Below the pieces are notes generated by a model. That model ran no database searches. It was not told the DNA's origin and saw nothing but the letters and a program-made list of their open reading frames with translations. Below are positions 1 to 64,000 of a stretch of 64,000 nt of DNA, in pieces (the stretch's first letter is position 1; every line of letters starts with the position of its first letter). Both the position numbers and the translations under genes were made by a program. The DNA is from Cordylochernes scorpioides. Its lineage: Eukaryota; Arthropoda; Arachnida; Pseudoscorpiones; Chernetidae. The stretch is from positions 10,019,916-10,083,915 of the forward strand of contig CP092872.1 of assembly GCA_030710605.1 (NCBI GenBank), written 5' to 3'.

Positions 1-107
1 AAATTGCTCATTATCTGCCTCTATACCGCTATAACCAGTTATGACTGTTGTAGAAATGCTTTCATGTTTGATTCTTGGTAGCATAGAGATAAAATGTTTT
101 GGCGTGG

Positions 108-370
108 CTACAAATCTTCTGAAATTTTAGGTGGAATAATCCCTGCCCATAGATTCTGTGCGGGCTGAATCATTTTATTGTAGGCGATGCTTTTTGGAAG
201 GATTGTGAAAGACAGGGGTATGCTAGAATGTGCGGCAAATTTAACTTCTTGGTCTACTAGATCATATCCTATGACACCTCTGTGACCTTTGACCCAGCAG
301 GGTTGTACATTGAGCGTAGAGATGTAGATTGCAAATGACTCTTCTGCACATTAAAATGATAGGTTTCCAG
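108..370 (-). pseudogene. C-terminal end of a LINE RNase H domain (copy A)
   Basis: Read on the minus strand, about 312 down to a stop at 108-110 gives an open stretch with the RNase H-like block WVKGHRGVIGYDLVDQEVK, which matches the usual W-x-x-x-H-x-G-x-x-G-x-x-x-x-D end of RNase H in LINEs of the I/jockey type. The matching stretch in copy B (20700-21287) runs on into a knuckle-like CQNGDQTVNH motif after the stop, so the element is interrupted by nonsense changes. Only the 3' part of the element is present; upstream (higher coordinates) the sequence turns into A+T-rich DNA with no RT. This family differs from the LINE at 4043-6076. Non-functional remnant. Confidence 0.55.
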
Positions 371-2110
371 AAAAAAATCAAAAAAGATACTTTGAAGTTT
401 GACGTTTTTTATCATTTATTTTATTCAAACTTTCGAAAATGAAAGAAAAGGAATGTAACAAAATAGACCTAAAATCATTCCAATGTTTAAAAAAGGTACA
501 TATGAAGTTGAGAATTGAATAAGTAGTTTAGGAATTTTTAGCGCACCAGACAAATTTTCAATTCTATTCATGTAGAGATATACAGAATGGCCTAGGTTAT
601 TTTCACATATTGCTTGTGTTAATTTATAATCCTGCTCTTGAATATATTTACTAACCAATACAGCAACCAATATTGTTTTATCCATATTATCATATACCTT
701 CTCAGTAATGGAGAAAATATATTAAAATTTCACACATATTCTCAAATACAACCGAGAAATTGTTCTTGTAAAATGTGAAAGGCTTTGGTGGTTAACCTTC
801 AATTTATAGATTCCATTACCATAATATTTTCTCTTCATATTTGTCAACTAAAACTTTATAGTTCATAAGAAGTAAGTTATTATTTGATATAAAATCGATA
901 TAAATTCGTAAAAGATGAAATTGATTTCCAAATTTTAAAAAATCATTACTCAAATTTCTTTGGGAAACATAAAATTATTGAAAAAATAGTGTCAAATTTC
1001 CTTTTCAAATTCCAAATGGAAATAATATTATTTATTTAAAGAATTTTACATAGTAAGTTAGCCTGTTGAAAACTTCAAACGAAGCTAGATATATTCACTA
1101 GCGAAATATTGTTAAAACATAATGAAAACGTTGGAAATTCGTAAATTTAATATAGGTTAATAACATCTTTTTGAAAGGTTACACAGAGTAAATACACTAC
1201 AACCTACCTCTAACGTATTGTTATTTTTCGCCATTTTTTAATTAATTTATTTTTTCAGGACTTCGCGCCCTAGCAAAAGACGCACGTAAATATAACTATC
1301 TTGTGAGTAATAATTGTTATTTATATAGTTATACATATATATTAAAATTAATAAGAAATTATTTGTACACTTTACGAATTTTGAGATGAAAACGTAAATA
1401 TATTACCTTTACATTATTGTCTTTTACACAGATTTAAAATAAAGTTTGAAAATAAAATTCTTGATACATAGGACAACACAAAAATATATTTTCAAATTTT
1501 AAACTTGAATATAAAACGAAATAGACATAAATAAATATTTTATAGCATTACGATTAAATTAAGCCATATTTCTATTTTTATTCTGGAAGATTTGTGAATG
1601 ACAATCCCGTAAGTGTCATTTCTTAAAATCAACATATTAATCAGAATATATATTTAAATAAGAATTTAAATTTCAAATTTATTTATTGTACATTTTTTTA
1701 TTCATCTATAAATTTACGTCTTACAAAATTTAAATGTAGGTCGTCATATTTCTAGGCTTTTAAATATTTAAATTAGTATTTTTAATAATATAGAAATGTG
1801 TTCCTATAAATGAAACAAGGAAACAATTTATGAATTAAAATTATATAATATGTATAAAATAGGTCACAATATATTCAGATTTATATTACGAGTCTAGAAA
1901 TTATAAAAGTTCAAAACAAAGTTAAATTTTGGTTTTACATGAGATCCCATGTATAATATATTATAATAATATTAAAGAAAACATTTTTAGTAAAAAAACA
2001 AGGAGGGGTTATTTTAATCGCTAACCTTGAGACAGTTTGATGCAAAATACTACCTGAAATGAATGTAAAAATCACATGCTCCATGAACATTCATTTTTCA
2101 ATTGTGTGTA
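371..2110. other. A+T-rich stretch without a recognised gene
   Basis: I see no splice-linked gene here. A minus-strand ORF of 86 codons at 425-685 has a hydrophobic C-terminus, and it is present unchanged at 21342-21602, but that only reflects the duplication and is not evidence of selection. The rest is low-complexity A+T-rich sequence. Confidence 0.6.
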
Positions 2111-4042
2111 CAGTGGAACTTCAATATAACAACCTATTTTATGACAACAATAAGGTTATAGCATCATAGCTCTAAAGTCCAAAATATAAGCCCCCAATTG
2201 TTTCAACAATGGATATAACAACATAAAATCTTGGACCCAAATGGTTTTATAGGGAGGTTCAAATGTATTTTTCTTTCTAATTTAAAATTATCTTACATCT
2301 TAATATACATTATTTTTAAATCCTTTATTATATATAATGTTCTCTTAACTATGCTTCAAAGAGCCATTTCTCTTACTTTCTCTTTAAAACACTTTTTTTC
2401 TACTTTAAATATCATATTTATTTCAGAAATTAGTCTTTTTCATGATGTTTTGAAAAGCTCATTTTGAAGGCTGAAACTTGTTGCCTGACCAAATCCTATT
2501 ATAGAGGTTGATTCTACACGGCCTAAGTACAATTTGTTATTCCTTGATGTAGGGCCTAACACTGGTATTTCCTTCTAATTTAATAAATTTTTACCAAATA
2601 AAATATGCTAATGAAATGGACCCTATTAATTGAAAAAAAAAAGTTTTAGAAATAGTATAAGTCATGCATTGTAGATTAGACCATATCCCTGTAGCTAGAA
2701 AAGGACAAATTAAACCGAAATCGAATATAAATGCTCTTCAAAAGGAATATAAGGAAATAAAAGCTTTGAGAAAAGAGCAAAGCAATAGAAGAAAATGTGC
2801 CTAAATCAAAGGCCTTATTCACTGTTGCTTTTTGAAAACTGGGATATAAATTACTAAAGGCAAAAAAGCCATGGATTTCATAAGATTAAATAAAGAGGGA
2901 AGCGGGTAATCCAATAGAGTTATTAATTTCTTGATATCCCTATATGGAAAAAAGCATAAAGCAAAAATATTTGAAATTAAATTAAACTAGAAGAACTTGA
3001 CAAATAAAAGATACTTTCAATATGCAAATCAAAACAAAAGAAAGTCCCTATACATTCCCAATGTTTTGAAAAATAAGAACAAATGGAACTTTTACCCAAA
3101 GAAATTAAAAGAGGTAGATAGAATATGGTGAGCTCCATGTGGTAATAAAGGAAATCAAGGATATTTTGTTATTAAAGCAAATATAGAAGGCTTCGTAATT
3201 ATTAGAAGAAATAGGTATTGTATTTATTAAACATATTTTTATAGTTTACTAATTGAATCTTTGAAAGAAACTGATGAATATTTCACAAATACTGAAACAA
3301 AAATTCTATGCAATCTTATTAAAAAGGGGCTTTGATTCCATTTCATAAATTTCTGCATTTAAATTGGATTAAAATGAAAATTAGATTCAAATATTATATT
3401 GTGAAAAATGTATTACCAAGGCACTCTAAATAGGATAGTTATATATATATAACTATATATTTGCAGAAAGAGCTATATTAAATATGCAGATGGCATTGAA
3501 TTTATATGAATTTACTTAGCTTGAAAGCATTTTAAATGAGAATGGAAATGCCTTTTCAAGCCTGAACTTTAGAAAATAAAAAGCTTATTCAATTTCCTAA
3601 TTATGCAGTGATATCTCCAGTAGAGAGGTTAGCCATCATGAAGCCTTATTTAAACCTAGAGTAAGCCAAATTTTGATAACATAGAAGCTGATACTGTATA
3701 AGGGCATTTTGGGTTCAAAGTTGACTATTTTGGATGGGTTACCAATATGCTATGAAGAGCCCCATCCACTCTTGGTTTGAAATCAGTTTACCTTTTTCTT
3801 GATGAACTTTTAGTTTTGAATAATAAGTTCCATCTCCATTGTGAATGATGCTATTGTCTCACCACTCCTTGTTGGTCCTCGCCTGCTATTTAACAAATCC
3901 ACACTATTGAAGACTTGCCTATATTGTAGCTAACACTCATATGTGACATACCTGATTACAGCTCTGCTCCAGGATTTAGATAAGGGATTCTTGATCATTG
4001 TTTTAAAATAAATGATGATACACAGGATCAGCATAGAAAAAT

Positions 4043-6051
4043 GTCAGAGCTTTCAAAAAATATCAAAGCACAGAAGATTCAATCTTTTACTTCGTTCAAC
4101 AAATCCAGGACAGCTTCCATCATAAACCTACAGAATCCACTATAGCAGCCTTCATCGACCTTTCCCAAGCCTTCGACAGAGTCTGGAAGGAAAAGCTAAT
4201 TCTCAAACTCGACGAACTTGGAATAGAGGGAAGTATGCTGAGTTGGATCAGCAATTTTCTATCCAAACGCACCATACAGGTTAACTTCAACAACATCAAA
4301 TCAAAAGCCACTCGTATTTACCAAGGTCTACCCCAAGGATCAATCCTAAGCCCTATTCTCTTCAATATTTACCTAAATGATGTACACACTTTTATCAAAC
4401 CGCCAGCTAAAATTGCCCTTTACGCAGATGACATAATCATCTGGGTCTCCAAAAACAACCTCTCCGATGCAGAACAATCTCTGAATAAAGCGATGAAAAA
4501 TCTACAAAAGGTAACTCAGAAACTAAAATTATCCATCAACATCAGCAAATCTGAAATCGGCCTCTTCACCATCAACAACCACCTTCGCCACTGGACCCCA
4601 AATATTTTCTTAAATAATTCAAAACTTCAATATTCAGATTCCCCAAGATATCTTGGTGTCACACTTGACCCTGCGCTCACTTTTAAAAAACATATTGACA
4701 CCATGATAAGCAAAGCCAAAAATAGGCTCAAAATCCTGAAAAAAATATCAGGCTTAAACTGGGGTGCAAATGCCAATATTTTACGCACAACGTACCTTGC
4801 ACTCGTAAGACCTATTTTGGAATATGCTACACCAGCCTGGATCAATGCAAGTAAAACTAACCTATCCAAAATAGACAGAATCCAAGCAAGCGCAGCTAAA
4901 ATCATCAGCGGACTTCGAGGATCCTGCCCAAATCGCATTGCTGAACTCGAATTCAACCTTCTTCCCCTGCACCTAAGGAGAAAAATCTGCTTTTCAAAAT
5001 TTATAACAAAAAAGATTAACTCTCCAAAAGAACATCTTACAGGAAAATTTATTAGAAATTGGGTCCCAAACCAAAGATTAAAACGCCCCACTCCTCTCAA
5101 CATGGCTCACAACTCTAATCTTTTAGACATCCCAATTAATCCCAAACACAGAACTTCCTATCCCCCACACAAAACTCGCAACAAACTCATCTGTTTCCCT
5201 CATCTACCAGACAATCCCCACAAACATGAAACTCAGCCAGAATTACTTAAAGCTCTTGGCCTCCAAATCATTGAGGAAAATAGCTCCCTCTTTGACATCA
5301 CAATTTACACTGACGGTAGCCAACTTGAAACTGGACTGTCTGGCAGTGGAATTGCTATCTACAAAGATAAGATCCTGGAAAAAATCTCCCTCTCCCACCC
5401 TAGACATCTTTTAGTTTATAAATCAGAACTCTCTGCTATAGATACGGCTCTAAAAGACATCAACATCAACTCGCCAAGCAAAATAATAATCTACTCCGAC
5501 TCAAGAGCAGCCATTTATACCCTTCAAAGCTGCTTCTCCAGTCAAGAACCTCTCCTCAAGAACATTGCTAAGTCTGTAAACCGACTACTAGCCAACAGCT
5601 CAGTCACAGTGCAATGGCTTCCAGCTCACGTTGGAATTCCTGGTAATGAGCTGGCAGACTCTCTGGCAAAGGCTGGAGCTCTTGGCCTACCTGAAGCAAG
5701 AGAATCCACCACCCAACTGGACGAAAGAGACCTCCTCCGTACCATCAAAACCCAATGCCTGCAGGAATGGAGGTCTGATGCTGCACATATGACTGGTACA
5801 GAGCAGGAGGGACAAGCACCGGTTCTGTCCTCCCAAGAGAACAACAGTCTTTGATTTCCAGACTTAAGTCTGGTCATCTACGGACAATGACTTTCCAGAA
5901 TGGTTGCAAGGTTTTCCCACTATGTACCAAGTGCAATTCTCAGCCTGCAACCCCAAGACATATTATTGACTGTATTGACTCATCCATTGATGAGCTCTAC
6001 TCTTCCCCGGCAGACACCATAAAAAATCTCAAGCTTGATACCTTAGTGTGA
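4043..6051 (+). pseudogene. LINE ORF2 with RT, RNase H and zinc knuckle, 5'-truncated and frameshifted (copy A)
   Basis: The frame opens inside the RT domain (QSTED block at about 4067), then shows RT motif A FIDLSQAFDRVW at 4151-4186, LPQGS near 4330 and catalytic YADD at 4421-4432. An RNase H domain follows (YTDGS near 5308, YSDSRAA near 5493, WLPAHVGIPGNELAD near 5620), then a knuckle CTKC..H..C near 5923-5973 and a stop at 6049-6051. A stop at 4034 and loss of the APE endonuclease and RT fingers mark 5' truncation. One base is missing near 5787 compared with copy B, which shifts the frame at 5788-5854; the tail continues from 5851 in another frame. The element ends in TGAGTGGAGATAAGAAAGAA plus a short GAA tail. 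Domain order fits the I/jockey group of LINEs. It is a dead copy. Confidence 0.9.
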
Positions 6052-6052
6052 T

Positions 6053-6523
6053 TGAGTGGAGATAAGAAAGAAGAAACTCGATGAAATGCACCAAAAACTT
6101 CGCCGTATCTGCCCGAGATTGGTCAACAGAAAAGGACCTATTCTTCTCAACGACAACGCCCGACCACACGTCTCAACGATCACACAACAAAAGTTGAATG
6201 AGTTGGGCTATGAAACTCTTTATCACCCACCATACTCGCCCGACCTCTCGCCTACCGACTACCACTTTTTTTAAGCACCTCGCCAACTTTCTGGGTGAGA
6301 AATGCTTTAAAAACCAAGGTGATGCCGAAATGGCCTTCAATGAATTCATTGCCTCCAGAGCTCCAGATTTTTATAAAACTGGAATATACCAGCTTGTTTC
6401 TCGTTGGCAAAGATGTATCGATGCCAATGGTTTATATATTGATTAATAAAGGTTTGCTTGTAACGAGTTATTGCTTTTTAAAGTTGTCACTACAAATAGG
6501 CCATTATTTTTTCATCAACCTAA
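6053..6523 (+). pseudogene. C-terminal part of a mariner transposase with right terminal repeat (copy A)
   Basis: Directly after the LINE tail, two overlapping frames (6056-6274 and 6198-6446) give the C-terminal half of a mariner transposase: the second catalytic Asp block LLNDNARPH and the third one, YSPDLSPTDYHFF. An extra T in the run at 6265-6271 breaks the frame just after the third Asp, and the same extra T is in copy B, so it predates the duplication. The sequence ends near 6523 in GGCCATTATTTTTTCATCAA followed by CCTAA and a TA, a plausible mariner right end (inverted: TTAGGTTGATG...). The N-terminal half and left end are absent; the LINE sits where they should be. Confidence 0.8.
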
Positions 6524-8389
6524 TAAAAAGAATTACAGTATATTTTCTTCAGTTCAATCGACTATAATTCAACACTTTAATTCAACTATTTTTTGAATAA
6601 CCAATCAACCTATTTATTTTAAATAGGTATAATTCAACACTCCTTTAAGTGTTGGCTTCAAAATTTCCTCCAAAATTGTGCACTATCAATGAATGTTGTA
6701 ATGACTTTATAATCATTTTAATCTCAAGAAGGCCACAATTATATCATTCCTAGAATTTTTTAAAGGTGCCATGGGGTACATTGATATAATTCTCACTCTT
6801 TCTCACCCTTTCCTGTTTATTTATAGAAGGTTGCTGGCTATTGCATGCAGCATAATGAAATTAGAACCTCCAACAAACATTTTTTACCATCATTGTAATG
6901 TTTTCTATTTTTTCTTTTCGGTTTTGGCTTGCAAGCTTGTTTACTGAGATGGAATCTTCTCTTACATCTACTAGATTAAATTAAACTTGTATATTTTATG
7001 ATGATTCCACCATTAGTTATGAACCTGAAGATATTTCTGATTTAGATGAGTGTGCTAATATTAGAATAAAGGATAAATTGTTTCTAGCTCACACATACAT
7101 CATGTATTCAATTTTAAAAACCCCATCGCAAGATACACAAGATCAAAAGATTCACAAATTCCTCTACAAATAAATTGTGCACTTTGAAGCATTTTGAAAC
7201 ACATATAATATGAATTTCCCCAATAGCCATTTTTTAGAAACTAATTTATATACCCAGCAGTTTTTATCTAAAGTAATTCTTTTTTCTATATCTATAGAAT
7301 TTAAAATGGCTAAAGGTTCAGGAATCTGGGCTACCACAAGAAAAAAAGAGAGAGAGAAATGACAAAAAAAAAAGACCTTTTTGATGTTAAAATTTTTGAA
7401 TCATATTTAGGCCTCCTTCTAAATATAAAAATTGTGAAATGTATGATTATGTTTTCTTTTAGAAAGAATCAAACATTAGTTATATAATATCGTGTGATAT
7501 GGGATCTTTTTTATACTTTTGTAAAATTGGCAAATGATGTATAATGGAGAAAACCAATCTTACTGATACACTGAGAAGAAACCCTGAGGAGAGTGACAGT
7601 GTGACAGAAAAGTCTGTAACTAAATATAAAATTGGTTGATGTAGCCATATATTTTTCCAAACCAACTCTCAACCAACAAATGATCTTCAAAACATAAATA
7701 TTTAGTAAAAGGAAATGAAATGAAAATAATTGGAGTTTGCAAAAGGATTTACAGATACAAAAAACCTGTCTTGCACCTTAGTAGGGTCTCAAACTTCACT
7801 TGTTCTCACGCTCAACATAAGCTGAATCTAGCTTCCAATTAAAAAAAAAAAACCTCCTCAGGCAAAGAGAATAAAATTTATTAGAAATAAAAAACTAAAT
7901 TGGAAAAAGGAGGTGTAGACTTATAAAATGATTATCAAGATGAGAGAAAATTTCTTAAATGATGGAGAAAAGTATTTATAAGGATGATTCATGGAACTTT
8001 TGGAATACCTATATCATTTCTAGAAAAAATATTGAGGGAGAAGTATACCAGGTATCCATGTGTTTCCCGTAATAAAGGTGTATGCTTTGGCTGCTAGAGT
8101 GAGCATAAAGAAATGTTAATAGTATATATATTCAGATTTTTTAAAATAACAGATTAAAAATTTGTATGTATGTGTCTGTTTGTTTGTATTTTGTGTAAAT
8201 ATATATATTATTAAATTATTTGAAAATGAATGCCATTTTCCTCATTCCTTTTGCCTTAAAATTTTAAAAGTTCAATTTTATAGCTTCTAAATATCTATAT
8301 TTACCTTTCATTAATTTAAATGGTTTCACATCCATATGGCTATTTCTTAAAATGAAGCCTTCAAAGTATTTTATTAATTAAAATATCAT
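6524..8389. other. Stretch between nested elements, no clear gene
   Basis: Lies inside the composite transposon. Near 6950-7090 there is a short ATG-led stretch rich in Asp and Glu on the plus strand with an in-frame stop; it could be a transposase N-terminal relic, but I cannot assign it. Near 6555-6650 are repeated AATTCAACACT words resembling the ends of CAGT-terminus elements. Nothing else recognised. Confidence 0.4.
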
Positions 8390-9985
8390 CTTTCTTATCT
8401 CCATTAAAAAATATCAGGGTATCAAGTCTGTAGAGCTTGAGATTTTTGATGGTGTCTACTAGGGATGACTCAATGGATGAACAGGTTAAGGTTAAGGATG
8501 TGCAGGTTAAGAATTGCACTTAGTACATGTGGGAAAAACTTGCAAAAAGTCATTGTCTGTAGATGACCAGACTCAAGTTTGGAAATCAAGGACTGCTCTT
8601 CCCTTGGGAGGACAGAATTGGTGCTTGTCCCTCCTGCTCTGTACCAGTCATGTGCAGCAGTGGATTTCCATTCTTGCTGGCATTGGGCCATTGTCTGCCA
8701 GTTCATTTCCAGGAATTCCAAAATGATCTGTAAGCCATTTTACTGTGACAGCTGTTGGCTGGGAGTTAGTTTACAGATTTTTCAATGCTCTTGAGAAGTT
8801 CTTGATTGGAAAAACAGGTTTGAAGGGTATAAATGGCTGCTCTTGAATCGGAGTCGATTATAATTTTACTTGGTGAATTGATGTTGTTTTAAGTGCAGTG
8901 TCTATTGCAAATAGTTCTAATTTGTAAACTGAGAGGTGTGTAGGATGTGAAAGGGAGATTTTTTCAAGGATTGTATCTTTGTAAATGGCAATACCATTAC
9001 CAGACAGTTGAGGTTCAAGTTGCCTACCATCAGTGTAAATTGCTATTTCAAAGAGGGAGCTATTTTCTTCAATGATTTGAAGGCCAAGAGCTTCCAGTAA
9101 TTATGGCCAGTTTCATGTTTGTGGGTTGACTGGGAGATGAGGTATACAGGTGAGTTTATTCCGAGTTCTGTATGGAGGTTAGAAAGTTTTGTGTTTAGGA
9201 TTAATTGGGATATCTAAAAGATGAGAATTGTAAGCCATGTTGAGAGGAGTGGGGCTTTTTTTTCTTTGATTTAAATCCCAATTTTGAATAAAATTTCTGT
9301 AAGGTGTTCTTTGGGAGAAATAATCTTTTTAAATATGAATTTTGAGAAGCAGATTTTTCTCCTGAGATGCCGGGAAAGAAGGTTAAATTCGAGTTCAGCA
9401 ATGTGATTCAGGAAAGATCCTCAAAGCCCTAAAATGATTTTAGCTACACTGGCTTGGATTCTGTCTATTTTAGATGATTGCTTTTGCTTGAATTGATCTA
9501 GGATCGGGCAGCATATTCTAAAATATGCCTAAAGAGTGTAAGGTAAGTTCTTCATAAGATATTGGCATTTGCACCCCAGTTTAAGCCTGATATTTTTCGA
9601 AAATTCAGAGTATTATTAGCTTTGTGTATCATGGTGTCAACATATTTTTTAAAGGTGAGAGGAGGGTCAAGTGTGAAAACAAGATATCATGGGGAATCCA
9701 AATATTTGATTATTGAAGTATTCAAAAAAAATTTTGGGGTCCAGTGGCGAAGGTGATTGTTAATGAAGAGGCCAATCTCAGATTTGATGATGTTAATAGA
9801 TAATTTGGTTTTGGATTACCTTTTGTAGATAATTCATAACCTTGTTCAGAGAGTATTCTGCATCTAAGAGGTTGTTTTTGGAGACCCAGATGATTTATGT
9901 TAAAGAGAATAGAGCTTAGAATTGACCCTTGGGGTAGACTTTGGTAAATACAGGTAGTTTTGATATATTGTTGTTGAAATATCTT
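8390..9985 (-). pseudogene. Second copy of the same LINE, inverted and decayed (copy A)
   Basis: On the minus strand the order is: LPQGS-type RT block near 9940, the RT thumb region near 9560-9750, RNase H pieces, then the 3' ORF end (DWYRAGGTSTNSVLPREEQS near 8600) and a 3' tail, seen on the plus strand as CTTTCTTATCTCCATT at about 8392. The protein words match the LINE at 4043-6051, but many frameshifts and stops are present, so this copy is older. Its inverted orientation to the first copy makes a pair of long inverted repeats within the composite transposon. Confidence 0.8.
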
Positions 9986-10196
9986 AGAATCTTGAGCTAA
10001 TAATTCTTATTCTTTAAAGTTAATATCCATTTGTTATACTCTATGCATACTATTTAAATTATGTTGCTCAGTTTTTAATATGTTGAACCCTTATTATAAC
10101 AACTTTTCCAAGATTTAAGTTCTAATTGATTTAACCATAGTTATAACAATTTAGAATCTGCCCCAAATGATGTTGTTATAGCAAGGTTTGACTGTA

Positions 10197-11198
10197 TTAT
10201 AGTAATCTCAGAGTAAAAAACTCATTTATGGGTGAAGCTAAGAGTCTTATAGTCATAAAGCCAGGTGAAGGAACAAAAAAAATCTCACCTTCAAATTTGA
10301 TAAAATATTCTATTTAAACAAAAGAGGAAAGGAGGAGGAGGAAAATAATTTTTGCTTGTTTTTAACTTCACCATTTCCCTTCCTCCTCTGCATAGGCATA
10401 GCAATCAATCAGTTTTTTTAGTAATCATATTAGTGATGATAACATTAGAATTAATCGGTTTGCCATTTAAATGTGTGTATTTATAATCATTCAAATGATT
10501 GATCTTTATTGCACCATTTAAAAAATTGACCTTTATTTAGAATAAACTGGTATTAGTGGCAAATATGATGTAAAACATTCCAAGTTATCAAGCTTTCTTC
10601 AATACACTAATCATTAGATTAGAAAGGAAGATGCCCCCCCTGGAAAAAGACAATTGATTTTTTTATTCTTTTTAACCTAGAATTCCCTAATGTTTATGTG
10701 ACATAGTTGATTATTCTCAATGTTTTATATAATCTAGATAGTTTTTTAAACAACCTTGAATTGTTCTACAACTTCAGATTTCATATAATTTTTCTATTAA
10801 TGACATTTTTTATTCTTACCTAGCATTTTTGGAGATTTCTAGTTTTGCCTGTGTTGGCATGTCAGACCCATATAAAGTCATATGTATATGTAGCCTTTTA
10901 TACTATTCATTCTCTCATCTTGTTTCATTGCTTTCTGGGCAATGAGCATCCATCCATGAAATTTGGTTTTGATAATGGTATTCTTGATCCTATTTCATCT
11001 TTAGTCGAGTTGTCTAAATAGTTGAAACTTATCTTTTGGGATATAGATTACTAAAATTTAATACTTTGATGTATTTATTCATACCTATCCACTAACTTTA
11101 ATCACACACAGGTAAACCTTTCACTTTTCTCCTTGCTGTTGCTTCATAAAAAAATATATTAAGAAAACAATTTTATGCATAACAACATTCACATTTAG
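10197..11198. other. A+T-rich stretch without a gene
   Basis: No coding or RNA gene seen. A purine-rich block at about 10321-10345 (GAGGAAAGGAGGAGGAGGAA) is matched by a pyrimidine-rich block at 10371-10392, so it could pair into a hairpin. Confidence 0.5.
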
Positions 11199-12601
11199 CT
11201 CTTTCTGGTCCACATGCCCTTTACTTACAACAGTGTAGAGGTTGCTATCTACTTGTATGTAACACTATTTATTTGTATAGCTCTCCTTAAATCTTGATAT
11301 TACTAAATATAATAGAAAAAAATCATGTTTCACAATGGAAATATATTTATTAGTGCGTAAAACTAAATAAAAACATAAATATATATTTATTTTTACTTTA
11401 ATAAACTATAGTTGAAAATTCTAATCATTTTTTAAATATAGTGTTTATGGAAGCTATCCCCCAAATGAAGATCTGGTTTGTCGCTACAGGTTTCACAATA
11501 AAAACCTGTTCTTTTCCATCAGGTGGGGATGGGGAAGAACAGACTTTACAGTCTTTGGTCTTGATGTTAGCATTATGGAACTGAATGTTCATTCTTTCCA
11601 AGCCTGCTGAAGCTTTCATACATTTTGGATGTTCATTCTGCCATGGTTACACAAGCTCTTTCATTAACTATTCCCAGTATTTTTTGTGACAGATTGTCCT
11701 TAGCCAATTATTTTTCTTGTTTTGGCTATATATGATGTATGAGTTGACAGCAGCCACTTCTAGACCCCCAAAAGCAATTTTCTCTACCATCTACAGTTAT
11801 TCTGAGAAAGTTTATATTGCACAATAATGGTTAGCAATATCCACATCTTTCATATTCGAAGTGTAGTCAATAATAGTAGTTCGCTTTTGAATTTCTTCTG
11901 AGCCACGTCTAATTTGCCTGGTGACTTTTTTGAAGCTTTGTGGAATTAAGATACACAAGATGGACCACATGCTTATCCTCCAAAAGAGTGCAAGTAGGTT
12001 TTTTTTTCTTTCTGAAGACAAGAGTTTTGTACCACTGAAAGTCGTGGTTTTATTAGTTCCTGTGACATTCCCGTCTGTTTGACATAATAATCCAAATTAG
12101 GTAACTCTACATTTTAGAAAGTTCATCAATATGAATAAAATTTGTGTAGAAACTATGTGAAAATATGGAAACCGGTTTATATTTGATTAGGATTCTGCTG
12201 GAGCATAGTAAGTAGATGAATCACATTCATTGAAGTAAATGCCAGATTAGTCATATTAGAGTTGAAGTAGTTTTACTACCTAGATATAGCATAAAATAAT
12301 ATAAGCGACCTATTATGAAAGCAGCAAAAACATGTCCAAGCTACATTTGGTAGGCTTTTCCAGGTTATTGGTTTCAAACCCAATTCCTCCGTTGAAACTT
12401 ACTGTTTCTTCATCAATTGCAAGATTTTGAACCACTAGTAATAATTCTAAGCCTTTTCAATTCAAAAGTCCATAAAATGGGATGTGGCGCATAAAATAAA
12501 TTTGCTTGAAACGATTTTTTTTTGTGAAAATTGCTAAGAAAAATGACATTTTTATAAAATATTTGAGACCAGTAGGCATTTATTGAGGCCAAAGAGGTAT
12601 A
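11199..12601 (-). pseudogene. piggyBac-type transposase, C-terminal two thirds (copy A)
   Basis: Read on the minus strand from 12601 down: a block with the first catalytic Asp (NLAIDEETVSFNGG, near 12415), an FYTN block near 12150, the third Asp block (TSNMKDVDIANHYC, near 11840), GGLEVAAVNSYI near 11740 and the cysteine-rich C-terminal finger (KDCKVCSS near 11550, then CETCSDKP in a shifted frame near 11485). These are the landmarks of piggyBac transposases (DDE_Tnp_1_7 plus C-terminal Cys-rich domain). Many stops and shifts show that it is dead. The low-coordinate end at 11199 (CTCTTTCTGGTCCACATGCC) resembles the other end of the element seen beyond copy B (37318), and is preceded by TTAG, a one-base variant of the TTAA target. 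The N-terminal part lies beyond the assembly gap. Confidence 0.8.
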
Positions 12602-13756
12602 CAGTAGTCTCCAATGCCAAAACCGGTCTCTTTAGGAGACGGCCTCTCATCGGAGACTCGGTCATGATAAGTCAGTAATGATAAGTTATATGGTATATTC
12701 TTTCAACACAAAAATTGGGTGTTTTGCATTATCATATATGTAACCTACATAGGTTTAATAAGTAAACCTTCTATGGAAAACACTATTTTGCAGGTTGGCT
12801 CTATAATATAGTCAAAATGATTTACTTCAACCCACTTTTTTATATTATATTCCAAAGTTTGATTATTGATGCTCTGCATGCTCTACATGTTTTAAATATC
12901 AGGCCATTCAAAACTTGGCATCAAATAAGCTTCATTAAAATAGAATTTCTCAATATAGATGACAGCAGGTTGATGAAATGTTGGAATAAAGTATTTGTTG
13001 AAGTAAATCATTTTTATAACTTCCCTTCTACCCCACTATCCAAACACTATATTATTAAAATCTTGGTTTTTAAAAAATGAAAAATACTCAATCTATTAGT
13101 TATACACATTAAAATAAATTTTACTTAGCTTTACAAAGCTCTTAAAAATGTCCTAAATGAGAATTGGCTAAAGAAAATGTACAAATTATAATTTCCACCT
13201 ATTTTAACTTAAACTTTTGCAGGATGCCTTGATTAAATAGCTGACACTTGTAATACTGGGTGCAATTGGGTGATTCATTGCCCCAAAATAAAATAACTTC
13301 TATTTCATAATTGTGTGTGAATAGACTCATGTTTTGTTTATAATATATGAGGTAACTTTTTTTATTTGAAAATCAATTGAAAGAAAACTAATCACATACT
13401 TTATAATACCCTAGATTTTCTAATAGACCAATAAGGAGTTATAGTTATTTGCCTTCAAAAAGGTTGGTTAAAACTCAAAAAGTTATTTTTTTTGTAAATT
13501 TCACCACTAACTGAAAGATTATTTTTTCAGTAACTTTTTGAACACTATATTATACAATGGTCACATTCATCCAAATTAAAATTTTCAAGAGTGAATAATT
13601 CTTGCATTGCTCAGTTATTTTTCGCATTAAATCTTCAGTTATGTTTTCATTGTATGTTGCAGCGTTTTATAAACTTTTCAAATAAACAGGGAAGCCCTGA
13701 ATTATTTTATCAAAATATCAAGCTTTTTTTAAAAACAGTGGAAATATTTTGAACCG
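12602..13756. mobile_element. CAGT-terminus DNA transposon inside the piggyBac, cut by the gap (copy A)
   Basis: Starts with TA|CAGTAGTCTCCAATGCCAAA, the same left end as the complete element at 34920-36682 in copy B. The right end is lost at the Ns. See the copy B entry for the description. Confidence 0.75.
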
Positions 13757-13856
13757 NNNNNNNNNNNNNNNNNNNNNNNNNNNNNNNNNNNNNNNNNNNN
13801 NNNNNNNNNNNNNNNNNNNNNNNNNNNNNNNNNNNNNNNNNNNNNNNNNNNNNNNN
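13757..13856. other. Assembly gap of 100 Ns
   Basis: Exactly 100 undetermined bases, the usual placeholder for a gap of unknown size. It coincides with the visible right end of copy A, and the sequence to its right (a gypsy gag) has no counterpart at this place in copy B. Confidence 0.99.
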
Positions 13857-14211
13857 TTTCATAAAGAGTGAAGCTAGGGCGTCGGGGATAGACGGCGCAG
13901 AGTGACTCCTTGACCTCTTCATAAGTCTTATTGAGTAGAGCTAAGTCTTGTGCAATTTTGCGAGGTTCGCCTCTGAGTGATGATAGAGCCTTTCGAGCTT
14001 GGCGTGCTGGCTCTAAGTTGTGGAAGTTCGGCTGAGACTCAAGTTGTGAGAAGAAGTGTGCGGCAGGTTCATCTCCGTCGTAGGTGATTGCTTCTCCAGA
14101 CTCACGGTTTAAAAGTTGGTCGAGACAGAGGGTGAGAGTTCGAAGGAAAGCGGCTACAGTAGCGTCGGTCGTTGGTTCTTGTGGAACTTGGTTGTGGGTT
14201 TGTTCGATCAT
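13857..14211 (-). pseudogene. N-terminal gag fragment of an LTR retrotransposon, cut by the gap
   Basis: A clean minus-strand frame runs from an ATG at 14211 into the gap. It begins MIEQTHNQVPQEPTTDATVA and contains a helical capsid-like stretch (DEPAAHFFSQLESQPNF, then a ..KALSSLRGEP block), the look of a gag from a gypsy-type element. It is more G+C-rich than the flanks and has no stop within the visible 118 codons, so it may be a fairly young insertion. Its own LTR lies immediately upstream at 14295-14601. The remainder of the element should lie inside the gap. Confidence 0.65.
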
Positions 14212-14294
14212 CGTGGCTTGGCTTCTTGTTTCTTTATGCTCTGGTATATGAGGGATTTGCTTCCCGGTCAGATCTTATCCTGTCGACTTTTCAA

Positions 14295-14601
14295 TGTGAC
14301 AATATAGTGGTAAATGATGTGGTGAGGTGAGAAATAATCACACGACGACTTGTTAGAGCTAAAAATCCAGGCAGCCAGCCGAGAGAGAAAGAGGTGGCGA
14401 GTGTCCTATCTACTGAACGACTGTTTTTTCCTGTGTACACAAGCGGGGGCTAACAAAAGATAAGCGCCAGGTGGTGACGCCCCCCTCAGGAATGTGACCA
14501 AAAAATGGTCGTAAGTTAGTTTTCTTAGCTTTAGCTGCCCATCTCTCTCTCGTCGGCTGTTGGATTGTTTTATTAATCCTGGAAGAGCATATATTATGAC
14601 A
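14295..14601 (-). repeat. 5' LTR of the gag-bearing element
   Basis: About 307 bp bounded by TGTGACAATA and its near inverse TTATGACA, that is TG..CA ends, immediately upstream of the gag ATG on the minus strand. A TTAATAAAA word near 14570 (minus strand) could be a polyadenylation signal. The 84-base leader between LTR and gag shows no standard TGG primer-binding site, so the exact border is uncertain. Confidence 0.5.
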
Positions 14602-14695
14602 TATATATATTTAGTTTATTTGTGCATATTTAATTTGATGAAATCACAAATATATTGTTATATACGTAGAATAAAAAATGTATTATAGAAAATAA

Positions 14696-15178
14696 TGTTT
14701 TTTAGAACATTCTAGAATTATGTAAAACAATTGGAGAACTGATTGGCCAATTTAAATCGATTATGTAAGACTTAATGCTGGCCGCTTTCTGATTGGCCAA
14801 CCGACCTTGAGCGTTCTGGAAAGATCTACTCCAGGATATATAGAGATGCGGAGTTTGTGCAAAAGGAGAAGAATGAAGCTATGTGATGTGCTCCAAGCAA
14901 GCGCGAGCTTCTGTCTCGAGGTCAGGCTGCTGCTTACCGCCGCCGAGCTGGTGCACATCATAGAAGATTCAGGAAGGTTCTACCAACCTCTGTCTCTCTT
15001 CTGCCCTGTTCCTGTTTTCCTTTTATGTGCTAAAGTTGGTGAGTTTGTGACTGCTGTATTTTTACGTTTTTTTTTCTTTTGCATTTTCTGTAATTATTTT
15101 ATTTATTTGGCTTAAATAAAGTCTTAAAGATCCTTTGTACCCACGGAAATTGTTCTTCTGTCAAGCAACAACGTAACA
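14696..15178 (+). repeat. 5' LTR of the outer gypsy derivative
   Basis: Bounded roughly by TGTTTTTTAGAACATTCTAG and ..ACGTAACA. Contains a TATA word (GGATATATAGAG near 14837), an AATAAA signal at 15115-15120, and ends right before a primer-binding site at 15182. Its R/U5 half matches 20365-20686 (shared words: AAGCAAGCG, GAGGTCAGG, CTTAAATAAAGTC), which is the 3' LTR. The left border is the least certain part. Confidence 0.65.
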
Positions 15179-15181
15179 ATT

Positions 15182-15197
15182 TGGTGTCAGAAGTGGG
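15182..15197 (+). promoter_or_regulatory. Primer-binding site of the outer gypsy
   Basis: TTGGTGTCAGAAGTGG follows the LTR end ACA after only a few bases. Its complement ends in CCA, as expected for pairing with a tRNA 3' end. The same site with one change (TTGGCGTCAGAAGTGG) occurs inverted at 54593-54608 in another LTR element of the window. Confidence 0.7.
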
Positions 15198-15325
15198 ATC
15201 TTCAGGTGAAGCCTGAAGAATTGATGGTACTTACTAGAAAAAATGGAAGAAATTTTAAAGCTGTCCAAAGAGATGCTGTAAAAGAGATACTTGATTAAAA
15301 CATTATTGAACCATCTTCAGGTCCC

Positions 15326-15520
15326 TGTTATGTTCGCAATAAATGACTATTCGAACATTCCTTTGAGATTAAATCGAAGATGTTTATTTATCGAGCCGTA
15401 ATACAAAATTGGCCTCTTTCGCGCGCGCCACCTGATTGGTTGGCACGCCGCCAAGCCGTTAGGTAAGGCGGGGCTTCCGCCACCGGGTTGCCGACCGATG
15501 TCGGCAGCTGTTCTATCACA
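15326..15520 (-). repeat. 3' LTR of the nested gypsy
   Basis: 195 bp, TG..CA on both strands; on the minus strand it starts TGTGATAGAACAGCTGCCGA. An ATTTATTGCGAACATAACA end marks the outer border. Confidence 0.9.
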
Positions 15521-15545
15521 CCCCCCTTTCTTTTATTTTATTTAC
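15521..15545 (-). other. Polypurine tract of the nested gypsy
   Basis: On the minus strand AAAATAAAAGAAAGGGGGG abuts the 3' LTR, the expected plus-strand primer position. Confidence 0.8.
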
Positions 15546-15579
15546 AATCATTAACTAATATCTGTGTATTAGATATCCA

Positions 15580-16800
15580 TTAGGGAGAATAACGCCGAAC
15601 AGGCTTCACAACTCTGCCGGACCTTGTGCAGTATTGTCCGTCGTTCGATGGGGCGTTCAGTTGTGGTTCCTCTACATGTAGTTCTTCAGGGACAGGTTCC
15701 ACCTTAGGGACAGGTTGCACCTTCGGGACAGGCTCCTTGTCGGGTATTTCTTCGGCTGCTAACGGATACGTTCTTTGATATCCTTTTCTTAGATGGAAAC
15801 GGTTACGCCGAACAACACTTCGGGTAGTCTCTATAAAATAGGATCGAGGTGTAGGTGCTTTCTTCATTATCTTTCCCCACGTCCTCAGATCCACAATCCA
15901 GACTAAATCTCCAATTTCCAGTTCGTCCAGGTCTTTCGCACCGTGACTCTTGTCATAGTTATTTTTCATTTTCACTTTTCTTTCCCTCTCTTTACTTTGT
16001 TTCTTCTCAGAGTCCACTATTTTTGGAAGGAGTACTTCTGAACTAGCTGGTATTGTCGTTCTTAACTGCCGTCCCATTAAAAGCTCAGCAGGACCATATC
16101 CATTTTATAGAAGAGTTGCTCGGTACTCTAACAAACCTAGAGATGTGGGTCCTGGCTTTTTCTTAAAATGTTCTTCACAATCTTGACGCCGGCTTCCGCC
16201 ATTCCGTTACTTTGTGGGAACTTTGGACTTGATGTGACGTGGTGGAAGCCATAATATTTCGCGAAAGCAGCAAATTCCCTCGCAGAACTCGGATTGAAAT
16301 TGCGCACTGGATCTCCAAATTTGGTACCATTATCACTCACCACAGTCTCTGGGATCCCATGACGCGCGAAAGTTGATTTTCAGCATCCCACAATCGTCTC
16401 TGCCGTCAAGCGCTTGAGTTCCACAACCTCAGGATATTTGGAGTAATAATCGATCATAATCAGACACCATTTGTTTTCGAATTTGAACAGGTCTGTCCCA
16501 ATTCGTTTCCAAAGTCGTGTGGGAAACTCCGTTGGCATTAGCTTCTCGTGCTTCACAGAGCTAGCTTTTTCTGTACAAATCAAACATTTTCGTATGGCAT
16601 CAGCAATATCAACCAAGATCCCTGGCCACCAAACAGTCTCTCGAGCTCTAAGTCTGGTTTGGTTACTCCAAGATGTCCGTTATGGAGTCTTTCTAGTATC
16701 TCCTTTTTCATGGACTTCGGGATGATTAACCGGCATCCCCTCATCATTAATTCGTAATTAAATGAGATTTCGTCACGGACATACCATAATTTAAATTCTT
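15580..16800 (-). pseudogene. Integrase of the nested gypsy
   Basis: In minus-strand order: the zinc-binding HHCC part (HNGHLGV near 16680 and CLICTEK near 16575), the catalytic core with Asp in GTDLF near 16490 and in SDNGTKF near 16330, and the third acidic residue in SNGMAEAGVK near 16190, then a C-terminal tail (165 codons, 16077-15580) with a basic GDLVW-type region and a short repeated PVPKV motif ending SGRVVKPVRRYSP. The parts lie in four frames, with breaks near 16620, 16360 and 16110. The third acidic residue is present, but the enzyme cannot be made as it stands. Confidence 0.88.
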
Positions 16801-18055
16801 CTTTTGGAAGTTTTTTCTTTTCTGGCAATCCCTGCTCCAGGTACTTTTTAATTTGATTTATTACGATATCATGTTGTTGACCTTCAAATATTTCTGATAA
16901 TCTTTTGTCCGTTATGGGAAGACTAGAAAGAATAGCATTCATGTGAGCATCAGCTTCTTTCTCGTTTTCTGCATCTTGAGTGTAAATCAACGGTTGTCTT
17001 GACAAAGCATCAGCAGCAATTAAGTCTTTTCCCGGAATGTGTTGAATGGTATACGAAAATCGCATCATTCTTATACGGAATCTTTGAATTCTCTGTGTCA
17101 GCACATCCAATTCTTTAGTGGAGAAAATAGGAACTAAGGGTTTATGATCGGTCTCTATTTGGAAAGTTCTACCTATTAGAAAGTCCTGGAAACGCTCACA
17201 GGCCCATGTCAATTTGAGCGTAATGTTTCTCTGTAGGTGACATGGTGCGAGATGCATACGCCACGGGTTTCCAGTTGCCTTTGTTGTCAAGTTGTTTTAG
17301 AACTGCTCCAAGTCCAAAAGAAGAAGCGTCTGAAGAAACCTTAGTATCCTTTTTAATATCAAATGCTTCTAAGGTGGGGTGAGATGTCAGCATGTTCTTC
17401 AAGCTCAGAAACGCTCGTTCTTGGTGTGGTCCCCAGTAGAACTCGTTTTCCTTCCGAAGTATTTCATTCAGTGTAGCAGCAACGTCGGCCAGATTCTCCA
17501 AATATTTTCCTAGATAGTTGACCATTCCCATGAATCTTCGCACACCCTTGACATCGAGGGTGGAGGCATGGCTGTTACGCCTTCAATCTTGGAGGGGTCT
17601 GGGCGAATTCCGCCTGCGTTCACAATATGTCCCAAGAAATACACTTCCTCGACACCAAACATGCACTCATTCTCGTTTAAAGTAACGTTAGCATTTCTTA
17701 GCTTTCGTAGAACAGAGTGCATAATTTTGTCATGCTCCTCTTTGGTCAATGCAAATATCAAAATATCGTCCAAGTAGCAAATTACTCCTTTTTCTTCTCT
17801 GAGGATGATGTCCATGGTCCATTGAAAAATTTCTTGAGCTATTGAAATTCCAAACGGAATGCGGCGGAAGCTGTAACGTCCGAAGGGAGTGATGAAGGTA
17901 GTTAATTTCTGACTCTCTTCATCCAGTGGTGTCTGGTGGAAACCGCTATTGGCATCAAGTTTTGAAAATAACTTAGCTTCTCCCAGCTGACCAAACATGT
18001 GCTCGACTACTGGCATCGGGTGTGTCTCCCTCTCAATGCCCATGTTTAACTTCAA
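16801..18055 (-). pseudogene. Reverse transcriptase and RNase H of the nested gypsy, internally deleted
   Basis: RT begins abruptly in KLNMGIERETHPMPVVEH (18055) and carries FSKLDANSGFHQ, FITPFGRYSFRRIPFG and catalytic YLDD at about 17776-17765. RNase H follows (SSDASSFGLGAVL near 17330, ACERFQDFL near 17190, DHKPL near 17140, ADALSRQPL near 17005). The RT fingers with the usual VVxVxKxxG..R.CVD block are missing between the protease-RT linker (to about 18060) and 18055. Frame breaks occur near 17540 and 17230. Inactive. Confidence 0.9.
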
Positions 18056-18333
18056 CTGAAGAAAAGGTTGCCGCCTTGAGTGAATTCAATCGCACCAACA
18101 ACTTCAGCTTGGCGCAGGCATTACCACTTAGCAATGGCTCACTCATTTGATATGTAACGTAAATAGGCTCTTCAATCTCGACATCGCTATATTTCAGTTT
18201 TACCTGTGAACATTCCAGCACACTTCAGAATTTGTCTAGAAGATTCTCGAAGAGTACGGTTCGCAGGTCGCAATTCTCGATGTTTACATTTATTATTATT
18301 TTTTTTAATTATTATTATTTTTTTTGCTTGTCC

Positions 18334-18684
18334 CTAGTACACGTGGTACAGGCCATGATAATCATGGTGGGTAGTTAGCGACTGCTTTTTACTGTAAGCG
18401 CACCACATGTCTACACATGTGAAAAGCAGTTCGACTTTGCACTTACAAATGCCAGAGCCCCGTTTGGTTACTTGCACTCGCTGGTGGGGTTGGACACATT
18501 TATTTTTGAAGATGTGCAGAGGGATAGCTGTCACGTCTGCTCCAGTGTCTAGCTTCATCCTTATCGCTATGTTATCTAATTTCAGTGTCTCAATCCAAGG
18601 TTCAGATCCTTTTAACCCTGCTAACGTCAGAAAAAATGCATTTGGACGTGAGGTACTCTCATAGGAAGTCACCTCTTTCACCAT
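18334..18684 (-). pseudogene. Aspartic protease of the nested gypsy
   Basis: A 116-codon minus-strand frame with the active-site motif MKLDTGADVTAIP (Asp at about 18548), as in retroelement proteases, which act as dimers to process gag-pol. The frame ends in a simple T-rich tract at about 18290-18330 that interrupts the linker to RT. Confidence 0.8.
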
Positions 18685-18739
18685 CGTCTGCTTTTTCTTC
18701 CATTTCTGGCGTCCATCATTTTAGGTTGATGTCGATGGC

Positions 18740-19420
18740 AGGTTTGCTTTACAACATGACTCCAAGTGACCAAGAGCATTACATTTATTGCAAGTCGTTT
18801 GCAAAGCTGGGCACGTCTTTCCCGGAAATGATTTTTTCCGCAATTTCTACGTCTGCGTATTTTTGGAAGGTTTTCTTCGCCGTTTTTATTTAGTTCACCT
18901 TCGAGTTGTATGGGTTTCTAAGATCATCTTGTTGCTTCCGGGCAGCTTCAAACTGGCGTACTGTTTTTACAGCTTTTTCTAGCGTTAAGCTTTCATCTAA
19001 CTGCAATCTTTCAGAAAGATTTTCACTCGAACACCAACAACGATTCTATCTCGAATCATTTCATCAAGGAGCGTTGCGTATTCACACGACTCGGCAAGGC
19101 TCGTGATAAATTCGTCGATGGGCTCCCCTTCCTCTTGCATTCTTGAGTTAAATAGGGCACGCTCATATATCACGTTTTTTTTTCTGGCATCAAAATAAGT
19201 ATCAAAACATTCCAGAATATTTTTCAGCTTCTTCTTGTCAGTTTCTGATTTGAAATTTAAGCAACGAAAAACATCGTCTGCTTTATCTCCCATCAAGTAC
19301 ATGAGCATTTCGACAATTCTAAAGCGATCAAACTTCTTCTTCCATCTTGGCCAATTATTCGGATTGGAGAAGTTAAAAATTCTGTTGTCGATACTTGAAA
19401 AACACTTTCCATTTTTTTCA
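18740..19420 (-). pseudogene. gag of the nested gypsy
   Basis: Minus-strand pieces from about 19420 give a capsid region (MLMYLMGDKADDVFRCLNF at 19308, then ..FDTYFDARKKN and an EPIDEFITSLAESCEY block), followed by a CCHC zinc knuckle CNKCNALGHLESC at 18792-18754. This is the standard arrangement of a gypsy gag, binding the RNA genome through the knuckle. Frames shift near 18990 and 18890. Confidence 0.85.
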
Positions 19421-19484
19421 AAGAATTATAAAATTAATAAATTATTTTAAAATAATTCACCGAGATTTAGGAAGCGTTTACATA

Positions 19485-19504
19485 CGTTCTTTACGCTGCC
19501 ACCA
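19485..19504 (-). promoter_or_regulatory. Primer-binding site of the nested gypsy
   Basis: On the minus strand TGGTGGCAGCGTAAAGAACG follows the 5' LTR end ACATAACA directly. The complement ends CGCTGCCACCA, fitting a tRNA 3' end with CCA. Confidence 0.8.
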
Positions 19505-19703
19505 TGTTATGTTCACAATAAATGAATATTCGAACATTCCTTTAAGATTAAATCAAAAGATGTTTATTTATCGAGCTGTAGAACAAAACTGGCATCTTTC
19601 GCGCGCGCCACCTGATTGGTTGGCACGCCGCCAAGCCGTTAGGTAAGGCGGGCTTCAGCCACCAGGTTGCCGACAGACTGATGTCGGCAGCTGTTCTATC
19701 ACA
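19505..19703 (-). repeat. 5' LTR of the nested gypsy
   Basis: 199 bp, same ends as the 15326-15520 LTR but with several substitutions and small indels against it. Confidence 0.9.
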
Positions 19704-19708
19704 GTCCC

Positions 19709-20345
19709 TAAGTTTCTCTAGTTATCTTGGTGAAAATAAAGATGGATCTACAAGATTTTGTTTCGACTATAAGAAGTTGAATGATATCTCCATGGAAGAC
19801 TCTTATCCCTTTCCTCGCATTGATGTATCTCTGGATACATTCGCTGGATCCTAATGGTTTTCAACACCGAGGTGGAAAGTGGATACTGACAAGTAGAATT
19901 GCATCCTGATGACAAAGAAAATATGGCATTTAAAACTGAATCTGGATTGTGGAAATTCAATGTAATGCCTTTCAGGCTCTGCAATGCGCCAGAAACCTTT
20001 GAAGCTCTAACGGAAGCTGTTCTGCAAGGACTGGCTATAGAAACGTGTCTGGCTTATTTGATAACATCTTTGTACTTGGAAAGAACTTTGAAGAGCATCT
20101 ATTGAACATTGAGATGGTGTTCCAATGTTTAGAAGCTGCCAATTTAAAATTAAGTCCAAAGAAGTGCAGACTCTTTAGAAATAAAGTAGCCTACCTGGGA
20201 CATATAATTTCTGCTGAAGTTCTCCAAACTGATCCAGAAAAGACAGAAGCGCTTTAAGGAAGTGACCTGCTCCTAAAGATTTGACACAACTGAAGGCTTT
20301 CTGGGATTATGCAATTATTACCGAAGGTTCATCTCTGTAAATATC
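19709..20345 (+). pseudogene. RT of the outer gypsy derivative
   Basis: Continues the frame that starts before the nested element (about 15265-15325, ..NIIEPSSGP). Words include RFCFDYKKLND with YPFPRIDVSLD, then ELHPDDKENMAFKTESGLWK, FRLCNAPETFE, a broken YLDN-type catalytic site at about 20053-20065 and LSPKKCRLFRNKVAYLGHII. All belong to the gypsy RT. No gag, protease or integrase is present: the leader passes into RT within about 100 bases of the primer-binding site and the RT end is followed at once by LTR sequence. The element is thus an internally deleted derivative. Confidence 0.8.
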
Positions 20346-20364
20346 CAACCCTAGATAATAATAT

Positions 20365-20686
20365 AGAAAGGCGGAGTTCTTGGGAAAGAATAAAACAATG
20401 TGGGTGTGCTTCAAGCAAGCGGGAGCTGCTGGCTCAAGAGGTCAGGTTGCTTCTTACCTACGAAGATGGTGTAATTCATAGAATATTCTTAAAGGGTTCA
20501 CAATCCTCTTTTTCCTGTCTTGTTCCTGTTTTTCTTGTTCTGTACTGCAGTTCGTGAATTTGTAAATGTATTTTTTCATTATTTTCTCTTTGTATTCTGT
20601 AATTCATTTTATTGATTTGACTTAAATAAAGTCCTAAAAATTTTTGTACCCATGGAAATTATTTTTTGTAAAGAAACAACATAACA
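20365..20686 (+). repeat. 3' LTR of the outer gypsy, lacking most of U3
   Basis: Matches the 5' LTR (14696-15178) only from about its TATA/GCGGAG region onward, with AATAAA at 20625-20630 and the end ..CATAACA at 20686. U3 and the polypurine tract are missing, consistent with the internal deletion reaching into the LTR. Confidence 0.6.
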
Positions 20687-20699
20687 GTCTTTTTTTTGT

Positions 20700-21287
20700 T
20701 TATTTACCATAGTGGTGAAAATCCAAGATATTAAGTGGCCCCAAGTATATTTATCTTTAGAAAGATTTTTTTCTAGAAATCTCAGGTTGAAATTTATAAT
20801 TCCTAAGAGTAATGCCCTCTGAAACCATTGATCTTGGAAAGCTGGGTATATGAAAAGAATGTGGTTAACTGTTTGATCTCCATTCTGGCAATAGGAAAAT
20901 CGGGCCTTTAAAAAAAAAATTGCTTATTATCTGCCTCTATACCGCTATAACCAGTTATGACTGTTGTAGAAATGCTTTCATGTTTGATTCTTGTTAGCAT
21001 AGAGATAAAATGTTTTGGCGTGGCTACAAATCTTCTGAAATTTTAGGTGGAATAATCCCTGCCCATAGATTCTGTGCGGGCTGAATCATTTTATTGTAGG
21101 CGATGCTTTTTGGAAGGATTGTGAAAGACAGGGGTATGCTAGAATGTGCGGCAAATTTAACTTCTTGGTCTACTAGATCATATCCTATGACACCTCTGTG
21201 ACCTTTGACCCAGCAGGGTTGTACATTGAGCGTAGAGATGTAGATTGCAAATGACTCTTCTGCACATTAAAATGATAGGTTTCCAGA
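20700..21287 (-). pseudogene. C-terminal end of a LINE with RNase H and knuckle-like tail (copy B)
   Basis: Same RNase H end as at 108-370 (WVKGHRGVIGYD block near 21215), here with the more C-terminal part preserved: a CQNGDQTVNHILFIYPAFQD stretch at about 20892-20833 resembling the Cys-His tail seen after RNase H in many LINEs. Interrupted by stops and an A-run at 20909-20919. It shows that copy A probably also starts left of the window. Confidence 0.55.
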
Positions 21288-23028
21288 AAAAAATTCAAAA
21301 AAGATACTTTGAAGTTTGACGTTTTTTATCATTTATTTTATTCAAACTTTCGAAAATGAAAGAAAAGGAATGTAACAAAATAGACCTAAAATCATTCCAA
21401 TGTTTAAAAAAGGTACATATGAAGTTGAGAATTGAATAAGTAGTTTAGGAATTTTTAGCGCACCAGACAAATTTTCAATTCTATTCATGTAGAGATATAC
21501 AGAATGGCCTAGGTTATTTTCACATATTGCTTGTGTTAATTTATAATCCTGCTCTTGAATATATTTACTAACCAATACAGCAACCAATATTGTTTTATCC
21601 ATATTATCATATACCTTCTCAGTAATGGAGAAAATATATTAAAATTTCACACATATTCTCAAATACAACCGAGAAATTGTTCTTGTAAAATGTGAAAGGC
21701 TTTGGTGGTTAACCTTCAATTTATAGATTCCATTACCATAATATTTTCTCTTCATATTTGTCAACTAAAACTTTATAGTTCATAAGAAGTAAGTTATTAT
21801 TTGATATAAAATCGATATAAATTCGTAAAAGATGAAATTGATTTCCAAATTTTCAAAAATCATTACTCAAATTTCTTTGGGAAACATAAAATTATTGAAA
21901 AAATAGTGTCAAATTTCCTTTTCAAATTCCAAATGGAAATAATATTATTTATTTAAAGAATTTTACATAGTAAGTTAGCCTGTTGAAAACTTCAAACGAA
22001 GCTAGATATATTCACTAGCGAAATATTGTTAAAACATAATGAAAACGTTGGAAATTCGTAAATTTAATATAGGTTAATAACATCTTTTTGAAAGGTTACA
22101 CAGAGTAAATACACTACAACCTACCTCTAACGTATTGTTATTTTTCGCCATTTTTTAATTAATTTATTTTTTCAGGACTTCGCGCCCTAGCAAAAGACGC
22201 ACGTAAATATAACTATCTTGTGAGTAATAATTGTTATTTATATAGTTATACATATATATTAAAATTAATAAGAAATTATTTGTACACTTTACGAATTTTG
22301 AGATGAAAACGTAAATATATTACCTTTACATTATTGTCTTTTACACAGATTTAAAATAAAGTTTGAAAATAAAATTCTTGATACATAGGACAACACAAAA
22401 ATATATTTTCAAATTTTAAACTTGAATATAAAACGAAATAGACATAAATAAATATTTTATAGCATTACGATTAAATTAAGCCATATTTCTATTTTTATTC
22501 TGGAAGATTTGTGAATGACAATCCCGTAAGTGTCATTTCTTAAATCAACATATTAATCAGAATATATATTTAAATAAGAATTTAAATTTCAAATTTATTT
22601 ATTGTACATTTTTTTATTCATCTATAAATTTACGTCTTACAAAATTTAAATGTAGGTCGTCATATTTCTCTAGGCTTTTAAATATTTAAATTAGTATTTT
22701 TAATAATATAGATATGTGTTCCTATAAATGAAACAAGGAAACAATTTATGAATTAAAATTATATAATATGTATAAAATAGGTCACAATATATTCAGATTT
22801 ATATTACGAGTCTAGAAATTATAAAAGTTCAAAACAAAGTTAAATTTTGGTTTTACATGAGATCCCATGTATAATATATTATAATAATATTAAAGAAAAC
22901 ATTTTTAGTAAAAAAACAAGGAGGGGTTATTTTAATCGCTAACCTTGAGACAGTTTGACGCAAAATACTACCTGAAATGAATGTAAAAATCACATGCTCC
23001 ATGAACATTCATTTTTCAATTGTGTGTA
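21288..23028. other. A+T-rich stretch, counterpart of 371-2110
   Basis: No gene recognised. Contains the same 86-codon minus-strand ORF (21342-21602) as copy A. Confidence 0.6.
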
Positions 23029-23250
23029 CAGTGGAACTTCAATATAACAACCTATTTTATGACAACAATAAGGTTATAGCATCATAGCTCTAAAGTCCAA
23101 ATGTAAGCCCCCAATTGTTTCAACAATGGATATAACAACATAAAATCTTGGACCCAAATGGTTTTATAGGGAGGTTCAAATGTATTTTCTTTCTAATTTA
23201 AAATTATCTTGCATCTTATATACAATATTTTCAAATCTTTTATTATATAT

Positions 23251-23579
23251 AATTGACCCGTGTGCATATCTACCTAGGTGAATATATTTAGATAAGATTT
23301 TTATAATTGTTTGTTATTAGCATTATCTATTTGTTTGCATCAGCATAATTTAATCTAATCTTTGATAGAGGGCGCTGTTCGTGAGCTAAGTAGAATAATT
23401 TGAATATATAGTTTTAATAATTGATTTATATATTTTTTAAAATAGCCTATAGTCTTCCCCATATTTTTTTACCTATGTATGGAAATTTTGGTTTGAATTA
23501 GGTGAACTACTGCGAATTTGTATACCGGACATACAAACAAGCAAACATACAAACATTGATTTTTATATATATAGATAGA
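23251..23579 (+). mobile_element. Short insertion present only in copy B, resembling an RTE-type SINE
   Basis: Copy A reads straight through (TATATAATGTTCTCTT at about 2331-2346), whereas copy B has about 329 extra bases starting TTGACCCGTGTGCATATC and ending in ACATACAAACAAGCAAACAT followed by an ATATATAGATAGAT tail. The ACAAACAAACA-plus-TATA tail is typical of the 3' ends of RTE-derived short elements in arthropods. No clear target duplication could be fixed because the site is itself A+T-rich. Confidence 0.45.
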
Positions 23580-25280
23580 TGTTCTCTTAACTATGCTTCA
23601 AAGAGCCATTTCTCTTAATTTCTCTTTAAAACACTTTTTTTCTACTTTAAATATCATATTTTAAAAAGAAATTAGTCTTTTTCATGATGTTTTGAAAAGC
23701 TCATTTTGAAGGCTGAAATTTGTTGCCTGACCAAATCCTATTATAGAGGTTGATTCTACACGGCCTAAGTACAATTTGTTATTCCTTGATGTAGGGCCTA
23801 ACACTGGTATTTCCTTCTAATTTAATAAATTTTTACCAAATAAAATATGCTAATGAAATGGACCCTATTAATTGAAAAAAAAAGTTTTAGAAATAGTATA
23901 AGTCATGCATTGTAGATTAGACCATATCCCTGTAGCTAGAAAAGGACAAATTAAACCGAAATCGAATATAAATGCTCTTCAAAAGGAATATAAGGAAATA
24001 AAAGCTTTGAGAAAAGAGCAAAGCAATAGAAGAAAATGTGCCTAAATCAAAGGCCTTATTCACTGTTGCTTTTTGAAAACTGGGATATAAATTACTAAAG
24101 GCAAAAAAGCCATGGATTTCATAAGATTAAATAAAGAGGGAAGCGGGTAATCCAATAGAGTTATTAATTTCTTGATATCCCTATATGGTAAAAGCATAAA
24201 GCAAAAATATTTGAAATTAAATTAAACTAGAAGAACTTGACAAATAAAAGATACTTTCAATATGCAAATCAAAACAAAAGAAAGTCCCTATACATTCCCA
24301 ATGTTTTGAAAAATAAGAACAAATGGAACTTTTACCCAAAGAAATTAAAAGAGGTAGATAGAATATGGTGAGCTCCATGTGGTAATAAAGGAAATCAAGG
24401 ATATTTTGTTATTAAAGCAAATATAGAAGGCTTCGTAATTATTAGAAGAAATAGGTATTGTATTTATTAAACATATTTTTATAGTTTACTAATTGAATCT
24501 TTGAAAGAAACTGATGAATATTTCACAAATACTGAAACAAAAATTCTATGCAATCTTATTAAAAAGGGGCTTTGATTCCATTTCATAAATTTCTGCATTT
24601 AAATTGGATTAAAATGAAAATTAGATTCAAATATTATATTGTGAAAAATGTATTACCAAGGCACTCTAAATAGGATAGTTATATATATATAACTATATAT
24701 TGGCAGAAAGAGCTATATTAAATATGCAGATGGCATTGAATTTATATGAATTTACTTAGCTTGAAAGCATTTTAAATGAGAATGGAAATGCCTTTTCAAG
24801 CCTGAACTTTAGAAAATAAAAAGCTTATTCAATTTCCTAATTATGCAGTGATATCTCCAGTAGAGAGGTTAGCCATCATGAAGCCTTATTTAAACCTAGA
24901 GTAAGCCAAATTTTGATAACATAGAAGCTGATACTGTATAAGGGCATTTTGGGTTCAAAGTTGACTATTTTGGATGGGTTACCAATATGCTATGAAGAGC
25001 CCCATCCACTCTTGGTTTGAAATCAGTTTACCTTCTTCTTGATGAACTTTTAGTTTTGAATAATAAGTTCCATCTCCATTGTGAATGATGCTATTGTCTC
25101 ACCACTCCTTGTTGGTCCTCGCCTGCTATTTAACAAATCCACACTATTGAAGACTTGCCTATATTGTAGCTAACACTCATATGTGACATACCTGATTACA
25201 GCTCTGCTCCAGGATTTAGATAAGGGATTCTTGATCATTGTTTTAAAATAAATGATGATACACAGGATCAGCATAGAAAA

Positions 25281-27293
25281 ATGTCAGAGCTTTCAAAAAA
25301 TATCAAAGCACAGAAGATTCAATCTTTTACTTCGTTCAACAAATCCAGGACAGCTTCCATCATAAACCTACAGAATCCACTATAGCAGCCTTCATTGACC
25401 TTTCCCAAGCCTTCGACAGAGTCTGGAAGGAAAAGCTAATTCTCAAACTCGACGAACTTGGAATAGAGGGAAGTATGCTGAGTTGGATCAGCAATTTTCT
25501 ATCCAAACGCACCATACAGGTTAACTTCAACAACATCAAATCAAAAAGCCACTCGTATTTACCAAGGTCTACCCCAAGGATCAATCCTAAGCCCTATTCT
25601 CTTCAATATTTACCTAAATGATGTACACACTTTTATCAAACCGCCAGCTAAAATTGCCCTTTACGCAGATGACATAATCATCTGGGTCTCCAAAAACAAC
25701 CTCTCCGATGCAGAACAATCTCTGAATAAAGCGATGAAAAATCTACAAAAGGTAACTCAGAAACTAAAATTATCCATCAACATCAGCAAATCTGAAATCG
25801 GCCTCTTCACCATCAACAACCACCTTCGCCACTGGACCCCAAATATTTTCTTAAATAATTCAAAACTTCAATATTCAGATTCCCCAAGATATCTTGGTGT
25901 CACACTTGACCCTGCGCTCACTTTTAAAAAACATATTGACACCATGATAAGCAAAGCCAAAAATAGGCTCAAAATCCTGAAAAAAATATCAGGCTTAAAC
26001 TGGGGTGCAAATGCCAATATCTTACGCACAACGTACCTTGCACTCGTAAGACCTATTTTGGAATATGCTACACCAGCCTGGATCAATGCAAGTAAAACTA
26101 ACCTATCCAAAATAGACAGAATCCAAGCAAGCGCAGCTAAAATCATCAGCGGACTTCGAGGATCCTGCCCAAATCGCATTGCTGAACTCGAATTCAACCT
26201 TCTTCCCCTGCACCTAAGGAGAAAAATCTGCTTTTCAAAATTTATAACAAAAAAGATTAACTCTCCAAAAGAACATCTTACAGGAAAATTTATTAGAAAT
26301 TGGGTCCCAAACCAAAGATTAAAACGCCCCACTCCTCTCAACATGGCTCACAACTCTAATCTTTTAGACATCCCAATTAATCCCAAACACAGAACTTCCT
26401 ATCCCCCACACAAAACTCGCAACAAACTCATCTGTTTCCCTCATCTACCAGACAATCCCCACAAACATGAAACTCAGCCAGAATTACTTAAAGCTCTTGG
26501 CCTCCAAATCATTGAGGAAAATAGCTCCCTCTTTGACATCACAATTTACACTGACGGTAGCCAACTTGAAACTGGACTGTCTGGCAGTGGAATTGCTATC
26601 TACAAAGATAAGATCCTGGAAAAAATCTCCCTCTCCCACCCTAGACATCTTTCAGTTTATAAATCAGAACTCTCTGCTATAGATACGGCTCTAAAAGACA
26701 TCAACATCAACTCGCCAAGCAAAATAATAATCTACTCCGACTCAAGAGCAGCCATTTATACCCTTCAAAGCTGCTTCTCCAGTCAAGAACCTCTCCTCAA
26801 GAACATTGCTAAGTCTGTAAACCGACTCCTAGCCAACAGCTCAGTCACAGTGCAATGGCTTCCAGCTCACGTTGGAATTCCTGGTAATGAGCTGGCAGAC
26901 TCTCTGGCAAAGGCTGGAGCTCTTGGCCTACCTGAAGCAAGAGAATCCACCACCCAACTGGACGAAAGAGACCTCCTCCGTACCATCAAAACCCAATGCC
27001 TGCAGGAATGGAGGTCTGATGCTGCACAGTATGACTGGTACAGAGCAGGAGGGACAAGCACCGGTTCTGTCCTCCCAAGAGAACAACAGTCTTTGATTTC
27101 CAGACTTAAGTCTGGTCATCTACGGACAATGACTTTCCAGAATGGTTGCAAGGTTTTCCCACTATGTACCAAGTGCAATTCTCAGCCTGCAACCCCAAGA
27201 CATATTATTGACTGTATTGACTCATCCATTGATGAGCTCTACTCTTCCCCGGCAGACACCATAAAAAATCTCAAGCTTGATACCTTAGTGTGA
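25281..27293 (+). pseudogene. LINE ORF2 with RT, RNase H and zinc knuckle (copy B)
   Basis: Counterpart of 4043-6051. One extra A in the run at 25553-25557 breaks the frame between RT motif A and the LPQGS block; YADD is at 25662-25673. From 25734 the frame stays open for 519 codons through RNase H and the CTKC knuckle to the stop at 27291-27293, so the 3' frameshift of copy A (near 5787) is absent here. The 5' end is truncated as in copy A. The two copies therefore carry different single-base breaks. Confidence 0.9.
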
Positions 27294-27768
27294 TTGAGTG
27301 GAGATAAGAAAGAAGAAGAAACTCGATGAAATGCACCAAAAACTTCGCCGTATCTGCCCGAGATTGGTCAACAGAAAAGGGCCTATTCTTCTCAACGACA
27401 ACGCCCGACCACACGTCTCAACGATCACACAACAAAAGTTGAATGAGTTGGGCTATGAAACTCTTTATCACCCACCATACTCGCCCGACCTCTCGCCTAC
27501 CGACTACCACTTTTTTTAAGCACCTCGCCAACTTTCTGGGTGAGAAATGCTTTAAAAACCAAGGTGATGCCGAAATGGCCTTCAATGAATTCATTGCCTC
27601 CAGAGCTCCAGATTTTTATAAAACTGGAATATACCAGCTTGTTTCTCGTTGGCAAAGATGTATCGATGCCAATGGTTTATATATTGATTAATAAAGGTTT
27701 GCTTGTAACGAGTTATTGCTTTTTAAAGTTGTCACTACAAATAGGCCATTATTTTTGCATCAACCTAA
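27294..27768 (+). pseudogene. C-terminal part of a mariner transposase (copy B)
   Basis: Counterpart of 6053-6523, with the same extra T after the third catalytic Asp. The GAA tail of the LINE is one unit longer here, as expected for slippage in a short repeat. Confidence 0.8.
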
Positions 27769-29629
27769 TAAAAAGAATGACAGTATATTTTCTTCAGTTC
27801 AATCGACTATAATTCAACACTTAATTCAACTATTTTTTGAATAACAAATCAACCTATTTATCTTTAATAGGTATAATTCAACACTCCTTTAAGTGTTGGC
27901 TTCAAAATTTCCTCCAAAATTGTGCACTATCAATGAATGTTGTAATGACTTTATAATCATTTTAATCTCAAGAAGGCCACAATTATATCATTCCTAGAAT
28001 TTTTTAAAGGTGCCATGGGGTACATTGATATAATTCTCACTCTTTCTCACCCTTTCCTGTTCATTTATAGAAGGTTGCTGGCTATTGCATGCAGCATAAT
28101 GAAATTAGAACCTCCAACAAACATTTTTTACCATCATTGTAATGTTTTCTATTTTTTCTTTTCGGTTTTGGCTTGCAAGCTTGTTTACTGAGATGGAATC
28201 TTCTCTTACATCTACTAGATTAAATTAAACTTGTATATTTTATGATGATTCCACCATTAGTTATGAACCTGAAGATATTTCTGATTTAGATGAGTGTGCT
28301 AATATTAGAATAAAGGATAAATTGTTTCTAGCTCACACATACATCATGTATTCAATTTTAAAAACCCCATCGCAAGATACACAAGATCAAAAGATTCACA
28401 AATTCCTCTACAAATAAATTGTGCACTTTGAAGCATTTTGAAACACATATAATATGAATTTCCCCAATAACCATTTTTCAGAAACTAATTTATATACCCA
28501 GCAGTTTTTATCTAAAGTAATTCTTTTTTCAATATCTATAGAATTTAACATGGCTCAAGGTCAGGAATCTGGGCTACCACAAGAAAAAAGAGAGAGAAAT
28601 GACAAAAAAAAAAACCTTTTTGATGTTAAAATTTTTGAATAATATTTAGGCCTCCTTCTAAATATAAAAATTGTGAAATGTATGATTGTGTTTTCTTTTA
28701 GAAAGAATCAAACATTAGTTATATAATATCGTGTGATATGGGATCTTTTTTATACTTTTCGTAAAATTGGCAAATGATGTATAATGGAGAAAACCAATCT
28801 TACTGATACACTGAGAAGAAACCCTGAGGAGAGTGACAGTGTGACAGAAAAGTCTGGAACTAAATATAAAATTGGTTGATGTAGCCATATATTTTTCCAA
28901 ACCAACTCTCAACCAACAAATGATCTTCAAAACATAAATATTTAGTAAAAGGAAATGAAATGAAAATAATTGGAGTTTGCAAAAGGATTTACAGATACAA
29001 AAAACCTGTCTTGCACCTTAGTATGGTCTCAAACTTCACTTGTTCTCACGCTCAACATAAGCTGAATCTAGCTTCCAATTAAAAAAAAAAACCTCCTCAG
29101 GCAAAGAGAATAAAATTTATTAGAAATAAAAAACTAAATTGGAAAAAGGAGGTGTAGACTTATAAAATGATTATCAAGATGAGAGAAAATTTCTTAAATG
29201 ATGGAGAAAAGTATTTATAAGGATGATTCATGGAACTTTTGTAATACCTATATCATTTCTAGAAAAAATATTGAGGGAGAAGTATACCAGGTATCCATAT
29301 GTTTCCCGTAATAAAGGTGTATGCTTTGGCTGCTAGAGTGAGCATAAAGAAATGTTAATAGTATATATATTCAGATTTTTTAAAATAACAGATTAAAAAT
29401 TTGTATGTATGTGTCTGTTTGTTTGTATTTTGTGTAAATATATATATGATTAAATTATTTGAAAATGAATGTCCATTTTCCTCATTCCTTTTGCCTTAAA
29501 ATTTTAAAAGTTCAATTTTATAGCTTCTAAATATCTATATTTACCTTTCATTAATTTAAATGGTTTCACATCCATATGGCTATTTCTTAAAATGAAGCCT
29601 TCAAAGTATTTTATTAATTAAAATATCAT
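27769..29629. other. Stretch between nested elements, counterpart of 6524-8389
   Basis: No gene recognised; a few substitutions and short indels against copy A. Confidence 0.5.
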
Positions 29630-31225
29630 CTTTCTTATCTCCATTAAAAAATATCAGGGTATCAAGTCTGTAGAGCTTGAGATTTTTGATGGTGTCTACT
29701 AGGGATGACTCAATGGATGAACAGGTTAAGGTTAAGGATGTGCAGGTTAAGAATTGCACTTAGTACATGTGGGAAAAACTTGCAAAAAGTCATTGTCTGT
29801 AGATGACCAGACTCAAGTTTGGAAATCAAGGACTGCTCTTCCCTTGGGAGGACAGAATTGGTGCTTGTCCCTCCTGCTCTGTACCAGTCATGTGCAGCAG
29901 TGGATTTCCATTCTTGCTGGCATTGGGCCATTGTCTGCCAGTTCATTTCCAGGAATTCCAAAATGATCTGTAAGCCATTTTACTGTGACAGCTGTTGGCT
30001 GGGAGTTAGTTTACAGATTTTTCAATGCTCTTGAGAAGTTCTTGATTGGAAAAACAGGTTTGAAGGGTATAAATGGCTGCTCTTGAATCGGAGTCGATTA
30101 TTATTTTACTTGGTGAATTGATGTTGTTTTAAGTGCAGTGTCTATTGCAAATAGTTCTAATTTGTAAACTGAGAGGTGTCTAGGATGTGAAAGGGAGATT
30201 TTTTCAAGGATTGTATCTTTGTAAATGGCAATACCATTACCAGACAGTTGAGGTTCAAGTTGCCTACCATCAGTGTAAATTGCTATTTCAAAGAGGGAGC
30301 TATTTTCTTCAATGATTTGAAGGCCAAGAGCTTCCAGTAATTATGGCCAGTTTCATGTTTGTGGGTTGACTGGGAGATGAGGTATACAGGTGAGTTTATT
30401 CCGAGTTCTGTATGGAGGTTAGAAAGTTTTGTGTTTAGGATTAATTGGGATATCTAAAAGATGAGAATTGTAAGCCATGTTGAGAGGAGTGGGGCTTTTT
30501 TTCTTTGATTTAAATCCCAATTTTGAATAAAATTTCTGTAAGGTGTTCTTTGGGAGAAATAATCTTTTTAAATATGAATTTTGAGAAGCAGATTTTTCTC
30601 CTGAGATGCCGGGAAAGAAAGTTAGATTCGAGTTCAGCAATGTGATTCAGGAAAGATCCTCAAAGCCCTAAAATGATTTTAGCTACACTGGCTTGAATTC
30701 TGTCTATTTTAGATGATTGCTTTTGCTTGAATTGATCTAGGATCGGGCAGCATATTCTAAAATATGCCTAAAGAGTGTAAGGTAAGTTCTTCATAAGATA
30801 TTGGCATTTGCACCCCAGTTTAAGCCTGATATTTTTCGAAAATTCAGAGTATTATTAGCTTTGTGTATCATGGTGTCAACATATTTTTTAAAGGTGAGAG
30901 GAGGGTCAAGTGTGAAAACAAGATATCATGGGGAATCCAAATATTTGATTATTGAAGTATTCAAAAAAAATTTTGGGGTCCAGTGGCGAAGGTGATTGTT
31001 AATGAAGAGGCCAATCTCAGATTTGATGATGTTAATAGATAATTTGGTTTTGGATTACCTTTTGTAGATAATTCATAACCTTGTTCAGAGAGTATTCTGC
31101 ATCTAAGAGGTTGTTTTTGGAGACCCAGATGATTTATGTTAAAGAGAATAGAGCTTAGAATTGACCCTTGGGGTAGACTTTGGTAAATACAGGTAGTTTT
31201 GATATATTGTTGTTGAAATATCTTA
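29630..31225 (-). pseudogene. Inverted decayed LINE copy (copy B)
   Basis: Counterpart of 8390-9985, with the same order of RT, RNase H and 3' tail on the minus strand and the same disruptions. Confidence 0.8.
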
Positions 31226-31434
31226 GAATCTTGAGCTAATAATTCTTATTCTTTAAAGTTAATATCCATTTGTTATACTCTATGCATACTATTTAAATTA
31301 TGTTGCTCAGTTTTTAATATGTTGAACCCTTATTATAACAACTTTTCCAAGATTTAAGTTCTAATTGATTTAACCATAGTTATAACAATTTAGAATCTGC
31401 CCCAAATGATGTTGTTATAGCAAGGTTTGACTAT

Positions 31435-32435
31435 ATTATAGTAATCTCAGAGTAAAAAACTCATTTATGGGTGAAGCTAAGAGTCTTATAGTCATAAAGC
31501 CAGGTGAAGGAACAAAAAAAATCTCACCTTCAAATTTGATAAAATATTCTATTTAAACAAAAGAGGAAAGGAGGAGGAGGAAAATAATTTTTGCTTGTTT
31601 TTAACTTCACCATTTCCCTTCCTCCTCTGCATAGGCATAGCAATCAATCAGTTTTTTTAGTAATCATATTAGTGATGATAACATTAGAATTAATCGGTTT
31701 GCCATTTAAATGTGTGTATTTATAATTATTCAAATGATTGATCTTTATTGCACCATTTAAAAAATTGACCTTTATTTAGAATAAACTGGTATTAGTGGCA
31801 AATATGATGTAAAACATTCCAAGTTATCAAGCTTTCTTCAATACACTAATCATTAGATTAGAAAGGAAGATGCCCCCCCTGGAAAAAGACAATTGATTTT
31901 TTTATTCTTTTTAACCTAGAATTCCCTAATGTTTATGTGACATAGTTGATTATTCTCAATGTTTTATAATCTAGATAGTTTTTTAAACAACCTTGAATTG
32001 TTCTACAACTTCAGATTTCATATAATTTTTCTATTAATGACATTTTTTATTCTTACCTAGCATTTTTGGAGATTTCTAGTTTTACCTGTGTTGGCATGTC
32101 AGACCCATATAAAGTCATATGTATATGTAGCCTTTTATACTATTCATTCTCTCATCTTGTTTCATTGCTTTCTGGGCAATGAGCATCCATCCATGAAATT
32201 TGGTTTTGATAATGGTATTCTTGATCCTATTTCATCTTTAGTCGAGTTGTCTAAATAGTTGAAACTTATCTTTTGGGATATAGATTACTAAAATTTAATA
32301 CTTTGATGTATTTATTCATACCTATCCACTAACTTTAATCACACACAGGTAAACCTTTCACTTTTCTCCTTGCTGTTGCTTCATAAAAAAATATATTAAG
32401 AAAACAATTTTATGCATAACAACATTCACATTTAG
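31435..32435. other. A+T-rich stretch without a gene, counterpart of 10197-11198
   Basis: No gene seen. Includes the same purine-rich and pyrimidine-rich pair near 31563 and 31615. Confidence 0.5.
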
Positions 32436-33389
32436 CTCTTTCTGGTCCACATGCCCTTTACTTACAACAGTGTAGAGGTTGCTATCTACTTGTATGTAAC
32501 ACTATTTATTTGTATAGCTCTCCTTAAATCTTGATATTACTAAATATAATAGAAAAAAATCATGTTTCACAATGGAAATATATTTATTAGTGCGTAAAAC
32601 TAAATAAAAACATAATATATATTTATTTTTACTTTAATAAACTATAGTTGAAAATTCGAATCATTTTTTAAATATAGTGTTTATGGAAGCTATCCCCCAA
32701 ATGAAGATCTGGTTTGTCGCTACAGGTTTCACAATAAAAACCTGTTCTTTTCCATCAGGTGGGGATGGGGAAGAACAGACTTTACAGTCTTTGGTCTTGA
32801 TGTTAGCATTATGGAACTGAATGTTCATTCTTTCCAAGCCTGCTGAAGCTTTCATACATTTTGGATGTTCATTCTGCCATGGTTACACAAGCTCTTTCAC
32901 TAACTATTCCCAGTATTTTTTGTGACAGATTGTCCTTAGCCAATTATTTTTCTTGTTTTGGCTATATATGATGTATGAGTTGACAGCAGCCACTTCTAGA
33001 CCCCCAAAAGCAATTTTCTCTACCATCTACAGTTATTCTGAGAAAGTTTATATTGCACAATAATGGTTAGCAATATCCACATCTTTCATATTCGAAGTGT
33101 AGTCAATAATAGTAGTTCGCTTTTGAATTTCTTCTGAGCCACGTCTAATTTGCCTGGTGACTTTTTTGAAGCTTTGTGGAATTAAGATACACAAGATGGA
33201 CCACATGCTTATCCTCCAAAAGAGCGCAAGTAGGTTTTTTTCTTTCTGAAGACAAGAGTGTTGTACCACTGAAAGTCGTGGTTTTATTAGTTCCTGTGAC
33301 ATTCCCGTCTGTTTGACATAATAATCCAAATTAGGTAACTCTACATTTTAGAAAGTTCATCAATATGAATAAAATTTGTGTAGAAACTA

Positions 33390-34468
33390 CAGTCGAACCT
33401 CTTTAATTCAACACCCCAAGGGATCAGAGCTTTCGGTTGAATTAAAGGAAGTGTTGAATTAAGGTTAGATGATTAGTTAATCATCTAACTCACGAAAATA
33501 ATATTTTTAAAAATTTGCTCTGTAATATAGATTAATGGTATTAATTGAAACCATTGTATGTGTACTTTTTTGTATTTATTTTTTTATTTTGATGATTAAC
33601 TCTCAGTATCAGGGACAAAATGGCAATAATACATATTTTTGAAACATAAATAATTACAAATAAAATTTATTCTAATTGAAGAATATAGCAGTTGAAAGGA
33701 AAATAATATGGAAAATAAAAAGAAAATTTTAAAATAATCATGAATATCTTTTTAAAAATTCCTTTATAGATGTCTGCCTTTTCACTGAAATCCTATTCAA
33801 AATGTATTCCAGATGGTCTATTAAAAAAAATGCATGTCTTTCTTCCTCTGGAATGTGCTTTAAATAACAAAGAGCTTTTATTATATTAAAGGCATCCACT
33901 GCTGCTGCAGGTGTTATTGATTTTGTCTTTAAATATTTTATAATAACATGGAAATGGAATATTGAAATAAAATGTTATCATAATAATTGAGCTACATTTT
34001 ATGAAGATTTATTTATTTAAAAAGAAATTATTTGTAAATTTTGAAATAACACTAAAATATTTCAATGCTGAAAATTAAAAAGAAAATAATATTATTAATT
34101 AGCGCACAAAGCCTAAATTCCCGCGTAAAAAAAAACAAAAACAATAACACTTGCGACATTGCGCAACGGCACTACAAAGTGAAACTTAAACTAACAGAAA
34201 CCAAAAGTGCGCAGTCGCGATCCTATCGGCGCCCGCCGATGCCGATCGTCGCCGCCGTAATACCGTTTAGCGGTAAAGTTGTATGTAAAAAAACATTCAA
34301 CTGTCGAAATTCGAATTTTTAAATGGTCGAACTATCGGAACTGTCGTATTATCGATACTGTCGAATTACGGTTTGTTATTTGATAGGCCGGAGGTCGGGA
34401 CATCAGAATATGGTCGAATTAAGGTAGAGTGTCGAATTTGCGTGTGTCGAATTAACGAAGTTATACTG
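33390..34468. mobile_element. 1079-bp CAGT-terminus transposon, present only in copy B
   Basis: Left end CAGTCGAACCTCTTTAATTC, inverted right end CAGTATAACTTCGTTAATTC, flanked by TA on both sides (33388-33389 and 34469-34470). Copy A has the uninterrupted site with one TA (near 12154). No transposase is recognisable, so it is a non-autonomous pogo/Tigger-type element. The right part (34200-34260) is unusually G+C-rich. Relatives of its ends occur at 48284-48359 and 55667-55698. Confidence 0.88.
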
Positions 34469-34919
34469 TATGTGAAAATATGGAAACCGGTTTATATTTG
34501 ATTAGGATTCTGCTGGAGCATAGTAAGTAGATGAATCACATTCATTGAAGTAAATGCCAGATCTAGTCATATTAGAGTTGAAGTAGTTTTACTACCTAGA
34601 TATAGCATAAAATAATATAAGCGACCTATTATGAAAGCAGCAAAAACATGTCCAAGCTACATTTGGTAGGCTTTTCCAGGGTTATTGGTTTCAAACCCAA
34701 TTCCTCCGTTGAAACTTACTGTTTCTTCATCAATTGCAAGATTTTGAACCACTAGTAATAATTCTAAGCCTTTTCAATTCAAAAGTCCATAAAATGGGAT
34801 GTGGCGCATAAAATAAATTTGCTTGAAACGATTTTTTTTTTGTGAAAATTGCTAAGAAAAATGACATTTTTATAAAATATTTGAGACCAGTAGGCATTTA
34901 TTGAGGCCAAAGAGGTATA

Positions 34920-36682
34920 CAGTAGTCTCCAATGCCAAAACCGGTCTCTTTAGGAGACGGCCTCTCATCGGAGACTCGGTCATGATAAGTCAGTAATGAT
35001 AAGTTATATGGTATATTCTTTCAACACAAAAATTGGGTGTTTTGCATTATCATATATGTAACCTACATAGGTTTAATAAGTAAACCTTCTATGGAAAACA
35101 CTATTTTGCAGGTTGGCTCTATAATATAGTCAAAATGATTTACTTCAACCCACTTTTTTATATTATATTCCAAAGTTTGATTATCGATGCTCTGCATGCT
35201 CTACATGTTTTAAATATAAGGCCCTTCAAAACTTGGCATCAAATAAGCTTCATTAAAATAGAATTTCTCAATATAGATGACAGCAGGTTGATGAAATGTT
35301 GGAATAAAGTATTTGTTGAAGTAAATCATTTTTATAACTTCCCTTCTACCCTACTATCCAAACACTATATATTATTAAAATCTTGGTTTTTAAAAAATGA
35401 AAAATACTCAATCTATTAGTTATACACATTAAAATAAATTTTACTTATCTTTACAAGGCTCTTAAAAATGTCCTAAATGAGAATCAGCTAAAGAGAATGT
35501 ATAAATTATAATTTCCACCTATTTTAACTTAAACTTTTGCAGGATGCCTTGATCAAATAGCTGACACTTGTAATACTGGGTGCAATTGGGTGATTCATAT
35601 ATTGCCCCAAAATAAAATAACTTCTATTTCATAATTGTGTGTGAATAGACTCATGTTTTGTTTATAATATATGAGGTAACTTTTTTTATTTGAAAATCAA
35701 TTGAAAGAAAACTAATCACATACTTTATAATACCCTAGATTTTCTAATAGACCAATAAGGAGTTATAGTTATTTGCCTTCAAAAAGGTTGGTTAAAACTC
35801 AAAAAGTTATTTTTTTTTGTAAATTTCACCACTAACTGAAAGATCTATTTTTTCAGTAACTTTTTGAACACTATATTATACAATGGTCACATTCATCCAA
35901 ATTAAAATTTTCAAGAGTGAATAATTTTTGCATTGCTCAATTATTTTTTCACATTAAATCTTCAGTTATGTTTCCATCGTATGTTGCAGCATTTTATAAA
36001 CTTTTCAAATAAACAGGGAAGTTTTGAATTATTTTATCAAAATATCAAGCTTTTTTAAAAGCAGTGGCCCCAATATTGGAAATATTTTGAATCGCATATC
36101 GGCCATTTGTACATTTCATTTTCAGATAGTTTTTCCTTTATATAATATAACCCATTTCTAAAAATTCTTAAATATTCTATTTAGTTCTTGATAAAATTGG
36201 GCTATAACAATATTAATTATTCTAGCAATTTGTCGATCGCTAACACCAAATGTCATTTATTAAAACATTTTGTTAATTAAAAAAGTTATAAACCTATATT
36301 CAAAATTTAATTTAATAAATTATAAAATAAAGATCAAATTTCAAAGTGAATAACCTATCATTTGATAAATAGAAAACAAAATGAGATGTTTTGAAATGAC
36401 AAAGAGGGTATAATTCAAAAAGCACTCGTTAATTGCGTAGCAAAAAATTCAACAAAATATTTTATTGAATAATTTCAAATTTGTTATTTTTCAAACATAA
36501 AACGTTGATTTTTATTTTCTAATGGTCGCTAATTAGAGAACAAAAAGTGATTTTTAGTGGTCACTGGTCGCTCACGGAGACAGTCATTCATGGGAGATTC
36601 GTTATAGTAGTAAAACGGGGATATTTTGTTCGTGCCTTACAAGATGGTCGTTCGTGAGGGACTGGCTCATGAGAGACTACTG
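34920..36682. mobile_element. 1763-bp CAGT-terminus transposon inside the piggyBac
   Basis: Left end CAGTAGTCTCCAATGCCAAA, inverted right end CAGTAGTCTCTCATGAGCCA; flanked by TA (34918-34919 and 36683-36684). Both ends carry further GTCTCC/GGAGAC words, so the inverted repeats are long but diverged. A plus-strand ORF of 94 codons at 35135-35419 lies inside but has no recognisable domain. The surrounding piggyBac protein homology continues on either side, which confirms the borders. Confidence 0.85.
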
Positions 36683-37439
36683 TAATTCCTATATACAGAA
36701 TGCAGCAAAGGATCGCTAGAAATTCATTCACAGTGACATCAGTCTAATCACTTAGATTTTTGGTTGCAATATTAGTGGTATTTTTTCTTTTGTATATCTT
36801 AGTTTCCTAGCAAATTATTTCAATGAATTGGCTGGCAAAAAATAGCTTGAAATTTTAAATTGGTGACCATAATGTTAAGTTGGCCTACCTGGGAGTGGTG
36901 AATCTGCTGATCATCTTGAGAAACATCAGACCAAATGTCTGGCTTTTCAAAATGCTCCCTTGACTCTTCAAATTCTTAAATTTCAGTTGCTTGGGAATTA
37001 ATATCATTGTCAAAATCGGAAAGAACACTTTCAGTTGATGAAGATTTAATTAAAAAATAAGATTCAGAGTGAGCAGATGAAGTAGAAACCATGTTGGAAA
37101 AAAAAATAAAATGCAAGCAAAATAAGTAACAAAATGAGGCAAGAGGTAATGAGAGATGATTCAGCAAGATTCTCATGTGATTTCCAGGGAACCCGGCACC
37201 TGCTCCGGCCTTCCCCCTCTCCACCCCTTGTATACACAGAAGCCACTGATAGTGGCTTGCAGCCTGCTAGCCAACCCTAACGCAAAGCCATTAACAGTGG
37301 TATGCAGACCGGTAAGAATTAACATACTTTATATTTTATTTGGATATGTATAATTCCATCTTTGCCATCTCAATATGGCCTAATATTTCCAATTCATTTA
37401 GTGAAAATTTAAATTTGTTTTTTTCTTTATAAAGATTAA

Positions 37440-39200
37440 AACCTTTTAAATACTTTTTTAGTCTTTGATACAAATATTCTAAAGATTGTAAATAGACAAC
37501 CACTTATGTAGCATATAATACTCCTAAATGAGAAAGTGTTGAGATAAACATTTTTGAAAAGCTTCAAGAGCATTGGAAAGTCCAAAAGGAAATTTGCAAA
37601 ATCTATAGCATCCTCTAGAGGTGTAATAAAAGTGGTTAATGGCCTGGACTTTTCTCTTGTTCAATTTGCAAAAAGCCTTCTTTTGCATCAAGTTCAGTAA
37701 AAACTTTTGCTCTCTACAATACTCACTATATTATCAACTGTTGATATAGGGAGTCTATATATGGCTTTATTCAATTCCCTCAAATCAACACATAGTCTGA
37801 TTTCTTCAGTACCTTTTTTGGAACTGCCACAATGTTTTATATCCATTCAGAAGCTTAATGAACTTCAATAATACCATCTTTTACCATTTTGTCTAAGTTT
37901 TGATTGATGGCTTCTACCATTTTTATAAGATAAGAAAACATGGTCAAATTATCTTGTGATGAATTAATGATATTATATATTTTCTTTATTAAATGTGAAT
38001 TCATTTTTCCATATTACAAAATATACTTTTTATATTTCTAGTATCACATTTATATGTGTAGCTAAGCACATCCATAGCATTCTTCCAAATTAGGTGCAGT
38101 TACCTTGGAGATGCTTTCTTTTTAATGGTCTAAGCTATGAACTTTTGGTCCTTTCACAGTTGAGTCTTAGCTGTTTGAAATTTTTAAAAATATTTTACTA
38201 TTTTTTATTGAAGTCCTTTATTCATTTGTTAATACCCTAAATTCTCTAGCTGTTTCAAACCTTCATGATTTATCAATAAGTTTTGAAGATTCAAATTATC
38301 TTGCTGTAATAATTTTTCTTTTAATTGTTTATTATAACATTTTTCAAATATCCGATCTCTGATAATGTCTTCTTTTAAATTTCCAAATTCACAGGATTTG
38401 GCTAATTCTTTTAGAGCAATAACATAAGGATATAACCACCTTTGCCGGTCCCAAGCCTGGATGAAAAAGGAGAAGGGGGAGCAGTAACAAGCCCGCTAAA
38501 AAACCTGGTTTCAGCTGGCCCGGCTGATAGTACCCTGTAAGGGCTCCTAATCCAGGGATACAGGATGAGCAGTGGTTTGTACTCCATGTTAGGAGCAACT
38601 GCACATGGCGTCTGTTCCTCATGTCAGAGGCGGCCATTTATTTTGGAGCTAAGTAGTGCCACTGCCACTGAGTAGTGCTCCCAGTCTTAATGACAAAGGC
38701 AGACGCATTCTACTTCACCCAGTCATGATGGTTGTCAAACAGACACCATCAAGGGTTACAACTTGATGCCCAAATGTGCTTGAGTGGAGATAAGAAAGAA
38801 GACATAAGAATATATTTTCATCCGTGTTTTGTTTTCGTTATCTAAATTCAACTCTTTCTGCTATAATATTTTTTTTAGGTATAAAATATTTAGTTAAAGC
38901 TTCTTTTACTTTCACATAAGTATCTTTTTCATCTGGAAAATTAAAGAAAATTCTTTGGACTTGTGGTCCTAGGCAATACAAAAATGTTGCCCTTTTAAAG
39001 TCATCTTCCTTTGTTGATATACAGCACTTGCCAATATATAAATTGAATATGAATTCATCAACTGCTTATATTCTTAATACAAATTTTTGGCACTATTGTT
39101 CAATGGTAATGGAGACATTAAATTATTTGCCATCTCTTGTTTTCTTTTTTTAAACCTTGTTGCCCCAAGATATTTTGTTTTTATTTAATTTATAAACTAC
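37440..39200 (-). pseudogene. Decayed gypsy element: gag and RT remnants
   Basis: On the minus strand, about 39170-38190 reads like gag (a KKRQEMANNLM-like start, then at 38400-38200 ELAKSCEFGNLKEDIIRDR and a LLINHEGLKQLE-type helix), and 37880-37560 like gypsy RT (TEEIRLCVDLRELNKA, ELDAKEGFLQIEQEKS, TTFITPLE) in changing frames. No LTRs were found. Gag is interrupted by the 38434-38801 insertion. A very old, inactive copy. Confidence 0.7.
38434..38801 (+). mobile_element. 368-bp LINE-derived non-autonomous element with target duplication
   Basis: Starts AACCACCTTTGCCGGTCCCA, is much more G+C-rich than the flanks, and ends CTTGAGTGGAGATAAGAAAG plus AAG, the same 3' end as the LINEs at 6049-6076 and 27291-27320. 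It is flanked by ACATAAGGATAT (38422-38433) and ACATAAGAATAT (38802-38813), an 11/12 match as expected of a LINE-mediated target duplication. It has no ORF for RT: a 5'-like and a 3' end joined together, that is a SINE-like parasite of the LINE or an internally deleted copy. Confidence 0.8.
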
Positions 39201-40397
39201 AACTTTAAATTTATTATTTAATTATATTTATTTATTTATTAACAGACACTTTTTAAATTTAGTTCAAATATTAATTATCAAAAGAGACACACACAACCTA
39301 TGTTATTTTATCAATTATATTATTCACCACTTATTTTTTCACGCACACTATTCTACATCGTTTGTGTTAAAATTAAATGGATGATATAGGTGTATTCTAA
39401 ATTGACACTGTAAGATGGGTAAACACAATCGCATTAATTAGAAACTTGTTTAATAGAAATGACTGAAGGTGAAATGATTAGCTATGGCATAAAGAAATAA
39501 ATAATTTGGTATAAAAGAAATGGGGATAGAAAGGAATGGAAATTCAAAGGAGGGTCCAACAACAAGCTGACATGAGCTTTAAAAAAACATTATTAAATCA
39601 AATTTTTTATCCTTTTTTTTTTGAAAATTTTCAAACTAAAGGAATGTTTCATGTTTGCCTTTTATTTCCTTCAAAACAAGAAAAATGATAGTGATAATTT
39701 TATTGCTGATATTTTGAATATCTTTTGTTCTTACAATCTATCGTTTGGTCAGGTAAAACCATCTTTGTTAATTACTCTTTTTGTGTGAAAATATTTTTTT
39801 CAAAGTCAACATTTCATATAATACACAGAAATTCTATTAATATTTTTTCAATTTGTCAGGTGTATTTCCTCCCCAATAATTAAAGGATATTTTAAGAAAA
39901 TACTTCATCACAATAGTTCTAAAATAAAACTCATTTTGATAAGAAATTAATGTTTATCTTTCTTAAACTAAAATTGTGTGGTAAAGTTTTTTATAAGTAA
40001 CTTTTATCATTAATTTTCCTTTTGATGTTCTCAAGTGCTACAATAATATTTCAAAAGACTGATAACAATTGATTTCTTGACTAATTTGAAAATAGAGTTT
40101 CTTAAAACTATATACAAATCATTTTTCATATTGTAAAAAAATTAAGACCCTATCTTTTTGGTTCACTTTTCTTTCGTAACTGAAACTTTTAGAACATTAT
40201 TTTAAAATATCATATTTGGTTGAAGTATTTTGGTTTTTCATGTTTAATATCTTGCCTTTTTGTCATTTTCATAAAAAAAGTTCCCCTGATTTTCATAAAT
40301 TTTGGTTCCATGATTTTAATTTGAATAGCATTTATTTTTAAAATTCTTTTTCTGGATGTTATATTCTTGTTCACATATCAGATTTGTTTGTTTTTAG
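39201..40397. other. A+T-rich stretch upstream of the host gene
   Basis: No coding region recognised. The promoter and any earlier non-coding exon of the gene starting at 40411 should lie here or further left. I could not place a TATA box or start site with confidence. Confidence 0.4.
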
Positions 40398-40410
40398 AAG
40401 TTGATATAAA

Positions 40411-43400
40411 ATGTTCAAAGTGAAAGAGCTCCCAGATGGAAGAATGACTATCTTACATTCTGCTACTGGAAAGCTTTTGGGAACATTGAAAAATAACCCA
40501 AAGCTTTTAGTAAGTATATATATATAATGTGCCGCACTCATTATTTTAAACACAAGGTAATAAGACCAAATCCAAATAAATAAACAGCGTTGTTACTGAA
40601 ACGTCACACTATTTATTTGAATTTGGTCTTATTACCTTGTGTTTATAATCTATAATCCAAATTGTGCTTTATTATATTATTTAGTTCAGTTTACTATCTT
40701 ATTTTTCTTTTACATTCATATAAGCAATTACATTGCAAAATTTTTCAATGGTATCTTTTGGTATTAGAGATTCATTCAATCCTATATTAGCAAAAAATAT
40801 ACTATGGCTATTTATACTTAGTTTGAGAGCACAGCTATATATTATTCATCTCAAATTTAGCCTAAAAACTATACAACACAAAATTGAAGAGAACAAATTT
40901 ATAGCTAATTTTTACACCTCATACTCTTATACCCAATAAGAGAGGGTCAATAGTTTTAGTTATATAAGTTTATATTTTAGATTAGAGAAATTTCACTACA
41001 CATACTTTTAGAAATAAATAAAATAGGACCATATATATTTTATATATACTGGAATTGATTTTTTACTGTTTTCAGAAGCCAAAAAAGGAACAAGAAGATG
41101 GTAAGATAATTTCTTCATTTTCTCAAAGTAATTTACCTGATAAAATTGAATTATTAGCCACAAAAGATTCAAACAGAAATTTTAACAATGACATCTTATG
41201 GAAAAATTGAAAGAGAGTAGTAAAAATGATTATTTTTAAAATAAAAACACCAATTCTTTAATGCTCTGAAGTTGAAGTATATTTATATAATATAAAATGA
41301 CATGTATATTATATATTACAAAAATATCTTTCAAAAATTGTGCCAGTAAAGAAAATAACATATCTCCAGAGCTAATATAATAAACACAAAAGAAAAATAA
41401 CAAAAGCAATCCAGGCAGGAAATGAAATAAAATTACCCTCATGGTTGTCATAAAACAGCCTTAACATACATACTCAAAGTTTTTTTGCCCAACTGCCATT
41501 ATTTTGATTAACTTTTACTTATTTGCTCTACTGATACAAATAAACTTAGAGGCATTTCAGGAAGTGATCCTTGAATCTACAAAAGATGAGGTCTGAATGA
41601 ACCTTGCTCTACTGATACAAATAAACTTAGAGGCATTTCTGGAAGTGATCCTTGAATCTACAAAAGATGAGGTCTGAATGAACCTAAATCCAAATCTTGA
41701 TCTAGAGCCTTGCTTTTTGCCTGGGATTTCTCCAGATTCATTTTTATCCATATCGTCCATGATCCTTATGCCTCACCATTCCAAACAAGCATCACAAACC
41801 TGAGGACAGCAATTTAACACTAGCTGTTTACCATTTTACAACACATAGATAATTTAAGCTAAACCAATAAAAGTTATACAATATTTTTCATTTCAATTCT
41901 TTTTGTTTTCTTAGTTATTTGTTTCAGAGACTGCCAGAGTTCACCCAATGCCGCATAGTAGTTCTTCCTCACCATCAAGGTAAGTTTTAAAATTTCCTAT
42001 ATACATATATTTCATATATAATTAATAATCATAATCTGCTATTCATGATTTTTCACATTTTTGTACGTTTTCCAGGTTTTTGCTACTTTATCACAATAAT
42101 TTTTACATTCCATTTTTAAAAATAAAAGTGTGATGTTAATATGTTATCTATGCCTGCCAATTAATCTCTATATGGAGCTCTAAAACCTTCAATTTTTAAT
42201 AAAGAATGTGTTCGAAATAAAATAGAGACTATGCACATTTATCAAACATACTTTTATTTTTGTAATTAAGCATACCTTTTTAAAAATTAGGTTTTTTTTA
42301 ATTAAAAAAAAATATTCATGCTTTTTTAAGGTCAAAATATTTTTCAAATTGATCATATCTGCCTAATATTGATATGTACTTTTGACCAATTATATCTACA
42401 GTCAATTCTCTATTTAATGTATTTTGAATCTTTGACTAAATTGCATTTAAGATAAATTTTTCTGGCCTTAGTGTTCTAGTATGAAACAATTTGAAAATGA
42501 GACCTTTCATGTCAAAGACCAAATTATGTTCCAAACCAAGATGTTAAATTTTTAAATTCAATTATATTTAAAAATTGATTGTGTATTTAGGATCAAAATG
42601 TTATTTTCAAATTGTATTTTACTTGTAATCATAATAATTAATTTAATATTGGATATTTGGGTCAATGCCCTGCACCAATTGACTGTATATATAAATATGG
42701 CACTTAATCTAATCTATAGCCCATGTTTTTTCATATTTTTTTAAAACTCTAAGCCTTTATTATTTAAATATATATTTATCAAATCATCAATAAGAGCCAT
42801 ACATATAAATAACATGAGGATTTGTTTCAATATTTAGATCCTTTAAATATTAAAGCATAAAATAGAACCTGCATTTTATGCAACATGCTTTGTGCATAAG
42901 CCGATTAACTTTGGAGCCAGGTTCTTCACCTTAATATAAATTTAAAAATATCCTATTAAAAAAGTCAAAGGAATATGTAATGGATTACATTTGTTTCAAT
43001 AGGGTACTATTTTATGCATTCTAATATAATTTGTTGATATAAAATGATAGCAAGTTTAGTGAATATTTATTTGACACAACTTGTATGCGTGCTATAGCAA
43101 TTTTCTAATCAACTTATTTAAAATTGCTAATGACTTAAAGGGAAATTTTATGAGCCTTAGATGCAAGAAATGTATTATCTGGAAAGATTTGGTAATGAAA
43201 TCTATTTTGCTTAATGATTACTTTTTTTTCACGCCATATATAAATATATATTCTGAAAAACAAATTGGTCCATTGGACGATTGGTCCATCGAAATATTGG
43301 ATTAATAAATAATCTTATTACAATCCAAAATAAGCCTTATTTTTAAAAATAAATATATATATACATGAGCTTGCATTTATATGAAATTCTTATTGATATA

Positions 43401-45884
43401 TATAGAATACATAAAAATATATTTTCATCATAATGCAGCATTTTTATTTATTTTATATACATATTAAGGTTTTGTAGTTGTCAATCCATGTTTAATTATA
43501 TCATTTTTTATAAATTAATCCATTCTCTATTGGAGGTGCTCTCTAATCAGACTTAGTTTTGGTTGAAAGACTCCTCATAACAATCTCCGAGAGACCAGGT
43601 TTAATGATGTTTTTAGAAAGTCTACCATGGGAGACTTTAAAACTAGGAATTTATGCAAAATTATTTTCATAATTGAGGCAGTTATCTCTTGCACATTTCA
43701 AAATAACTTTGTCAACTGATACCCAAAGTTTAGCAATATACACACATTGTTATCATTTTGCATGTTATCCTTTAAATGCTTTCTTTAGATTAAAAATACA
43801 ATTATTATATTAAGGTGAAAATATCGGGCTCTCTTCCAGGGATAAGTTTTTAAAAACATTTTAAATCACAAACCTATAGCTTTTGGACATGAAACCCCAT
43901 CTACAGGATACAACTCACTACAACAAGTATATTGTTATTACATATTTCTCTTCGCTTACTCATGCTATAGACATTTTTATGAGAAACTTAAATAATAGAA
44001 ATTTATATATTAAATTTGAATTGTAAATTTTTCAACTTCTAGCCTTGAAGGACATTGGATAATTAGTTACATTTCTAGACATAACACATACATTTATATC
44101 TATTGAAGAGAAGGATAATACAAGACCTTAAAATTCAATTTAGTTATCAAATAATCTGGTTGTTATGACCTATATTCAGTTGGTCTCAAAATTAATTTTA
44201 CCAGTGTCTTGCCTGATTTTTGACACCTGAGGGTGTTTTTAAAAAAAATTACAATTACACTTTTGAATCCCTCTCTTACAAAAGATAAATCTATTACCAA
44301 ATACACTTTAAAATTTTTTGTAAACCTAGCTAACAGCTAAAATTTATATATATGGAAACTGTTTTAGAAGTCAATTGTTTCATATTGAATATGGTGTGAA
44401 AAATCATGTATGATATGTAAGCAAGAGATAACTGATCTAAAATTTTTAAAATCTTTTTATTAAACATTTTGTACTACTTTGAAATAGGTTTGTAAATCCA
44501 AATCTCATTCTTGGAAACATGGAAACTAATAAAGATTATGCTACAATGAAAACATATTTATCACATAAATTTACAAAATAGTTACTTTAAAATCTGAAAA
44601 CTGTTATGAACACAATAGCTTAAAAAGGCTTGTTGTTTCAGCGGAATAAAAAGAAAAGAAAATGTGAAAATCCATAGTGCTCAGGATGATGATTGTATAG
44701 ACAATATCACATTTTTTAGTTCCCTAGGCCTCGTCTCAAATAATTTTCCTATTAGCAAGAAAGCAAAAAGCCCACTAAAACGCAAACATAAAGAACAACT
44801 TCTAAATGATTTAGAAATGGTTGACTTTAGTTCTGAACTTTTTGTACATTGCTCAAAAATTTATAAGTTGTCATCAGATATAAATAATACTAATACTCCA
44901 CAGCCCGTTGTTAAAAAAGTAGTTCGTAAAAGAAAATTATTCACTTGTAAAAAATCTAAAACATTTCCCCGGTTTGAAATTGCTAATTTGCCTTATTGCC
45001 ATACATATGCTTTCACAAAGAAAGATAAGAAAGAAAATTACAAACGCCTTCAAACAGGCTTGACAAAGAGAAGCAGACATCTACTGAACTCTTGCAAAAA
45101 ACTGAAAGTTGATATAGATCGACTTAGTAAAGAAGAGGTAATAAAATATACAAAAAAGAAACCACAAACTAAAAAGTGTTCTGTACAGGTTAAACTTTTA
45201 GAAAATCAAGTAAAACATGTTAATGGCCAATATTATATTGGGGACTTTAAAATATGTGAATATGATGCAAATTTGATCAAAGGAACTAGATTTAACTTTC
45301 AAAAGAATACGACTCAGCAACTTGATAAACCAATAAAGGAATCTATAAAGGAAATTGAACAAAATGAAAACAGGAACCATCTTGTCAGCCACTCACCTTC
45401 AAAAGCTGAAGTCATTTCTGATGATGATGATGAAGTCCAAATCGTTCAAGTTATAAATGCTAGTAAACCCCCACCACAACAGTCACAGATATTGTCAAAT
45501 TCTCGTGAAGTTAATATAGTGAAGCCCTTTAAAAAAGTGTTTGGTCTTCCCAAAACAATACCGAATATTTTGAAAAAATCAGTTTTAAATAACTTAAGAA
45601 ATAGAAATTTGGGCAATCAATCTGATTCAATTCAGGTGCCAAAAAATGATTGGAAGGTTTTGCTCCCAAATTTGTTAGATGTAAAAAAGTGGACCTTTGT
45701 TTGCAACCGTTGCACAATGACACGGTTATTTACAGACAGGGTCCTGGCTGCTGAACATATTTCGCAACACATTGTCAGCCATTCCATTGACAATCCTCAA
45801 AAGGAAGTTAAACAATTTTGTATCAAAAGAGGCACCTACACAGAATGGCTTGTCCAAGCTTTTATTAAAAATGAGAAAAGTTGA
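40411..45884 (+). CDS. Four-exon host gene, unknown basic protein with a C2H2-like finger
   Basis: Coding exons: 40411-40509, 41076-41100, 41928-41979 and 44642-45884. All introns are GT..AG (donors GTAAGTAT, GTAAGATA, GTAAGTTT; acceptors TTTTCAG, GTTTCAG, GTTTCAG), and the phases 0, 1 and 2 join without a break into 472 codons. The start is the ATG at 40411: an in-frame TGA lies at 40402-40404, and an acceptor TTTTTAG at 40391-40397 suggests an upstream non-coding exon. The protein begins MFKVKELPDGRMTIL. It has basic, NLS-like clusters (KKAKSPLKRKHK near residue 98, VVRKRK near 152), an acidic DDDDE followed by VQIVQVI near residue 320 and one finger C-x2-C-x14-H-x3-H (Cys413, Cys416, His431, His435). 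I do not recognise the family. A nuclear role is inferred from the basic clusters and the finger only. Confidence 0.85.
40547..40645. repeat. Near-perfect 36-bp inverted repeat with 27-base loop in intron 1
   Basis: TAAACACAAGGTAATAAGAC... (40547-40582) pairs with 40610-40645 at 35 of 36 positions around the loop 40583-40609. It starts 37 bases after the splice donor of exon 1, so the pre-mRNA would form a strong stem. Probably a fold-back MITE; a small-RNA precursor cannot be excluded. Confidence 0.85.
41523..41684. repeat. Tandem duplication of an 81-bp unit in intron 2
   Basis: Two copies (41523-41603 and 41604-41684) differ at about one position (GGCATTTCAGG versus GGCATTTCTGG). The period is 27 codons, and a minus-strand ORF of 67 codons (41760-41557) runs through it, starting MDDMDKNESGEIPGKKQG. 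I cannot assign the ORF; it has no visible splice partners. Confidence 0.85.
42399..42685. mobile_element. Small CAGT-terminus MITE in intron 3
   Basis: CAGTCAATTCTCTATTTAAT at the left and inverted CAGTCAATTGGTGCAGGGCA at the right, with TA on both sides (42397-42398 and 42686-42687). Only nine terminal bases match, so the pairing is less secure than for the other CAGT elements. Confidence 0.5.
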
Positions 45885-45960
45885 TTTTTTTTGTAAATAT
45901 AAATTTATATATATATAATATTCAGAGGTGTGTGTATATATATATTTTGTGGAAATTGTA

Positions 45961-45966
45961 AATAAA
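45961..45966 (+). terminator. Polyadenylation signal of the host gene
   Basis: AATAAA, 77 bases after the stop codon at 45882-45884; the first such signal downstream of the stop. Confidence 0.65.
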
Positions 45967-45989
45967 TTACTTTTTTATTTTATATATTT

Positions 45990-47332
45990 TACAAAATTTT
46001 TACCCTTTTTCTTGAATTGGTTATATAATTTGTAAATTTATCATGCATGCAAAAATTCCCATTTTTTAAAAAGGAAAACTCAACATTTTGTCCTCAATCA
46101 AACCCGTTTTTTTAAACACACACACATATATAATGGTCATGGCTTTCCAATTTTCAGAGCACCCTCTTCACTCACATTACATCATAAGGCCAAACTTATT
46201 TCAAAATCAAATATCATGATTTTGTTTAGCATATTTTCTGTCTTACTATTCTCCTTATTCAAGAAATAACATTTATATTCACTTATCAAAATTGGATACA
46301 TGGAATGTATTTTTTGTTTATTTGGCTCTGTATTATAAACAATAAACTATCTGATTATATTTCTCCACATTTATTAGAACAGGTGTGCCTACTTTTATGT
46401 AATTTTCCTCCTGATTGATATATCTACTATTTTGATAGTGCCTTAAAGTATTTAATAAAAACACCTAAAAAAGGATTTTTATGTATTTTTGTTTTGTAGA
46501 ATATAAAATTTATGTATGTGTTTATAATAAAGTTTCATTTATCAGAAATATGTACATTTTTTTCATTAATATATATATGCATGTAGCTTGCTTTCTAGTT
46601 TTTGAATGAGTTATTTATATGGAAAACTATGAATCTTCATTTTTTTTTTAATACCTAAACCTTCCAAATAGATGGAATTTTGAAATTTTAATAGGGATTT
46701 AAATAAATTCTTCAATGCAGAGATAGCATTCAAGAATTGTTTTATACTTGATTTTAAAAATGACCCTTTTCTCAAAATTTAAAGAAATGTGTGAAAAATT
46801 TATGATAATTAATTTTTTAAGTGAAGTGCAAAATCAAACAGTGAAAAAGCCTCTTAAGACATTTTATTCATTTTAGTTTCAAATATCACATCATTTTTGG
46901 CAGAGAATTTAATGCACATTCCTTTAATATTTCTAGCTGTTGATTGAGAAATGATGCATCAATATTGTACATATTTTTATAGCTATAAGATGATATCTTT
47001 TCTATTGCTCTGGTAAAATAAAATTTTAGACTTTTAATTATCTAGTCATTTTATTGTGTCTATATTTAAATACATTTTATTTACAAAAGGAATATTGGGC
47101 ATAAATTATTACTGAAAAGAAAGCAATAAAAATTATAAATTTTGCCTTATACTCTGTAAATATATCCATTAAAACCTGTTTTTTTTTTCATTTAAATGTA
47201 TATATATATATTCCTAATTAGCCCCTAATTTAAATGATATTTGTTTTTCACTGTACAATGTAGCAATTAATATGCATTTTCTTCTGTGCTTGTGGCATAA
47301 TTATAGAAAGATTTTTAAGGTGGGGATAATAT
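45990..47332. other. A+T-rich intergenic stretch
   Basis: Nothing recognised beyond simple AT and CA tracts. Confidence 0.5.
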
Positions 47333-47646
47333 TGTTGCACCACCGCTGTGTCACAGATGGCCAAATAAAATAAGCACATGGGATTGGTAAGGATCTTTGT
47401 TCAACTTTTATTTTATCTTCATGCAGTATGGAGAACAAAGCAGGTAACACAGCATCATCCAACAGCTGCCGTCAACAAGGGAGAGCACTACATCACTCCT
47501 GACCAGAATGGGCTTCTTTTTTCTCATTGGTCCATCCACCACCCTCCCTCCCCCCTAGTTATTCTTGGGGTGTATACATGTGGTTAAACTGACCCTGTTT
47601 GCCACCATAGCGATGCCACAGCTTTCTTTCAGGCCTCTTCATAACA
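47333..47646. repeat. Solo LTR
   Basis: 314 bp from TGTTGCACCACCGCTG to CTTCATAACA, flanked by ATAT on both sides (47329-47332, 47647-47650), with higher G+C than the surroundings. It matches the LTR at 53031-53245 in several blocks (AAGNATCTGTT-like start, TTCATGCA.TAT, AATCCAACAG). No internal region is attached, so it is a recombination product of two LTRs. Confidence 0.75.
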
Positions 47647-47668
47647 ATATTTAAATACAGCGGTAATA

Positions 47669-47706
47669 CAGTAGAACCACTTTTTAAAGGACACCTAGTT
47701 GCAGTT
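47669..47706. mobile_element. Single end of a CAGT-terminus element
   Basis: TA|CAGTAGAACCACTTTTTAAA followed by GGACACCTAGTTGCA matches the end of the MITE at 56261-56411. The opposite end is not found nearby. Confidence 0.5.
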
Positions 47707-48283
47707 GGATGATGAAAAGAATCTTAATTAATCCATGCACGAATTCTCCAAATATTTACTAAGCTGATACTCTTTAGCATGTTTAAGATTTTCTCAGAAG
47801 ACATTGCTTCTATCCAGCCTTCATTTCTGGATCTTTAGAAGCCTATATTAGCTTTGCGTGACCAATGCATTTAGTTTCCACCATTTTACAATTCTAGGTA
47901 ATCACACACCATATTGAAAATATTTTACCATTGCCATAACTGAAATAGTTTATTAAATTTTATCTACTTTCAATCTTCTGTGTATGTATTTTGCTCATTT
48001 TTCTACACTAATTTTTATAAGGTAAATCATTCAGACCTATACAGAAAATGACCAAATATTTTCAAAAATCAAATCTCAAATATAAAAATACTATTAGTTG
48101 CAATGTGCGGAAGAGCAATGAACAAAGCATATTACATATGGCTGCAATACAGAATAATGATGCAGAAATGTATTTTCAGCGATAAAGTTGTATTTTAACT
48201 AAACAAATGTCAAAATTTGAATCAAGAAATGGTTAAATCATTGATGATGTAAAATTATCATTGGTAAAATTAAAGTTGGTAAT

Positions 48284-48359
48284 TTTAAAGGCCGAAGGTT
48301 GGGACATGAAAACATGGTTGTGTCAGATTATCTTAGATCAAATTACTGAGGTTAGACTT
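48284..48359. mobile_element. Decayed right end of a relative of the 33390-34468 element
   Basis: AAGGCCGAAGGTTGGGACAT and the following bases match the last 85 bases of the 33390-34468 element (GGCCGGAGGTCGGGACATCA ... GAAGTTATACTG), with CpG-type decay. Confidence 0.55.
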
Positions 48360-48654
48360 TATATAATATAAACTAATTTTGATATAATAAAATAAACATT
48401 TACTTCCCTTTTAGGCTTCAATGACTACACAAAATTTTAGGTGAGAATTTTCAAAAAAAGAACAAAATATAACAGAATTTGACTTGATTTATCTTTCAGG
48501 TGGAAGATATTTCAGAAAAAATTTTGGGTAATGTATGTTTGTGTAGCATTCTAAGCCTTTAAAAGTATGTAAAATTAAATATCAAATAACCTATAATTTT
48601 GTAGATTCATTTACTCAATTTGAAAATACCCTCTTCTATGAATCTATATCATGA

Positions 48655-49015
48655 TTATTGGGACAATAGCAAATGAATTAGCTATTGAATCAATGGCCTA
48701 AAACATATAAATGTCATATGAAGCAGGAATATGTGAATAGTCATTCATATTTAAATACTTGCCATTCACTGGAGTATTTTTGCCACCAGTTAACATCACT
48801 AGATGCACCAATATACTCACTACTTATAGTGTGGATAGAAGTTTTTTTTTTCCTTGAGCAACCTTTTGCTAGTGATATTTACCAATTATGTAAAAGTTTC
48901 TGCGAGTCCCACTGCTCATGTATACCCTACTTGTATATGTTCAGATCTATTTTCCTTGATAAGCAAGTTACTTCTTACTGTTACTGAATGTACTCACTAT
49001 TGTTTGTCCCAATAA
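48655..49015. repeat. 361-bp segment bounded by a 12-bp inverted repeat
   Basis: TTATTGGGACAA at 48655-48666 is the exact inverse of TTGTCCCAATAA at 49004-49015. No target duplication is visible. A 100-codon plus-strand ORF inside (48685-48987) has no recognisable domain. Possibly a MITE. Confidence 0.4.
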
Positions 49016-49508
49016 GCTGCTACAAGCCCACAATGATTCCTCAACTCGCACATGCAACAGCAAGACTTCAGGATCCTCCCAAACATGAACATTAGTCAAC
49101 AGGGTCCACCAATGTGCATATATTGAGTCGACAGGATTTCAAACTGTGAAGAAAAATCCCAATGAATTTCTATATGATGGTAAACTTTTATATAGCAAAT
49201 TGCTTTACCTTATTGTCTTATTAAAATACATTTTAAATGAAATTAGTTTATTTTAGCATTTTTGTTGAGTCATTTTTGATTTTAACCCTTTGCGGACCTG
49301 TGTCGACCTCAGGTCGACAAGGTAAAATGATCCAGCAGGTCTAGTGTCGAGCTAGGGTCGACATGGAAACTGAGCCCCCTATATTAACTCTAGTGTCGAC
49401 TTACGCTAGACAAACATTTTATGGACATCTCGCGCCATCTATGAATTCAAAATTTAACTAATTGGCATCTGCCCAATTTTTTAATATATTTTTATTTACT
49501 TTTGAAAA

Positions 49509-51940
49509 ATGGCGTCCTTTTGTGAATCCACTATTATTGATAAAGAAGATTATGAAGTTGATAGTGAGTATGATACTTTTTATGATTCGGATGATACAAT
49601 TATTTATAATTATGAAAGTGAAACTAAAAGTGTGAATGAAGAAACATGGCTGAATGTTTCTAATAACGATATAGCTCCAGTTCGTCATAATTTTACCGCG
49701 CAATCTGGCCTCCCAAAATATATCACCTCAATCTAAACCAATAAATTATTTTTACTTATTTTTTACAGCAGAATTATTAAATCAAATAGTTCTACAAACT
49801 AATAAATATGCAGAAAAAAAAATTCTGAAAAAATTTGAGTCAACATTCAACTTGGCTCAAATGGAAAAATGTAACACTAGATGAAATGAAGGCCTTTATT
49901 GGACTAATTATAAATATGGGTATAGTAATTTTGCCAAATCTGAAAGATTATTGGGCTACTCAAGAATGTTTCCCAAAAGTTTTCAACCGTCAAAGATTTT
50001 TACAAATATTTTGGATGCTTCACCTTTCAGAACCTACTCCTGCTGACGCCCCTATTCATACACGAACCCAAAAAGCACAAAATTATCTTTCCTATTTGAG
50101 CAATAAATTTCTTTCAATTTTCAAACCATCAAAAAATATAGCAATAGATGAATCAACTGTAGGATTCAAAGGGAAAATATCATTCAAAACCTATAACCCT
50201 CAAAAGCCAAGAAAATGGGGATTGAGGGTATATGTTGCTGCCGAATCAAAATTAGGTTATATTTATTCCTTATTATGGCAAACTTACCACAGACTCTCTA
50301 ATACGACCTGATCTACCATTTACCTCTAGAATAGTTCTTTCTTTATTCGAAAACATCAGAAACAAATATCCAGACCTAAAAGGCATGCACATATACACTG
50401 ACAGATTTTATACCAATGCTCCATTAGCCCAAGAATTATCTTTGTTCAAATGCCACCTAACAGGCACAATAAATCCTGGAAGAAAAGGAAATTGTAAAGA
50501 AATCAAAAAGCCTAAAATATCTAAAGGAGAAACACTCGCCTATAGAAAAAATAATATTTTGCTGCTCTCTTGGAAAGACAAGAGAATCGTTACTATGTGT
50601 TCTTCATGGCATGACTCCAGTGTAGAAACAATTGAAAGACATACTAAACAAGGACTTGAGCAAATTAAAAAAAACCTATAGTTGTTTCTGATTATACTCA
50701 AAATATGGGAGGCGTTGATATTGCTGACCAATTAGCTTCCACCTATTCTTTTCTAAGAAAATCATTGAAGTGGTGGAGAAAAATATTTTTTGGGGTCTTG
50801 AAGTATCCATTATAAATTCACTAGACGAATGGCCCGGGCAATGCCCGGGGTTTACCCGAGTGCGAATATATTTTTAAAACGTTGACTTGGGTGGTCGCTA
50901 TTAACAGGGTGGTCTGTATAGACAGGTGGATGTATCACACAGCTGATAACAGGGTTGTCTAGAGTGGTCGCTATAGACAGGGTGGTCTGTATAGACAGGT
51001 GGATGTATCACACTGCTGATAACAGGGTTGCCTAAGGTGACCGCTATAGACAGGGTGGTCTGTATAGACAGGCAGCTGATAACAGGGTTGTCTAGAGTGG
51101 TCGCTATAGTCAGGGTGGTCTGTATAGACAGGTTTATGAGAGAGGCAAACTTAAAGGTGTTTGACGCCGCAATCCCCAGAGAGAGTGTTTTTTGTTGCAT
51201 CATGCTGTGACTCACACGATGACCCAAGGTCAACAGGGGTGGAGCAGCAAGCTTAAGCCTATCACCGTCTGGCGGCGCTGCTTGCGAGTTATATCTACAA
51301 TTCTGCAAATAACTAAGGATATTCAAGATATTCAAGAAATTATTTTTCGAAAACCTTTCCGGGGATATACCTAATAATATCCCAGAATTTCATGGCGATT
51401 GGATGTATGGTTTTTGAATAACAGGGTTGTCTAGAGGGGGGCAGGGAGGACACGTGTTCCCTCGCAGCCAATGAGCGCGCATTCTATCCGTGAGCTTCAG
51501 ACAAACAGACAAACAAACAGACAGAATAAGGCAAATATATAAGTAGATATATTTTATATAAAGAAAATAACATCAAACATAACATCAAATATAAAAATCA
51601 CTTAGAATTTAGGAAAGAAATAATTATGGAATTGATAAAAAATGTCCGAGTGCCACAAGAGTCAAGGAAAAGAGTTCACCAATCAAGTCTCCATACAGAA
51701 CGCTTGACCAATAAATTACATGTAATGGTCCGACATCCAGAAAAGAAAACAAAAGACTAGTGTATGCTCCAATAGAAAGGTAAAAGGAGGAAGAAAAGAA
51801 ACTGTTTTTTTGCAAAACCTGCACAAAAAACCTGGTTTGTGCATTGGAGATTGTTTTGAGGCATACCATACCAAGGTTGTTTATAAATCTTTTTATTATT
51901 TTTTAATTTTCTCCTTACATATATATGTAGAATAGTCTTA
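49509..51940 (+). pseudogene. piggyBac transposase, broken by frameshifts and an insertion
   Basis: Starts at the ATG at 49509 (MASFCESTIIDKEDYEVDSE, acidic N-terminus), shifts near 49735, continues in 49835-50311 and 50385-50681, and then to 50820. The catalytic Asp codons are all visible: AIDEST at 50147-50149, YTDRFY at 50400-50402 and VDIADQ at 50717-50719. After the insertion the frame resumes exactly (VSIINS | YILYKEN) and ends in a Cys-rich C-terminal finger (VCSNRK, CKTCTKKPGLCIGDCF near 51755-51860) in two frames. Family: cut-and-paste transposase acting at TTAA. Not functional as it stands; at least four frame breaks. Confidence 0.92.
50821..51547 (+). mobile_element. 727-bp RTE/SINE-like insertion in the piggyBac ORF
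   Basis: Begins CTAGACGAATGGCCCGGGCA and ends CAGACAGAATAAGGC plus AAATATATAAGTAGA, the style of RTE-derived short elements (CCGGGC-rich start, ACAGACAAACA tail). Inside is a tandem array of GGTGGTCTGTATAGACAGG units starting at 50908, 50981, 51054 and 51114 (spacing 73, 73, 60). No ORF for RT. The flanking transposase codons rejoin without an obvious target duplication. Confidence 0.65.
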
Positions 51941-52095
51941 TTTTTTATATTTTGTATAAATTTGTTCACTAAATATTATGCTTTGTCTTAATTCAAGTTT
52001 TAAGCATACTGTATATAAAACTTGGCAGGTTGCCAATTTAAGCCTAGTCTTGCTTAAGGTTCTCACGTATCAGCCATAAGGCCGCAAAGGGTTAA

Positions 52096-53030
52096 AAAGC
52101 ACATTTTTTATATCAATAGGCACATTTTGGTTTATAATAAATTGTTGTCAGTCTTTTAAAGGTCTTGAACTCTTTAGAAACACATTTAAGAGCTTGATAA
52201 CCTTTCATTGTAAAATATCATTTAAAATAAAAAATATATATTATACTTTAAAATTAAAACCATGGCATTGATTAACAATATATACATTTAGGGTTTAAAA
52301 ATAATATCAATTTAAAATGAAATTTTTATTATTAAAACATCTTCCTATTGATAAATTTTTACATCTTTTATTCAATAAAACATTTTGACACGTAATTGGG
52401 AATGTGTGAAATGGTAAATATAATGAAATTAATATAAAAAAGTACTAAAATTAGGTTTAAATATGAAGTTAGAATAAAAATTGAATTTAACCCAAATGGT
52501 TGGCATGTATTATTATAACTTTGCCAAAGAGTTTCAATATTAAAAATTTAGGAGAAACCTTCCAAAACATTCTGACAAACAATGGAAATTACTGAAAGTT
52601 GATATCTCTCTTGGACAATAACCTCTTACACAACACAAAAATTACATCCTCACCATGTATAATAATAAAAACAAAAAATATAATTATAAAAACAACAAAA
52701 AGTCAACAAAATCCAAGAAAAAAAAATTGGATCAAATAAATCCTTAATTGCCCAAACAATGAAACAAATTCTATTACTTTACAGCTAAATGTTGCTATAC
52801 TTTCCTTACCTTAATGCAAACAACACAGCCAGGCAGCAATAACAGATTTGACCTCACTTGGTGCCTCAAGTTGGTTTGTGATTGACACCAAACCCGTTCA
52901 CATTACACTTTGAACATTTCCAATTAACACATGTCAATTTTCATATAAAACTGTATATAATGATCCTACCTATTGCATTTCTCTAATATTTTTATCAACT
53001 TGTGTATCATTTGACCCTATCAGATTGCTA
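52096..53030. other. A+T-rich stretch without a gene
   Basis: Nothing recognised. Confidence 0.5.
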
Positions 53031-54690
53031 TGTTGCTGCTGTATCAAGGATTGTGAAATGACCACACAGGATCGTTAAGAATCTGTTTAATTCCCCTTTG
53101 TTTACTTTCATGCATTATCGAGAAAAAGCAAGTGACATACATGAAGGATAATCCAACAGGGGGAAGCTTGACTTCTCTGCTGCCCAGCTGGACTTCCTGA
53201 TTGGTTCGTCTACCTCCTTGGGCCACCTAGAGCATTATCGTAACATTGCCTTCTTCCAAAGGCTGTTGGTCTCAAAGAAGACAAACCCTCTCTCCTGTGT
53301 GCTAGAGGATCTTTGAACTCCTGAATGTCTCTGACCACGAGTCTTATCAGCTGTTCTAAAAAGTAATGTTAGGAATAGCATCACACCCTGTTTATTGGAC
53401 CACATTCCAACTCTGGCCCCCTTTCCACTCTCAGTTCTTGTTGAGAACACTGTCTATAAAAGAATGATGGTTCTCTAGTTGATACCAACCATAGTTCACT
53501 CCTTTTTATTTTTTGTCTGTGGCTTGGTTTTTTCCTTGTGCATATCCTTGAGTTGCTATTGTTGGTACCATATCATTTACACTTCTATAGTGTGCTTTCA
53601 TTACTTCTGCTCACAGTGGCACTGTAAATCATCATTCTTTGCTGTTGTAGTGTCTTCCCAACTCATGCTCTTCATATCCTGTCAGTCCAGCACATATTGT
53701 CCTTATTAGGTCCCAAAAGGCTGTAGGGGCTGTTCTTTTTCCAACTGAAGTTTTCTATTGGTTTTCCATTTTCTTGTTCCTGAAGCTTTCTCCTACTAGA
53801 ACATAGACTTGTGTCTCTTTGTGCCAACCTTAACTGGGCTAAACTTTGCAAACCTCCTGGAGATGTAGGGCAATGCGATAGTCTCAATTACCGCAGAACT
53901 ATTTCCAGGTGATGGCTGTTTACCTTGCACCTTGTAGGATGGAGGAGTGAAGATGATTGGGAAATATTCATGGCTTACCTCAGTGGAATGCAGGCAGCAT
54001 CACTGACACATTACATGGGACATCCTGAATGCAGACATTGTCATCAGACTTTCCTGGAGGACCTAATGCTCCACCAGCTTCAAACATCAATCTTGTCCCA
54101 CTTCCACAAGGTGCCCAGCTCCATCCCGCCCATTTGGATCGATGCTGTAGTCCCATGCAGTCTAGCCTCATCTGTCATCCCATCGAACTACGACTCAAGA
54201 TCACTGATATATTCACAAAGTAATTCAGAAGGGATCCCAGGGATGGAATTTCTGCATGGCACTTTATCTGGCATTCTCTCTTAGTTTGCTTGGTTCAAAG
54301 TGCTCATGCTATAGCCATTGTTGGGGACAATCAGTTCTCTCTCACCTTATCATGCCACCTTTCTTGATCCTTTATCAGAAGGGCATTCACCATCTTGCAA
54401 AGCTCAGCCTTTTGAGCTTCCTGCCATCAGATTACCTCATTTAACACTGCACTCCATCATCCCACAGCTTTATTTATTCAATCCTTTCATTATGCTTAGG
54501 GGAAAGCTTGGATGAGTTCCGAATTGTTCTACTGCCATTTTCTAGTTTCACAGGCTAGAAAAGTCCCTGCATTGTCATCTCGAACAAAGAATCCACTTCT
54601 GACGCCAATTGTTATGTCGCTTCTGTATTAGTATGGTCAAATGCACATGTGGGATTAATAAGGATTTTTCCATCTTGTCCAAGATCATTT
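53031..54690 (-). mobile_element. Truncated LTR retrotransposon, minus strand
   Basis: A 215-bp LTR at 53031-53245 (TGTTGCTGCTG..CGTAACA), a purine tract GGAAGAAGGCAA next to it on the minus strand, about 1.36 kb of internal sequence, a gag-like ATG at 54538 (MAVEQFGTHPSF), a primer-binding site at 54593-54608 and the start of the 5' LTR at 54610 (TGTTATGTCGCTTCTGTATT), which fades after about 80 bases. No RT or integrase is recognisable, so it is a short, non-autonomous or deleted member of the family that left the solo LTR at 47333. Confidence 0.7.
54593..54608 (-). promoter_or_regulatory. Primer-binding site of the truncated LTR element
   Basis: Minus strand TTGGCGTCAGAAGTGG next to the LTR end ACATAACA; one base different from the site at 15182. 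Confidence 0.7.
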
Positions 54691-55263
54691 TAAGGCCTAG
54701 AGAGACAATCCTTTTTGGGATATTTTCATATAAATTTGTTTCATGCTTATTTTAGATTATTTTAATTTTACCATAACTCTTTTTACATTTCATATACATT
54801 TATAACCTGATCTTTTTTTCAAACCAAATTTTTGTTCAGTTTGTAATTCTTTTAAACTACTAAACCATTTTTAAAATATCATATTCCTCTATTTTTGACA
54901 AAATTATGCCTAATACTATAATCATTCACTTTTTCTTACCAAACTGTTTAAAACCTTTTTTAGTTCTCCAAGGTGCATTAAACAATTTACCATCTTTGTT
55001 TTGCTCTAGCACATTTCCCTTGGTGCATTTTTACTACACTCTACAGGATATGTTAGCAGTCATACATGATAAAGGTGACCTACCTTCTTCCATTCCCATT
55101 TCTTACTATGGGGTACCAGCATTTTAAAACATTTTCTCTTATCAACAAATAAAATAATCACTTGGTCATAATACTTTCAATTATCTCATTTTGAAATTGG
55201 TCAAATATTTTCTAAAAATAAATGTCCAGCCATGTTATATATAGTAAATTCTTTGCTAATTCT
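54691..55263. other. A+T-rich stretch without an assigned gene
   Basis: A 73-codon plus-strand ORF at 54906-55127 shows no domain. On the minus strand a GAAGAAG|GTAGGT word near 55085 looks like a splice donor, but no matching exon was found. Confidence 0.35.
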
Positions 55264-55476
55264 ATCTTCTTTCTTACCTTTACTCAATCATATCAGGGTA
55301 TCAAGCTTGTAGAGTGGTGTCTGCTGGGGATGAGTAAAGCTCATCAATGGATGAGTCAATACAGTCAATAATGTGTTTTGGGCTTGCAGGTTGAGAATTG
55401 CACTTAGTACAAAGTGGGAAAACCTTGCAACCATTCTGGAAAGTCATTGTCCGTAGATGACCAGACTAAGTTGGGC
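55264..55476 (-). pseudogene. 3' end fragment of the LINE
   Basis: On the minus strand about 210 bases match the end of the LINE ORF2 and its 3' tail (plus-strand words CATCAATGGATGAGTCAATA, GGAAAACCTTGCAACCATTC, and the tail complement TCTTCTTTCTTACC at about 55268). A 5'-truncated insertion, as LINEs usually leave. Confidence 0.85.
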
Positions 55477-55666
55477 TAATTCTATTAATGCTTTAAATGT
55501 TAAATACTGTTAAATTATATTTGCAATGGTATACATAAAAATCACACCTATAGTTCTTTGTTACTTTTTCTTGTTAAGAAAGCCATTAACATTGTTTTCT
55601 ATTCTTTTTTATAATTAATTGAAATATAATGATTTTTTTCTCTCAAAATTTTCAATGGTAATATTC

Positions 55667-55698
55667 CTTGGGGTGTTGAATTAAAGAGGTTTGACTAT
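55667..55698. mobile_element. Single end of a CAGT-terminus element
   Basis: Plus-strand TTGGGGTGTTGAATTAAAGA plus GGTTTGACTATA is the inverse of the left end of the 33390-34468 element (..CCTCTTTAATTCAACACCCC). No partner end found. Confidence 0.55.
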
Positions 55699-56260
55699 AT
55701 GCAACACAGTAGTTAAAAACCTAGTATTATGTGCATAGCTACAATTAATATAACTTTTTTCTCTCATAAGTATTTCTACATTACTGCCAACAATATGCAC
55801 ATTAAAAAGATTTTGTTTAAAGTATTTCCACTTTTTAATAAAATATACTCCTATGTGTATAATTTTAAAATATTAAATTTCAATTCCATCATCACTAAGC
55901 AGCTCTATATTAAATATGCAACTTATTCCAAAATATACAATTCATATAAAAATCATATCACATACAAATCAATAAAGAATGGAAAAATCAAATCTTAATT
56001 CAAGGGACCACCTGCTAGTGGAAGAATCTTTCAGCTTTAAAATATACATCAATTGAACAAGACTGAGCCTATGTCATTAACCAGGATACCCCTAAAAATC
56101 ATTATTTGGGGGAAGAAAGTTTTAATAACAGTATATGCCCAGCTGATGCAGCAAGCCAAATGCTCCTGCACTTTTCCTCATTTGTCAGCTGATATTTATC
56201 TTGCTTTGGAGTCTGAAGTTCTTTCTTCTTTGCTCTGTAACACTTTGGTGACCACAAATA

Positions 56261-56411
56261 CAGTAGAACCTCCCTTTAGCGGACACCTCTCCACAAAGGA
56301 CAGTTTTCATTTACAAAATTACAATTTAGCAACTCTCCAGTAAGAGGACACCTCTCCCTAAAGGACATTTTGGCTCTGCAATTAGGTGTCCTTTACAGGG
56401 AGGTTCTACTG
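56261..56411. mobile_element. 151-bp MITE with CAGT ends
   Basis: Left CAGTAGAACCTCCCTTTAGC and inverted right CAGTAGAACCTCCCTGTAAA; the first 15 bases are identical. TA on both sides (56259-56260, 56412-56413). GGACACCT words are repeated inside both arms. Too short to code; mobilised in trans if at all. Confidence 0.92.
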
Positions 56412-56413
56412 TA

Positions 56414-57175
56414 CCTCCCCCTTTAATCACACACACACATATAAATAAATATATTGTACTAATGAACTCATTACCTTGTCAATTGTTTTCTTAGCATTAA
56501 AAATAATATTTACAATAAAACTTTGTTATAATGCTTTGCTTATAGGACTTTTTCTAGTCCTGTTCACAATTTACCTTTTTCTCCAAGAAGTGGCTGAACT
56601 GGAAATGCCAAGGCGGTTGGCCCTACACTCAGAAAACTGAGAGAAAAGTGAAGTATTCAAACCACAGAAATTAGAGTCAAGACTCTTGTAGGTAATCTAA
56701 TTTTTGCCTATGTGTGTTTTAGGATTATTTTAAATAAAAGCTTCATTTTCAAGGTTGACATCTCATCAGGCCTTTTTGTTATTGAGCATGAATAGAAACC
56801 ACACACACATTTTAAAAATATTTTCCTTCAGGCCCTCAACTCTCCTGCCAACCCACATATTTATATCAAGGAATTAAGTTTGAGCACATTATGCATTTTT
56901 GTAATACATTCAAAACAAAATTTGGTGTGAAAATAAAAATATCACATAATTCTAGAGAAAACATTATAACAAGATTAGTAATAATTATATTCCAAAGCAA
57001 GTTGATTATTTTAAATAAAATATTGTAAAAATATTATTCTCTCTCTATATAAATTAATTAATTTCAATATTTTGCTAGATAGCTAACTCACCTCAAATGC
57101 CTCTATTCTTTTAAGTAACCAAGCAACTTCTGTGCACTCCAGGAACCTGGATTAACCAAATAAATAAGGTTGAAT
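56414..57175. other. A+T-rich stretch without a gene
   Basis: A CA-repeat tract near 56430 and otherwise nothing recognised. Confidence 0.5.
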
Positions 57176-57370
57176 TTATGAATAAAAAATTTTTCCCATC
57201 ATATCCTGACCTCTTTTCAAAATTTTCTGTGACAATATTTTAAAAGGCTTATATACATTGTTATATTCGATAGAAAAGCTCAAAGGACAAGATTCTAGCT
57301 TCATTTTAGAAATTTGCAATTGCTTCTGACATTTTTTCAGCATGATTTCGCCGATTAACACTGATATCTG
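57176..57370 (-). CDS. Possible terminal exon of an unidentified minus-strand gene
   Basis: On the minus strand a strong acceptor (TTATTTTTTTGGCAG) at 57371-57385 precedes 64 open codons starting ISVLIGEIMLKKCQKQLQ and a TAA at 57178-57176. The composition (Lys, Gln, Cys, Met) looks coding against the A+T-rich background. No polyadenylation signal is seen close downstream, and no family is recognised. A link to the other candidate minus-strand exons at 57.9, 62.2 and 63.4 kb is unproven. Confidence 0.35.
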   Translation of the reverse strand, partial: QISVLIGEIMLKKCQKQLQISKMKLESCPLSFSIEYNNVYKPFKILSQKILKRGQDMMGKIFYS

Positions 57371-57874
57371 CCAAAAAAATAAGATGAACATTGAAGCTAA
57401 AGGCGCCAATATTACAATAGGTTATAAAACTGTCCATGGTTTTAAAAGGATAAAAAGAGAAAAATAATGGCATTTTGACCTTCACAGTAGGAGCAAATGT
57501 ACTTTAAAAAGTAAATAGGTAAAAAATCACAGATTTCAACATGACAAAAGTTGGGGTCTACTTTTTAATAATTAAAATAACCTTTAATTGAATTTTAATT
57601 TGCCGTGGGGACATTGTAATGTATTAAGTAGTATTTATTGAACAACTTAAATTTTGAATTGAATATCCTAAAAAATTTTGACTATAATATTAATTCCACT
57701 CCTATTTTAAAAAGTTAATGTACAAGTCAAATGTGTGTCATATATTAAATATATAATACATTTTAAAATTAAATTTCAATACTGCTTTTTGAGCATTCAT
57801 TTTATTTTATTTTTACCTTCATATATTCAACAAATTATAAATGGACTAAATGTTATTTCAATTATATATTATTT

Positions 57875-58056
57875 TTAAATAACAATTCTGATTACAACCT
57901 TCCACTTGTATATTGTAACTAAAATGTTGCTCTTGTGAGAGAGATGTACTGATGTAAATAAATACATCATTGACCTAATTTGCTTCAAAAAATTTATACA
58001 CAAAATATTTAATTCATTCAATAATCTTACACTAAACCATATTATGCTTGTGGATT
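57875..58056 (-). CDS. Possible exon, unidentified minus-strand gene
   Basis: An acceptor-like CATCATCTATGGCAG ends at about 58057 on the minus strand, followed by an open stretch (ESTSIIWFSVRLLNELNILC...) to the stop at 57875, hydrophobic in character. The donor is unclear (AAG|GTTGTA near 57897 would give phase 0, which would fit 57370). Weak evidence. Confidence 0.2.
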
Positions 58057-58087
58057 CTGCCATAGATGATGGTAAGATGGTGCACAA

Positions 58088-59307
58088 TATTCAAAATGTA
58101 AGGTCTTGCTATGCTGCTGTGTCTGAATTATTGAAGCCAAGACATCTCAACTTGTGTAGTTTCAGTGCCTGGTAACATCAGCCTGCTCCATCTGAAGCTT
58201 TCTTTTATTCTTTCTTCAAAAGTGCACCTACCAGTCAGTTATTTGACTGTAATTACCAAAAGAATGTGCCTCCACAATCAACCTGCTCATTCATCATCAC
58301 CCTTCTTTCCCTACAATATATTCATATGGGTTTTATCAACATACTATATATGAAGCAATTAAAGCGTTGTATTGGATTCAAAGCAGACTTGGGTTGATAG
58401 GACAATCTAATACCTAAAACATGTGATATAGAACAAATCTAAAAATCAATTTTGATTTCTATATAATTCCAGTAACCATTAAATCCTAATGCTGAGGGAA
58501 ACTAGTGAAATAAAAGAAGCCCCTTCAACTTTCAAAATATATAAAAAATTGGATTTAGCGCTTTGGCATTCCCAAACCTTTCTCTTTAGATATCATTGAA
58601 AATCTAGTAAAAGATTCTTATACAATTGTTAAGTTTCAAAACAACACTTTTGACAGATACCAGGGCTAATTTCCTGGTGCCATGGGCTTTCTGTATTTTC
58701 CAAAGTTTGGAGTAAATTTACTGACCAAAATTTGGAAGGTGGCAATGGCCATGTTTTTTTTTTTTTTAATGGGAGAAATTCTACCACTATTTCACATTAA
58801 ATATATGTTTAAAAGTTACCAACCCCAAGACACCTGGGTAAATTGAAGGAATGTATATAAAAAAAAAGTTGTCAGAAGGTCAATATATGATATCAGCTTG
58901 ATGCCCTCATTTTTAAATTTTATCTGATCACTACAAGGATTTTTACATTAGTGTTCCCCTGGCCCTACTCAAATTACAATATGAATATATTTTAAAGCTA
59001 TTGTTATTTTAAAAAGAGCACAACAGTTTAAAAATATTAAGAAGATAATCTATTATTCCTATCCTGAGTTATTTTAGCATATTATTTTTATATTGAAGAA
59101 ACATTTTTGGATTTCAATAAATAATTTGGTTGGAAGTTCACCCTGTTCAAAGGGCCATTTTGATTTAATTTACCCAGGTTTCACCTTCAATAATAAATTT
59201 TCAAGTTTCTTCACAATCATGCCCCTAATAATCTGTTTTAAAAATGATTATTTAAGAGCCATTTCTTTGTACATAAGTATTAACTATAATAGGAGTGATG
59301 GAACATA
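58088..59307. other. A+T-rich stretch without a recognised gene
   Basis: Nothing supported. Confidence 0.4.
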
Positions 59308-60408
59308 CGAGGGCCATCCAATAAATAAGTTTCCCTATTTTTTTAACAAATAAACGACATTATTTACAATTATGCAGTTATTTTATTTTCATTATACAAC
59401 TCATAGACTACCTTTCTAAATAATCACCATTTCTGTCCAAACATTTTTGGTACCGTTGTAGCAATTTTTAGATACCACTGTTGTCCTGTCTTGGTAGCCA
59501 GTGGTTCACCTCCGCCTGCACTTCGTCATCATTCGCAAAGTGCTTGCCTCCAAGGTGCCACTTGAGTGCTGGATAAAGATAGAAGTCGCTTGGGGCAAGT
59601 TCCGGAGAATAAGGTGGATGTGTGAAAATTTCCCATTTGAAGTTTTCCATAGCTATAACTTTGCCTGCAGAGATTGTGACCTTCGCCTTTTTTGGTGCAC
59701 TTTCCTCAGGCTTCTTCCACACCATGCTTTGTCGTTTTGTTTCTGGAGTTGAATGATGCACCCAGCTTTCATCTCCAGTGACAATACTGGAAAACAGTTG
59801 ATCTCCATCTCTTTGATGCATTTCCAGGAAAGCTCGGGCTGCCTCCATCCGTTGGACCCATCTTGTGCAGACTTTGAGAAATTTCAAAGCATCTGACATG
59901 ATTGTTCCAATCGAAGAGCGTCTAATTTCGATTCCAGGAGGCAGTCGAATTATTATTTTGTCAATGGTGACTCGGCGATCTGCTTCCACCACATTCCGAA
60001 CAGCAGCAACGGCTGCATTGTCTGTGGCAGTAACGGGGCTGCCGCTTCGCTCGTCATCATGCACGTTTTGCCGTCCTTATAAGAACCATGAACGCCATCG
60101 GCAAACCATTTGGATGCTCATACATTCTTCACCATACACTGACACTGAATTGCGATGAATATTGACCGCAGTTTAATTTTTCGCCGTGAAAAAAACGAAT
60201 TACAGAACGGAGTTCACAAGTGAACACGTTCACCAGTGGTAGCTCCATGGAAACTGAAGCGCTACGGACTTGCGCGTACGAGTAGCGTGATTTTGAAGGT
60301 CACCAGCTTCCAACGCATCCTAGTGACCATTTCTTCTATACTAACTAATTTTTACGTTTCGTTCGCAGAAAAAAAAAATAGGGAAACTTATTTATTGGAT
60401 GGCCCTCG
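59308..60408 (-). mobile_element. mariner element with perfect 37-bp terminal inverted repeats
   Basis: Both ends read CGAGGGCCATCCAATAAATA inward and agree for 37 bases into the T-run, flanked by TA (59306-59307 and 60409-60410). At 1101 bp it is about 200 bp shorter than a usual mariner because of a coding deletion. Identical ends suggest a relatively recent insertion by a trans-acting transposase. Confidence 0.96.
59468..60160 (-). pseudogene. mariner transposase, internally deleted
   Basis: The N-terminal helix-turn-helix part (MSIQMVCRWRSWFL, from about 60118) is stopped by TAA at 60079-60077; then 198 codons are open (60064-59468) with RRSSIGTIMSD, the first catalytic Asp in SSIVTGDESWVHH, and the third in THPPYSPELAPSDFYL. 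The joint at about residue 138 (SAGKVIAMENFKWEIF) skips roughly 80-100 residues, including the DNARPH block with the second Asp, yet keeps the frame. A DD34D enzyme without its second Asp cannot cut DNA. Confidence 0.93.
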
Positions 60409-60829
60409 TAGTAAATCTTGTTGAGGTTTGACTTTATTTAGAAGCTTTTAATCCATATGTAAGCATAATTTTTTGACAAGCAATTTTGACCATATATATA
60501 TATGATTATTTCTAGTATAGAATTCACTTGATTTTACCCCTTCTGCGTGAAGAAATGTGACAAAATGAATGCATTACATAATTTATTTTATTCCCCATTT
60601 TAAATTTAAACTATGTTGCCAAATACTTTTTGAAAAGCTTAATTCTCACAAATAAGACATACAATCAAGTGATGCACAATGACCTAGTGAAAATATTTAA
60701 ATAATTTATAATCATAAAAGTGATGTTTTCAAATTAAATATTATTTTTTTTTGCATATATGCAAACAGAATTAAGAAACCTTTGTATTTTCAGATAAGTC
60801 GCCTAAACCCAAGAATCTGACATGTCAGT

Positions 60830-61390
60830 GATGGAGTTCCTGTTTAAGCCCAGAGACATTTCATCCACTGTAAATCACTTGAAGCTAAGTCTGTGTATAT
60901 AAGCAAAGCCATGGTTAGATACACAATACAAGGATGGATTCAATGCTTTGAAACGGGTGATTTTGATATTAGGGATAAGAAATGTCAAGTAGATTAACCT
61001 CTGAAGTGACTGACCAAAATTTGGCTCTAATGTAGAAATGAATCAAGAATAACCAGACAATGACAACAACCTATCAAAAATGTAATAACTTTTCATTGTA
61101 AAAAGGAAGTTTCCTAAACTTATTAATGATCTTAGATATCAAAAATTATGCTCAAAATGGATGCCAAAACTTCTAACATGAGAAATGATGCAAAATATGA
61201 ATGAGATTTGTTTAGATATCATGGAGACTTTTCTGGAAAACATTTTCAGGTGTTTGAAGGTGTGATAACATGTGATGAGACTTGGGAATATCCTTTATGA
61301 TCCTTCTTCAAAACATCAATGCAATGGACCCATAAAACATCTCTGTAAAGGAAAAATCCAGGAAAACAAACTCTAAGAACTTCTAACAGT
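60830..61390 (+). pseudogene. Old mariner relic
   Basis: Short blocks recall mariner transposases: MVRYTIQGWIQCFETGDFDI (60912-60971, the end of the helix-turn-helix region), VITCDETWEY with the first catalytic Asp (near 61275) and SMQWTHKTS (near 61320). Many stops; no terminal repeats found. A different lineage from 59308-60408. Confidence 0.65.
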
Positions 61391-61399
61391 CCTAAAAAG

Positions 61400-62216
61400 A
61401 CTTAGGAGTTCTTATACATAGTTAGTTTTCTAGTTTACCTATAAAAAAGTTATGATTCAGCATTATATATTTGACCAGAACTTGAATTCAATATTTTAAT
61501 ATTAATAAAAATTCTAAATATTTATTTTCCTTCCTAGATATTTATTAAATAACTCTTGTAAATAAGATCACTTGGGTCTCAGATTTTTCTTATAATCGCA
61601 AATAAAATAATGGGAATTAAAATGTGGGACCATAGAATTATTTTGCTACAACCAAGTTACTGTTATAATGATAGACCACTGAATTTAGTCAATTGGTACA
61701 TTTATAATCATTTTGTAAAATTGGCTTTTTAATATAAATTAAAAATTGCATAAATAATTATATTTTTAATTAGTTCTGCAACATGCTTGCTCTTTATAAA
61801 ACTACATCAATTTATGAAAAAAATGTAACCATAACGAGTTGTTTAATACATTTGAACTTTTAAAATTTAAATTCAATTAAACTATCTCTTTTAACTTAAT
61901 CTAGTACAAAATCTTACCTTTCACATTATAATCTTTGTAAAGAGAAATTTGTATATACATATATAGATGATTATCACACTATTTTCCTTTCTACCATTTA
62001 AATTTGGTTGAACTTTCTTGAATATTGATAACTGAAATCACACAGAAATTCAAACAAATTCATTTAAAGAGTCATGAAACAATTATCAGGAAGAGAACTT
62101 ATCAACAAATATTTTATAATTGATCTTTGGGGTATGATGGACACAAAAATAACTATTGAAAATAAACTTATATCTCCATGAGTGGTTGCTTTAAGTTCTA
62201 ACAATTAATACATCAC
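61400..62216. other. A+T-rich stretch without a gene
   Basis: Nothing recognised. Confidence 0.45.
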
Positions 62217-62381
62217 CTGGCAAACACTTTATCCCACCCATTTCTCCGACAATTAACCTTTGCTGCTGCCAATATCTTCACAGCAACTGTATAAGAGATA
62301 ACTACCGTTTCATAGACTACACACATCACGAGAATTGAGTAGGTAAACCTCAAGTAAAATTTTGTAAATGTTGCTTCACAC
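62217..62381 (-). CDS. Possible internal exon, unidentified minus-strand gene
   Basis: On the minus strand, acceptor CTCTTTTTAG then 165 open bases and donor CCAG|GTGATG. The exon starts with the last base of a codon and ends with two bases of one. It encodes CEATFTKFYLRFTYSILVMC and ends AAAKVNCRRNGWDKVFA: one hydrophobic, membrane-like segment followed by a basic stretch. I recognise no family. The splice signals are fair and the G+C content is above background. Confidence 0.35.
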
Positions 62382-63406
62382 CTAAAAAGAGACCATGACA
62401 AGCGGGGCAATCCCCCATATCTATGTTACATCTATTTACATAGTAGGTTTGAAAAAATAAAATATTGTAGACTTTTGCTATGTCTCATCTGGACTTCTTG
62501 TATAGTTCTTAAATACTTCTAATACTCTTCATATAAGCAATTTATAATGTAGTTTGGTGTGGCATAATGGATATTTGCCTAGGGATAAGATGATTGTGTT
62601 GTTTCTAACAGCCCTATTCTTCAAATTACAGGGTTATCTCAGGGCATTTTTATAAAATATTAGAAGTATTTTTACTAGTTATTCTTGCAAGCACATGTAA
62701 AATGTTGAAATTCTTTTCATTAGCAATGAAATCTTGATTCGATAACAGATACTCTCTTTAAAAAAATACTTTGTTCGAGAAAGCTAAGAGAGTGAAACAT
62801 GAAATATAATCTTAGTTGCTTTCTTACCTCCCCATACCCTTTCTTTTTAAGCTCATTTTGTGTTTTATATACTTTAAACTAATATTATTATCTTTAAACA
62901 AACCTTGTTTTGGCCAGCTGAAGTTTGGTCTATTTGATATTCAAAAGGTCTATAATAGCCATATCTTCTGATTCTTGAAACTTTTCTGAGGAATAATTTA
63001 TATTAGATTTTTATCTCACCAACAATAGATACAGTTGAAATGACCCAAGTGCAAAGCTTATTGCCTCCATTTTTTATGGGGGGGAGAGAGGTAAAAATTA
63101 TTTTAAAATGCGACTCATAAATTATGATAAAATTTATAAAATTCACCTTAAAAATTTAGCCCACAATACATTTGATGATCCAGCTTTATTTTTAACAATT
63201 AATATATTAAGTATATTGGAAAATACTCTCAATAATCATGTAAATGAGGCCAAGGAATTTTCAATAATTAACATTAGTCATATTTTCGACACTAGGCAGA
63301 CGTGTGTGATGGTTAAACTTAAAATTCAACTTCAAAAAATGGTAAATAAAATTGCTTGAAACTTTTTAACGATGTTACTTTTTTTGTTTCTTATATATAA
63401 TAGTAC

Positions 63407-63535
63407 GTTGGCGGATTGAGTTTGCATATATGCATCTGGCTGCTGGCGATATTCAACTTTTGCTCTTCTCCACACAAAGGAATTTCTGGCCATAATAATT
63501 TCTGAATTTTCTAGAGAAGTCTCTTTGACTATCAT
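63407..63535 (-). CDS. Possible first coding exon, unidentified minus-strand gene
   Basis: Minus-strand ATG at 63535 with 43 coding-like codons (MIVKETSLENSEIIMARNSF, later RRAKVEYRQQPDAYMQT) before a weak donor AAC|GTACTA; an in-frame stop lies just upstream of the ATG. Composition is unlike the surrounding A+T-rich DNA. The phase does not join directly with the 62217-62381 candidate, so any link needs a further exon. Confidence 0.25.
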
Positions 63536-64000
63536 AGCAGGTCTTCAGGGTACATCTTGCAACGTGCTGACAAGGACTAACAGCCAAAATGTAAAGTTTG
63601 ATTATCTTGATTCATCAAAATGATTGTGTACAATGTAGAATCACAAGACTAAATATCCGAATAAACAATTTCTATGTGGCATTTTAGTTGAAAAGCTTTG
63701 TAACTGAAACAATGTATAAATTAATAATTTGAATTTAATCTGGCTATCAAGTTGTTATTGAAAACTGAAGAAAATGGAAGACCAAAATCATTTTGTTATT
63801 CTTTTGAGATATACCGAATCACCATCTAAAAAGGGTCATTTGGTTTATTGAGTCATTAAGATATATTGAACTTGAATAGAAATTTACATTCAGTAAAGAT
63901 AATATGGTATAAACATCAAAACTTGGTTTATAACTGCAGAAATAGTCACTTAGAAAGGTAGTGTGTTGAATGCAGTCCTTGAATATGTGTTTGTTTGGTT
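63536..64000. other. Right edge, no gene recognised
   Basis: A+T-rich sequence; nothing supported. Confidence 0.4.

Follow-up and report, generated by a model that had tools for sequence, protein, structure and literature searches.

Two described systems come closest to the locus reported here. The first is the false heterotype duplication, in which alleles of one locus are counted twice in an assembly. The published examples come from vertebrate genomes and were judged by read depth, k-mers, and discordant pairs, whereas the present case is judged by assembled sequence alone (PMC8081667, PMC9516828). According to one of these studies, false duplications characteristically have a gap separating the copies within a scaffold, a feature that it did not find in its true duplications (PMC9516828). 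The second system is the recent true segmental duplication, with high identity, the same orientation, and the same scaffold for both copies.

We analyzed a stretch of 64,000 bases (the window) that contains a pair of long direct repeats, which we call copies A and B. The pair shares with the published false heterotype duplications near-identical collinear copies on one scaffold, a gap between them, allele-like differences, and homology that runs to a contig end (PMC8081667, PMC9516828). It resembles a recent true segmental duplication in identity, orientation, and placement on one scaffold, but differs in that no breakpoint or junction is seen and one copy stops just where a contig stops. We consider it probable (approximately 0.85) that copies A and B are alleles of one locus, which would make them an end-to-end contig case of false heterotype duplication; this value and the grades given to the alternatives below are judgements and were not computed.

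Extent and Boundaries of the Repeat

When the window is compared with itself by BLAST, positions 1–13756 recur on the same strand at 20917–36094 in three collinear blocks (Table 1). A first-pass annotation had described a near-identical direct duplication at these coordinates, and it was right in both position and description: the blocks are 97.9%–99.28% identical and substitutions affect 0.58% of the aligned columns. Given this length and identity, chance is not an issue. The only run of Ns in the whole window lies between the two copies, and by convention we take it to be a scaffold gap of unknown size. In a MAFFT alignment of 1–13756 against 20917–36094, copy A can be aligned up to 13756, the final base ahead of the Ns, so the comparison does stop exactly at the gap, as had been noted.

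The homology is therefore bounded on the right by a contig end and on the left by the window edge; only the right end can be tested within the window, and a natural breakpoint is seen at neither end within these 64 kb. The length of 13.7–15.2 kb proposed at first pass agrees with the aligned spans but is only a minimum (for copy A, no less than 13.7 kb), because the left end merely marks where the window starts. The start of copy B is to be read in the same light. Two adjacent frames, presumably parts of one decayed retrotransposon (Pfam gives no match in either frame), straddle position 20917, the counterpart of the window edge in copy A. Since these retrotransposon-like frames span 20917, this position appears to be no natural boundary, and the start of copy B seems to be set by the partner being cut at the window edge.

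The 7,060 bp between the gap and copy B have no match to copy A, to copy B, or to 36095–64000 (blastn, 7-base words, E-value 1E-3). The first-pass annotation had offered two alleles laid end to end as one reading of the pair; the allelic part of this reading is supported by the present analysis, but the copies do not abut, as the 7,060 bp lie between them.

Table 1. Coordinates of the repeat, the gap, and associated elements in the 64,000-base window
Feature	Positions	Strand	Remarks
Copy A	1–13756	+	Last part of the contig before the gap; bounded on the left by the window edge, which is no breakpoint
N run	13757–13856	.	Exactly 100 N
Start of contig right of gap	13857–20916	+	7,060 bp between gap and copy B
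Copy B	20917–36094	+	Collinear with 1–13756
BLAST block 1	1–2338 / 20917–23253	same strand	99.27% identity
BLAST block 2	2324–12155 / 23562–33389	same strand	99.28% identity
BLAST block 3	12154–13741 / 34469–36067	same strand	97.9% identity
Two adjacent frames, decayed-retrotransposon-like	20612–20923 and 21027–21266	-	Straddle 20917, counterpart of copy A's window edge
327-bp stretch	23252–23578	.	Copy B only; MAFFT placement; 308 bp by BLAST blocks
1081-bp stretch	33388–34468	.	Copy B only; terminal inverted repeats, TA on both sides
Non-LTR retrotransposon fragment, copy A	4037–5851	+	RVT_1 and RNase_H (Pfam)
Non-LTR retrotransposon fragment, copy B	25277–27290	+	Frame split into 25277–25618 and 25482–27290, the latter with RVT_1 and RNase_H
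Decayed inverted relative of the non-LTR retrotransposon	8693–9900	-	82.5% identity to 4431–5659

Differences between the Two Copies

Over 13,737 aligned columns, the MAFFT alignment shows 79 substitutions, of which 45 are transitions and 34 are transversions; it also contains 33 indels. Thirty of the indels are no longer than 4 bp, and the other three measure 11, 327, and 1081 bp. Half of the small indels (15) shorten copy A and the other 15 shorten copy B; 24 of the 30 involve a single letter. Because just 12 of these 24 fall in runs of at least four identical letters (which hold 13.9% of the bases of copy A), homopolymer length accounts for only some of the small indels, and some of the single-letter ones may be residual read errors. 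The differences are thus of the kinds listed at first pass, namely single bases, homopolymer lengths, and whole insertions.

Both long insertions are confined to copy B. The terminal inverted repeats of the 1081-bp stretch begin with CAGT and are alike at 20 of 25 positions. The stretch has a TA on each side, and between the same flanks copy A has one TA, i.e., an empty site. It looks like a defective element, presumably of the Tc1/mariner-pogo type, that was inserted in copy B at a position where copy A has remained empty; Pfam finds nothing in the three frames inside or reaching into it. The 327-bp stretch is flanked by AT repeats, which make its exact ends uncertain.

Are the substitutions spread evenly along the repeat? 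By segment of copy A, the rate is 0.27% in 1–2200, 2.5% in 2201–2400, 0.34% in 2401–6500, 1.3% in 6501–7500, 0.36% in 7501–13000, 2.67% in 13001–13300, 0 in 13301–13580, and 7.39% in 13581–13756; these segments were picked after the positions of the substitutions were known, and the binned tests that follow are independent of that choice. The variance-to-mean ratio is 4.25 in 250-bp bins, 3.28 in 500-bp bins (bases 1–13500), and 2.71 in 1000-bp bins, values matched by 0, 0, and 6 of 10,000 random placements, respectively. With changes no more than 2 bp apart pooled, which leaves 71 events, the ratios are 2.90 (0 of 20,000 placements), 2.25 (3 of 20,000), and 1.77 (586 of 20,000). Without the last 256 bases, the pooled ratio in 250-bp bins is 2.33 (0 of 20,000); the 500- and 1000-bp bins contained none of these bases at any point. 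The unevenness is greatest at short scale and weaker in the 1000-bp bins. Such patchiness is easier to reconcile with haplotype blocks that differ in age than with one date of duplication, and it can also be obtained by gene conversion between true copies or by uneven mutation rates.

The final 176 bases before the gap (13581–13756) deserve separate mention. Here copy A is set apart from copy B by 13 substitutions (11 transitions and 2 transversions; 7.4%) and by a 1-bp and an 11-bp indel, a divergence far above the average. An old haplotype block or a poor consensus at the contig end could account for this excess.

Mobile Elements and Gene Content

The non-LTR retrotransposon fragment is present in both copies, and each copy bears a frame break that is absent from the other. 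Positions 4431–5659 and 8693–9900 are inverted relatives of one retrotransposon within a 5.5-kb span; their counterparts in copy B are 25672–26900 and 29933–31139. The RNase_H match in the piece at 8861–9100 is weak and under the Pfam cut-off. The duplicated stretch also holds a transposase fragment (Pfam: DDE_3). The sequence between the copies includes an LTR-retrotransposon-like element, which is on the minus strand. Pfam identifies reverse transcriptase and RNase H in this element, as well as an integrase piece that scores below the cut-off, and its direct repeats of approximately 200 bp (15323–15520 and 19502–19703) are 91% identical.

We ran Pfam on 40 frames of the window, with E-values up to 1E-3 in the first scan and 0.1 in the others. 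Nine frames have matches above the cut-off, all of them to mobile-element domains (RVT_1, RNase_H, RT_RNaseH, DDE_Tnp_1_7, and DDE_3); four have only matches below it (to RNase_H, rve, HupE_UreJ_2, and Churchill, of which the last two look like chance hits); the remaining 27 have no match. Fifty frames of at least 70 amino acids lie wholly inside the two copies (24 in A and 26 in B), and among the 28 of these that were scanned with Pfam no host gene is recognized, a scan that short or divergent exons would escape. Scans of the window for tRNA genes and for Rfam families returned none.

Several features lie elsewhere in the window. An element of approximately 1.1 kb at 59306–60410 is bounded by perfect 39-bp inverted repeats (59306–59344 and 60372–60410), which enclose a 202-amino-acid transposase frame on the minus strand (59471–60076). 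This frame, presumably mariner-like, has no Pfam match at 1E-3. With its identical ends, the element is probably a recent insertion. At 49829–50678, a transposase (Pfam: DDE_Tnp_1_7), presumably of the piggyBac type, is spread over two overlapping frames and is probably a broken copy. The longest open frame outside recognized mobile elements (421 amino acids, 44619–45881) has no Pfam match and, by eye, a zinc-finger-like Cys/His pattern near its end; we regard it as a candidate host coding exon. A short tandem array at 50891–51132 has units of 73 and 60 bp with an 18-bp motif and is overlapped by a 162-amino-acid reverse-strand frame (50904–51389). At 41523–41685, an 81-bp unit occurs twice, head to tail, the two being 98% alike.

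The GC content of the window is 32.4%, and its mobile elements look like those of an arthropod, perhaps a spider. A spider genome paper characterizes the genomes of spiders as large and heterozygous, with many repeats and a high AT content (PMC8693713), a description consistent with the window, although not specific to any species.

Origin of the Two Copies

A contig-end overlap explains the pattern (collinear near-identity, homology to the contig end, no visible breakpoint, and a 1081-bp stretch opposite an empty site) with one assumption, namely that allelic ends were left unmerged and then ordered across a gap. Homology up to the last base before the gap is as such an overlap requires. We infer the following course of events. 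The left contig, ending at 13756, and the right contig, starting at 13857, would derive one from each parental chromosome, and their ends would overlap at one locus. The assembler would have left the overlap unmerged, the alleles differing by approximately 0.6% substitutions and by the 327- and 1081-bp insertions. The scaffolder would then have ordered the two contigs across the 100-N gap, so that the overlap came to be present twice. The overlap would reach approximately 7 kb beyond the left edge of the window, where the left contig is predicted to match 13857–20916.

The main alternative, which we consider unlikely, is that a segmental or tandem duplication really took place, and very recently, with an offset of 20,916 bp including the gap and a unit of approximately 21 kb or more. 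The copies would have diverged afterwards, copy B gaining the two insertions, perhaps with gene conversion between them. A recent event likewise gives collinear near-identical copies on one scaffold. Contigs often break within true recent duplications, so a gap at the end of a copy would be unsurprising, and its position is for this reason no proof of allelism. Nor are the allele-like variants (the 79 substitutions and the TA-flanked insertion with its empty site) peculiar to alleles, as paralogs would show them too. Against a true duplication, neither a breakpoint nor a head-to-tail junction is visible in the window; because 13857–20916 has no match to 36095–64000, the end of copy A, and with it the junction, would have to lie hidden in the gap. 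The patchy divergence would in addition call for gene conversion or uneven mutation. The first-pass annotation had held a false duplication to be at least as probable as a true one. The evidence goes further and puts the false duplication ahead, short of proof, in that the homology ends only at the contig end and the window edge and the sequence right of the gap does not recur after copy B. Both readings predict reads that run from 13857 into copy B, since everything from 13857 through copy B belongs to one contig.

It is far less probable that the pair is a false homotype duplication, in which one allele was assembled twice owing to read errors. The share of single-letter indels found in homopolymer runs (12 of 24, against 13.9% of the bases of copy A) and the private frame break in each copy of the retrotransposon fragment count in favor of this reading. 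A 1081-bp insertion between TAs, opposite an empty site that has just one TA, is implausible as a read error, as is the 327-bp insertion, and transitions outnumber transversions. We reject pure read error on account of the TA-flanked insertion and its empty site. The excess of transitions and this insertion make the differences look real, and the insertion together with the patchiness of the substitutions suits two haplotypes better than sequencing error.

Two insertions of one mobile element larger than 13 kb (e.g., a Maverick) would account for the several mobile-element remains in the duplicated stretch, but we reject this reading as having next to no probability, since what is recognized there consists of distinct elements, some on one strand and some on the other, including one represented by two inverted relatives, and since no polymerase B, integrase, or capsid domain appears in the 28 frames scanned with Pfam out of the 50 that the two copies contain.

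Copies A and B call for caution in annotation, where they should not be entered as a duplication. Read as biology, the pair would give the genome a segmental duplication and additional transposon copies, all of them spurious. Read as alleles, as we prefer, it shows two haplotypes, including differences in mobile-element insertion sites that arose after the haplotypes parted.
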